A stretch of 64,000 nucleotides of DNA from Watersipora subatra (lineage: Eukaryota; Bryozoa; Gymnolaemata; Cheilostomatida; Watersiporidae). The stretch is from positions 26,346,558-26,410,557 of the forward strand of contig NC_088714.1 of assembly GCF_963576615.1 (NCBI RefSeq), given 5' to 3'. Position 1 is the stretch's first letter. Each line of letters opens with the position of its first letter. Positions 1 through 64,000 of this stretch are shown here, piece by piece. The translations under genes and the position numbers were made by a program. The notes beneath the pieces were generated by a model, which saw only the letters and a list, made by a program, of their open reading frames with translations, made no database searches and was not told where the DNA came from.

Positions 1-1088
1 TAATCAAGCGAGTTTTGTTACTTGCAAATCTTTATTGAACGTTTTATGCTTGTGAATAATGGAAATGGCACTTGCGAATGATGCGCAAAAAATGATGTGC
101 AAGCTATTCCATTTTATACATTTCCACAATGAATGATGCGCAAGAAAATACCACGTAAGCAATTCCATTTAAACACTTTCCACACTTCAGTCATTTCTAT
201 TTCAAAAGCATGCGGCTAAAGCAAGAGAGGAGTATCCGGCTATAACCTCTGATGTAAAATTACTGTACTTCTTTTTTAATAAAGCGCTCGCGTTAATTCA
301 ACGCGCGTACAACCCCAAATTCACATCATCATTGAGAGACAATGAGACATTATACACCATGGAAACATAGTGTATAATGTTTCATCTCTCCACAAACCTG
401 TTGGTTTTATCAAAACTGAATTGGTAACTTGAAATGAGCTATTGTACGCAAACATTATCCTCAGCGTACGGCCTTACAAAAAGCACAAGATTTTCATTTC
501 TTTTTGAGCTGTACAAAGCAGAATTCACATAGAATCAGTATATCATTCCATACTTATGCTATCAGTAACAAGCTTTAAGAACTACCTAAAAACTAGACTA
601 CTCAGTTGACAGCCTTGAAGGTCGCATTACTGTTGCACTTGAGTCGATGACTAATTTAGAAGCACAAATGAAGGCCAGAGCGGTGTACTCAATTGCAGAT
701 GAGATGAAAGATCTTAGAATTTATTGATGCATTGTGTCATAGATTCAGTTATAGAACTATTACTTTCCAAGAAATGGTACTAAATGTACCATTCTATGAA
801 AACCAAGGCTATCCCATTCTGTCCTAAAAAGTTGCAAAACAGTAGCAGAGGTGCAAGCTATAAATGTGATGATCGTAAATTTCAGCTAGCACAAATTTCT
901 TATGAATAATAAAATTAAAAATGAATGACTTCGGAATTGTGCATCTCACATTACAGACCTTTACATAAGTCTGGCCCCTACAGTTACTACAATGGGGTTA
1001 CCAGTGATTACAATCTGGTGTCTAGACAAATATGAAGATATGGCGATTTTACGATTTGGTTACTTCACCATTCAGAATATCAACCTAA
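1..1088. other. Non-coding sequence left of the first MITE
   Basis: AT-rich sequence with short repeated words: a motif resembling aatgatgcgcaa recurs near 78-90 and 128-145. No open frame here resembles a known protein. It lies downstream of the minus-strand PPP1R14-like gene, so the missing 3' exon or UTR could be here, but I could not identify it. Confidence 0.4.
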
Positions 1089-1535
1089 AGGCTGGTTCAC
1101 GCTATATCGTAGTTAGTCAGCGGTTACTTTCGGCGTTCATCGTCGATTATGTGAGCCGTGAACCGATGGCATCGACGAAGCATCGCGGACATGTCGGGAA
1201 AGTTTGCAGCTGTCAAACTTTCCCGATATTTCGCCGAGCATCGATGACCTCCTTTCAAATGTGGACCATTTCGGCGATGGTAATTCGCGGATAGTGTGAT
1301 TTGTTCATATCCGTTTACGATAGTCGCTGCGGGACTAGTTTTTTATTCCAGCACGCGAAAATAAAGAGGTTTCTTCGCGAAAATTTAAAAAGAAAAATGA
1401 GAACACTACATCACGGAATATTTCCTCATGCAAACACGGATGGGTTTGTGATAGTGTGAACATTGTTATTATCGACGATCACTGAAGTATTGTGGCATCA
1501 ACTCCAACATACAGCGATATAGTGTGAACCAGCCT
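1089..1535. mobile_element. PIF/Harbinger-like MITE, complete copy
   Basis: The two ends are 21-bp terminal inverted repeats with one mismatch: aggctggttcacgctatatc at 1089 and its complement ending at 1535. The flanks are TAA at 1086-1088 and TAA at 1536-1538, a 3-bp TWA-type target duplication typical of PIF/Harbinger. The 447-bp body has no transposase. It contains a perfect 12-bp hairpin (1195-1206 with 1214-1225). The 100-codon frame over it is not a real gene. Two decayed relatives follow at 4189 and 4789. The superfamily call rests on target-site length only. Confidence 0.8.
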
Positions 1536-2245
1536 TAATGGTGGCTCAATGTTTGACGCTCACCTGTATAGTCGCCTCACTCTGCTTACAAGGTTTGAGC
1601 AGCTCCTAAAAAAGAAGGGAAAATTTTCAATCAGTATGAAACTGTCATTGACTGAAACTGTCATTGACTGAAACTGTCATTGACTGAAACTGTTACTGTA
1701 CTGAATGGGAAAGTTGCAGCTGTTGGATTGACAAGTGATAAGGGCACCGAGGTGTGAATATGGCTGGCTTTGATAGCTTGATGCATGAGAAACTGATGGC
1801 CTAGACGCTGTAAATGATGAGCCACATTAATTATTTGTGGTTTTTAAACATGGCAGATGCAAATACCGGCAAAGCTCAAGTGTATTGCGCAAATACCCTG
1901 AAAGCTATGATGACTATGTGGGTAGACAGCTGTATTCGATACAACAAATGCTAGCTGTGTAAGGACAACACTAGTGGTAGCATGAAGACAATTTTATGCA
2001 CTGAAGCCAGCAGAAGTTCTATGGAAAGTGCCCAATTTCCGTGAACACATATAATGTCTCTGCACTTTCAAGATTTCATATTGTTCCCAAGGACTCTCCA
2101 TAAGGTCATGAAAGGTCATGGAAGGTCATGGAAGGCAGAACGCTTCGAAATCGTTGCAGTATTGTTTAGGAATACCCAAGAAATTTCACATTTGGTGTGA
2201 TAAGAATGCTACAAAATTTTATTCTCAGTGGCATTTTTTGATATA
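1536..2245. repeat. Non-coding stretch with a 16-bp tandem repeat
   Basis: A 16-bp unit (gaaactgtcattgact) is repeated about 3.5 times at 1638-1693. The rest shows no recognisable gene. It ends at the TA target site of the pogo-like element. Confidence 0.6.
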
Positions 2246-3392
2246 CAGTCAAACATGGATAACTCGAACTTCACGGGACCGAGCAAAAGTGTTCGAATTA
2301 TCAGAGCGTTCAAGTTATCAGAGCACTGTCACAAGTCCATGTATTTACTTATTTATTAGTAGATACATGTACATATGCAAACTATAATATAAATCAAAAG
2401 CACAAATGGCTTGTTTCAAATTAAATGCTTCTAATGTAAAGTTTAAAACGTTTTTATCAAAAAGTATAGAGATTTTTCTATCACTTGAGATTGGTTTGTT
2501 GTTTGAGGTGATGTTATTGCCAGGACGTTTTTTTAGATTGACATTGGCAAAACTTGATCGTTGTTGAAATGCTCAAAAGAAAAGACATCTTTTTCTTTTG
2601 AGCGTTTTACCCACAATCAATTTTGCCGATTTTTCTTGAAGTTTATGTAACTTCAAGAAAAAGTTACCAAAGAAAAATCCCTTACTTTACCTGGGATTCG
2701 TTAAGAGCAACACTCCGAGGCAGTCCAATTAAAAGTTTTACGAGGTTTAACGGTACATTGTATATCACTCACGCTTTTTGAATGTATACTTATTGAATGT
2801 ACACACGTATTCTATGTTTAGGTCAAACGATGAATAGTTTTTTTAGCTAAGACAACGTATACGTTTAATAAAAACATTTTTTAAGACGTTTTAAACATTC
2901 AACATTCCGACGTTGATTCAACACGGAATCAACGTCGGAAAACTATTCGTCACGGGCTAGCCGGGTCACGCACTCAAGGATTTTCGCCACGCACATACAA
3001 AACAACATGCTGTTTTTGTTTTGTATGTGCGTGGCGAAAATCCTTGCGCGCGTGACCCGGCAAGCCCGTGCTATTAATCGTATAGCAGTATAAATCAAAT
3101 TTGACCAAACCTTTAGAAAAGTCGTTGACAAAATTATTTTGTCGATGGTGGTAATAACAACGCTTATGAATTACGAAAAGATGAGGTTTACCTCTATGGC
3201 TTTGAATAAAGTGATTTTCTAAAGCGATAACAACCGTTTCGGTAGCCGTTGGGCAAAAAAACAGTTCGAATTAACAGTGTTGAGTTCGAGTTATCTATAG
3301 CAATTTATCATTACGTGGGAACGGACCAAAGAAACCGTTCGAATTAACCATGTGTTCGAACTATCCGTGGACGAGTTATCCATGTTTGACTG
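2246..3392. mobile_element. Pogo/Tigger-like non-autonomous element rich in palindromes
   Basis: The ends are inverted repeats beginning cagtcaaacatggataactc (2246) and ending in the complement at 3392, flanked by TA duplications, which is the Tc1/mariner-pogo pattern. Subterminal copies of a gttcgaatta-like word recur at both ends. No transposase is encoded. The interior is a series of hairpins: 2630-2643 with 2649-2662 (14-bp arms), 2905-2919 with 2926-2940 (15-bp arms, loop 6), and 2951-3003 with 3018-3070 (about 53-bp near-perfect arms, loop 14). The short frames inside are palindrome translations. Confidence 0.8.
2905..3070. repeat. Paired large hairpins inside the pogo-like element
   Basis: Two adjacent inverted repeats: a perfect 15-bp stem at 2905-2940 and a roughly 53-bp stem at 2951-3070 with a 14-nt loop. 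The long arms are more GC-rich than their surroundings and carry CG-containing words such as cacgggct and gtgacccgg, so they may be a second, nested fold-back insertion. Confidence 0.75.
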
Positions 3393-4188
3393 TATATCGA
3401 TATGCATGAAATTACAAAGACTCGATCCTATGACCTTGACCCTATGAAGGATGCTTTTCCTCTGACATGTATCCATGGAGCAATGAGTACTGCAAAGGGT
3501 GCTTCGACGAATGAAACGGCAACCTTCAGATATCTAAGAGAAATGCCTGGTTTTGAGTCCAAGACTATCGGCTGTTATTTCTACTGTGCCTATTCACATC
3601 ATTTTGCTAACATAACAAATTAATTTAGTATAGATCTCATTTAGAACTAAAACAGTAAACAAACGATTGCTATAATTAATCATTTAATAAAAAATGACCT
3701 AAAAAGTCCCTAAAATGACCTAAAAAGTCTCTAATATTGTGAATGAACAGCAAAAACAACCAAAAGAGGTTACAAAGAAGCAACCAACCATGAAAGTGCT
3801 TGGTAGTTAGGTAGTTAAGGCAGCTAAGTAATACGTGAATCAACTTGCTAACAACACCAGAATCATCTACGAAATAAAAGAGTGGCTATAACAAATCTAC
3901 TCTGATTTCATGGGAAACTGTCTGTAATGATGTTTTTGCACAACGACTAATGATATCTTTGACGCATCGACATGTTGTGAATTGCTAAAGCAGTTGGTTG
4001 TAATCGCTTTAAGTTATATTCAATTAGTTTGTCATCAAACAATATCTTCATCAGTGTTGTAAGACATTGGAGTGATGGAAACCTTTGTCTAATACCTCTA
4101 TGGAGTGTGAAGGCAGCTATAGCTAACACTATATACATCTAGAATCTGTGGAAAAGTTTTAATATTTGCTGCAAGCGGAGACTCCAGA
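3393..4188. other. Non-coding spacer
   Basis: A 73-codon frame at 3402-3623 starts inside the transposon flank and resembles nothing I know. No splice-compatible exon of the flanking gene was seen on the minus strand. Nothing else is supported. Confidence 0.35.
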
Positions 4189-4460
4189 GGACTGGTTCAC
4201 ACTGTATCGCCATATTTCGGAGTTGGCCTCTCAGCGATTATTCGTCGACTATGTTCACCGTAAACCGATGACATCGTCGAGGCAATGCAGATACGTCGGA
4301 AAAAGATGCAGTTGTCAAACTTTCCTAATAATTCAACGACAGCCTGTGCTGTGCGATGCTCACCACTTCGGCGATGGTGATCATTTGCCTTTGCCGCAAA
4401 TTGCTTGGTCATTAATTTCTTTCATAATAGTTGCTGTGGGACCAATATATTTCTGTAGTT
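4189..4460. mobile_element. Harbinger-like MITE, 3'-truncated copy
   Basis: From 4189 the sequence follows the 1089 element (ggttcacactgtatcgc, then the gtcgactatgttcaccgta and gttgctgtgggacca blocks) with many substitutions. The right inverted repeat is absent, so the copy is truncated or eroded near 4450. Confidence 0.65.
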
Positions 4461-4788
4461 TTAGTATCAAACTGACTAGCAATATACGAAGCTTTTAGTT
4501 TAACAAAGTCGATCGTAGATGAACTATTATGACACGGTTCATTTGTATAAATTTGATAAATAAACACAGTTGTCCAAATAGTCTGCTAATTGACTTGCCA
4601 TTTAAAGTAATAATGGAACCTTGCTGAGCCATAATTATCTTACAAGTTGCCTCGGAAGACCATCTGTCGTCCTGACAACGGCAAGGAGTGGTGTTCCTTA
4701 CAGATGGAAAGGCATTGGTAAACATTAGTAATTACTAGCTAGTCTTAGAACTAGAGTGGAGCTGCCATGTCTGTGTACCAGTCATCTA

Positions 4789-5180
4789 AAGGCTAGGACA
4801 CATTGTATCGCAGCTTGTCAGGGTTGTCCCCTCTCGACCATTAGTCGTAGACTATGCGCACCATAAATTGATGTTAAATATTCGAGATATTTAACCTTCC
4901 ATCCCCGACAGTCTGCGCAGTGTGCACCACTTCATCAATAGCGATTGCTGATTGGCTGTCGCAGATTGTTTAATCTACATTTCCGATCATAATAGTTGCT
5001 GCGGGACTAGCATTTCATCGTTTTTATGACTGTGTTGTATACTGAGAACTCCATACTACAGATTGCTTGTAGATATAAATGCAGATGGGTTTGTGATAGT
5101 GTGAACCATGTTATCATAGATCATCATGATGTATTGTTGGATTACTGCCAATATACTGCGTGTAGCAGTGTGTAGCAGAT
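4789..5180. mobile_element. Harbinger-like MITE, decayed copy
   Basis: Third family member. It starts aaaggctaggacacattgta and keeps the gttgctgcgggactag and gatgggtttgtgatagtgtg blocks of the 1089 element, ending near 5180 with an unrecognisable right terminus. It ends about 40 bp short of exon 2 of the PPP1R14-like gene, in that gene's second intron. Confidence 0.65.
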
Positions 5181-5216
5181 ACAGAGACATTTAGAATTAG
5201 CGCAGGTCTGACTTAC

Positions 5217-8200
5217 CAAGATTTTCTCTCTCCTTGCTCCTTCATCTTTCTCATTCAAGAGTTCATCGAGATCTGGGTCACAGGGATAGGTGTCATTCGG
5301 ATCCTACAGCAAGAAACAAACTTCAACTTTTTGTTACCGAGATAACAGAACCAATTAGCATTTTGGTCTAATCGCATTTTGGTCATGGACCAATATTGGG
5401 CTTCTAAAAATTTGACCACATTTTGGTCATGGACCAACATGTGATCAAAATTTTAGAAGCCCGATCTTGGTAAAAATATAAAATGTTGATAATTATCCGT
5501 TGGTCCACGATGCACCATAAGCTCAACGCTTTTCTGATCGAATCCATGGCAGTCTTAATTAATGCATTGAGGAATACCAAATTAGTAACAGTTTCCTGTC
5601 TTATTTTTTTCCTTCTGGCGTGTAATGAAAAAACAACATTTTGCATGAAGACATTGTCATGATAAGGAAAAGGCACCTATAATACTATGCAGCTAGTACA
5701 CTGAATATTTATGTATCCTCCTGTAAGAGGCTAGTTATATCCTAATGAATTACCCAATTTTATATAATCCTTTTGTTATAATCAGGAAATGAGAACATCT
5801 GAACTCTTGGTAGCAATTTGTTATTCTAAAGTTTCAGCAACAGTACACTCATTAGCCTAAATGTATTTTGCTTACCATGCTCATTATACCGGAAGGCTTC
5901 TAGCTGCCAGATCATCTGATAGATCTGCAGATATAAGCTGTTGGCTAATCTATGTCGCAATACCCAGGAAAGCATGTATAAGCATGTGGGACCCAAGATG
6001 CATGGGAATTCCATATTTAATCATGCTTTGATGTTACCCTGCTCTTGTATTTTCTTTTTGTATTTTTAGTAAAAAAGTACATGTATTTTTATTTTGTGCA
6101 ATTAGTATTAGCCAGTAGTTTAGATATTCTGTCAGTGTGCTTCCACCTTCAAAATGCATATTTTGTGGAGAAAAGTGACTCACAAATGGGCCCTATCCTT
6201 AAAACAGATAATATTGACAATTCAAAAGCTACCGCCATAAATAGAAGACTGTCATCCTCTTGTTTTTGTTTTTGCAACCAGAAGTTTCAGTTTAAAATAA
6301 AGAGTTCTATCTCAAAGTTTTCTTACCCAAAATAAGCCATTCTTATCGTTTGTTCAGTGCTACATCCAGAAATACAGCCCTCTACAATGGGAACTACAAC
6401 CAACTAACTGACCGCCTAATAAATCCCTGATAAATAAATTTACTTAACCTCCATGACATAAAATCTGCAACTGCAACAGGGTAATAAATGTACCTAAATC
6501 GGTGAATCATTACACATGAAACATTCGATAGATTAGCGAGTAGCAATACTCGCTAATCCATCAAATAATCCACCTGCTTGACTTGCCGGTTTTTGTCGTT
6601 TCCATCTTGCAGACGACTTGCGGATTGACCGCTTCATTGAAACACGGTGATATTCCGCGAATATATATAAGAATATGCAGGCTTGTCTCATGCATAAGTT
6701 GTTTTTGTTCGTACTAATATTATACTCGATGTCTATTTTAATAAATTCCACTTCGTCATTGTGTGTGTCCGTGTGTCCGAGTGAATGCTATGTGTTTCCA
6801 CACTTTTCGGCAGATTTCATCCAAACTTCATATGCATACCCTCCGTGCCTTCCATCGGGTCGCCAAAAATATCTCTTTTCAAGACTCCTTCTGGTTCCTG
6901 AGAACCAGCCTCTTAAACGCCAACTTTTGGACCATCCAATTCAAAATTAAAGAAGTCCCGGGCATCATCAGTCTTAGTCTAGTAATCAGACAGTTTGACT
7001 ATAGCTCCATCACAAACATGAAACACCGGACTGAATAGGCGTGCCTGGTAATCAAACATCAGATCAGGTGTGTTATTAATCGAGTTGCAAAAAAAAGACC
7101 TCCCTACATTACCTGGTTTGTTACAAATGTATACAAAAACATTTCTTGCCGATAGACTGGCATCTGCCCTGAATTAATCTGCTGCGGAGCGGGTGAACAG
7201 ATCAAATAACGACACGCATGCCTGCTAATACTGACATCAATGCTGATGTTCCTTCATCAGCTCAGCCTCCAATACCGATGACTGTTATGTCTAGTTCTCT
7301 GCTACTCACAACTACTCATAACTACTTATAACTTTTATCTGATCAAGTAGAATATCTTGGTTGATTTCCAATTTACTTAACCTCCATGATCTAAAATCTG
7401 CAAACTGCAACAATTCTATGAATGAACTCTATCTAGACATCACAGATTTAAACTTCACTAACTTGCATACGTAAGCATTGAAGTACGGCCATGTTTTCTT
7501 CCTTTGCCAGTCGAATTCCATTAACTATTCTAAATATCTCACTTCAATGTATCCATTTGAGCTGGAGAGAGGTAGGGACTGTTTTTAAATGCTTTATCAT
7601 TAGTATTATTTCTAATCTGTTTTAGAGTTTTATTGGACACATATTATAAAGATAAGAACACTGAAGAGTCACTCAACATTCCTGTAGTCTTTCTTCAAGT
7701 GTTCTCGAATAACACTGCTGGAGAGAGCTCAGTTTTTCTGTCAGTGTCTACATTTAATTAACCTTGAAGCCATCAAACTACTCATGAAGAATATTTTAGT
7801 TTGAATCTTTGGGTTGCTAAACAAATCATGGATTCAGACAGAAAAATAGATTTTACTTTTAATGAATGTCTTCCCTAACAATTCTCGATGCTGTTTGTTC
7901 TGCTGAATGAGAGCTGACGAGCTCAGGAGATGAAAAATTATGGTTGTCTGGAAGTTATTATCTATGCTCAAAGCATACAGTCAAACGTCGCGATCACATC
8001 TGTAGGTGTAAATTTGAACTGACGGATAGATGAACTGACGGACAGATGAACTGACGAACGGACAGATGGACGGACAGACAGATGGACGGACAGACAGATG
8101 GACAGACAGATGGACAGACAGACACAGCTCTTACTATAGTAAAGATTTTCGGTCTGCATGCCTCTCTTTCTTACAGTCCATGTCTGTCTACCACTATCGA

Positions 8201-8983
8201 TGTTATCAATGAGAAAACTGTGTCACAGCAAAGTTCAATCAGATTATTACTACCCTCCTTCAAGGGGTGTATTAGGCGTAAGATAATATGGCTCAACCAT
8301 GGTTTTCATAGCAGTGTTTAATCAAGCTTCGCTTTTTAACAAAAAAACTAACATATAGTGCAACCAAGTCCATGCTCATGAGATCGTACGATTAGTTTAA
8401 CACTGATAGTCATCTTGTCATCTGTACAAAGAATACTAAGCGTGGAAACACTCAAATACTATTTTATAACTTAATACTGATGCATTACTTCAACATTTGT
8501 GTTTTAGTTCACACCTGAGAACTGTCACTCCAACTGTAACCTAATGACTTTAATACCGAAGTGTTAAAACACAGTCCAAGTGTTTGATTTAATAACTAGA
8601 ACATACGTCAAAAAGGTTTACTACACCCCAATATGATTAACAATTGTAGTAATCAGTTAAGATTATTTTTCCTCCATTTTTCCCAACACGGCTATGTTCT
8701 TCCCGTGTCATATTTGGGTTTGACACACATTGCATTTAGGTATTTAAATGTGAATTTAGTAACCTACCTCAATGCCATATAGCACCTTCAATTGGCTGTC
8801 AATCCAATCTTCCACCCTTATTCTCTTCTGCACCATATGTCTCTGCTTCAATCCATATTTCATTGTTAGATTTCGTTTCTTTTCTGTCTCACGTTCACTG
8901 TTACAACTACAATCTAAACTTCCATCTGCTTCATCTGCAAATTTTACACTTGTTGAATGGCAGATTTCAACCGCTTCAGACAT
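5217..8983 (-). CDS. PPP1R14-family PP1 inhibitor (CPI-17/PHI-1-like), 5' part
   Basis: Two coding exons on the minus strand: exon 1 at 8983-8768 (72 codons, donor gtaggt) and exon 2 at 5303-5217 (29 codons, acceptor ctgtag, donor gtaagt). Both are phase 0 and join in frame. Exon 1 has an acidic, Ser/Cys-rich N-terminus, then KRNLTMKY at residues 36-43, RVEDWIDSQLKVLYG at 56-70. Exon 2 carries DPDLDELLNEKDEGARREKI. These match the PPP1R14 core in order: the phospho-Thr site (Thr38 of CPI-17, here Thr40), the VEKWIDGRLEELY helix and the IDELLELESEEERSRKI helix. Known role: the phosphorylated protein inhibits myosin phosphatase PP1c. The final exon (the region corresponding to PVEDFIQELL) was not found to the left, so the gene is partial here. 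The start ATG has A at -3. Confidence 0.8.
5304..8767 (-). other. Intron 1 of the PPP1R14-like gene
   Basis: About 3.46 kb with no recognised coding sequence on either strand. It holds an inverted repeat at about 5396-5464 (gggcttctaaaa... with its complement), a stretch near 6660-6730 resembling sequence at 12121-12170, and a GACA/GATG minisatellite at 8025-8128. Frames of up to 96 codons (for example 6045-6335) show no known motif and look like chance. Confidence 0.5.
8025..8128. repeat. GACAGATG minisatellite
   Basis: Imperfect tandem array of gacagatgga/gacagacagatg units. Similar gacagacagac strings end copies of the SINE-like family (for example 24026-24040), so this may be an expanded SINE tail. 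The open frames on both strands are low-complexity artefacts. Confidence 0.75.
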
Positions 8984-9028
8984 GTTGATATTGAAAGATA
9001 TACAAATATTTCAAAAAAGCGTCGCAGG

Positions 9029-9063
<35 letters not shown>

Positions 9064-10531
9064 ATATTCGAATCTGTCCAATACGCCCGAGGGCATTTTA
9101 TGAACATAAAATTTGAGATAAAATGATTGATAAGAACGCTAAAACCTAATTTGTTGCAATAGGCTCATTTGACAGGAGATATCCAGTCACTTCGTGAAGA
9201 GCGTATAGGATATAGCAACTCTTTAGCTCAGCCGATAGGATAACAGTCAGTAACGTGTCTCCAGAATCTCTAGCAGACCTTGATCATTGTTAAGGTCACG
9301 TGCGTGTATTTACCCACATTTAGAAAATCACACATTCCTATTGGTCGCTGTATAGAGTTTAGGCAGTGCTCTAACGGTAGGTTCGGTACGCGAAAGCGAT
9401 GAGTCAGAGCCGTTGAACTTCAGAGTCTCGCACATAAACCGAAAACAAACCCGCTTGTTTCCATACAAACCGATCGACATACTGATATCTAATGGAATAT
9501 TCATACCTCGCTCTCAATACCTCTCTTTTAAGTCTTTTTTGCATTTAATTTAGTTTGCCACAAAAAATTATTGGTAGCTTATTGTAGCAGATTTTGTCCT
9601 TTTTCAAATGATGTATAATACAACAATCGATTTCATAGCAACTGCCAATGGAAAAATGTTTGTTAGTTAATGTTGCGGCCTCTCTATTATAACTTACCGG
9701 TACGATATATAGAAATAGTGGGAGCGGCCTGTTTGTTTGGAAACTAGCGAGCTCCCGTTGGTGGTTATACGCTTCCGTTGGTCGTGGGGCTCTGAGAAGC
9801 TTTGTGGCTCTTCGATGAGTAAGCAACTCTCATGTGTGATTCACACCTCTCGACACAAAAATGCGTGCTTCATAAAGTATATGCAAGGGTTGTCTGTTCG
9901 CGTTAAGACGCGCGAGTAGCCGTACCCGTATTTAAGTAATTATTGTTATTATTCGACATCGATGGGCCGTGAAGGAGAAGATGTTTAAATCTCACGAATA
10001 TCCGTATCCTGTTGTCTACAATCAGAAGCTACAGTACTCAAGTATATTAATTATACGCTATATCTACCGTTACAGTGCTGGCCTTGTAGAATAAGCAATA
10101 CCATTTGAATGAAAATTTCAATATAAATTCTGAATACAAAACACTTTTTATAGGCTCATTCAAATTTACCTGCAAAAGGTAATCAATCTGTACAACCAAA
10201 TACCATCTGTACAACCAAATACACCTCTAATGTCTAGCCACGGGTGCAGCATGCATTGCCTTTCACCCCAGCGTGAAAAAATTTTGAGCACTGAGTTTGC
10301 TTGAACACTTTTTAATAACGTTATTTTTATTACTAGTGTTAATTATGAAGAGTGTTAGTCGGTATTCATAAGAAAGTATCTGTTTGTGTATTAAAAAATC
10401 AAACTTGCAATAACACATGGTATCATCAAGGTTGTCTTCTTTTTAATCATCTTATGTTGCATCTGTGAAAGGAAGACATCTGATTATAAGATGTGTAAAA
10501 GACAACATCTGTGAAGTCGCCAACAGTAGTC
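8984..10531. promoter_or_regulatory. Divergent intergenic region, possible bidirectional promoter
   Basis: 1.55 kb separates the start codons of the minus-strand PPP1R14-like gene and the plus-strand GCC1 gene. It contains an AT microsatellite (about 9030-9069), then a CpG-containing stretch at about 9290-9480 and 9700-9920 with a CACGTG box at 9297-9302 and an inverted CCAAT (attgg) near 9339. No TATA box is evident beside either gene. The role is inferred from position and composition only. Confidence 0.4.
9297..9302. promoter_or_regulatory. CACGTG E-box
   Basis: The palindromic hexamer lies in the context ggtcacgtgc, the kind of site bound by bHLH-zip factors such as MITF/TFE. It is in the CpG-containing part of the divergent intergenic region. 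A hexamer alone is weak evidence. Confidence 0.3.
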
Positions 10532-13500
10532 ATGTCTGAATCTAGGAGTGCTCTTCTCAAAACTATAGAAAATCAACAGGAAAAGCTTCATAAATACGAG
10601 ACTAAAATTAAAGGTAAGTAAATTGCACAGGTTCTTTTGACAGCACAGTACCTAGGTCTTGATAAGAGCTGTGTGGAAGTGTTTTATTTGTTGTAGATTT
10701 GGTAGCAGCATATAAAAGTCAGGTGAAGGAAAATGAAACACTTCAGTCAACTATAAAGTCTTTACGAGCAGCGTCATCACGAAAAGCACTTAAAGATAAT
10801 GCGTCTGAGGATGATAGTGAAGCTGAAAATGTCAAAGACGATGAGGTATTTCCTTACTCCGAGGAATGCTTACTCTTCATTTGCAAATCCTCTTATTTCA
10901 TATTCCATAATACTCTCTTCATACTCTATTTTAATAAACTAATAATACTATTTTAATAGACTATTTTAAAATATTAAAATATTTTAAGATATGGTTTTAA
11001 TTTTTTTAATATACTCAATGGTTTTACTAGTTTTATTTCATAGCTACTTATACTTACCAAATATTTTGCCTACTCTGATTGGGCATTCTAATCAAAACAT
11101 ACCATGTAATTGGTTATAACCGAGATGCTGCATCTCGGTTATGAGAGATGCTGCATTTCGGTTATTAGAGATGCTGCATCTCGGTTATGAGAGATGCTGC
11201 ATCTCGGTTATGAGAGATGCTGCATCTCGGTTATGAGAGATACTGCATCTCGGTTATGAGAGATGCTGCAAAGGGAAGTTTGAGACTGAATTAAACCATA
11301 ACTGTCACGAACAACTTTTATTGTATTTACTGGGTAAATCAGACACGCTGATTCCGATTTTGTACTCAAAATAAAGATTAGTCCACTAACTTTCAGAGTA
11401 ATGAAGGCTTTTTTACAGCGTTTTAATATCGGTCTCGAAAACAACACGATCGGCTGAACAAGCTCCACCCATAAATACGTGACGTAACCTAGCTTTTTAG
11501 GAACAAAAGTTACGTAGGGATGTTTATACTGGTTTAGAATAATAGGGATGGGTGTTTAAAATCCATTAATATCTACATTCAGCCTTAAAAATAATATCAG
11601 TCTTTTCTGAAAGGTAGATAAGCTATTTAGCATTGCATATTTAAAAAAATGCGATAACAACACTAGCTTGTGATAACACCGCGCTTTTTGAGCTCATTTT
11701 TCTCGGCGTTCAGCCCATTTAAACGTCATGTAACAAGCTACGAGCAATTTTAAATAGTTTATATACCTTTCATAAAAACTGAAATTATTTTACAGGCTGG
11801 ATTTAGATAATAATGGGTTTTAAGACACCCATCTCTATTATTCTAAGTCGGACTAAACATTCTTAACTTCCGTTCCTGAAAAAGCTAGGTTTCGTCACAT
11901 ATTTATGGGCGGAGCTTGTAATGCCGATTGTGTTGTTTTCAAAACGGATATTGAAATGCTTTAAAAAAGCCTAAATGACTTTGAAGGTTAGTGGATTAAT
12001 CTTTATTTTGAGTACAAAATCGGAATAAGCGTGTCTGATTTACCCAATAAATACGATAAAAGTTGTTTGTGACAGTTATGGTTTAAATTACACTCTTATT
12101 CCGCCACTTATGAGTTTGTTGGCTCGTCTCATGTAGGAGTTGTTTTTGTTCCCACTTACGTTATACAATGGACCATGATTATACAGTGGACCATGGACCA
12201 CTGTTATACCATGGACCACCGTTATACAGTGGACCATGGACCTGGTTATGACATCCCTGTTTTACGATTTTTTCATCTTACGATGTGGAACACAATGTTT
12301 TTTCATCTTCTCGTTACAGCATTTTTATCGCCATACAACATCAACAAAAGTCTCTCAAAATTCAAATTTGACAGTTTTATTACATTTTGTTTTGCTTTTA
12401 GTTAACATCTTCGACTTATTCGGGAGAGCTTTATGAAAATATCAATATCTTGTTTTTGATATTTTCTTTAAGAAAGTTTTTGTTGAATAAAAATGTTTTA
12501 TTAATATTGACTTCTCATACTTATGCAGTAAAATTCACTAGCGTACACTGCAAGTTACTAGCAGTTCATCTTGCAATTTTATTTACCAGGAATTGCTTGC
12601 ATTTTTATAGTCTGAGAGCCAGCAACGGGAAATCGAGAGATTGAGTAGCTCCATGACAGACCTTCTTGCGGAGAAAAAAAATATTCAAGCAGCTGCGATT
12701 GCTGAAAGAAAACTACTAAAGGTTAGTCAGTCATTAAATTATCTGCACATTATGCATATACAATTTAACTAGCTGTGCCACCCGGCGTTGCCCGTGTAAT
12801 AGAAAAGTCTTTGGACAGAAAATTGATTTGTATTTAAAATATAACAACATTTGCCATTTTAACTTTCAAACTACATATCATGAGAAAAGTGTTTTGTCTT
12901 ATAAACAATGAGAAGTCGTGAGAGTTGCTCGTTATTAGCCAGTTTAATAATGTGAGCGAACAGCTTCTCGTGACGTTGTGCTATGACCCGCGTCATACGC
13001 AAGGTAGTTTGGTATTTGCTCTCATATAATGACTTATATTGGCAAGCTAGCAATTTGATTTCTGTAATCTAATGGGTAAGGCGTTTGACTGGGGAACGGC
13101 AGGGTCCGAGATCGAATCTACTTCGGTACGGATTATTTATTTTAATATCTATAGCCGAACAATCAATCCTACTAACATACGACAAATTTTGAGAAATATA
13201 TATATAGATAATGTATAATTAATAATTATATTTAGTGATATATAACCATTATATAATATAATGGTCCAACACTTAATTTATGCCTGTTATTGCTACTAGC
13301 ACGCTGGCTACTAGTACTACCAGTCCTGTACGCTGTGAGAGATCGTCATGTGTGATAAATATAGGTATAATTATTCCATGATACAGCAAGGCGATTGAGT
13401 GGTGCAGTTGGTACTGCCCTGGCTTTCAAATATGCGGGTTTGACTCATGTGTTTGGCAATCTTCAGATGGATGAATACGACTCTTATCATATAAAGATTA

Positions 13501-16500
13501 TATGCTGGGTTAGCTCTGTGACTTGAAATACATCTTAGTAAACTTTTGAATGTACAGTATACTGAAAGCTTCTAGCGTTGTTTGCATTTGTGAAAAGAAC
13601 CTCGGCTAGCCTTGGCTCACATAACATGATTTCTTTTACTATATATCACTCTCTAGCATAGCTTACAAAGAATATACTTGGCCATTTGTAAGTCTGTAAG
13701 TAAAGCTTCATATTTCTTTTTGTTATATAGTAATCCCTCATGTTTACGCCGAAGAGTAGCGAAGTAAGGGGGAATGACTGTATCTTTGTGAAATTTATCG
13801 TGTTTAGTTTTTACAATGTTCAACTTTACAAGTTCTACCAAAAGCATTTACAGATTTCAGTTTTTATTCACTTTTTTTTTAACATATTTTTATTTAGTAT
13901 TTTTTATTTTTGTTTTTATTTTACGTGATTAGTGCATGTGATTAACATCACCTTCATGCAATTAGTTTGCTCATATTAAACGTTTGAATCGCAAATACCA
14001 ATATGTTTCATTTTTTTATCTTTTTAAACTTGAATGCTTGGCTTATATCAAGCTTGAATACAACTTTATCTCTTTATACTATATATTACAAAAATAATCA
14101 TCATTTAAAAAGGTTTGATTGTTGACGTTTTAATTTGTATAGTCAAACCTCAGTTTCCGATTACTTCAGACCTCTCACAAATTGTAATTGAAAATAATTC
14201 GGGATGTTTGTGCTGAAGGTATCAAGATAGACAAAAAGAATTATCTCTTTGCTTTTATCTGTAATCTTATGCTTTTTAATAATTATATAAACAAGGTTCA
14301 ATCATTGCCTTTGCGTTGCTATATTTCATGTATGATGTGATATCTAGATCCGATATAGACTTTGCGTAAAATGATGTTGTGTTTGAGTGTGTGATGAGTA
14401 AAACATGTACTTACTGGGCAGCAAGAGTATGAGGAGAAGTTGTCAGCACTTGATGAGCAATGTCAGGAACTGAAAGAGGATAACTCAAAGAATACTCAGC
14501 TTGCGGCAGAGGTAATACATTTTATTAGTATAGCCGTCATAGGTTATATATATATATAGCCTTTAAGGAGTTATACATAAATTATATTTTTATAAAACTC
14601 CTAAATACAGGAGTTATTTATTTATATACAATAAAAAGTCTTACCCATAATTATAGATATATACCGTAAAACCTCTAATTAAACGCCATGGTGATCTATT
14701 TTTCAACCCTTTCTCTATAGTGATGGTCAATTGGAGGTGGCGTTCAAAAAGAGGTGGGTGTTGTATTTTTCAAATGGCTCATCAGAAGTTTGGGAAGATA
14801 AATTTAGCCCTTTCAAGGGCAAAGCAAATGTCACCTATATTTTGTCCTTCCGTTCCAGCGGAGTTATATTAAATCTTTTGGATGCAATAAATTCGCTAAC
14901 ATAACTCCAACTTGTCAAAGATCTTTTAATAAATATGCATTAAGAAACGGAAAAATATCTCTACCAGTTGATATCTATTACTTGTAATTAACCTGTGATG
15001 ATTTATAGCCTGTGCCCTGCTTTGAAATTTGTTATTGCATTCTAAATTTGAAGACAAATTTTTATTTTATAACTATACTAGCTGTGCTTTTCAGGGTTGC
15101 CCGGGTATTAAAAATCAGCATATAAGCAATGAGAAGTAATGAGAGTTGTCTGCCACTTGTTATTAGCTTGGCACATTGCTAATGGAAAATTTGAGTCCGC
15201 TTACAAATAAGAACTACAGTTTCTCATGACGTTAAGCCATGACTTGGCGTCGTGACTGATAGCGTAGCGTATTTGCTGCTATATACCGACATGTATCACC
15301 TAGCGAATGTACCAAGCTCGTGTGGCTACATTGGTAGACTGGTCAGACTGGTGAATGGGAGGTTCCGAGATCAAATCTTCTGCGATACGGATTCTTTATT
15401 CAAAGATTTTAATTGCAATAGCTAGACATATATCATGACGATGAACTTTGAGAAATATATTTATATAGATGGATTCACGTGTGTGTGTATGTACGTGTGT
15501 GTGTGTATGTACGTGTGTGTGTGTATGTACGTGTGTGTGCGTGTACGCGCGTGAGTATGTACACGTGTGTGTATGTATGTACACGTGTGTATATGTACAT
15601 GTGTGTATGTACGTGTGTGCATGTACATGTGTATGTACATGTGTGTACATGTACGCATGTGTGTGTATGTACACGTGTGTGTGTACGTATGTGTGTATGT
15701 ACGTATGTATGTGCGTGTGTATGTTCGTGTGTATGTTTGTGTGTATGTTTGTGTGTATGTTCGTGTGTATGTTCATGGTGTAAGTGTGTAGGCACATTTG
15801 TAGGTACATGTGTAGGTATGTATCCAACAGTCCTCACTTATTTTGATCGTGCAATCTTTGTTGAATCAACTATGTATGTCTTCTTACTCACTCGTGTTTA
15901 GATAATAACCATTCTCATAACCTACAATTTTGTACTTTTAAATATTTTTTGCATTCATATATGTTCTTATGCTGTCTCATGTTTACAGTTTTCTATATTT
16001 GCATGTCCTTGTACGCATACCTGATGTTATCATTAATGGTACTGCTTTGACTAGGTTTGTAGGTAGTAGGGTGCTGTTTTGTTCATTCCCAAATTATAAA
16101 TTAGATTATAATATTTATCATTATCCGCATGTTGCAGCTTCGTAAGAAGGTTCGTATGGAGCAGATGGAGAGGGAGAGAGAGCAAACAGACCACGCGAGT
16201 ATGCTCAGAGAGCTCAACAAGAACCTCAACGAACGAATAACTGAAAGAGAAGATCTCGTGCACCAGGTAATATGATATGATCAGTTCTATGTAGAGTGTT
16301 TGAGTGTGTATGTGTTGGCTACCTCATCAGTTGGTGGGTAATACGCAGGTGGTAGCTGTACTGATACAATTATACCCTTCACCATGTTTACACAGTTCAA
16401 TAGTTGAAAGGATTTTCAGGAAGCAGGTAGAAACTAGGTAAAACATGCATAAATGTAACTTGTTAACAATGTCTATAACCAGCAACACTTGCCAGTAGCA

Positions 16501-19500
16501 TCATCCTTGAGTAGTGGGAAACTTGGGAGGTTTTACACCAGTCCTGATGGTTTTCAAACTTGTACATACTGATTGTCTATTGATTGTTATACGGTTACAG
16601 ATTTTACCGCCAATTTCGTTGTTTTTTTTTTGATATTTCTAAAAAATAAATGACCAACAATTTGATACCAAACAGCTTAATACCTCTAGCGATCGTCTGG
16701 TATCCATCATCAGTCAAGGCACAAGTAGAAACAGTTAGATGTAATACTAGTAGCCTGTCTTCCTAACTTTTAGATCTGATGCTAGTAGCCTCCCATCCTA
16801 ATATTTAAATGTGACACTAATAGCCTGTCATCCTATACCCGCACTAGCACTTGCTTGGTTGTTTTTATCTTGATTTGTCCTGTTTTATTTGTTTAATTTT
16901 GTTTATGTTATCCTGTTTATAACTTTCTGATGGCTATTTTATAAGTAGGCATCTTACCAAAGTAGCATCACATCACAAAGGTTATCACAATGTGACTGCT
17001 GTAGATATATTTATTACCATGTCTCTGTTGCCTCACCCGGAGGTAGAAGATAGAATGTTTATTATCCATCAACAATTATTAGTCAACTGGTACACATGTG
17101 TAAATGTGTAAACCCTCTCCATGCATAGTATTCTTGTTTGAACCTGGAGACTGTTTTCATTTGTGTCCTTAAAAAATGTTTTTCTGAGGATAACTTTTAT
17201 CGGTTTTACCACAGAAATCTTTCCATTTTTTACATTTTATCTGGTGATTGTAGTTGCATAGCAACCAGCTAAGGACATTCACAACATAATTGTGCAGAAA
17301 TGTTTTAAAAATTCTCATCACACAAATTATTTAGCAGTTAATTTTGCTTTGATTTTTAACACTATCAAAATATATACATCTGTAAAAATTTAAAAAAACT
17401 GTAATTTGCTAAACCAAGAGATGTAGCCAATAGTCACCTCATAATAATTTTATCAACATTAGATATAAACTTTTGCCTGTAGGGAGTAGGTACCACAATA
17501 GAACAATTAAAAGTAAACAGCTTATATAATCAGAGGTAAATATAAAGCATGCTTAATACTTGTGCTGCACACTTTTTATGTTTTACCGACTTTGATTGTT
17601 TTTATAAAACCACAGAGGGCTTCCACAAAAGGGAGGGTTTGTATAATGCAAGCACAGATGCTTTGTTTTCAAAGACCTTTTAGCAAACTTTGGTAGCGTT
17701 TTCAGCTAAAGTGGCATCATGTATTTAATACATTATACTCCTTGTTGTAGATCGAAGACTTGAAGAAGGAATTGTTAATCATGCAGAAAAATTCCACACC
17801 TTCGGAAAACTATGAAGTGATTATAGCTGATATGACGAATCAGCTGCAAGAGATGAGGTCAAAGGTGAAAGACTATGAGAATAGAGCCAGTCAACAAGTG
17901 ATATTGGGTCAGCTTCAGCATCAGATATCTGATATTAAGAAACAACATGCGCACAACATAGTCAAAGAGCAACGGCGGGCGGATGAGGCCGAGGAGAGGC
18001 TCGTCGATATTGGCAAGAAGTCGGAAAAGCGTATCAGCGAGCTAGAATCGAAAGTGTCTCAGTTGAGTGATATGGTCGGCAATTATGAGAAACTTCGGTA
18101 CACGGACCAGACATCTATTCAAAAACTGAAGGATAGGGTTACACAATTGGACCAAGAAAACACAGCCCTGGCAAGGGTGGCGAATCCAGAGCCCGATGAT
18201 GTTAACTTAGGAATCGAAGAGCTCGTTGACAAACTTCGTAGTCTTAAATCACTGCTGAGGGAAGCCTGTGAAACAGAGAACTCCTCTCTCAATTATGACA
18301 GTATGGCAGTCTTGCTCATGGATCCTGGAATATCAACTTGATTCAATGCTAGTATTTGTTATATATCAAGCAAGCCGTGTGCTGACTGTAGAATATTTTG
18401 CAGACGTGGTTGGAGAACTATTCACTGATGAGACGTACTTGCACAGGAAGTGTGAGGAGGAGTATTCTCAGCTGAAGGAAGAGTTTGAAAGATACAAATT
18501 ACGAGCTCAGTCAGTACTTAAAAATAAGACATCCAAGGTAGGCGTGTTCGACAAACTCATTACCGTAAAACCTCTATTTCAGCTCCACCTTTATTTAAAG
18601 GTCACCTCTAATAGATCACCACTTTGACATTCATTATGTTTTATCTTTACGAACCCATCATAGAGTGATCAGTAAAAAAATGTCCACAAAATGGTAGGCA
18701 TACCAATAATGACTTGCTTACACCAATAACGACTAATTCTTTCGTTGTTGCTGTAGTGTTGCCTTGGTTTTATTGACAGTGTACTTGAGAAGTTCGATTG
18801 TCACAATCGTCAGAACTACACTATGATTCGAAGTCACTAAAGTATAAATTCGATCCATTGTTTTCAGTTTCGTCCATAATGTGGTTTACAACTGATCTGA
18901 AAAGTTAAAGATGATGAGAATACTCTTCAGGAACACCGTATGACGTAATAGCAGCCACTGTTTCGTGTCTAAGTCCGTTTCTAACTCCAAAGCCTTACAG
19001 TTTTTTCTTAAAAGCTTTGAAAGCGACACCATCATCGAAATAATTAATAACTGTATCCGTCTAATGGCTTACTTGAAGTGGTTCCTTGCTTGACTCTGTC
19101 TGATACATTGACATTAGGTATGAAAAATGGCTTAGTATAAATGCTGAGGCCGATGGCTGTAATGTCGCTCCCCCCGAAGGAAAGTATAAAATATGGGCTA
19201 AATTAGCGTCACTTCGACCGTAAAAGGGTTCAATATGTCTTTTCAAAATTCTGACGAGTTAGTAGAAAAATAAAGCGCCATCCTTTATTTGATCATCACC
19301 TTCGCATACAACGCTGCTATAAAGGAAGGATTGAAAAATACAGTGCCACAGCGCTTAAATAGAGGTTTTATGGTATACTATGTTGATATATACTGTGTTT
19401 GCATATTGTGTGAGCGACAGCACTTTGTTAGATAACGTTATTGAACTGAAAATAGATTTATTTAAGCTTCAAGACTGGTGGCACAGGCCACTGTTTTTTT

Positions 19501-22500
19501 TACCAATGTAGACACTGATGTGTTTGATTTGTGCTTTTGGTGGTATTACTCATGCCTCATTGGCTAATTGTGGTGACACACTTGATTTTCAAAAGCTACA
19601 TAAAACGAGCTTGTTTGACCTTTGGTCAAAAATATTACAGATATCACCAAACTGGACATCAACTGTATAACCTCATTGACCAAAAGACAATGAAGATAGA
19701 TATTGTTAACATATGGCTGTTTCGTGTCAAACGTCAAGGAAGCACTGCTCAGGGTAGCTGTCAAGGTCATGTTTTTAACTTAATGCGAGGAGCGGTACGA
19801 ATAAGCTACTTTAAGGTTGTGAATCTGTTGAAGGAAATGTTACATCAGATTTTTACAAACTTTATATTCACATTTTGATTTGAGTTAAAATCAATTGTAA
19901 TTTACATATCTCAATGTGCCCTTTTTGCAATGACGTGTTAAAATGCTGTCTAAATCTGTACTGCGACAAGAGCCGTGAAGCCAGCTTGTGATTGTTACGC
20001 GTCATGATCTCCCACGCAATCATGATCTTCAAGTGTGCTAGTAGTAGGCTAACCAATAGTATTTTCACAAGCGCTTCAAGCGCGCGTATTTTAACATGTG
20101 TAATGAGTATGACTGCAATTATTCCATGGTACAGCAATGTACCCACTTGGTCTACGGGATGACATACCTATCTGCAGACCTAGAGGTTCCAAGTTTAAAT
20201 CCAGTGCAAGACAGATTTCTCATTCCTAAAATTTTATTGCTATAGCTGGACATACAGAAGACAAACGACAAACCCTGAGATTTATATATATATATAGACT
20301 ACCCGGCATTGCCCGGGCAGTAGAAAAGTCTCTGGACAGAAAATTTATTAGTATTTATCATATAACAGCATTTGCCATTCTAACTTTCAAACTACATATC
20401 ATGAGAAGAGTCTTTTGTGTAGTTGAAATAAATTAGGAGAGAAAATAAAAACAACTGTAAAGGTTTTCAAACTTTGTCAAACAACTGTAACTTTCAAACT
20501 TCATAACGTGAAAGAAGTGTTTTGTTGAAACAGATTAGGAGGAAAAATAAAAATGTAAAGGTGTTTAAATGTAAATGTAAAATCATTAGCAAGTAATGGC
20601 TAAATATAGTCTGTTTTGCTACGATTACCATGAAAAATTATTTGGTTTACAATTATATTATTTTAGTTCGTTTCAGTGTTGGCATGCCAAAATTGTCATG
20701 TCAGTTTTCACATGCCAGCGTTGCCATGCGAAAATATCGTAGGCTATAGATGTACATAGAGTGGTATAGAAACCCAATGGTAATTATCTAATGCAATCAC
20801 CTCCTGGTAAAAATCATCATCATTAAAAAATAAGTAACAAAATAATATGTTGGCCTTAATAATCATAGGTACCTACAATGACTGTAGTGAATTTTGTAGT
20901 TATGATCTACAAGATAATATAACATTACAATGCACTACGGGGAAAATTCTTACCTTTGAGACAGGGGCTTTTAATATTTTAATGTTTAAAAGGCTGAACA
21001 TCTAGAGAAATGAGCTCAAAAAAAACTCGATTTCATCATAAGCTAGCGGTTGTTATCGCACATTTTTGAGTTCATTTTTCTCGGCGTTCAGCCTATTAGC
21101 TATCCTGTAACAAGCTACAAGTAATGTTAAATAGTCTATCTACCTTTCAGAAAAAACTGAGCTTATTTTGAAAGCTGAATTTAGAGAATGATGGGTTTTA
21201 AGACACCCATCTCTATAATTCTTCCGTCCCTAAAAAGCTAGGCTACGTCACATATGTATGGGCAAGGCTTGTTGTGTCGATTGCGTTATTTGCATCACTG
21301 ATATTGAATCGCTGTAAAAAAGCTTTCAATACCAAAAATGAATTGGAAAGTTAGTGGACCAGTCTTTATTTTGAGTACAAAATCGGGATCAGCGCGTCTG
21401 ATTTACCTATGAAAAAACAATGAAAGCTGTTCGTGGCAGTTAGTCTTAAATGTTATGCTGGTGCTATTTAGTAACACAGAAGAGCTACTTGCAGGATCAT
21501 GGAGGTAATAAGGAGATGGAAGATCTGAAGAATACTGTGATAGAATTGAAGGAAAGACTTCGCCATGCGGCGGACAAGCACCATGCGCAAGAGCAGACAA
21601 CTCAGCAGACAGTTGAAGACCTGCGTCAGTCTATAGCTAACCTACATACCCTGCACCGGCAGGTATATAATCACTTTCAAACTAATCATCTACCTGCAAC
21701 ATGTCATTTGTGTTATAAAGCAGGTGTGGTGGTAGCTGAGACCTAATAACTACATGAAACACATCTGTGAGTATTTATGTTGAAAGTCATAGTTACAAAA
21801 GTAAAATCTTTCATTTTAAATGGCTATAATTTGCAGCAGCAAATGAACATCCATTAAGAGGTTAATGCAACTCGATTACAATCGCGGCAGCGATCTAGTT
21901 CATGGCATCATGATGTTTGCACAGGAACTGGCGGCAAGCCAATCTGAGTGCCAAAGGAAGGTGTCTGATGCCGAGCAGCGGTTGCGGCAACACAGGGATA
22001 GGACCATTTTGCTCCTTGCAGAAAAAGACAAAGAGCTAGATATGTTAAAGGAAAAAGTTCATGGACCAAACCCTGTTTTAGCAACGGATGCTCCAACTTC
22101 ACAGGTAGAGGAAGGAACACAGTGATTGAAGGCATGGCTAGAATGTTATACAAGGAACTTTATTGAAGCTTTATTTAGCTTTAGTAGTAAAGCAAAGCTT
22201 TCCGTGTTGGATCATTGCTCGGCTGAACAGCTGAAATGCTTTAAGATTTAAAGCGGGCAATTGGATGGCTTTTGTCATGCTCACTTTGGTTCGACCAGGT
22301 GCAACCTAAGCTGTCATTTGACCAACATTAAATAACAGAATGCAAAATTTATTTGAGTTTTTACAAACAATTGATTCAATATCCCAGAGCCGAGCAAATG
22401 GGATGACATGAATGAAAAATTGGAAACAGTTTAAAGATATTAATTTGTTGAGTTTGATTCTGACCCCTGATGGCCTCTGTCAAAAGACTTTCATTGTTGC

Positions 22501-25500
22501 AGCTGAGATACGCGTGCTTAAGAAGTGTTTACTCAGCTGCCATGTGAACATGGCTTCATGAACACTGCAGCGATTTGATTTCAAAACTTGATGAGTAAAA
22601 CATGTTATGTAAAACATTATATACATTGTGAGATAGGAAGTCACGAATTTTGATACAATTCTTGTTTTGTGCAGTTCTTGAAGCAGTGGTCACTTTACCA
22701 CTTGTTGGTTCTGGCACATGTATGTAATGCTTTCTATTCGCTCTGCAGGAGCCGACCTCCCCAGTGGAGGATCTTTTCACGGAGTCTGCGCCATCATCTC
22801 AGCTCATCCATTTTCACCAAGAACTTTCTAGAAATAATTTGGAGCTCTCCGCTATTCGTAAACAAAAACGGGACCTTGAGGCAGCCCTGCACGAACTTCA
22901 GGCAAGCATAAGTGTCAAGGAGGAGCAGTACGAAGATCAAATTGGTGAGCTGCCTCGTATTGAAACTTAGCATGAAGCGTTGTTATTGGTGCCCGTCGTT
23001 AACCAGGGCTTGGCAATGGTGATGAAGGGCCTCTTTGTAGCTTTTGGTAAACCTTATACAGTAGACACTCCTGTAACATAAATTTCATTTAATGTAAAGA
23101 ATCTATGTAAATTTTTACATTGTATTACATAAGAAATTCCGTATAACATAAAGCGTCAAATCAGCGCAAGTTCTCAAATTTGATTTGAATGACAAGCGTC
23201 GCATAGTTGGCCTAAAAAATATCTTTTTTTCTCTTGTCGCACTTGAAAGAGAAAAAGATGTACGAGGGGCATCTCTATTATATATACTAGGACCCTCTAG
23301 GGTGCCGGGTAAGATCTTCAGCTGTGCCCATAAAGCAAAGAGAATAAGTAGCTGCACAATTATTCAGAAATACTTAACTCTTTCGCTACCGCATTAAATT
23401 CTGACCGAACGATTATTCTTCCCAAATTAATTCAAACAGATTTTCGAAGAAATGATTTACCGCTAGTATTTTAAGCAATATCTCGAGAATAAAAACATAT
23501 ATCGTTTTACTGTAAAATGCATTTTATTCAGAAAAGAATATTCTACAAGATAACTATAAAATTGTTTAATAATTCTTACTCTTGTAATGTTTCTTTGCTT
23601 TAAACGAACGCGTTGTGTTTCTTATTGCCATAACGATAACGATCTGGTTGTGCCGTCTTGAAAAATAATTAGAAATGGAATTGTTGAGCCAAAAATTTTT
23701 CTATTGGTTGCACGTGATTGGCAACAAGGTTGTTTCGTTGGAGACAAAGTTTGATTAGCTTAGCTAATGTGTAGGTTTCGTAACGAAAAGAAAAGTGCAA
23801 CCCTATTGATAAGCCGATACATCGGCTTACGGTCTGTACTTATATTACTGCGCAAGCCGATACATCAGCTTGCGGTAGTGAAAGAGTTAAAGGCTGTCAA
23901 TCAGTGCAGGTGTTAGAGTGTGGGTCTGCCAATCTGAATGTCATGAATTTTATTTATTTTGTGCGAATTGGAGTGCCGAAATCAATCTTTTATTTTAACC
24001 TCTAACCCTGGCTTCTGAAAAATAGACAGACAGACACAACTCTAGTAAACATTTATTTTTGTTTTACTCTATTTACGTAAAATTACAGTAACAATGAACC
24101 CTAAACCAAGTGAAAGTTATAAGAAAAAAAAGAAAGGTTGTTGATACAAACCAATAATATTACATTTACTGTACAGTCATTAAATTAATAAGTTAGGTTT
24201 AGTTTTTCCTGTTTGAAGGGCCAAAGGGGTGAGTTTTGAGACAAACTTGGGACAAATTAGGCAATTTACATGTATTTTATTGTTCATATATGATATAACG
24301 TATAATCTGTATAACGTAAACGTTTTCAAAATAGATTATTTACGTTGTAGGAATGTCAACTGTACTAACTTTGCAAATACATAAATAGCAATATCAGCTA
24401 TTCTCAAACTTTAGCTGCCCAATGCAGTGTATAATTTTGAGTGGCCGTTAGGTGATTAGTGCTTAGGCCGATGCATGCTTTGACTAAGGAATTGAACCTC
24501 TGCCTAGTAGTTGTCTAGTAGTATCTGAAGTGTTCATTATCAGGTGTAGCAACCCTTGTATGTTGTCGCATTACGATACCACAGAAAGAGTATAAATGTA
24601 AGCCATGTGAACAGAGATAGCCCAGTCAAAGATGGTCCAGCTTCTTTCAGTCAGAGCCACAAAAAGTCATATCATCATTCAGGGTGATTTATTTACCGTA
24701 ACCGATACGGTTGATAACAATTTCATAAGAAAAGTAGAGAGAAGCCACGACGATGAGGAGTTATAGAATCGTTAGCAAGTAGATTCTGATCACGCCTTTA
24801 TCAACTAGCAAGGATTCGACCTTAAAAAACTGAAACTAGCATATATAAGAGCTAATAAGTTTTTTGTTAAAATGGTGTGTTGGCTACATTTTGAGACAAT
24901 AATTGTTTAATTGGACTAAAGTAGACTTGGCAAGTAATTAGATTTTACGCAGATAAAACTTAAATTTTTGTGTAAAACTATCACAAATCACATTCAGGAA
25001 GGTAAACTATTTGTTTAACACTTTCAAGGCTGACCTGAGATGATTTAGGAAGTTGTCTTCCCATGTGATCCTATGCTCTAGTAAACTCGCTTGCAGTTTC
25101 GTGTTGTTTTCCCTAAATTTGTTTTCACAAATTTTCTTTGATCATTTTTAGATATAATTCATACACTTTCCCAATAGAGGCAAATAATAGTAGACATGTC
25201 TCAACATACGAGCCTAACGCGTTCCGGTGCCGAGCTCAAATGTTAATATTCTTATATCTCAATGCAATATTTCCTATATAAAATTACTAAATACAAATTA
25301 ATCTGTTCTCTTACCATGACCAAACTACCTATACATAGGATATTGCGATGGAACATGTTTTTAGTTGTTGTAATTCCAGTATCTACGCACCCAATGTAAC
25401 AAATACCTATTTAGTGGTTATGATCAGCATTAAAATGTAACATTACTATGTACAGTATTGTATGGAGTTTTTACCTTCGAGACAGCCATAATGGTTAACA

Positions 25501-27598
25501 TCGGTGCGAGAGAGACTAGATACACTAAGCGTTTGTGACGCTACGTAACTTAAGATTAATTTTGAATTTAACTTGAAGGTTGACTGGCGACAAAATTTAC
25601 ATTACAGTTATTTGGTATCAAAAGAATCACCATGTCTTACTCTGTTGTGTTGTAGATTCAAAATATGTAGAAATGTGATTAAAAGCTCACAAACGAACAG
25701 TTATGAAAAACGGCCGTAGGTTGGAATCTCTTTATTTTGATGACATATTCAACTCGGCGTGGTTATTGTTTTGACATGTGATGTTATTACATGAAATGAA
25801 AGGCCAATAAAAGGCTCAATATAACACTTCTTGTAGTACTAGTTTATGACAAACACTTCGGGTTCTACCGGAAAGCCCTTATCAAATATAGGGGCTCACT
25901 ACTGGACAGTTTCGTTTCAGCCGTGGTCTAATCATCTAGTCATAATCTGATCATGTAACCCATATCTTCCGCCAAATGGCGTGAACAACTTCTACAGCAT
26001 TTTTTGACCATCACAGGTGACCAACAGGCTTGTTATGTTTATCAGAGGATAATATGCACACCCTCGAGCTAAGGTTAAAAAGTTAAACTAATTTTAAGGC
26101 TAGGTTTTGAGATATCAGTGCTCAAAGTGACAGCATTACAACGATAATGAAATATATGCATAAGGACAATAGACATGGTTTTATTGAGTGCGTGAAGTAT
26201 ATTTGTGAAAATATTTTGACAAATGATGTTGCATGAATGTGTAAACAGAAGCACATCGTGTTCAACTACGTCACATTTGAGCCGTTTTGAGAAGGTTTCC
26301 AACCTATGGCGTTTTCCTGATGGCTGCGATTAACTGTTCGTTTTTGAGCTTTTATTGAGATTTTAATACCATTTCCACATATTTCGTACATACAACATAA
26401 CAGAGTACGACATGGTGAACCTTCTGACACCAAATAACTGTAATGTGAATTTTGTTGCAAGTCAACCTTTAAGTGAATCTAGCTTACTAAACACACTTAA
26501 AGACACTGTATTTAATCTTTTGCTAAATTTCTTGCTAAAATTGCTAAGATTGCTAAATTTAACTTCAGTTTTGTCATCCCCTTGCTTTTTTGTTATCTGT
26601 TTCTGGTTTGCCACTTTGTGCCTCGCTTTCACTATAACTTGTAGTCGACCGTTTTGAAATTTTATCAAACTGAGTCGATGAGAAAGATGGTCAATCCTGC
26701 TCTCAAAGTGTCCTCTTGCATATTTGGCCATCGCGAACCAGCTTGTATGCTTGTATCTCGAAGGTTTCTCGTAACTGAAGGAAGAACCTTGCTCGAAAGT
26801 CAGTTCATATTTCGATTTTCTCGTATGTTGGGCACTCATATGTCATGGTATGGCTGTACGCTGTTGAGAATGGAGTATTGAGTAGATCCAAGTTCTAAGC
26901 TCCATTATGTAGACAACTAACTCTCTCTCAAACAATTGTATAACAAGATCAAAGTAGACCTATTCTTCTAAGCAGATGCCACGTACATCAGGTCCTTGAT
27001 TTTTCCAGACAATTGTTTAGATTATGCGTTAGATTAATATTTTGATTGAATTGGTTTTAGTTATTTCTCTGGTTAGCACTTGTTATGAGAGTTTATTATT
27101 ATAGTTTAAATTATCAACATTATCAAATTAAAAAGCGTTGCTTGCTAACATATCAATCAATAGCAAAGCCACTCTAAATATCTTGAAGTATAGAAATGCA
27201 AAAAATTGATTTAATAGCTTGATTCTTCTACTAACTAAACGCCACTGCGAATCAGGTCTTGTGTTTAAATTTCCAAAAAAAAGGTACTGTATGATTAGCA
27301 AATATTGTCGTATTAAATTATTTCGGTATATATATTTTTTTGCATTTCACTTGGACCTCCAATGTCACACCTACATCACTGTTATACTTGTCTTTTTCTT
27401 ACAGCTGTATTGAAGGAGGAGGTGCGTAGGTTGGACCGCAGCCAGTCAAGGGAAGGCATCAATCTGGAGTACCTAAAGAACATAGTCTATAAGTATATGA
27501 CAGCGAGTGAACCGGTTGGGAAGCAAGCTATATTCAACGCTATCGCCACCATTCTTCATTTTAGTCCACAGGAGAAAAAGCTAGCTTCTAGCAAATGA
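10532..27598 (+). CDS. GRIP-domain golgin GCC1 (GCC88), 11 exons
   Basis: Exons: 10532-10613, 10697-10845, 12611-12721, 14422-14511, 16138-16266, 17751-18300, 18404-18537, 21495-21662, 21925-22104, 22749-22944, 27405-27598. All introns are GT-AG; the join is 1983 nt, 660 codons plus TGA, with no internal stop. Residues 8-50 (LLKTIENQQEKLHKYETK, then AAYKSQVKENETL) match the conserved GCC1 N-terminus. Residues 80-590 are mostly charged coiled coil with family blocks EQTDHASMLRELNK in exon 5, QLKEEFERYKLRAQ at 393-406 and QHRDRTILLLAEKDKELD in exon 9. The C-terminal GRIP domain (about 609-655) has LEYLKNIVYKYM with Tyr619 at the position that contacts ARL1-GTP. Known role: peripheral trans-Golgi tether for endosome-to-TGN carriers. 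Human GCC1 is 775 aa; this one has a shorter acidic linker. The exon 4 acceptor has a weak pyrimidine tract. Confidence 0.93.
11122..11272. repeat. 23-bp palindromic minisatellite in GCC1 intron 2
   Basis: Seven units, period 23 bp, starting at about 11124, 11147, 11170, 11193, 11216, 11239 and 11262. Each unit holds the inverted repeat gagatg-ctg-catctc and then ggttat. Units differ by single bases (catttc, gatact). It directly abuts the fold-back element that starts near 11280. Confidence 0.9.
11280..12107. mobile_element. Fold-back element in GCC1 intron 2
   Basis: The outer arms, about 11280-11590 and 11770-12107, are long inverted copies of each other; for example gcgtgtctgatttaccca in the right arm matches the complement of 11330-11350. 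Arm identity is high but imperfect, so this is not a recent event. The centre (about 11600-11760) is unique. No open frame is present. A half copy sits in intron 7 (20988-21455). The family is non-autonomous; I cannot assign a superfamily. Confidence 0.8.
12161..12242. repeat. Short tandem repeat (ggaccatggaccactgttatac-like)
   Basis: Three to four imperfect units of about 22 bp built from ttatac and ggaccatgga words, just right of the fold-back element in GCC1 intron 2. Confidence 0.7.
12769..13210 (+). mobile_element. SINE-like repeat S1 (cccggcgttgcccg head)
   Basis: Starts actagctgtgccacccggcg, includes a tRNA-like stretch near 13075-13125 (aatgggtaaggcgtttgac as an A-box-like block, ggtccgagatcgaatc as a B-box-like block) and ends in a TATA-rich tail (agaaatatatatatagata). 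The layout matches copies at 15077, 20297, 48556-49075 (reverse) and 63895. It lies 48 bp after the exon 3 donor of GCC1. Whether it is a true SINE or the 3' end of a longer retroelement is open. Confidence 0.7.
14664..15056. mobile_element. TA-flanked element, single end (ccgtaaaacctct family)
   Basis: Preceded by TA and starting ccgtaaaacctctaattaaa, this block matches, in reverse, the right part of the element at 47066-48424 over about 390 bp (shared words: ggtggcgttcaa, gatatctatta, taacctgt). It breaks off just before SINE-like copy S2. GCC1 intron 4. Confidence 0.7.
15077..15470 (+). mobile_element. SINE-like repeat S2
   Basis: Starts actagctgtgcttttcaggg, has gttgcccgggtatta, a tRNA-like block near 15320-15380 (ggtagactggtcagactgg, ggttccgagatcaaatc) and ends agaaatatatttatatagat. 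The long TG/TACG microsatellite begins directly after its tail. Confidence 0.7.
15477..15782. repeat. Long tgtgtatgtacg microsatellite
   Basis: About 300 bp of alternating purine-pyrimidine repeats with units such as tgtgtatgtacg and tgtgtatgttcg. Six long open frames on both strands (Cys/Val/Tyr or His/Thr rich) are low-complexity artefacts. GCC1 intron 4; potential Z-DNA tract. Confidence 0.95.
16738..16843. repeat. Three-copy tandem repeat of about 35 bp
   Basis: Units read tagtagcctgtcttcctaac, tagtagcctcccatcctaat and taatagcctgtcatcctata with similar flanks. GCC1 intron 5. Older, diverged array. Confidence 0.65.
18563..19373. mobile_element. TA-flanked inverted-repeat element in GCC1 intron 7
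   Basis: Left end ccgtaaaacctctatttcag and right end (complement) ccataaaacctctatttaag form terminal inverted repeats, flanked by TA at 18561-18562 and 19374-19375. 811 bp, no transposase. Its left end lies 25 bp from the exon 7 donor. The tga stop used by short frames across the exon 7 boundary lies inside it and is irrelevant to the spliced gene. Confidence 0.8.
20115..20570 (+). mobile_element. Two SINE-like copies head to tail (S3, S4)
   Basis: S3 is a 5'-truncated copy with tRNA-like block ggttccaagtttaaatcc, the link gctatagctggacatacaga and tail ttatatatatatatagac, ending near 20296. S4 follows immediately with acccggcattgcccgggcag and the block shared with 12800-12900 (tttgccattctaactttca). 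The junction has no spacer, which suggests insertion into the tail of the first copy. Confidence 0.65.
20988..21455. mobile_element. Half copy of the fold-back element, next to GCC1 exon 8
   Basis: Matches the right half of 11280-12107 (tttctcggcgttcagcc, tttaagacacccatctct, ttgagtacaaaatcgg). A small inverted repeat pairs 20990-21023 with about 21062-21100. The left arm is missing. It ends about 40 bp before the exon 8 coding start, so the branch point and pyrimidine tract of that exon lie close to or in element-derived sequence. Confidence 0.75.
23059..24362. mobile_element. Tc1/mariner-pogo-like MITE with nested insertion
   Basis: Left end cagtagacactcctgtaaca and right end (complement) cagttgacattcctacaacg are inverted repeats flanked by TA (23057-23058, 24363-24364). 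No transposase frame. A second element with TTAA borders sits inside at 23378-23886. A gacagacagac string near 24026 resembles the tail of the SINE-like family. GCC1 intron 10. Confidence 0.75.
23378..23886. mobile_element. piggyBac-like non-autonomous element (TTAA borders)
   Basis: Both borders carry TTAA (23374-23377 and 23887-23890). Terminal inverted repeats are ctctttcgctaccgca on the left and its complement (one mismatch) on the right. 509 bp with no transposase. The right part holds two copies of a small palindrome, aagccgatacatcggctta and aagccgatacatcagctt. The TTAA target site is the piggyBac hallmark. Confidence 0.75.
24365..27404. other. Remainder of GCC1 intron 10
   Basis: No exon or known gene found. 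A 125-codon frame on the minus strand (26462-26839) and short frames opposite it lack known motifs. The word caacatacgag occurs in plus orientation at 25201 and in minus orientation near 26826, hinting at another eroded inverted-repeat element, not proven. Confidence 0.35.
27405..27598 (+). CDS. Last exon of GCC1: GRIP domain
   Basis: The acceptor tttcttacag is strong. The exon completes a split Ala codon and encodes residues 597-660, including SQSREGINLEYLKNIVYKYM and the helix ending ILHFSPQEKK, the two most conserved parts of the GRIP dimer of GCC1. It lies 4.46 kb from exon 10; that intron holds the nested transposons. A ten-residue tail follows the last helix, shorter than in vertebrates. 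Confidence 0.93.
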
Positions 27599-28312
27599 AC
27601 AATTTTTACTATTTCATACATCTTTTCAACCAGCTTGTCACATTCCATCTGTCATAATCGATTAGCTTTCCATTCAGTTCTCTGTGAGCGTTCTTGGTGA
27701 CTAGTCTCCGAGATCTTATGAACACTGCGTCTGGCGAGACTGAATTGAGTTCATCTGTCAATCAGACACACCATCTCTATACGACTAGCTTACTCCGTGT
27801 TAGAAAATTAGTGATTATGACCAGAGATCATGTTTTATATGTGCTACCACGGCCTTTTAGGGAACTATGTAAAGGCTATTTTTCTGTTGATTTATGTGTG
27901 TCGTGTATTTATTTCTCTGCACTTTTCAAATTTACTATTTTTGTTTAATGTTTGCATTAATTAAGCCAGCCAGAAGAGCCCTTATATCCTGCTCATTGAA
28001 GAGAGCATTGGCGTAATTTCTTCTATGCAACTAGACATTGAGTCATGTTTCTCAAACTTGTCAGCCTAGCACAGACCTAGCACAAATCTCTGCGCAAATC
28101 GCATAGTTTTGTGCTAGGTCTGTGTTCAGTCAAATCAAATGACATCTATGTTTTATATATCTAGTTCTCCAACCATTTTTAATAGTGTATAATATATATT
28201 ATATAATTAAAAAAAACTTAACTACTCGTGGGAAATATAAATATACAATTCATTCACACAGCTTTCTGTCGCTAGTTGTATCTTGTATGGTAATCTGTAC
28301 ACTTGAAGTCTC

Positions 28313-28318
28313 AATAAA
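28313..28318 (+). terminator. Candidate polyadenylation signal of GCC1
   Basis: AATAAA lies about 715 bp after the stop codon, with T/G-rich sequence following. It is the first clear hexamer I see in the 3' region. Without transcript data, another site could be used. Confidence 0.4.
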
Positions 28319-28444
28319 TGTAGCAGTTAGTTATAGCAGTTAGTTATCTTGAATCACGAACAGGTAAAATTTGTTACTAGATTAGCAGTGCATATGGACT
28401 GTTCAAACAGTTTGCACAGGCATTTACACACAAGTAGATAAGAA

Positions 28445-28900
28445 TTTGCACTGCCAAAGCCAGTAGTACTGCCTTTGACAAGCTTCAGCAGAGACTGGAA
28501 GAACAAACATGTCTCAGTCAGGGTGAAGTGTAAAGTATATCGAGCAGTGGTTCTATCAACCCTCTTATATGTCGCAGAAACCTGGATGATTTATCAAGCT
28601 CATATAAAAAAACTGCATTGATGAGCCACTTGAGAGATATGAACATCAAGTGACAAAACAAGATGACAAATGTAGAAATCTCAACGCGCAGGCCTATCAT
28701 CATTAGCTGACATCCTTATTGAAAAAAGTCTGAGATTGTTGGGCCATGTACACAGAATGGAGCCAGATCGACTGCTACTATTATACTCACGACTATGTGA
28801 TGGTGAGAGAAATCATAAAGATGTATGTAGCTAAAAGAAATTTTAAATTGAGTATGAATACAAACTCATGGCAGAAAACTACTTGTAATCGAGCTGATTG
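28445..28900 (+). pseudogene. Non-LTR retrotransposon relic, C-terminal RT region
   Basis: Conceptual translation, with frame breaks, gives SKASSTAFDKLQQRL, then VKCKVYRAVVLSTLLYVAET, then HIKKLH and LRLLGHVHRMEPDRL, followed by a worn NSWQKTTCNRADW-like end. This order is characteristic of the region after the RT catalytic core in many animal LINEs. Stops and shifts break it and nothing of the 5' part remains. It sits between GCC1 and the receptor array. Confidence 0.75.
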
Positions 28901-29210
28901 GTGATCTGCTATCATATATAATCCACAACCATAGACAGTCTTAGTCATCTTAAGAACACCGCAAGAGAGAAAGATAAGAATTTAATGAAATATATTTCAT
29001 TAAATCATCAAATTTCATCATGTTGGTGTGAGCATCTACATTCACTACATATGTGCATTCTCGTGTGTTTTGGTGTGAATCAAAATTCTGTCATGAAAGG
29101 CAGCGTGATTTATTTGATCGATATATTGTAATTCAAAACTCTAAAATATTTACAAAGTGTATGTAGTTGAAAACAAGTCAATGTGTATCAGTGTTGGGAG
29201 AATAATGCCC
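28901..29210. other. Spacer before the receptor array
   Basis: AT-rich sequence with no gene seen. Similarity to the tandem units begins at about 29210 (tcagcactgaatattatctg region, compare 40370 and 58090). Confidence 0.4.
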
Positions 29211-29807
29211 ATTTTAGTTCTTGTCAGCACTGAATATTATCTGATTATGAAACAATAGATAATCAGAGAGAATCTCAGTACTCAAAACTTGCAAAGATCA
29301 GACTTCCCAAGAGCATCCTGCTTTACTAGTCAACTACTGCATTGGCTCAACACAGGATTGTTCTAAAATTTTTAATCTTTCGGTTAGAATTTAGCGGAAC
29401 AGTTGAGGGTCTACAGAAATCAATTGAATGTCAGACAGACATAAATAGGAGCCTTTGGCCAGCCAAAATCACGCAATATAGCATTGCCAGCCACATGAAC
29501 CTGAACATATGGGTGTATTGCTTGACCAGTGATATCCACTCTCCATTGTTCAGAGATTATGTACTGAGCAGATCAAAGAACTGAGTGAGAGACAAATCCA
29601 ATCACTAAGTGACATTTCTACTCACCCCACCACATCTCCTTCTCCGTACATATTCTCTCTATTGTTAAGTCTATTGTTATGTTCTATGGAATTAAATGAC
29701 TCACGATCATAAATTGTAACTTTCTTCAAATCATATTTGCCGAACGCTCAATCTCTCCAGCAATTGGTTAATACCACTTTTACTCAATCTCTGCAGCTCC
29801 GCAAAGC

Positions 29808-29815
29808 TATAAAAG
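29808..29815 (+). promoter_or_regulatory. TATA box, receptor gene 1
   Basis: TATAAAAG lies 76 bp before the start codon, with an initiator-like tccatacc about 15 bp further on. The box is present at the same place in units 2 and 3. Confidence 0.65.
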
Positions 29816-29883
29816 TAAAACTCGGTCCATACCAACTTTAGAACGATACTCACGTACTACCTCTCTATACATTCCGTTTCACT

Positions 29884-32800
29884 ATGGCTGATTCCGATCT
29901 TGTTTGTAAAGTGTGTGGTGACCGCGCCACAGGTATTCACTATGGAGTGCGCAGCTGTCATGGTTGTAGGGCCTTCTTTAAGAGAAGTGTTCGGAGTGAG
30001 ACACCATATGTTTGCAAGGTCAGTTATTATTTATTTAATTAAATTTTTGCTTTTTATTCTCAAAATCAATGCATCAGTCAAGCCATTGCCAAAGGGCAGA
30101 TTTCAATGTAATGGCAATCGTTTCAAATTTTTCTGTGAGAGTTTCAATTCTGAGTCAAATACATTTTTGAAGCCTGCTACCATCTTTTAATTTTTAATCT
30201 CTAAATTCAGTTTTACCCTATCACTCCATATATTCCACTCCTAAAACTTCTCACATCTTTGCATATATTTCGTTTGTTTGGGGTGAAAGTTTACACAGAT
30301 TATGGCACGATATGAAATTACAAAGTTGGAAGTTTGGCTATGCATTGATTTTAAATTGACTGACATTTTTTACTGTTTGAAGTGAGCAACTATATGTTTG
30401 CAAGTTAATACTTCTGTAACTCAACTTTTCACTTTTAACAACTATGCGGCAGTATAACTGTGGCCAAAGGGTGGATTGGAATTCAATTGCGCTTCTTTTC
30501 AACTTTTTTTATCGGTGTTTCAATTCGAACTCAAATTCAGTTTTAAAGCATGCTACCATTTTTCTCTTTTACCAAAATTTAACTCCAGTTTCTGCCCATC
30601 ACTCTTAAAATTCTCACATATCTCCATATATTTAACGTGCCTGGGGTGACAGCCTACACAGATTATAGCACAATGTAAAAGTTGAATGTTGGAGGTTTAA
30701 ATTAGAGTTCATCTTCTGATATCTTTACTGTGGATCATGACTAATGTTGTTCAGTCATCTTTGCTATGGCTTATTGTTTTATCTTCCCAGCAAGTGACCA
30801 ATAACACCGAGATCTTTAACTTCGGTTGTTTCTCAACTATATTGGAAGTTTGACAGAAATTAGTGAAAAAATGAGCTAAAAGCATTGTGTATTTGTCGCC
30901 TGTGCAAGTAATACTCTACATATATTCAAAAAGTTTGTATGTTAAGTTCTTAGCAAACAATCTGCATTACAAAATGCTGTAAAGTTTTTTTAAAGATATT
31001 GAAACAAATTTCAAGATGATCTTGGCATTCCTCCAAGGGTATAGCATTTGATAATTTACCAACATAAAATAGTTAGTGATATAAATTACATGATCATCAA
31101 AATATTTGAACTAATGAATAGAAGTAAATAAAATATTGGTCATGAAGATATATTTATAAAATTGGATGGCCTTAACTTTTACAGGCTTGATGAAAAATGT
31201 TACAGCTATCTTACTAGTGAGTAATTCTATGTTTTAGACAACTTTGAGTAAAGTACGCTTGATACGGAAAACTGTTTAGTAATATTTTATATTAGTATAA
31301 CTTAGCTCATATAGACAAACAAACTATTTTTTAGGGAACGAGGAACTGCGTGGTTGACATGGCCAGGAGAAACCTGTGCAAATATTGCCGATTTGAAAAA
31401 TGTAAAAGTTTAAATATGAATCAGGAAGGTGAGTTGTTCCTTTGATATAACATTTAGGGTTAAAAACTGTCAGTGGTGTAGCATGTACTGAGAGGGTCAT
31501 CTGCTCAGTCATGCTAATTTTTAACTGTTTGTAGAGCTTATTAGGCTCCGTTGACAGAATATTGCATTTAGTTGCTAAATGTTCTGTTATTGGCTGCATT
31601 TGTTTATCATTTTTCTAACTGTGTATAAACTGTTTTTACAGCTGTTAGACCTGCCAGACAAGATTCTTCAGAGCAAACTAGTCACTCTTCCAGCTCTGAA
31701 GGCCAAATTTCACAACTGTCAAGTTCGAACAACTCCGAAAACTCGACATTCTGGATGAGGTAAGATTAGATTATTTATAGATGGACTTAGTTGGAATCTC
31801 TGGCAGGCTTGAAAAAACGTTCAGAGGGAGTATGTGATGAGTTGTGTTTATACAGAGTGTACAAGTTTGTCTGTAGAGTGATGAGTCTGTATAAAGGAGA
31901 GAAAAGCATGTGAGAGATGATAATATACACACGGATGGTTTTTGTCTGACTCTGGGTAGAGATTGATAGAGCTATGCAGAAAGAGATGAGACAATCAATG
32001 AATTTGAAGGCATATATCTGTTTGTTTGTAGCCTCTTACATGCAAACATCAGCTGGATCAAACAGATACCAGCTATAAACACCCTGAGCTCTAGAGACAA
32101 AGTGATTCTGGTGGAGAGATCATGGTGTCCAATTATGACCATAGCTGTGGCGCAGATGTCTCTCTCTTTTGACGTCGGTGAGTACATAGAAATGTTGAGT
32201 GAAGTGTAAGCTGGTTGCTCAAACACCTTGCATTCTCAAGGAGGGCGAAGTTATAGAAGGTTACTCGGTGTTGCAGAGCATTGCGTTTTGTTCAGATTTG
32301 TTAGTATAATACTACTCGCTGTAGATATCATCATGAACAGCTACACACCCTTGGACGAGAATGACAGGAGGGCTGTATTATCAGAGCTGAGAAGAATGAG
32401 CCAATGCGTGAACTCCTTAAGGGAACTCAGTCTTGGTTTACACGGATATGCTGCTATAAAATCTCTATGTCTATTTACATCAGGTACGTTAGACAAAAGT
32501 TATTAAGTTTTCCAACGAGTTGTTTAAGGAGAAGATAATTAGGAAAAGCAACTATGTGAAGTGAGGCATTCAATGGATTCAATAGGAACATAAAATAATT
32601 CAAGAAAAACCTTTGTGGCATGTAGCGCATCTAGACAGTTTTCATGAAGTTTCAAATTGAAAATCAGTTAAATAATTGATATTTGTTTGTAAACAAAAAC
32701 ATCCATTGGTGAACTATTTTCAGAAAACAATATTTAAGGAGTGGATCACCATTGTTCAGTTGTTACGCATTGTTTGCTAATAGTTTCTATGAGAATTTAC

Positions 32801-33074
32801 AAAAGAACCTCCTTAAGTTCCATGCAAGTTTATGCTGCTTCTTCTAATAGGTACAGCAGAGCTTGAAGGACACCAAATGATCGCCAACCTTACTCATATG
32901 GCCAGAGAAATGGTGTTAGAAAACATCGACCAGCTTACAGCTAATCGTTGCCTGGAACTACTTCCTAATATCCAGTCCGTTGCTCCGGAATCGATTGAAC
33001 GACTCTTACTCAGTAACATCGATGCAGCAAAAACCGCCATTTCAGAGACATTCCTGGCAGCTCAAGAAGAGTGA
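29884..33074 (+). CDS. NR2E-like nuclear receptor, copy 1 (291 aa)
   Basis: Exons: 29884-30018, 31335-31428, 31642-31759, 32032-32177, 32325-32483, 32851-33074; GT-AG introns; 876 nt join in frame. The DNA-binding domain starts at residue 8: Cys8, 11, 25, 28 form finger 1 and Cys44, 50, 60, 63 finger 2, followed by CRFEKC and MNQEAV, as in NR2E (PNR/TLX) receptors. The P-box is CHGCRA instead of the usual CEGCKG or CDGC-type. A Ser/Gln/Asn hinge follows (77-115). The ligand domain has the signature WIKQIPAINTLSSRDKVIL (124-142) and ERSW, and ends with an AF-2-like helix ISETFLAA. It has almost no A/B domain and a short ligand domain missing recognisable helices 1-2. Expected nuclear transcription factor; ligand unknown. 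NR2E assignment is from motif resemblance only. Confidence 0.85.
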
Positions 33075-33266
33075 CTGCCACAGCCAGTGTAATAACATAG
33101 GCTCCAGGCCATCTACAACAGCCACCAAATTCTTATGCTATCTTGAGCTATAAATATTCTTCTACTTTCACATAACAATTCCGAAACATATCTGTATTAT
33201 TTTCCCATCTGTGGTTGTCAAGGACTATATTATTTAAGTCCTACTTCTAAGTGACTATAAAGAACA

Positions 33267-33272
33267 AATAAA
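33267..33272 (+). terminator. Polyadenylation signal, receptor gene 1
   Basis: AATAAA about 190 bp after the stop codon, conserved at the same place in unit 2 (44541). Confidence 0.6.
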
Positions 33273-33299
33273 TTTATACTATTGAATATGAATTAGACT

Positions 33300-34510
33300 T
33301 ATATATTCACATATTGGTGTAACTGTGACTACCCACAGTGATGCTGCTATTCCAGCAGAAGTCAAACAGCAGATATTACCAAAGACTGGCAAACTTCTTT
33401 TGATTGAGCACTGGCCATTAACACTATAAATATAATATTAAAACTTAGCAACTTTACTAATGAGCAGTGATTTTATTCAACTTGTGAATTTGATACAAAT
33501 ACACTTACATTACAAAACTGCAGACCTGCTGAACAGACTAGGATTGTACCATCAAGCATGTATTACTATAATTTTAATATAACTACAATTGGCACCAATT
33601 AAGACATCGTCCATATTGATAGGACTTGAACAAAGTAATGCCTATAATAATAATCATGAGTCATAGCGGTGTGCTGGCCAATGAGAGATCACCTACCAAA
33701 CTGCAAGTGGAATATTTCATAAGAAAACTGATTTAAGTTGAATCACTACTTGAGCAGACTTCCATCTTCCCAGATAATAAAAATGATTGTTCATTTTAGT
33801 TATGCTATTACAAAAAACTTACGTTACTTAACATTAATAAACACCTAGCCTGAGGACTTCAGCAGCTTTTCTACTAAAAGGATGTCAACTCTGCAAACAA
33901 TAATAATTTCAGTTTCCCACTCATCATTGTGAACTGAGGTCTGATAGCTTTTGCCCCTTTCTCTCATCATATTTTAGATATTCTACAATAGTTTTGATGG
34001 AAAGCGGTTAGATTTAAGACTATAATTATCTCGTATGTCTTAATTCATTTCATTATGGAATTATCTCACCTTACCCATAATCATCTATACACAGATTAGA
34101 GACAGATGACTAATTCGAGTTGAACAATCAGCTAAATGTATCTTGTGATTGCTTTTCAAGCTTCGTATAAATTATGTGCCTGTCAGACCTACATCACTCA
34201 TATCTTACTGCTACATAACACATTTGTAACACTGGTCCTTTCTGTTTAGGAATGGAAAACATTTATGATAGCAATTGTGTTGTACAAACTACTAAAATAC
34301 TGCGATGTATGTCTATTGATGAAAATAATAAAATAATGCAAACTAAGTAGTCTTCACACAACTTGTATTTCATACACATGTTCAGTGATTTGAATTTTGA
34401 AAGATTGCCTTTGGATTGGTTGAGGCCAGCTAATCATTTGGGCAAAATTGCAGGGCAAAATATGTTGGTAACTTAAAAAACTTAATAGATTTTGACTGGC
34501 TGTAGAGAGT
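33300..34510. other. Unit 1 downstream non-coding sequence
   Basis: Matches 44570-45778 of unit 2 almost throughout. No gene is recognised and the short frames differ between units, which argues against coding function. Confidence 0.5.
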
Positions 34511-36478
34511 AAGTGCCGGTTAAAAAAAGAAGTTAATGACAAAAACAAATACTGGCATTTAACCAATTATAAATTCCTTGTCTAGTTCCAATAAGAACAC
34601 GAGGAAAGGAGAATTATTTCGACAAATCAATTAATCCTTAGTAGCACTTTGCATGGGCATTGGGTAATCACAAGCACAAACTGGAAAAAAAGCTTTAAAA
34701 TTAAATGTCTGCATTTAAAAATATTCGAAGCTCAAGCGTGCTCCAGCAACGCTTGAGCCTCGAAGGGTGCCAAATATAAAACGGACCAGGAGGGCTCGAC
34801 TATCATGAAAAGACCACATACCAACTGACGAGGAGTTAATGGAGTTCCCTTGCCAAATGAATCCAGCTGTTAAGCTCGACGAAATGGGAAAGGCAACTCC
34901 CCAGGCCGACGCAGAAAATGAAAACTTGCACGAGGGTTCGAACTCCGAACTTCCTGCAACACACCCCCCAGAGAAAAACTGGAGAGGAGATAAACGTCTC
35001 TCTCCTAAAAAGACCCGGTGAATTAGCTACGGACATGGACTCCGAACACCTAGCGATGTCCAACAGGCCTTAGAAAACCCGTAACTACTACAGAAGAGCC
35101 AAACCACTGTCCATCCCATACTCGACAAAGGCCGGAACAAGAAATGGGACTTGAGCTCCAGGAGGACTGAATGACAGCAATGGAAACCAATCCTGCACGA
35201 CCTTAAAATATAGCTGTATACAAGGATAAGCCAGCCTCAACTTCGGCCCCCGCATCCCCGGTGCTCAGCCTACATGCTGGAGGAAGTTTCTCCAAAGAAG
35301 CCATCTCTTCGAGGCCCAGCCCTGGCACTCCTTATACAAATAGTGTACAATCAGCAAAAAATGGGGCGATTACTAATGACACTCCACCTAGACATTCCTA
35401 CACGGTCAGGACAGTGCAATTCCTGGCAGAAGAGACTACGGAACAAGCCACAGCAGCACTTAGAAGGCACCCTGAATGTTGGAAACTTTGCGAGTTTACC
35501 TCCAGTGCCAGACAGGGTACACCCCATGGACTGCAACATTTTGCTATTCATGTCTGCCCCTGCCGCTATCAGCACGTATCGAAAGACCAACTTATGCTAC
35601 ATCAGAAGCATTGACCGGTGGAACAGGCAGACCACGTGATATATCTAGTGGACCAACCACGATGGGTACAGTTCATGCGAAACATGGCGCAGGACGCTAC
35701 TGCCATGATACCATGCATACCATCTTTAACAACTAGCAAGAGGATACGGAGGCCCAGCTATAACCAGAGCCGCTTGCCTAGAAAAAGACAAGCTACAGAC
35801 CAGACGACCTAGGAGCCTAGCCTCGACCGCCTGACCACGCCGCTAGGACAGTCACCATACAGCCTCTAACTACCCACGCCGTATCCAGACCATGCAGCGA
35901 CAGCCACAGGAAAAAAGGTGACAGGGTGGAGAGGCGGCCCGTAGACACAGGTCAAGGACACACCATCTGCTGACAATAAGCAATTGATTAGTCGAGAAAT
36001 CACCCGTTTTGAACATTATGCTGAGCAGTTTGAGACATGGGCCAGGCCGGTTACTCCACCTTTTTGTTTTAATTACGCATAGTCTCTAATGGAGGGGAGT
36101 GTGGGGTGGACGCCGGGCCATGACTTTCTGTTAACGCATTACTCTTATAACTATTGCTATATATCAAGCATGTTGTGTTTGCCCTTTTCATTATATATCA
36201 TTAATATATTAATATCATATATAATATTATATATCATATCATTAATAACTTGCAAAATCCTTTACAGTAGAAAGAAAGTGCTGATTAAAAAAGAACGTTT
36301 ATGACAAAAACAAATACTGGCATTCAGCAGTTATAAATTCCTTGGCCAGTTCCAAAAGGAACACAAGGAAAGGAGACTTATTTCAAAAAGTCAAATAACC
36401 CTTAGTAGCACTTTGCATGCGCATTGGGTGATCACAAGCAAAAACTGAAAAAAATGGCTTCAGAATTTAAAAATATTC
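34511..36478. mobile_element. GC-richer insertion flanked by about 210-bp direct repeats
   Basis: 34511-34726 and 36275-36478 are direct copies (shared: acaaaaacaaatactggcat, ctttgcatg-gcattgggt). Between them is a GC-richer block with a hairpin at 34730-34739/34749-34758 and several overlapping open frames (34839-35021, 35261-35614, 35274-35639, 35618-35812) that look like one frame-broken coding region; no known protein is recognised. A purine-rich tggaggggagtgtgggg at 36087-36104 resembles an LTR-element polypurine tract. Unit 2 keeps the same left junction but has lost most of the block (45993-46310). It may be a retroelement; the class is unproven. Confidence 0.5.
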
Positions 36479-39400
36479 AGAGTTTGATTTGAGTAAAATG
36501 GAATTTCTGTTTTGTCAAGCGACTAAGGATGAATTAACAACTAAGCAAATATTAGCATTCAGCGACCCATAAACCCTTCAAACAGTTCGTAAGGGATTAC
36601 CAGGAAAAGAGAAAAGCAGAGATCATTGTTCAACTATAGGTCTCAGATGTAAATGGTCAACACTGAGTAAATTGAACAAATACAAGTCTAACCTCATCAC
36701 TCTTTGGACATTTCTACTCACTCCATCTCAATCCTCGTTACATATAACCCCTATTGTTGAGTTTATTGTGAATGTTACAGAAAATTAATTGGTTCATAAC
36801 AAGATATATCTAATTAGTGTAACCTTATTACACAGTGATTCCAGCTTGTCTCCAGCTTGTCCCGACTTCCAATGAATACATCTCCTGGTAGCCTAGTCAA
36901 CTATAATTGGGATAAGATTTGTAAAGTGTACAGATTTGCTCAGAAAATGTTCAAAGTAAACCAACACAAGTCTTGCAAAGCGAGTTAAATATTATTTGCA
37001 TGTCTACACATTCCATTCTTTAGTTGTTTTACAGCTACTGTGATTGTGTAACTGTCATCAGAGTTCTCCCTGATGGAAGAAGCGCTAACTTCGTGTAAAT
37101 GAGAATACATGCAAATATATTATACTATATTTTAAGTATATATGGTTTTCTGAATATAGATAATACCAATTTATCATTTAAACATTTTAAAGCTGGTGTT
37201 CTGTTATGAATAGAATGCGTTAGCTTCTTTATGTTGATCAAATTGGTATTAAATTGCCAAAGTGAACTATAGTATGAGATACCAGATAAAAGCATGACTA
37301 AAAATCTACAAAATAAATATTAAATTGTTAATTGTATCGATTTCACAATAATATCAAAGATGGTCAATATTGCTTCACAGGATAATTAATCATTATGAAG
37401 GCTCATGTCAAGTGCAATGAGCAGGCAACTCCTTCATTGGAATGACTATAGACCCAACCTTATGACTAGTTGATATTATTATTCACTGCTGTTTAAGCAA
37501 TTTTCAACTTGTGTGATAAAAGTGAGTAAAGCTGGTAGACTGAGAGAAAATGAAAAAACGAAATAAGATTAACAAAACATGGATATAAATTTCTAATGAG
37601 TTCTGAGTTGTTATTAATCATTTAAAGAAATAATAGTTATAGCTCTACAACACCAATGGTGTTTATAGATAATTTGAGTCACGTAACCGTGTTCATTATG
37701 TCTTTGAGTGAAATCTGAAAGACTGTTATTCAACCTGAAAGATGAACCCTAACATTCAAAAACAAAATTATCTGGAGAAACAAACGGCATGCAGACTTTG
37801 AAATTAATGCAGAAAAAACCCTTAACAAGCTTCATCCGAGATGACTGAGTAGATATATTCGGTGAAGTATAATTTTCCCCTAATGGTGTTAACTTGGTGA
37901 AGACAAGAATGCACAGACATGTAGTACATGTATACACTTTCTTTCTATGAATGGAATGTGTATCTTCTTCTCACTGAATAAACTTGTGACTGAGTAGATA
38001 TACTCAGTGATAAAAAAGTGAAACAAACCATGCATCGTTATTTTTGACAGACGACCCGGTGCTTGAGTATAACTGGGAACCCATTTTAACATTGCACATG
38101 CTTAAATTTTACTGGTTTCTTGAAGTAAATCAAGTATTTTGTAAAAGAATAACAATTAGTAACTACACCTCTCAAGCAATCAGCTAATGTATATAATACA
38201 GGTAAGATAAGACAACTAGTAAACCCATTTTTTGCGATCATTAACAAAAGGCATGCACTTTAATATATTGAGGTAGCTGAAATTTACACTATAGATGCAA
38301 GCAAAAATCTATAGTTTTGTAGTTATGAAAAAAGCAAACTAGAAAACCATAATAATAAACTATTTTCTATTAAAAGCACATGCAATTAATCATATCTGTT
38401 ATTTATCGGTTTGTTGTGAGCATGTAGATTTGAGCATATAAAAACATTGTATTGTATAAAAAACAAAGCTCAAAGAAAATTCAAAAAAATATTTGCAGTT
38501 GCTACGGAATTATTGAAAACTTTGTAACTGGCTGTAAATGAGAAGTCATTTTTGTAGCCTTGAAATCAGCAAAACTAAACAATTTTATTATGGAAATGGG
38601 AAACGCTAAAGCCTGGATTCTCGAAATACTCTAAACCTTGATAGCTCTACAGGTTCAAAACTTCAACCTTAAAATTTTTACAGCTGTTTTTCTATAAAAC
38701 TTGATGGAAAATTTGATTGATTGGTTAAATATTACACCCTATTATTATAAAAATAGGGTTACAAAACAACGGGTTTTATCCTTTCTGAATAAAGGTCATG
38801 TGCGATTTGTAGCTCTGGCAGCTAGAAACATTGCGAGACCAAAATCTTTTAACAAGCATCTCGCAGGGGAAAATAACAGAAATATTATGGTAAATCATAT
38901 TTCATTAAATTTGTATGTCATCAGGTTATATGAAAACCTTTTGACTTCTCTCATTTTCTATTCAATCTTCCTACAACTTGGTTTCTAATAATAAACTTTG
39001 TTTCACGACCAACCACTGTTGTTCATCATCTACCTACCATATCTACATAGATCAACAATTCATATCCGACCCAGAATGTTATTTCAATCATTCTTGAATT
39101 TTCACAAAGTTTTGGACTAGCAGACCAGAACGACCTCACTCGAGCATCGACATACAGAGCCAGCAAGTTTGCAGCTCACTCTGCTGATCAAGTTCTGCTG
39201 CTTGAGTGGAACAGCAAGGCCATATTTGACATTGGTGTAAAAAAAGTTGCTTCACCATAAACCACGTAAAAACAAACTTTAGAGCCATCCAGAATCGGGT
39301 GAAACTAGTTGGAAAACAAAAAACTGACAGCAAAATGAGAAACTTCACACGCCACAGTATTGAAATTTTTTTACAGACACAATGAAGGTGAGCTTGTGAC

Positions 39401-40359
39401 AGAATATGGAACAGTCTACACCCAATTTTTGCGTGATTCCACAATTACAGCAGTGATTAAGTCTATCGAATACGGAAGGGTCCACACCCAACTATTGCAT
39501 CATACCACCAATTTACACCGTTGCTAAAGCCTTGGAACTCAAACATATTAGGATGGTCATGCCATCAATTTAATACGATCGAATAACATTTGCAAAGAGT
39601 TTGAACTGGCATCCTGATGTTCAATAACAAATGCCAGGTTTCATATGTATGCAAGTTCTTAAATGAGTGGTTAAACCCTAGTATGCAAGAACAGTTCTAA
39701 ATGTTTCAAAGATCCAGTGCAAATTTTACTTTAGCCAACAAAATTAAAAAAACTTTCTCACCACTTGATAATACGAAGGCTTACTTACGTCGAAAAACTG
39801 TCGTAAATGTCATATTTAATATTTAATCATGTGATACTTTTATTATTCATGTTCGCTAGTTGGTTATGATGCGTGAATTTGAATAAATACGTCTCTGCAA
39901 ATTTTTTACATTTATATATTCACAAACTTCTCTAGTTTGTAATATTTCAACCTTTTTAGAGTTGATAGGGAAAGGTTACTCTTAGGCAGCACAGCTCAAT
40001 AAACTCATCTCAATATAGAAGTTTGCTGAAAGCCAAAATTCAGCCTGTATGTTGGCAGGTTAGAAGAAATGATTTATTATAATATCTTATACAGTACACA
40101 CTGTATAAGATATTATAATAAAAAAATGCCACATGGCATTTTTAATATACATGTATATCTGACAATTGTCTTATGTTAAAATATTTACACTGCAGCATTA
40201 CAAATAACTCCAAAAACTTGGTAATGCCATAACTTGGTATGTCAGGACTCTAAAAATAATTATTTAACTTTTGTGATGTTGTTTTAAAAAGTTTCATGAA
40301 GTGACATTTTCTTGTCACTATCTTATAGCAATGTAGGAATAGTGCCTAGTTTTATTTCC
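36479..40359. other. Unit 1 tail, non-coding
   Basis: Continues the duplicated unit; parts align with 46440-50700 and with 53290-58080. A stretch at 39110-39500 recurs, diverged, at 55490-55760. Frames of about 95-102 codons (38701-38988 plus, 39136-39444 minus) are not kept in the other units. No known gene. Confidence 0.45.
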
Positions 40360-40969
40360 TGTCAGCTGTGAGTTTTGTTAGCAAATGATACGGTGAATCT
40401 CTAGCCAGTATCTAATATCCAAGACTTGTCAATAGTCAGGCTTTTCAGGAGTATTCTCATTCATCGATTAGCTACTGCTGTGGCTCAACAAAAGATCGTT
40501 CTAGAATTTTAAATCTTACTGTTAGCATTCAACAAAACCATTCGACGATCAACAGCAAATCAACAGAATAGTAGACACACGTACGAACGAGCCTTTGGCT
40601 AGCTAGGATCATGTGGTTCCATCTATTTTTCAAGATATAGCATTGCCAGCCACAAGAACCTGAACATATGGATGTATTGCTTGACCAGTGATATACGCTC
40701 TCCATTGTTCAGAGATTATGTACTGAGCAGATCAAAGAACTGAGTGAGAGACAAATCCAATCACTCAAGTGACATTTCTACTCACCCCACCACATCTCTT
40801 TCTCCGTACATATTCTCTCTATTGTTAAGTCTATTGTTATGTTCTATGGAATTAAATGACTCACGATCATAAATTGTAACTTTCTTCAAATCATATTTGC
40901 CGAACGCTGAATCTCTCCAGCAATTGGTTAATACCACTTTTACTCACAATCACTGCAGCTCCGCGAAGC

Positions 40970-40977
40970 TATAAAAG
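40970..40977 (+). promoter_or_regulatory. TATA box, receptor gene 2
   Basis: TATAAAAG 80 bp before the start codon, in the same context as in unit 1 (tccataccaactttagaa follows). Confidence 0.65.
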
Positions 40978-41049
40978 TAAAACTCGGTCCATACCAACTT
41001 TAGAAGGATATCAACTCACGTACTACCTCTCTATACATTCCGTTGAACT

Positions 41050-44000
41050 ATGGCTGATTCCGATCTTGTTTGTAAAGTGTGTGGTGACCGCGCCACAGGT
41101 ATTCACTATGGAGTGCGCAGCTGTCATGGTTGTAGGGCCTTCTTTAAGAGAAGTGTTCGGAGTGAGACACCATATGTTTGCAAGGTCAGTTATTATTTAA
41201 TTAAATTTTTGCTTTTTTATTCTCAAAATCAATGCATCAGTCAAGCCATTGCCAATGGGCAGATTTCAATGTAATGTAAATTGTTTCAAATTTTTCTGTG
41301 AGAGTTTCAATTCTGAGTCAAATACATTTTTGAAGCCTGCTACCATCTTTTAATTTTTAACATCTAAATTCAGTTTTACCCTATCACTCCATATATTCCA
41401 CTCCTAAAACCTCTCACATCTTTGCATAAATCTCACTTGTTTGGGGTAAAAGTCTGCACAGATTATGGTACGATATGAAATTACAAAGTTGGAAGTTTGG
41501 CTATGCATTGATTTTTAAATTGAATGACATTTTTTACTGTTTGAAGTGAGCAACTGTATGTTTGCAAGTTAATACTTCTGTAACTCAACTTTTCACTTTT
41601 AACAACTATGCGACAGTTTAACTGTGGCCAAAGGGTAGATTTGAATTCAATTGCACTTCTTTTCAACTTTTTTTATCGGTGTTTCAATTCAAACTCAAAT
41701 TCATTTTTAAAGCATGCTACCATTTTTCTCTTTTACCAAAATTTAACTCCAGTTTCTGCCCATCACTCTTAAAATTCTCACATATCTCCATATATTTAAC
41801 GTGCCTGGGGTGACAGCCTACACAGATTATAGCACAATGTAAAAGTTAAATGTTGGAGGTTTAAATTAGAGTTCATCTTCTGATATATTTGCTGTAGATC
41901 ATGTAGATCCCAGCAAGTGACCCATAACACGAAATCTTTAACCTCGGTTGTTTATCAACTATATTGGAAGAGTTTGATAGAATTTATTGAAAAAAATGAG
42001 CTAAAACATTGTGTATTTGTCGCCTGTGCAAGTAATACTTTGTATATATTCAAAAAATTGTATGTTACGTTTTTAGCAAACAATCTGTACTACAAAATGC
42101 TGCAAAGTTTCTTTGAAGATATTGAAACAAAATTCAATTCAATTTTGGCATTTTTAAAGGTATAACATTCAATAGTTTACAAACATAAAAAATTTAGTGG
42201 TATAGATTACATGATCATCAAAATATTTGAATTAAAGAATAGAAGTAAATAAAATATTGGTCATGAAGATATATTTATAAAAGTGGATGGCCTTAACTTT
42301 TACAGGCTTGATGAAAAATGTTACAGCTATCTTACTAGTGAGTAAATCTGTTTTAGACAACTTTGTGTAAAGTTTATGTGATATGGGAAACTGTGTAGTA
42401 CCATTTTGTATTAGTTTTACCTAACTCATATAGACAAACAAACTATTTCTAGGGAACGAGGAACTGCGTGGTGGACATGGCCCGGAGAAATCTGTGCAAA
42501 TACTGCCGATTTGAAAAATGCAAACGCTTGAATATGAATCAGGAAGGTGAGTTGTTCCTTTGATATAACATTTAGGGTTAAAAACTGTCAGTAGTGTACC
42601 ATGTACTGAGAGGGTCATCTGCACAGTCATGTTAATTTTTAATTGCTTGTAAAGCTTAGTAGGGTCAGTTGACAGAATATTGCATTTAAGTGCTAAATGT
42701 TCTGTTATTGGCTGCAATTGTCTATCATTTTTAATAGCTGTGTATAAACTGTTTTTACAGCTGTTAGACCTGCCAGACAAAATTCTTCGGAACAAACGAG
42801 CCATTCCTCCAGCTCTGAAGGCCAAAGTTCCCAGCTTTCAAGATCTAACAACTCCGAAAACTCGACATTCTGGATGAGGTAAGATTAGATTATTTATACA
42901 TGTAGATGGACTTAGTTGGAATCTCTGGCAGACTTGAGGAAAGTTCAGATAAAGTACATGATGAGTTGTGTTTATGCAGAGTGTACAAGTTTGTCTGTAG
43001 AGTGATAAGCCTGTGTATAAAAGAGAGAAAAGCATGTGAGAGATGATAATATACACACTGATGGTTTTTGTCTGACTCTGGGTAGAGATTGATAGAGCTA
43101 TGCAGAAAAAGATGAGACAATCAATGAGTTTGAAGGCATGTCTATATCTGTTTGTTTGTAGCCTCCTACATGCAAACATCAGCTGGATCAAACAGATACC
43201 AGCTATAAACGCCCTGAGCTCTAGAGACAAAGTGATCCTGGTGGAGAGATCATGGTGTCCAATTATGACCATAGCTGTGGCGCAGATGTCTCTCTCTATT
43301 GACGTCGGTGAGTATGTGGAAAAGATAGGTTGCATGGTATATGACTCCTGAAACTGTTTCAAATTTTTTCCTTCTAAACTGTTAACTTTGTTATTATACC
43401 CAAAGTTGTCTTCTCTTTAATTAGCTGCTTAATATCAATCTACTAGCTAGGATACATGTATGTTGAGTGAAGTGTAAGCTGGTTGCTCAAACACCTTGCA
43501 TTTTGAAGGAGAGCTAAGTTATAGAAGGTTACTCGGTGTTGCAGAGCATTGTGTTTTGTTCAGATTTGAAAGTATAATACTATTCGCTGCAGATATCATC
43601 ATGAACAGCTACACACCCTCGGATGAGAATGACAGGAGGGCTGTATTATCAGAGCTGAGAAAAATGAGTCAATGCGTGAACTCGTTAAGGGAACTCAGTC
43701 TTGGTTTACACGGATATGCTGCTATAAAATCTCTATGTCTATTTACATCAGGTACGTTAGACAAAAGTTATTAAGTTTTCCAACGAGTTGTTTATGGAGA
43801 AGATAATTAGGAAAAGCAACTATGTGAAGTGAGGCATTCAATGGATTCAATATGGACATAGAATAATTCAAGAAAAACCTTTGTGGCATGTAGCGAATCT
43901 AGACAGTTTTCATGAAGTTTCAAATTGAAAATCAGTTAAATAATTGATATTTGTGTGTGAACAAATACATCCACTGGAGAAGGGCTTTCAAAAAAGCAAT

Positions 44001-44346
44001 ATTTAAGGAGTGCATCGCCATTGTTAAGTTTTTACGCATTGTTTGCTAATCGTTTCTATGACAACTTTCAAAAGAACCGCCTTAAGTTCCATGCAAGTTT
44101 ATGCTGCTTCTTCTTATAGGTACAGCAGAGCTTGAAGGAAACCAATCAATCACCAACCTTATTCAAATGGCCAGAGAAATGGTGTTAGAAAACATCGACC
44201 AGTTTCCAGCTAATCGTTGCCTGGAACTACTTCCAAATATCCAGTCCGTTGCTCCGGAACCGATTGAACGACTTTTACTTACTAACATTGATGCAGCAAA
44301 AACCGCCATTTCAGAGACATTCCTGGCAGCTCAAGAAGGAGAGTGA
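41050..44346 (+). CDS. NR2E-like nuclear receptor, copy 2 (292 aa)
   Basis: Exons: 41050-41184, 42453-42546, 42761-42878, 43162-43307, 43593-43751, 44120-44346; all GT-AG; 879 nt in frame. The domain plan matches copy 1: eight zinc-binding cysteines, P-box CHGCRA, hinge, ligand-domain signature WIKQIPAINALSSRDKVIL and terminal ISETFLAA. The first exon is identical to copy 1 in all 135 bases. I count 17 replacements plus one added residue: one in exon 2 (S70R), three in the hinge exon, two in exon 4, two in exon 5 and nine in exon 6 (for example HQMIANLTH to NQSITNLIQ). Both copies keep full open frames and splice sites, so both are probably expressed proteins. The single-exon frame from 41050 to 41274 runs into intron 1 and is not the product. 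Confidence 0.85.
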
Positions 44347-44540
44347 TTGCCACAGCCAGTGTAATAACACATAGGCTTGAGGCCATCTACAACAGCCACC
44401 AAATTCTTGTACGATCCTGAGCTATAACTATTTTTCTACTTTCACATAACAATTCCGAAACATATCTGTATTATTTTCCCATCTGTGGTTGTCAAGGACT
44501 ATATTATTTAAGTCCTACTTTTATGTGACTATAAAGAAGA

Positions 44541-44546
44541 AATAAA
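44541..44546 (+). terminator. Polyadenylation signal, receptor gene 2
   Basis: AATAAA about 195 bp after the stop codon, same position as in unit 1. Confidence 0.6.
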
Positions 44547-44569
44547 TTTATACTATTGGTCATGAATTA

Positions 44570-47060
44570 GACTTATATATTCACATATTGATGTAATCGT
44601 GACTACCCACAGTGATGCTGCTATTCCAGCAAAGGTCAAACAGCAGATATTACTAAAGACTGGCAAACTTCTTTTAATTGAGCACTGGCCATTAACACTA
44701 TAAATGTAATATCAAAACTTATCAACTTTACTAATGAGCAGAGATTTTATTCAACTTGTGAATTTGATACAAATACACTTACATTACAAAACTGCAGATC
44801 TGCTGAACAGACTAGGATTGTACCATCAAGCATATATTACTGTAATTTTAATATAACTATAATTAGCACCACTAAAACATCGTCTATATTGAAAGGACTT
44901 GAACAAAGTATAGTCTAGAGTAATAATCATGAGTAGTAGCGGTGTGCTAGCCAATGAAAGATCAACTACCGAACTGCAAGTGGAATATTTCATAATAGAA
45001 ACTGATTTAAGTTGAATCACTACTTGAGCAGGATTCCATCTCTCCAGATAATAAAATGATTGTTCATTTTAGTTATGTTATTGCAAGAACTTACGTTACT
45101 TAACATTAATAAACACTTAGCCTGAGGACTTAGCAACTTTTCCACTTAAAGGATGTCAACTCTGCAAACAATAATAATTTCAGTTTCCCACTCATCTTTG
45201 TGAACTCAGGTCTGATAGCTTTTGCTTCTTTCTCTCATCATATTTTAGATATTCTACAAAAGTTTTGATGGAAAGCGGTCAGTTTTAAGACTTTATAATT
45301 ATCTCGTATATCTTAATTCATTTCATTATGGAATTATCTCACCTTACCCATAATCATCTATACACAGATTAGAGACAGATGACTAGTTCGAACGGTCAGC
45401 TAAATGTATCTTGTGATTGCTTTTCAAGCTCCGTATAAATTATGTGCCTGTCAGACCTACATCACTAATATCTTACTGCTACATAACACATTTGTAACAC
45501 TGGTCCTTCCTGTTTAGGAATGGAAAACATTTATGATAGCAACTGTGTTGTACAAACTACAAAAATACTGCGATGTATGTCTATTGATGAAAATAATAAA
45601 ATAATGCATACTAAGTAGTTTTCCCACAACTTGTATTTCATACACATGTTCAGTGATTTGGATTTTGAAAAATTGCCTCTGGATTGGTTGCGACCAGCTA
45701 ACCATTTAGGGCAAAATTGCAGGGCAAAATATGTTGGTAACTTAAACTCAAAAAAGATATGACTGGATGTAGAGAGAAAGTGCCGGTTAAGAGGAAGTTT
45801 AGGACAAAAACAAATACTGGCATTCAGCCAATTATAAATTCCTTGTCCAGTTCCAAAAATAATACAAGGAAAGGAGGATTATTTCAAAAAATCAAACAGC
45901 CCTTAGTCGCACTTTGCATGGGCATTGGGTGATCACAAGCAAAAACTGGAAAAAAAAGCTTTAAAATTAAATGTCTGGATTTAAAAATATTCAAGGCTCA
46001 AGCGTGCTCCAGCAATGCTTGAGCCTCGAAGGGTGCCAAATATAAAACGGACCAGGAGGGCTCGGCTATCATGAAAATACCACATACCAACTGACGAGGA
46101 GTTAATGGAGTTCCCTTCCCAAATGAATCTAGCTGTTAAGCTCGACAAAGTGGGAAGGCAACTCCACAGGCCGATGCAGAAAAAGAAAACTTGCACAAGG
46201 GTTCAAACTTCGAACTTCCTGCAGCACTTCCCAGAGCGAAACTGGAGAGGAGATAAACCTCTCTCTCCTAAAAAGACCCGATGAATTAGTGACGGACCTG
46301 GACTAAGGAGCACAAGGAAAGGAGATTTATTTCAAAAAATCAAATAACCGTTAGCACTTTGCATGTGCATTGGGTGATCACAAGCAAAAATTGGAAAAAA
46401 ATGGCTTTAGAATTAAATGTCTGGATTTAAAAATATTCAGAATTTGATTGGAGTAAAATGGGACTTCTGTTGGGTCAAAAAACTCAAGATGAATTAACAA
46501 CTAAGCAAATATTAGCATTCAGCGACCCATAAACCCTTCAACCAGTTCGTAAGGGATTACCAGGAAAAGAGAAAAGCAGAGATTATTGTTCAACTATAGG
46601 TCGCAGGTGTAAATGGTCATCACTGAGTAAATTGAACAAATACAAGTCTGACCTCATCACTCTTTGGACATTTCTACTCACTCCATCTCAACCCTCGTTA
46701 CATATAATCCCTATTGTTGAGTTTATTATGTATGTTACAGAAAATTAATTGGTTCATAACAAGATATCTCTAATTAGTGTAATCTTATTGACAGTGATTC
46801 CAGTTTGTCCCGACTTTCAATGAATATGTCTCCTGATAGCCCAGTCAACTATAATTGGGATAAGATTTGTAAAGTGTACATATTTGCTCAGAAAATGTTC
46901 AAAGTAAACCAACACACGTCTGCAAAGCGAGATAAATATTATTTGCATGTCTCGCATTCCATTCTTTGATTGTATTATAGCTACTGTGATTGTGTAACTG
47001 TAATCAAAGTTCTCCCGAACAGGAGTAAGCGCTAACTTGGTATAGATGAGAATACACTCA
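44570..47060. other. Unit 2 downstream non-coding sequence
   Basis: Parallel to 33300-35030 and 36340-37100. It holds the remnant of the GC-richer insertion (45993-46310) between the same direct repeats as in unit 1. No gene recognised. Confidence 0.45.
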
Positions 47061-47065
47061 TATAC

Positions 47066-48424
47066 TCATATCTTTAATTGAACGCCTCCTCTATTTGACT
47101 GCTACAATTGGAGAAGGAATGAAAAATAGAGAGCCACCCTTTAATTGAATGACACCTCCATTTGACCACCACTTTCACATTCTTGGATCTTTGCGAACCA
47201 AATAATAGAAAGTGATCAGTAGAAAAGTTTCCACAAAATCGTATTAATAATGAATAGTTTGCATCAATAACAATTAATTCTCTCGTTGTTTAACTTCAAA
47301 GCTTTTTTTCTTTTTATTAAAACTTTGAAAGCAACACCATAGAAATAATTAATAACTGTGTCAAGCTAAGACTAGTTTCTTGTTTAACATGGTCTTTGAA
47401 GTACTGTATATATAAAACGGTTTACATTTACGATGGTATATGAACGACTAGTTTTAGGCTAAAAGTTGTGCTTTATGCTCATATGACTAAAAGCTTATCA
47501 TTACATGTGTTTGTGCAAAATGCAACGCGTAAAAGTTTTTCTCTGCTAATAAAATTGTTGTGATGCTAATGTCGATTAGTTCAGCAGTGCAGAAAAAAAG
47601 TTGAGGTCAGAAAACATTGTGGAAAGTATTGAACAACTAGAAGATGTTCACTCCATCGAAAGCTCCGATCAAAATGCAACTGGCCGAGCAATTGATGCAA
47701 ATTTTTTTGTTTAAAAAACTTTAATTTTTGTTTTCGCACGTATCATAAAAGTGGTTCATTTATGTCACCTGTTCATGAATATATATTTGTAGCATTTGAT
47801 AGATTATTGTTATATAACTTATAAACTTACAGATTTATAGCATATTATTTGATAGCATCATTGCGATTATCTGATTTTACAATGGATCGACGATTGTAAC
47901 TCCTCTTCCATTGTATGTAAAAAGTTAATTTTGGCTGCCAACTAGCAAACATATTAATGAATGCAATGAGCTTTTACGCAATACTGTTAAATATGGAAAT
48001 AGAATAAATGTATGTTTTCAAGTTTAGAATGAAATAAAAAGGAAAAGCACCAACAAATTGCAAAGCAGGACGCAAGCTATAATACTATTGCAGGTTAATT
48101 GCAAGCAATAGATATCAACTTAAAGAGATATTTCTTGGCTTTTCACTGCAAATTTTTGTTAAGAGATTTTTGACAAGTTGGTGGTAAGTTAGCAGATTTG
48201 TTGCATCCAAAAGGGTTAATGTCACTCTATTGTAAAAAGAGGGCAAAATATAAGAGAGAATCGCTTTGACTGTAAAAGAGATAAATTTATTTTCCCAAAA
48301 TTCTGATGAGGTGTTTAAAAAATACAACACCAGCCTCTATTTGAACGCCACCTTTATTTGACCTCCACTATAGAGAAAGGGTTGAACAATAGAACCCCAT
48401 GGTGTTCAAATAGAGGTTTTACAG
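47066..48424. mobile_element. TA-flanked inverted-repeat element in unit 2
   Basis: The right end (complement ctgtaaaacctctatttgaa) is followed by TA, and the left part has ttaattgaacgcctcctcta. Absent from unit 1, where flanking sequence is continuous (near 37100), so it inserted after the duplication. Related to 14664-15056 and 18563-19373. The left terminus is eroded. No transposase. Confidence 0.7.
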
Positions 48425-48555
48425 TATACTATGTTGTTATTTTCCTCTAAGTATAGATAATATCATTTTATCATTGAACATTTAAAAGTAGACTTTTTTT
48501 TATGAATAGAATGCATATCTTCCTCATGCTGATTAGTGTTCAATCTCTACCAAAG

Positions 48556-49075
48556 CTAATATATATATACATGTAAATATTAATGTTTGTCTGTTTGTCT
48601 GCATGTCCAGTTATAGCGATAAAGTTTGAAGAATTAAAAACTCTTTACTCTATGGATTTGAACTCAGAACCTCCAGTTCTGCGGACAGGCATTTATCCAG
48701 TACACTATACTGTCAAACTGGCTGAACTATGTAATAAATTGGGCAAATACTTATTACATATACCAATATTTCATGGTTTCAGGCTTAACCCTGCAGCTAG
48801 TTCAAAGCCATGCCAGAAAGAAACTGCGTGCCCATACATCAAGAAAAATGCTTAAACTCACATGGCCAACAAGACTATTGCAATCGGTATAGGTGTATTG
48901 TAGGCACTGCAGTCGGTACAGTACGAGTTAGAGAAAAATAAACGCAGAACACAAGAATAAACAAAAGACTAGCATTTAGAAGTTACAATGGTAAATATTG
49001 TATATGTTGAGTAAAAATAAATTTTCCGTGCAAAAACTTTTTTATTACCCGTGCGATGCCGTGCATTCACCTAGT
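48556..49075 (-). mobile_element. SINE-like repeat S5, reverse orientation
   Basis: Read on the minus strand it starts actaggtgaatgcacggcat, has a tRNA-like block (ggaggttctgagttcaaatcc split near 48650-48680), then cgctataactggacatgcag, a gacaaacagacaaac tail and an AT run. Inserted in unit 2 only. Confidence 0.65.
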
Positions 49076-49767
49076 TATCCCAATAAATACTGGATAAAAC
49101 TACAGTGACTGAAAGTCTACAAAATCAAGACTAAATTATTAATTGTATTAATAATATTATTAATTGTATTATTAATTATTATCTTACAACATTATCAACA
49201 CATGATGCATAGTGCTCAACTGGGTAACTATTCACTATGGAGGCCTTACCCTTACTCGCAGCATCAACTGCAATGAGTAGGCAACTTCTTTATTAGAAAA
49301 ATTATAGACCTCTGGTTCAAATCACATAAGGGCCATTCTTGGTGTTGCTTGAAGGAAAGGTCATGAAAAGGCATCCAACTACTAAATCTGGTCGGGTCAT
49401 CGGTGACTAAACCGCCTCTCCCATCTGTGCATCAGTGTGGATAAGGAGGGTGGCTAGCAACCACCAATGTTGGACTAAAAACAAAACTTGACAAAGGGCG
49501 GAGGAGCTCTTCTGTGAGCCAACAACCAGCTAGCTAGAGATGGTGTACCAATAAAAACATCTAACAGAAGGCAATGGAAAACCATTGTTGAAACCTGCTA
49601 AGAAAAGCCATGGTTATAGGAAGTGGGGGAGAACCATGATCACCTATGGCCCTTACAGGACATGGTAAAATAGCATCTGATAGGCATAAGGTTAGGTCTA
49701 TCTTTTCCATTTTTTCACTCAGCTTAGCCTTAGTGTCATTGACCAACCATGAGAAGGCAGAAGTGGT

Positions 49768-50130
49768 TCAGGGGTTCAGTGGTTAGGGTGCTGCCCAATG
49801 ATCAGTAGGTCAGTGGTTTGAGTCATAGCATCTGTGCTGTTAGTAAGGGCATCTACCACAATTACCCCAGAGTTAGATCAGTCTAAAGTACGTGGACGCT
49901 GTTCAGAAAAAACCTCAATAGGTAGCTTTCTAATAGGACTATTAGATTATAGACAATCTGTGAGTTTTTATCACTGATCAGCAGTACTGCTGTAGGTCAC
50001 TGCTGCTCAAGCAATTAAAAAATCAACACGTGTGAAAAAGTTGAGCAACACTGGGCTTTGGGTTAAGGAAAAGCCTACTCTATTTCAACCTTAAAACGGA
50101 ACCATCTGGTAGGATGGGAGAAACTGACAA
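49768..50130 (+). mobile_element. tRNA-derived SINE-like repeat, unit 2 copy
   Basis: Starts with a tRNA-like head: ggttcagtggttagggtgct as an A-box-like block, ggtttgagtc as a B-box-like block. The body ends near gtaggatgggagaaactgac. The same repeat is at 53925-54265 in the matching part of unit 3, and its 3' end survives near 37480 in unit 1, so the insertion predates the duplications. It is a different family from S1-S6. Confidence 0.6.
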
Positions 50131-50892
50131 CAATGAAATGAGAATAACGAGAGGAGGAGTTAAATTTTTTACTGAACTATGAGGGGTAATTATGTATTAA
50201 AAAAACTATAGTTTTAAGCCATACACCAGCAGTAGTTTTTATAAATAACTCAGTCTCTAAAGTCTTACAATCTTTCCTACCTGTAAGCATAATTGGATTC
50301 ATGATGTCTTTATGTGAAATCTGAAAGATTGTGATTGAACATGAATTTTTGCATCCAACGACATAATCATCTGGAGAAAAAAACGGCATGCCGACTTCAA
50401 AGCTGAAGCAAAAACACCCTTAACAAGCTTCAGTTGAAGTGACTGAGTGGATATACCAAATTATGAAAAGTAAAACAAACCATAAATTGTCATTTTTGAC
50501 AAACGATTAAAACACAACTGGGTTCTTCTATATAACTAAAGATAGAATTATGATACATTAAATTTTACTAGCTCTTTCAAATAAATCTTGCATTCTATTA
50601 GAGAACAGTTACACCTCTCCGGCAGTCAGCTAATGTATTTGATGCAGTTAAGATAAAAGGAAAGATCAGAACTCATTTGTTAGTTGATCATTAAGAAAAG
50701 ACTTGCATGAATTTCTACTCTCTCCTCTGTACAAATTCTCTCTATTACTAAGTCTATTGTTATGTTCTATGGAATTAAATGATTCATGATCATAAATTTT
50801 CATTTTCTTCACATCATATTGGCTGAAATTTTATTTTTTCTAGCGGTCGGTTAAAATCAATTTTACTCAAAATCTTTACATTTACGTAGCAT

Positions 50893-50900
50893 TATAAAAG
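50893..50900 (+). promoter_or_regulatory. TATA box of receptor pseudogene
   Basis: TATAAAAG 79 bp before the old start codon, retained although the gene is broken. Confidence 0.5.
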
Positions 50901-50978
50901 TTAGACTCAGTCCATATAAACTTTAAAAGGATATAAACTCTAGTACCTTCTGGTACCTCTCTATACATTTATTGAACT

Positions 50979-53067
50979 ATGGCCAGTTCTGATCACATTT
51001 GTAAGGTGTGTGGTGACCGCACCACAGGTATCCATTATGGAGTGCGTGGCTGTTATAGTTGTAGGCCCTTCTTCAAGAGGAGTGTTCTGAGTGAGATACC
51101 ATATGTTTGTAACGGGAGTTTTAATTTCTTCAACTGAATTTCTGCTTTTTTTTAAAAACAATGCGTCAGTTTAACCTTAGCCCAAAAGCAGATTTGGATT
51201 CAACTGCAGTTGTTTTCAATTTTTTCTGTAGTGTGTTAAAAATCATTGTAACTTTTTTATAACTTAGTTTCAGTTTTAGCCCATCACTCTTAAAACTTCT
51301 CATATCTTTGCATATATTTTACTTGTTTGTGGTAAAATTCAACACAGATTATAGCGCAATGTGAAAGTAAAAAGTAGAAAGTTTAAACTACAGTTAATTT
51401 CCTGATATATTTATTGCGGACCATCATCATATAGTTTTTTGTTTTGGTTTTTTAGTGAGTGATCCATAACACAAACTTTTCAACTTTGAATTTTTCTGTC
51501 ATCGTATGTCTGGAACTAGTCAAATATAATTATTCAAATGTCATTTGAATAATGTAGCTTATATTATATAGCATATATTCACAGCCTTTGTTTGAACGTT
51601 AGGACATCACAATGTATTACACAAACAACTAAGCATGTATTTTAATTGTAAATTTGCTATATTTTGCTATAGAGCTTTTTAACATGCTTTTATGAAGCTA
51701 ATGCTTTTTTGCTATTAAAGCCAAACTGCTATCAAGCCTCTGATTATATAAGCGGGATATCTTTTTACGAATTCAGTGTGCACTCAGTTCAGCATACTAA
51801 TAGATACAAGTATCTGAGAGGTTACAACAGCCTTTATATTAAGTTCTTGCCAAAAAATCTGGGATTACAAAACACTACGAGGTATCTTTAAAAAACTTTG
51901 AAACAAACACTAGCTGATCTTGGCATTTCTCCAGAGCTACAATCTATCAATTAAAGTATCATTATTGTAACTTACATTTGTACTTGTTTATCTATAAGTG
52001 CTTAAAATATTTAGTGGTATAAATTACATCGAGGCAAAAATATTTGAATTAAATTATACAAGCCATTAAAATTTTAGTCATGAGGATTTTTTTACAAAAG
52101 CGGATGGCCATAACTCTTACAAGCTTGTTGAAAAATGTTACAACTGTCTTAGTGGTGATTAATTCTGTTTTAGACAACTTTGAGCAAAGTTCACTCTATA
52201 TAGACAAACAAACTATTTCTAGGGACCGAGGAACTGCATTGTGGACATGGCGAGGAGAAACCTGTGCAAATATTGCCGATTCGAAAAATGTAAACGTTTA
52301 AACATGAATCAGGAAGGTGAGTTGTTCCTTTGATATAACATTTAGGATTAAAAACTGTCAGTGGTGTAGCATGTACTGAGAGGGTCATCTGCGCAGTCAT
52401 GCTAATTTTCAACTGTTTGTAGAGCTTATTAGGCTCCGTTGACAGAATATTGCATTTAAGTGCTAAATGTTTTGTTATTGGCTGCAATTGTCTATCATTT
52501 TTTCTAACTGTGTATAAACTGTTTTTACAGCTGTCAGACCAGCCAGGCAAAATTCTTTGGAACAAACTAGTCATTCCTCCTGCTCTGAAGGCCAAAGTTC
52601 TCAACTGTCAAGTTCAATCACCAAACACTCGACATTCTGGATGAGGTAAGATTAGATTATTTATAGATGGACTTAGTTGGAATCTCTGGCAGGCTTGAAA
52701 AAGGTTCAGAGAAACTCTGTGATGAGTTGTGTTTATACAGAGTGTACAAGTTTGTCTGTAGAGTGATGAGTCTTTGTATAAAAGAGAGAAAAGCATATGA
52801 GAGATGATAATATACACACTGATGGTTTGTCTGACTATGGGTAGAGATTGATAGAGCTATGCAGAAAGAGATGAGACTAACAATGATTTTAAAGGCATGT
52901 CTATATTGGTCTCTATTTGCAGCCTCCTTAATGCAAACAACAACGGAATCAAAGATAAACCAGCTATAAACACCCTGAGCTATGCTGTTGTAATGCTGGT
53001 GAAGAGATTGTGGTGATCGATAATGATCATAGCTGTGGCGTAGATGTTTTTCTGCATCGATGTTGAG
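50979..53067 (+). pseudogene. NR2E-like receptor copy 3, pseudogene
   Basis: Exon-like blocks: 50979-51113, 52223-52316, 52531-52645 and about 52923-53067. Block 1 keeps the four finger-1 cysteines but has P-box CYSCRP, and the intron 1 donor gt has become gg (aacgggag), so translation would run into a stop after a few residues. Block 2 (finger 2) is intact. Block 3 lost one codon. Block 4 has lost the ligand-domain signature and carries in-frame stops (first after KRLW). Exons 5 and 6 are deleted. It diverged further from copies 1 and 2 than they did from each other. Confidence 0.85.
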
Positions 53068-53289
53068 TATGTGAAAATTATTAGTTGCGTGATATATGAC
53101 TACTGCAACTTAATTTGTTATATATGACTGAATATGTTTTAGTTTTTTTTTTTCTGAACTACTAAGTTTATTTTTTGCCTTCTTTCAAAGAAGTTGTGTC
53201 CTCATTGACTAGTTGCGCAGTATCAGCCTATCATCTAGAATATGTAGAGTGATGTGTAAGCTGGTTGCTCAAACATCCTTCATTCTGAA

Positions 53290-53924
53290 TATCAACATAA
53301 TTTGTGTAATCTTATTAAACAGTGATTCCAGCTTGTCCTGACTTCGTATGGATATATATATCTCCTGGTAGCCTAGTCGACTATAATTGGGATAAGATTT
53401 GTAAAGTGTAGAGATTTGCTCAGGAAATGTTCAAAGTAAACCAGCAGACGTCTGTAAGGGGAGATATATATTATTCGCATGTGTCCTTTCTAAACATTAC
53501 ATTTTTTGATCGTTTTTATAGCTACTGTAATTGTGTGACATCAAACTTTCCCCTGTTAACTTGTGTTAACTTTGTGAAGACAAGAATGCACACACAAGTA
53601 GTATATGTACATGTACATATTTTCTTCCTATGAATGCAATGCGTATCTTCTTTGCGCTGATTAAACTAGCATGATAGCAATTGCTAATTGATAAAAGCAT
53701 AATTACTAACATCTAGCAGTTAAATCTAGACTGTTAATTGTGAATCTTTTTACACATTACCAAAAGGTGTGAAGTATGGCTGAATTGGATAAGCGATTAC
53801 TCGCTATGAAAGCTTATGCATGGCTTGCATCATTTGCAATGAGCACAAACCTATACTATGACAAGCTGAAACTAGTTCCTTCCCTTCAGTAAGCCTTAAA
53901 ACTATTAATAATTCATAAAGGAGC
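53290..53924. other. Unit 3 tail, first part
   Basis: Matches 36815-37400 and 46775-47060/48430-49250. No gene seen. Confidence 0.4.
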
Positions 53925-54265
53925 AGATGGGGTTCGGTTCTTAGTTCACCCACTTATAATCAATAGATTGGGAGTTCTAGCCCAGCAAGGAGCATTGATG
54001 GTGCTAGCACGGGTGTATAAGTCCAAAAGTCTGTAGATGCAGCTCAGAAAAAAACCCAAAATGTGGTTTTCTCACAATGGTCTCAGACTACAGACAACCA
54101 TTGGGTTTTTATCATTGGTCAGCAATACTGCTGTTAGTAGGTAACTACTGCTTTAGCAATTCTCAACTAGAGGGAAACAGTTGAGAAAACTGGGTTCTGG
54201 GTCACAGAGCACCCGATCTTAACCTTCTCAGAAAGAAGTCATATGTTAGACTAGGAGAGACTGGT
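53925..54265 (+). mobile_element. tRNA-derived SINE-like repeat, unit 3 copy
   Basis: Aligned to 49768-50130 over its length: ggttcggttcttagttcacc head, gggagttctagccc B-box-like block, then gcagctcagaaaaaaaccca and ggtttttatcattggtcagc. Confidence 0.6.
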
Positions 54266-56219
54266 AAAAAGAAAATCTGACATATATCCAAAGACAAAAT
54301 TAGTTGGAGAAATAAACTGTACAGATTTTAAAGCTGAAAAAAAAACCTTAAAAAGCTTCAGCTAAATGGATAGCTCATGGATATAAGTGGGAACGCATTT
54401 CAGGATTACATATGATTGAATTTTACTGTTTCCTTCAAGTATATCTTGCATTTTAATTGTCTGTAGTAAACATTGCATTTCGTAAAAGGGTAGCTACACC
54501 TTTCGAGCAGTCCGCTGATGTATATGATACGGGTAAGATAAGACAACAAGTGATCAAAACCCATTACTGAATGACCATTAAGGGAAGATAGGGATTTCAA
54601 CACATTGAAGAGAACTGTAATCTGCACTACAGATGTAACAAGCAGAAATATAAGATGTTTTGTAGTAACAAAGATAAAAACAAAAGCAATAGCTAACACA
54701 ATTTCTTGCTAAAATCCCTAGGAATTAATCATGTCTACTATTTATTGGTTTGTCGTGAGCAACTAGATCTGAGCTTATGAAAACTATGCATTGTTTAAGA
54801 AACTGCTAGGCTCAATGAGTATAGAACAAATATTTACAGTTGTTACGGAACGGAATTGGTGAAACTTTGTAATTAGTTGTAAAAGATTTTTGACCTAAAG
54901 TCGAAAAAAAAAATTTTCAGTTGTGAAAATAGCAAAACAAAAAAAGAAAGAAACGTATATGTCTGTTTTTCATTATGCACCCACAATCACGATAATTGCT
55001 CGAAAGCTTAACATTCTAGGTAGGAGCATACAATTATTAACTTCAAAAAACCTGGATCCTCAATATTTGATACTATTAAACGATTCCTGTCTCAGAAATT
55101 TTGAAAGCTCAAAATTCAAATCTTAGGACTTTTATGGCTGCTTCGTTTTGGTGTCTGTTGGAAAGTCTGAAAGCATGATAAAATAATGCATGTGTAGAGT
55201 TGGAAAAAAAACAAGTACGGGGTTCTTCAACTCTATTCCTGTACATTTTATATCATTATACACATTTTATTATTATATATCATTGTATACATTATATATT
55301 ATCAAAATACTGAAAGTTTTCAACTAACGCCAAATAGAAAAAAGTAACAGAAATATGCTGTTTTTAGGTTGTAGGTTTTACTATTATTGTTTAGCTCTAC
55401 TAACAACTAGAAGAGAGCTGATGTCTAGTCAGTGATAGGATGGTAGTCGAACCCAGCATGTTGCCTACTTTTCTGACAGAATTGTGCTGCTATTGTAAAG
55501 CATCAAGACAATATCGAGGACGATCCCGAAGAGAAAAAAATATGACTTTTCACATAAAGAAGTAAAAAGAAACTCCTGAGCCATCCAGCATCTAGCTTGA
55601 GACCCAGGTTGATGAGCCAAAAACTGACAGCAATGCGAAGAACATTGTATGCTACAGTATTAAAGTATCTCTTAAATAACACAAAAAAAAGCTTATGGCA
55701 GAATACGTAAGGGTCCCCGCTCAACTTTAGCATAATACAATGAAGACTACTAATAATTGTGTCTCAATACATTGTTTCTCAATGCTATTTTGCTGACTCC
55801 TAACATTCTTGAAATAATCTTTATTTGAAGGAACCTATTAGAATCTCTTTATAATATATGATAGCATGTTAGTCAGCATTCATAACCCAATTGGATAATT
55901 TGTTTCTATACCTCAATTACCTTGAATATCTTCCCCAAAAGATGTGCTTCACATAGTGTGTTAGTAAAAATAGTATTTCACTGTCAGACAAACCTTTGAT
56001 ACATATTTTACACTCAGTGTAATCATACATGTATGTTGCAAGTGTCTGTCGGCAAGAGACTCCTCACTATACCATCTAGCAGATCAAAGGGGCGCGTAAT
56101 AGGAATCCTCAGTATCCGAGGATTCTTGCCGACATTAAGGCTGGAAGTGGCATGAGCACAGTTTCTGTTTCTCAATTCCTGCTTCCCAAACACCTCATCC
56201 CGTGGGAGCTTTTCAGCTG
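54266..56219. other. Unit 3 tail, second part
   Basis: Follows unit 1 from about 38060 onward with heavy divergence; 55490-55760 matches 39110-39500. No coding gene recognised. Confidence 0.4.
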
Positions 56220-57360
56220 CTGCACCATTGCAGGCTAAACCCTCCTTTGAGGATTGTCTCCTTAGGTCCATTGATTTTGACCTCTTGTGTAGTAGAGTGC
56301 CTTTAGCAGCTGATCCCAAATCACTCATCAATCGCCAACAGAGCTTCATTGACAGCGTACACGAGTTGCTCTTCCCATCAAAGATGACTCGTCTAAAGGG
56401 GACCAAGATTATCAGGCCTCGACCTGCCCTTAGTGGTTGAAAGGCGCACAAAGAGCTTTATAAGTCGGGGCTGCGTGACCTCGTGGCAGACTACAAGATC
56501 GTTTCTGACCATATAGTGTGTGGCGCGTATTCACAGGAGGAGGCCTTCATCCCTCTAAGCGCTGAGCTCTTCTGGAGAGATATCTTTCAGAAAGAGTCAG
56601 TGCCCAACAATGGGCAGCCAGTAAGATCTATTATGAGCTGCTAAAACCCATCTGTCAGGATGAGATTGCAAGTGTCCTTTTGAAGAAAGGAAAGCAATAC
56701 ACGGGTGTTGATGGTTACAGCTGGAAGGACCTGAAGAAGGTGCAAGTTTAGCTTTTGCTATCGGCTTTTAACCTGTGGTTGCTGAGTGGTCGGGTACCAT
56801 CTGGGTTATGTAAAGGCATCACTACACTCATACTTAGACTCATTGGCACATTCGATCCGGCGCAGTTTAGGCCGAATACAGTTACATCGGTGTTCGGCCG
56901 CCTCTACCATGGCATGCTTAGTGAGCGGTTCGCGGAGATGTCACCTTTTATTGAACGACAAAAAGGGTCAAGAAGAGTGATGGGCTCTACTTCAATTCTA
57001 AATTGCTTCAGAATGTCATCGCTGAGGCAAAATTCAAGTATAACAATTTGCGTATCGCATTCATAGACATCAGTAAAGCGTTCAACAGTGTCTCCCATAA
57101 TTCTTTGTGGGTTGGGTGTCATCACTTAAAGGTACCTGGACATCTGGTATAGTACCTCAGATGCTACTACACTGCTAGCTCAACCAGACTGAAGCTCCCA
57201 GGTAGGGCAAGCAGCGATATCAGGGCATGTAGAGTCATTAAGCAGGGGCATCCGCTGTCTACCCACCTGTTTAATGCTGTGATCGAGATGTGCACTGCCA
57301 AGCTAGATGACAAGATCAATTTTCAGTTTTGCAGCAGTAGTCGCCAAATCGGAAATTGAT
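56220..57360 (+). pseudogene. R2-like non-LTR retrotransposon relic
   Basis: Translation with frame changes gives FNLWLLSGRVPSGLCKGITT, then AQFRPNTVTSVFGRLYHGML, then LRIAFIDISKAFNSVSHNSL and KQGHPLSTHLFNAVIEMCTA, the RT motif order of R2-type LINEs. The motif A aspartate is present (FIDISKAF), but the sequence breaks off before the FADD catalytic box. Stops and shifts occur throughout. It is GC-richer than the unit around it and is absent from units 1 and 2. Confidence 0.8.
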
Positions 57361-58080
57361 GCACAGTCGCCATGCAGTTTTTTTTCAAACAAGGTTTTTA
57401 TTAATGTTTACTGAAGTCTTCTTTTTTGTTATTACTAGTCAAGTTTTTTCATATGAATTTCACTTGAGCCAAAAAAAAGAATAATTTTGTTCTCAACATA
57501 TGAAAGTCTGCTTAAAAATGCATTCTATTGTAAACATTACATTTGATATAAAGAATAGAGCTTTTGATATTCAATATTTTGTTTGAATTTTGAATAAATA
57601 CATCAATGCAAGCTCTTTTGCATTTATTGATCTATATACTTCTGAGATTGTAAATTTTTAGCCGTTCTATAATTGGTCATATAAAATTAAACTTATACAA
57701 GACTGATCTCAATATTTTAGGATGTTGCCTATATGCAAAAAAATGTTGGCATTTTGACAGCCTGTTGGCATTTTAGATTAGGTGAAATGATTAACTATAT
57801 TTATTATATTATTATTTATCATATTACCCTACAGCGGGGCACTGCCCGCTATTGACGCTGATAATTGAATTGTTAAAAGATTCAGTCTACATGGTTTTTT
57901 CATAATGCACTGCTACAGAATTATAAGTAACTCCAACTCAACAACTCAAAAACTTATGTTTTTGGTATGCCACGATTCTAGAGAGTAGTTCAATAACATT
58001 TGTGATGTTTTAAAAAATTCTACGAAGTGATATTCTGTTGTTTCTGTTCCCTATATTGTGGTAATGCTGAAATATATAAT
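57361..58080. other. Unit 3 end, non-coding
   Basis: Resumes the unit tail (compare 39820-40360: ttgaataaatac, gttggcattttag region). Nothing else seen. Confidence 0.4.
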
Positions 58081-58540
58081 GACTAGTTTCGCACTCTGTC
58101 AGCAGTGAGTTTTTGTCTGCAAATGATACAGTGAATCTCCACACAGTACCTAAATCCAAAATCTGTCAATAATCAAATCTTTCAAGATCATCATTCTTTA
58201 TTCGTTAGCTACTCATATAGCTCAAAATAAGAATTTGCTAAAATTTCCAGACATACAATATGGATTAGGCAAAACCAATGAAGATTCACAGAAAAGCAAC
58301 TAGTTAAGTAAGAATGGAAGACAAAGATAAGAACCTTTTGCCAGCTACAATTGTATGATTCCTTCTATTTTACTTTAGCAAAAGTTAGCATTGTCAGTCA
58401 TAAAAACTTGAAAGAGGGGAGATCAGGAATATATGCTTTTTACGATTAAGAGATTATGTAATGAGGAGATGAAAGAAATGAGGGTAAAATAAAAGAAAAA
58501 TCCAATCAGTCATGTGAATCAAACAAAGCTTTTTGCTCTC
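58080..58540. repeat. Start of a fourth tandem unit, receptor lost
   Basis: The segment gtcagcagtgagtttttgtc onward matches the upstream part of units 1 and 2 (29210-29610, 40370-40770), including the ccagctacaattgtatgatt and gagattatgtaatgaggag blocks, with strong divergence. The match stops before the promoter and no receptor exon follows. Confidence 0.6.
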
Positions 58541-60239
58541 TTTGCTCTCAAAAATTATTAATATTTAGTAAAGATATGGATAATAAATCATAAAAAAGCA
58601 GAGAAACCATCTTTTGATGCTACTAAAGAAGGGCAGATTAATGAATTGGACAGTCAGACTTCTGAACAAGAAACAAGTGAAATTGTTAAATGCAATCAGT
58701 TGTTATACATCTTGTCCAGGATCAAATCTCTGCGCAAAACTCTATTATGCTCAATGACTAAAACTACCTACAACAGCTTATGCGAGCGTAAAACCCCATA
58801 GATAGTGATAGATCATAAGGTTGCCAGTTATGAGGTTTTCAATCGCGGTTTCGTGATTTATCTAACAACTATAGAGCAGAATTTATCAAAGAGAATAAAA
58901 ACCATTCTTGTCTCTCTTTTCACTCCAATGTTGTGGCACAGCATACTGTAAACTTCTGCAACACTACAAGTAGAATACTTGTAAAAAAAACTTGCATATC
59001 TTGACGTATTATTTTTTCGCTATGAACAGATGATATTAACCAGCCTCACAGAAAATAAGAGAAGGCCTTTACTAAAGGAATAAAAATCTAGCGTTTCTAA
59101 AAATCTTTTCATCTGATGTTCAATCAGTGCTCCTATGTCCGCCTGCAGTTAATCGTGAAGGTTCAACATGTGGTTCACACACGACTTCATAAACAGCTGT
59201 GGAAAACATGTATGAACTAGTCTAAGTTGTGCACTACAGTAGAATTCTTGATCTCCAGGGATTCGGAATTGGAGGCAAATCTTGACAAGTTAAATTCCAC
59301 ATCTATTTCCACAGAAAATCTCAAGACTGAATTCATCAACTATTTATCATTGTCATCAAATCATTTGGATAACAATCACAAAAAAGTTCATAGTCCGATG
59401 AGACCAAAAAACTTGAGGGTTATATTGCTGGGATAAAAAAAAAATTCACGTGCAACCACCAAGGAAACAAACAACACAACGATTGGTGTATTAAAACCAG
59501 TAAAGCGAATCATACAACAGTCAAAAACATGTTTTTAACTTCAAATTTTGCCCTAATAGACATTGTTCAATGTATTCCAGCCACAACAGTTAAATGACTG
59601 GCTTATCCTAAACAACATCCTAAAACAGCTGCTTCTATTGGAAACAACAACATTGTTGTACAAAATACCACAACATACGAAATATCTGAGTTAATGTCCT
59701 CCAATATCAAGAATACCCTAAAGTCATGCAGAACATCTTGTGATACCAGGCTATATACGCATATCCTGGTTAATAGAACCTCTGTTGATCAAAATGAATT
59801 TGTCCTCCATCATGGTAACCACATGAACAGAACAGATGCTATTATAAGCCATATTAACACCAAAGTGCAGAGAAACTCATCAAAGTACCGCATGCATAAA
59901 TATATCATATACTATTTGCACCTTTTACTTCTATACTGACATCATATAGTATTTGCATCTTTTACTTAAAGGGCTCTGCAAGGATAACACATTTCCGAAG
60001 CTGTGGTATAATCTTGCCTTAATGGAGACTGTTACTCCAGGAGATTGACCAGGTTTTTGATGCACTAATCTATGACCAGATTGAGCAAAAAAACAATTTA
60101 AGGCACCTACCTGCTTAATTTCCATTTGAGACTGATCTTGTAAGCAACCCTAAACTGCCTGAAGAACCAGTATACAGGTAAGTATATCGTATACCAGAAT
60201 AAAATAAGTATACAGGTCCTGAAACAGTCACACAGAGAA
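58541..60239. other. Spacer between the array and the retroelement cluster
   Basis: Frames at 59227-59436 and 59694-59939 resemble nothing known. A 24-bp direct repeat (tatttgcaccttttactt / tatttgcatcttttactt) lies at about 59912-59967. Confidence 0.35.
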
Positions 60240-60905
60240 GCAGGCACGCTGACACTAAAAAAGACCTTCATTATCTAAGAATCCTCGAATCGAAAGCCTT
60301 TTAAACATCTACATGGTAAATGTCCAAGAGGTGCACCTTGGCTGGATCAGTGCACTCTTTATCTATTGTCAGTAGTAAAGAGACATTGGTACCCAAACTG
60401 TTCCTTAGTCTGACGCCATGATGCATATCGAAAACTGAAATGACAAAGTCAAACTTCTGTTAAAATGCTGTGCAAAAGTCCTACCAAGCAGCTGGTCAGT
60501 GGTAGGCCTGAACTTGGATGGGTCTCAAGTCCTCAAACCTTGGGTATAAATGTGATGATGCCCTTCTTAAAGATTGGAAGGACATAGTGCGACTGTCAAC
60601 CAAACATTCATAAATGTCATGAAAACATACCGTCTAGCCCTGCCACTCTTTTATACCATGAAGTGCCTTTTATCACTTCTGCTATTATACCGTCAAACAA
60701 ATCTAAGTGAACCGCTCAGGAGGTAGATACTCCCGTGTATTTTCAATGCATTTTTTACCCAGTAGGTCTCACCATAAAAGAACTTTTCCAAGAGGCGATA
60801 AACCCTTCTTATTGATCTTCCAGGTTTCATTGATGACTGCTTTGTCAGCTTTGCAGCTATCCTTGTGATACGCTCTCTGAAACTTCAGGTACAGCTGACC
60901 CCGTC
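60240..60905 (-). pseudogene. LINE reverse-transcriptase relic
   Basis: The complement translates, with breaks, to segments like KRVAGLDG, LKKGIITFIPK, HSILTEV-type residues and a KAFDS-like block, in the order of a LINE RT domain (fingers, LIPK box, motif A). Many stops. Type uncertain; it resembles L1/Tx1-type layouts more than the R2-like relic at 56-57 kb. Confidence 0.55.
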
Positions 60906-60959
60906 TACCCCAAGGCATAGTTGTAAAACTTTTATAGCCATTCTGATGTTTCGCAGGTA

Positions 60960-61640
60960 AGGGCCTGGAGGTGATAGGATGCCAGTCCTCTCGGAGGCCA
61001 CAGTTCCAATAGTGGTGAGTGCATTGGAAGGGAGGGTGTTGTGCTACATGGGTTTACCGGAGCAGATCCCACCAACCAGGGTGCACAGTTTGAAAGCCAA
61101 CTGATGACCGAGCTGTGTCAACTTTGGTGAGTGGAGAGGACACACATGACACCCTACCATCCGCTGATGATCCACTGATCATCCTATCAGCCAATGATGT
61201 GGTTAAGCAAAAAAATTGACAGATGAGCAAATCCCTGCAAGCACTACTGCTGACCAGGGGTCAAGAGGGGTAGGACAAGTTGCTCCCTCAGCTGATGCAA
61301 GCATATCGTGGAACGCCACACTCAGACACTAGAGAGACAGCCAGTCTGCTGATGCTCAGACAAGGCTGTGACTACCTGACTAGCTGGAGTTCAATTCTAC
61401 ACCACCAGAGGCCCAGCCTTCTCATGAATACATGGAAAAGGCATTAGAGAGGCTGAAGGAAGCACACACGACCCTTCGAGAGGAGCAAATGGCCATCCGG
61501 CAAGAGGAGTCTCTCCTATATGCACCAGAATAGTGCGTCTGGCTTCTAAATAAAAGAAGGCGATGGGACAACCTAAACTACAGGCAAAATTTGTAGGGCC
61601 TTTGTAAGTTAAAATAGTTTGGCCAAATGTGCCTGGTAGA
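60960..61640 (+). pseudogene. Gypsy-type integrase relic
   Basis: Translated pieces: NQGAQFESQLMTELCQLW and RTHMTPYHP (about 61073-61170), then WDKLLPQLMQAYRGTPHSDT (about 61278-61340), EALERLKEAHTTLREEQMA-like coil and a NKRRRWDNLNYRQ linker. This is the order of a Ty3/Gypsy integrase core followed by its C-terminal region. The family SDQG catalytic motif reads TNQG here, and frames shift repeatedly, so it is dead. Confidence 0.75.
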
Positions 61641-63571
61641 ATGACAGAGCCATTCCTTGGTGCAGAATGAAAACAAGCTAAAACCGTTCCATGCCTGTCG
61701 AGAGGAGCTTAGACAGGCACCAGCCACTATAGAGCCAAGAAGAGGACCCAACACGAAAAGGACAAAGACTAGAAGACAAGATCAAAAAGCCGCGCTAAAG
61801 CTGGCAAAGTCAAGGACAGAAGCTTACACCTTCACTGCATTCAGCAAAGAGCTGGTACGTCGGCTGCAAGAGCTCCGGAGAAGCCAGGAACTAGAGAAAT
61901 GACTGGAACAACAAAGAAAAGAAATTCCAAGCAAGCCAGTTGAACCTGTAAGCCCAGCACCAGTCCAGCTTCCTAGCTCAAAGAAAAAACATCTGGGACC
62001 ATTAGGTACAAACCCCGGCCAGCTAGAAACACAACCACCAGAACGTTAGGGAGACTAGGAGTGGTCAGCCATGGTGAGAGCTAATGAGGAGCACAACAGG
62101 AACTGTGTTGCTAATAGCCTAATAGAGCAGGGGTGCTGATGACACGGATGATGTTAAACCTTTTGTTTCTGCACTGTTAGAGGAGCCAGTCAAGTACAGC
62201 TTTGCTCTTGCAAACAGAACTACTAAAATTTTTGGTGAGTTCAACATGGAAAGCTCGGGAAAGAAATTCCACTTCCTAACCGAGATGTTAAAGACGCTGA
62301 ACTCTACCAGAGAGGAGGAGCTGCTGGTGGATCTGATAGACTTCAAAGAAGAGACTGTATCAATGTGTCAGAGCACGGGCCCGTCTACCTCTGCGAGTAA
62401 AGCAGAGCTCCCTGGGTGCTCAGAGAAATGCTCTGACCAGACTGTCTCCTTGGGCCAATCTGTTATCAACAGAGAAGTTTGAGTTGAAGCGCACCTGGTT
62501 GACACTCTAGCTGCAATACAGCAGAAAAATCCATCGTGCCCTTAAAAAAGATGTTGGGAAACCCACTTGCCAAAACACCTTTAGAGATTCACGAGCGACT
62601 CAACTGGGTGGAAGAAAAAGAAAGGGCGAAATTGACCACCGAGCCGATTCAGGTCTCATGTTACGGAGACCTGGCCCGTTCGATCGCCAACCCCTACGCA
62701 GCCACTCCTAAGGAAGCTCAGCATCAAGCTAGTCCAGCCGAAAAAAGGAGACCATGCAAACGAAGCAATACATCAGCAGCAGTACCAGGGACTGTGTGGA
62801 TGACGCGTTGAGAGAGTCAGGTACTTGTGGTAATTGCAACATCATGACGAGTGCACGCAGAAGTAAGCAACACATGGTGTAGCACTTTGCTGTGTACGTC
62901 AGCTCTTGCCATTATCAGCATATATCAACTGATCAGCTGATGGCCCACAGGAAGGCCCACTGAGCGACCTAGTGCTTCAGCACAGGCATTACCTGGTCTT
63001 CCGGGCTTGCTGGCGATCTTTTCTGTGTGCCAGAAAGTAGATGGTCGATCTGAAGATGCTGCCCAGCCAACCAACATTGATCGTGACCAACCCCCATAGA
63101 GAGCAGACGGTCCAGCATCCTACCGACAGGAAAACAGAAAAGTAGCTACCAAGGTGCCCCGCAGTAGCACAGCTCTCTTGTGTCCCACGAGACAAGGAGC
63201 CTGCGACTCTCCACACAGAAAGAGGGTGGCCAGAATGACGACACCACTAGATAACGCCTCCAGCCTGTCAACAGAGATTGAAGGCTGGGTAAAGTGACTA
63301 ATCTGCCCGCTCGGCATGCCGCTGGCTGACAAAGAATTGTACAAGCGGCAGGAAGAGAGGGCCCCGGCAGCTGTTGGAGGAAAGCAGACAATGGCAACGC
63401 ATGGTACTGCAGACGAGCCAACGCATGGCGCCTGAATAGAGCAAACCGGGTATTTGCAGAGACCCGAGGTAGCCAGGCTGGAGTTCGGTGCCAGGCAGCA
63501 GCGGCTCTGGTCGCAGCTTCTCTTTCCTCCTAGCTTTGAGTGCCAGCCCATAAGGCTTCTACTGGGGAGAG
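61641..63571 (+). mobile_element. Internal 3' region of the Gypsy-like element
   Basis: Between integrase and LTR lie broken frames at 61657-61902 (basic, KR-rich), 62246-62482 and 62536-62811. None carries a motif I recognise; position would fit the end of pol or an extra reading frame. The region ends in ctggggagag, a polypurine tract, directly before the LTR. Confidence 0.5.
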
Positions 63572-63895
63572 TGTAACGGCAGAGCACTGTGATCAGGGCC
63601 ATAGCGATAAACCTCTTAGCCACCATGGTCGTAGGACCGGGCCTCCGAAATATCACGGATGGCCTGGCCACCAGTAAGAACGCTGACTACCGAGAAGCCC
63701 GTTGGACCGAGACGAAATCGGGTATAAAACAGAGAAAAAGGAGCGGAGCCTAGACCGTAAATAGAAATATAAAAGGAAGAAGAATCGATTGTTGAGGCAG
63801 AATTGTATTGCGCACACACTCTCCGCATGTATGGTCTTGGTTGCCTGTCATGCATGTATAATTATATATGTTTATTCAGTAAATATAATATTTCA
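63572..63895 (+). mobile_element. 3' LTR of the Gypsy-like element
   Basis: Starts TGTAACGGCAGAG after a polypurine tract and ends TTTCA, the usual TG...CA LTR borders, about 324 bp. It contains a TATA-like gggtataaaacag at about 63720. The 5' LTR is not in the window, so the element is truncated or rearranged on its left. Confidence 0.65.
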
Positions 63896-64000
63896 CTAGT
63901 AGAATGTCCGGCGCTGCACGGGTATTAAAAGTCAGCTTATAAACAATGAGAGGTAATGTAGTTGTCTGCCACTTGCTATTAGCCTGGCACATTACCAATG
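63895..64000 (+). mobile_element. SINE-like repeat S6, cut by the window end
   Basis: actagtagaatgtccggcgc, cacgggtattaaaagtcagc and the gtctgccacttgctattagc block match S2 (15077 onward). It begins directly at the last bases of the LTR and runs off the window. Confidence 0.65.

Follow-up and report, generated by a model that had tools for sequence, protein, structure and literature searches.

Organization of the Locus

The window analyzed here, a stretch of 64,000 nucleotides of contig NC_088714.1 of the bryozoan Watersipora subatra, contains a tandem array of nuclear receptor genes in which two intact genes (units 1 and 2) are followed by a pseudogene (unit 3; Table 1). An earlier note on this DNA had proposed this arrangement, and it is borne out both by the exon models and by long direct repeats found by blastn (E cut-off 1e-10; 0 N in the window): 29476-30739 against 40635-41903 (95.9%), 32192-35041 against 43460-46304 (92.3%) and 31306-32159 against 52194-53047 (88.9%). 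Matches to 31300-32200 turned up at three places only. The upstream sequence is, as had also been claimed, common to the units and can be aligned in all three; it includes the motif TATAAAAG, a putative TATA box.

Table 1. Features of the receptor array (window positions)
Feature	Positions	Strand	Remarks
Upstream flank of unit 1 (A1)	29200..29475	+	33.3% from unit 2 over 276 sites; old divergence
Alike block, unit 1 versus unit 2	29476..37055	+	Counterpart in unit 2 ~40635-47000; edges by change point
TATAAAAG of unit 1	29808..29815	+	76 bases 5' of unit 1 ATG; conserved in units 2 and 3
Unit 1 exon 1	29884..30018	+	First zinc finger, P-box CHGCRA; layout as U0 exon 1
Unit 1 exon 2	31335..31428	+	Second zinc finger; 94 bases, as in U0
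Unit 1 exon 3	31642..31759	+	Hinge
Unit 1 exon 4	32032..32177	+	Ligand-binding domain; 146 bases, as in U0
Unit 1 exon 5	32325..32483	+	Ligand-binding domain; 159 bases, as in U0
Unit 1 exon 6 with stop	32851..33074	+	
GC-rich block of unit 1	34740..36260	.	Mostly missing in unit 2
Unit 2 exon 1	41050..41184	+	
Unit 2 exon 2	42453..42546	+	
Unit 2 exon 3	42761..42878	+	
Unit 2 exon 4	43162..43307	+	
Unit 2 exon 5	43593..43751	+	
Unit 2 exon 6 with stop	44120..44346	+	
Insertion 1 in unit 2	47065..48445	.	Unit 1 has 31 bases there; ~60 bases past right edge of alike block
Insertion 2 in unit 2	48534..49086	.	Unit 1 has 40 bases there
Unit 3 pseudogene exon 1	50979..51113	+	P-box CYSCRP; donor GT to GG
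Unit 3 pseudogene exon 2	52223..52316	+	
Unit 3 pseudogene exon 3	52531..52645	+	
Unit 3 pseudogene exon 4	52923..53065	+	Two in-frame stops; donor lost
Downstream flank of unit 3	53298..58517	+	Matches 36811-40772: seven pieces in order, one 81-base piece out of order
Insertion in unit 3 flank	56220..57360	.	RT-like stretch at 56955-57149
Terminal copy of upstream flank	57962..58517	+	The "fourth start"; no promoter, no exon 1

The genes of units 1 and 2 each have six exons, encoding 291 and 292 aa, respectively, with intact open reading frames and GT-AG splice sites. Their two C4 zinc fingers and ligand-binding domain place them in the nuclear receptor superfamily; in a preliminary 311-aa model of unit 1, zf-C4 (PF00105) was recognized with an E of 5.4e-25 and Hormone_recep (PF00104) with an E of 6.4e-8 (32.8 bits against a cut-off of 23.5). 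The two genes are under purifying selection (dN 0.027, dS 0.154), with the same residue at 274 of 291 codons. Unit 3 lacks two of its donor sites as well as exons 5-6 and carries two stops in exon 4; it is a pseudogene. The reported deletion of these last exons is real and removes the equivalent of ~32185 to 36810 of unit 1. Its exon 1 has a protein-like substitution pattern.

The fourth unit start described in the earlier note stands in part: its homology to 40234-40772 is real (66.4% over 575 columns, E 1.8e-40), but the match stops before the promoter. This true homology to the upstream flank could point to a dead fourth unit that has lost its gene, a reading that we consider improbable. 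A terminal flank copy is the better reading of this stretch, and no lost fourth gene is needed because it forms the continuation of unit 3's downstream flank, ends before the promoter and has no gene that we could see. It adds to a collinear run of matches with the flank downstream of unit 1, and that flank in turn ends in the one upstream of unit 2; n units produced by exchange between flank copies would be expected to leave n+1 such copies. The protein matches listed for unit 1 (E up to 1) include none between unit 3 and the end of the window, nor any beyond it on this stretch of C7.

An Intact Relative and the Class of the Receptors

The array is only part of a family, of which a fourth, intact member (U0; G000:C7:26306094-26315783, minus strand) lies outside the window, ~60 kb to the left of the array and on the opposite strand. 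Its exons of 144/94/130/146/159/227 bases have the same six-exon layout as those of unit 1 (135/94/118/146/159/224), and the two proteins are identical at 123 of 283 residues (43%). The eight zinc cysteines are present in U0, unit 1 and unit 2, and in a tree of 16 DBDs of this genome units 1-3 cluster with U0 (support 97/94). The earlier note was right that a nuclear receptor has undergone birth and death at a single locus. U0 also bears on the exon boundaries. It confirms the exon-4 acceptor at 32032, which puts the indels between units 1 and 2 in intron 3; an acceptor at 31970/31972, which made the two units look mutually frame-shifted, was rejected, as was an upstream exon-5 acceptor at 32277, the U0 alignment beginning at 32325.

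Sequence comparisons support an NR2E/NR2F-like class for the array receptors. A ligand-binding-domain profile gave COUP-TF2 (2.2e-15), NR2E1 (2.5e-14) and NR2E3 (8.3e-14) as the top three of 205 PDB sequences (E up to 0.01); U0 alone matched COUP-TF2, NR2E3, an NR2F member and NR2E1 best, and unit 1 alone (preliminary model) NR2E1 first and ERR1 next. In the DBD tree, U0 and units 1-3 share a branch side, at the weak support of 62/36, with two DBDs of this genome that we take from a motif to be NR2E-type, and in which the D-box is longer than the five residues found here. The array resembles NR2E1/NR2E3 (TLX, PNR, FAX-1) in its profile matches to NR2E1 and NR2E3; however, COUP-TF2 scores slightly better, and DBD position 22 is Arg in U0 and units 1-3 rather than the Ser or Ala reported for NR2E receptors (PMC2225407). 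The earlier label "NR2E-like" remains the best supported, by this profile and by the P-box of U0, but membership of NR2E proper is not proven, the tree support being weak and position 22 lacking Ser or Ala.

The P-box reads CDGCRG in U0, CHGCRA in units 1 and 2, and CYSCRP in unit 3. The first of these, absent from units 1-3, is reported to be unique to the NHR236/NR2E6 group (PMC8363021), which U0 resembles in P-box and in its NR2E/NR2F-like ligand-binding domain; the other two P-boxes and the four local copies are unlike that group. A literature search with the P-box string of units 1 and 2 (chgcraff; chgc with nuclear receptor and P-box) gave no match. The Caenorhabditis elegans nhr-111, a proposed fax-1 duplicate, is likewise described as an NR2E-type duplicate with a DBD that diverged after duplication, but a tandem array, conversion and a shared flank do not figure in that description as we have it (PMC3517510). 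One receptor type multiplied in one lineage is also described for the nematode HNF4-derived set and the oyster NR1P; compared with those accounts, the expansion here is small, confined to a single locus and marked by a converted block.

Diverged Flanks around a Similar Block

The array had been called young, and per-unit divergence had been suggested as a check. Over alignable bases only, the downstream flanks are 21.0% diverged between units 1 and 2 (752 aligned bases), 24.1% between units 1 and 3 (1481) and 22.7% between units 2 and 3 (384), and unit flanks as a whole are 21-33% diverged. Youth is not supported, because the downstream flanks are deeply and about equally diverged and the likeness of units 1 and 2 is limited to an internal block.

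Outside this block units 1 and 2 are not alike; inside it they are mostly 3-7% apart. Its left edge is abrupt, with 33.3% divergence leftward and 6.6% rightward (log-likelihood gain of the change point 79.3, against a maximum of 9.35 in 200 permutations), and directly adjoins an indel by which unit 2 is 19 bases longer than unit 1. At the right edge (37055/37056), divergence rises from 6.6% to 21%, over a far side of just 62 sites, with more diverged flank beyond. A sharp-edged block of high identity is thus bordered on either side by homologous but diverged flank, a pattern such as gene conversion leaves; the association of an edge with an indel is seen on the left side only, the insertion on the right being ~60 bases off. 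Flanks and block together would fit a triplication of old date, followed by gene conversion between units 1 and 2. A single conversion does not explain the uneven divergence of the block (3.3, 15.8 and 6.9%), and 7.6 kb is long for a single conversion tract. Nor does a simple tract predict the excess of synonymous differences in exons 2-3 of units 1 and 2 (17 in 42.5 sites) over differences in their introns (31/448).

Two other explanations of the similarity between units 1 and 2 deserve attention. Unit 2 could be a recent product of unit 1 by unequal crossing-over, with unit 3 an older copy, as might be suggested by bodies only 2-12.5% apart in 18 windows from 29500 to 34705 and by an exon 1 identical over its 135 bases. 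We nonetheless regard a young duplication as unlikely: a single unequal crossing-over should produce one internal junction, but here both edges lie inside homologous flank that is 21-33% diverged, and the downstream flanks of units 1 and 2 are about as diverged from each other as either is from that of unit 3. It is far less credible still that the two units are alleles set side by side in what is, as the basis of this sequence, a single assembly. Misplaced alleles are disfavored because the flanks are diverged (by 33% and 21%); moreover, the large insertions occur only in unit 2, a third unit has similar flank divergence, the window has 0 N, and a dS of 0.154 would be very high for alleles.

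Slow Change in Introns 2 and 3

Oddly, introns 2-3 have changed less in all three lineages than the third codon positions of exons 2-3. The counts for third positions and introns are 5/69 versus 8/444, 10/69 versus 21/444 and 7/69 versus 12/444 (p 0.02, 0.004 and 0.008), that is, 3-4 times more change at third positions. In unit 3, introns 2-3 differ by 4-9%, whereas exons 1 and 4 and intron 1 differ by 16-39%.

These introns and the end of intron 1 may constitute a constrained non-coding element, the likeness of unit 3 then being due to selection and not to conversion. We hold this to be a serious possibility, though one that we lean against. The third-position excess is present in each lineage and its ratio is similar in all three, as a difference in rate would give; when all exon sites are counted, however, unit 3 alone shows a clear excess (p 0.17, 0.85 and 0.019). 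The introns have no significant match in 50 kb around U0. A structured or Rfam RNA in introns 2-3 is not supported: no Rfam family reaches the gathering threshold in 28000-60000, just five matches in 31300-32040 fall far below it (E up to 5), the intron 2 fold is not conserved (z -3.3, -0.9 and -1.6; compensatory change in 0 of 65 pairs), and that of intron 3 has a z of 0.35 (unit 1 only). An antisense gene over exons 2-3 was rejected as well, the long antisense ORF not being coding-like in units 2 and 3 (pN 0.103, pS 0.095).

A Proposed History of the Family

We favor as probable a history that joins old local duplication, a three-unit array, the split from U0, later ectopic conversion and the decay of unit 3. 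The ancestor would have been a small NR2E/NR2F-type receptor, without a long N-terminal domain, with two C4 zinc fingers and a short ligand-binding domain, which duplicated locally long ago. One copy would have become U0, now ~60 kb off on the opposite strand with its CDGCRG P-box, and another would have given rise to the array, with flanks now 20-30% apart. Relative to U0, the array P-box appears to have acquired His for Asp at position 19 and Ala for Gly at position 23. Ectopic gene conversion, or a double exchange, would later have re-homogenized units 1 and 2 over ~7.6 kb, with unit 3 remaining outside most of this exchange and losing its splice sites and last exons.

As the P-box of the array differs, its proteins probably recognize a DNA half-site other than that of U0. 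Position 19 is reported to set half-site choice in part, and depending on context, in two C. elegans NR2E receptors; in FAX-1 the reciprocal change did not switch preference, which counts against this reading of the P-box (PMC2225407). More speculatively, and rather doubtfully, a new DNA-reading helix (His-19, Arg-22, Ala-23) may have gained new target sites after the split from U0, conversion keeping the two live copies alike and an intronic element around exons 2-3 being retained in the pseudogene as well.

Two mollusc surveys, as far as their accounts go, give a total of four or five members for NR2E, so that three genes and a pseudogene of NR2E/NR2F-like type in one local family would be unusual. 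With a CDGCRG receptor, a pseudogene and two probably converted copies of altered P-box all close together, the locus offers a natural test of how nuclear-receptor DNA specificity changes and of how conversion shapes transcription-factor duplicates. It is also a warning that gene-body similarity alone misdates such arrays.

Unit-Specific Insertions and Deletions

The insertions that the earlier note had assigned to single units were found again, two in unit 2 and one in the flank of unit 3. A sequence related to part of the first (48052-48432) lies in inverted orientation at 14657-15033 (79%, blastn). In unit 3, ~1.8 kb separates the flank matches at 55738 and 57584, versus ~0.37 kb in unit 1; the RT-like stretch in the insertion there matches RVT_1 with an E of 0.0019 (18.4 bits, under the Pfam cut-off of 29.6). 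The deletion noted in unit 2 was likewise recovered, 35042-36355 of unit 1 being absent from it, and the GC-rich block at this place in unit 1 is possibly a mobile element.

The Array and Its Gene Models

Comparison of the window with itself revealed three long direct-repeat units, bearing out the tandem array proposed in an earlier note on this DNA, and the gene models agree with its count of two intact genes and one pseudogene: units 1 and 2 retain open frames and unit 3 is lesioned. In the latter, the donor of exon 1 has changed from GT to GG; exons 2 and 3 are open, and exon 4 has two stops and no donor. Past residue 167, the array's matches in a genome-wide protein search (783.7 Mb, 239 contigs) were confined to units 1 and 2.

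Receptor genes and associated features (window positions unless marked C7, the contig carrying the window at 26346558-26410557)
Feature	Position	Structure	Product	Exon lengths, exons 1-6 (bases)
GRIP domain of a gene left of the array	27317-27595		E 1.5e-17	
Unit 1 gene	29884-33074	six exons, GT-AG splice sites	open frame, 291 aa	135, 94, 118, 146, 159, 224
Unit 2 gene	41050-44346	six exons, GT-AG splice sites	open frame, 292 aa	
U0, left of window	C7:26306094-26315783, minus strand	intact	299 aa	144, 94, 130, 146, 159, 227

The coding sequences of units 1 and 2 differ by a dN of 0.027 and a dS of 0.154 (ratio 0.18), with an identical residue in 274 of 291 codons; by exon, their dS ranges unevenly from 0 (exon 1) through 0.06-0.10 (exons 4-6) to about 0.6 (exons 2 and 3). 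Exon 1 of unit 3 against units 1 and 2 gives a dN of 0.122 and a dS of 0.469, and this pairwise ratio of 0.26 is consistent with protein-level selection on the exon for much of its history.

Age of the Array and Probable Exchange between Units

The array had been presumed young. A young array would have flanks as alike as the bodies, but the per-unit divergence estimates reveal flanks that are less alike, which argues against a recent origin. Downstream, units 1 and 2 differ by 21.0% over 752 bases, units 1 and 3 by 24.1% over 1481, and units 2 and 3 by 22.7% over 384, all lower bounds that count alignable pieces alone; one of eight pieces is out of order for units 1/2 and one of seven for units 1/3. 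Upstream, units 1 and 2 differ by 33.3% as far as 29475 and by 3.3% over 29476-30722. This left edge of the block alike in both units has a change-point gain of 79.3 (maximum of 9.35 in 200 permutations) and directly adjoins a gap in unit 1. At the right edge (37055/37056), divergence rises from 6.6% to 21% (62 far-side sites); the diverged flank goes on beyond it, and a 1.38 kb insertion of unit 2 lies some 60 bases farther on. We read this pattern as an old triplication of the receptor unit, after which ectopic conversion took place between units 1 and 2. Since divergence is uneven inside the block (15.8% in 30723-31084), conversion is likely to have involved more than one event.

The segment 57962-58517, previously described as a fourth unit start without a gene, does match 40234-40772. 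Pieces of the preceding 53298-57675 match 36811-39964, six of them collinear and a seventh, of 81 bases, displaced, and the segment is therefore best read not as a unit start but as the terminal part of the flank of unit 3. When a tandem array grows through exchange between copies of the flank, flanks come to outnumber units by one, so no lost fourth gene need be postulated.

Introns 2 and 3 present a puzzle. The introns at 31429-31641 and 31760-32031, with their homologues in units 2 and 3, have accumulated proportionally fewer changes among the units than the third codon positions of the flanking exons. Between units 1 and 2, exons 2-3 have 17 synonymous differences in 42.5 sites, versus 31/448 in the introns. 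A more cautious per-lineage test of third positions versus introns gave 5/69 versus 8/444, 10/69 versus 21/444 and 7/69 versus 12/444 (p 0.02, 0.004 and 0.008, respectively); when all exon sites are counted, unit 3 alone differs (p 0.019; unit 1, p 0.17; unit 2, p 0.85). Part of the same puzzle is the likeness of unit 3 to unit 1 over 31129-31992, where the two differ by 7.9%; in the adjoining segments they differ by 31% on the left and 24% on the right. Constraint on the introns is one possible explanation and small conversion tracts are another; no support came from analyses of RNA folding, Rfam matches or antisense coding potential, save one low folding z (-3.3), obtained only for unit 1, in its intron 2.

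Affinities of the Receptors

A search with the unit 1 protein located a related gene, U0 (L044, L045), which was read from flanking sequence. Its gene structure fixed the acceptor sites for exons 4 and 5, and its protein is identical to that of unit 1 at 123 of 283 residues. A tree of 16 of the genome's DBDs unites U0 with units 1-3 (support 97/94). A zf-C4 search gave 64 exon matches in the whole genome; among DBD pieces of many, though not all, zf-C4 loci, no further locus had the family's sequence features, and an additional distant member may exist elsewhere.

The preliminary unit 1 model contains Pfam zf-C4 and Hormone_recep domains. The NR2E-like identity originally suggested is favored by a profile built from the family's three ligand-binding domains, whose best matches (205 PDB sequences, E up to 0.01) were COUP-TF2 (2.2e-15), NR2E1 (2.5e-14) and NR2E3 (8.3e-14), and by the P-box of U0, CDGCRG. 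Several observations nonetheless speak against a plain NR2E label. The best PDB matches are HNF4-alpha and RXR-alpha for the full unit 1 protein and RXR, USP and NR2C2 for the U0 DBD, although NR2E DBDs are scarce in the PDB. The family groups with two NR2E-type DBDs at a low support of 62/36. DBD position 22 is Arg in this family, whereas the known NR2E receptors have Ser or Ala there, according to PMC2225407. The P-box of U0 is reported in PMC8363021 to occur only in the NHR236 group, which includes insect NR2E6.

The residue at DBD position 19 varies within the family (Asp in U0, His in units 1 and 2, Tyr in unit 3), which makes changed DNA recognition among them plausible. According to PMC2225407, NHR-67 switched its half-site preference when Asp-19 was replaced by Asn; no such switch followed the converse substitution in FAX-1.

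Genomic Context

The receptors make up a real local family that appears to be old and to have been converted in part, and they offer a good case for the study of evolution rather than a novel type of system. Among the matching papers listed (7 of 7 and 10 of 54), no title refers to a converted NR2E array. Several of the genome's receptors look duplicated. Its other receptors presumably include an RAR-like DBD, two HR96-like genes and, on other chromosomes, three RXR-like DBD exons (L018, L021, L023), labels that we assign by motif; the RAR-like DBD and the HR96-like genes point to a lophotrochozoan. A near-identical pair of CESCKAFF DBDs (L016/L017) lies on two other chromosomes.

Short peptides at 34730-34780 and 61715-61765 are alike (APATLEPRRVPNIKRT and APATIEPRRGPNTKRT), so the GC-rich block at 34.7-36.3 kb and the region at 61-64 kb may be related mobile elements; blastp of ORFs of at least 30 codons gave a single weak match (E 0.006). 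A long simple-sequence array at 15452-15898 has several open frames with Cys/Val-rich or His/Thr-rich translations and no gene. An inverted-repeat pair (11291-11636 and 11744-12086, 85%) resembles a foldback element and has relatives at 21063-21451.
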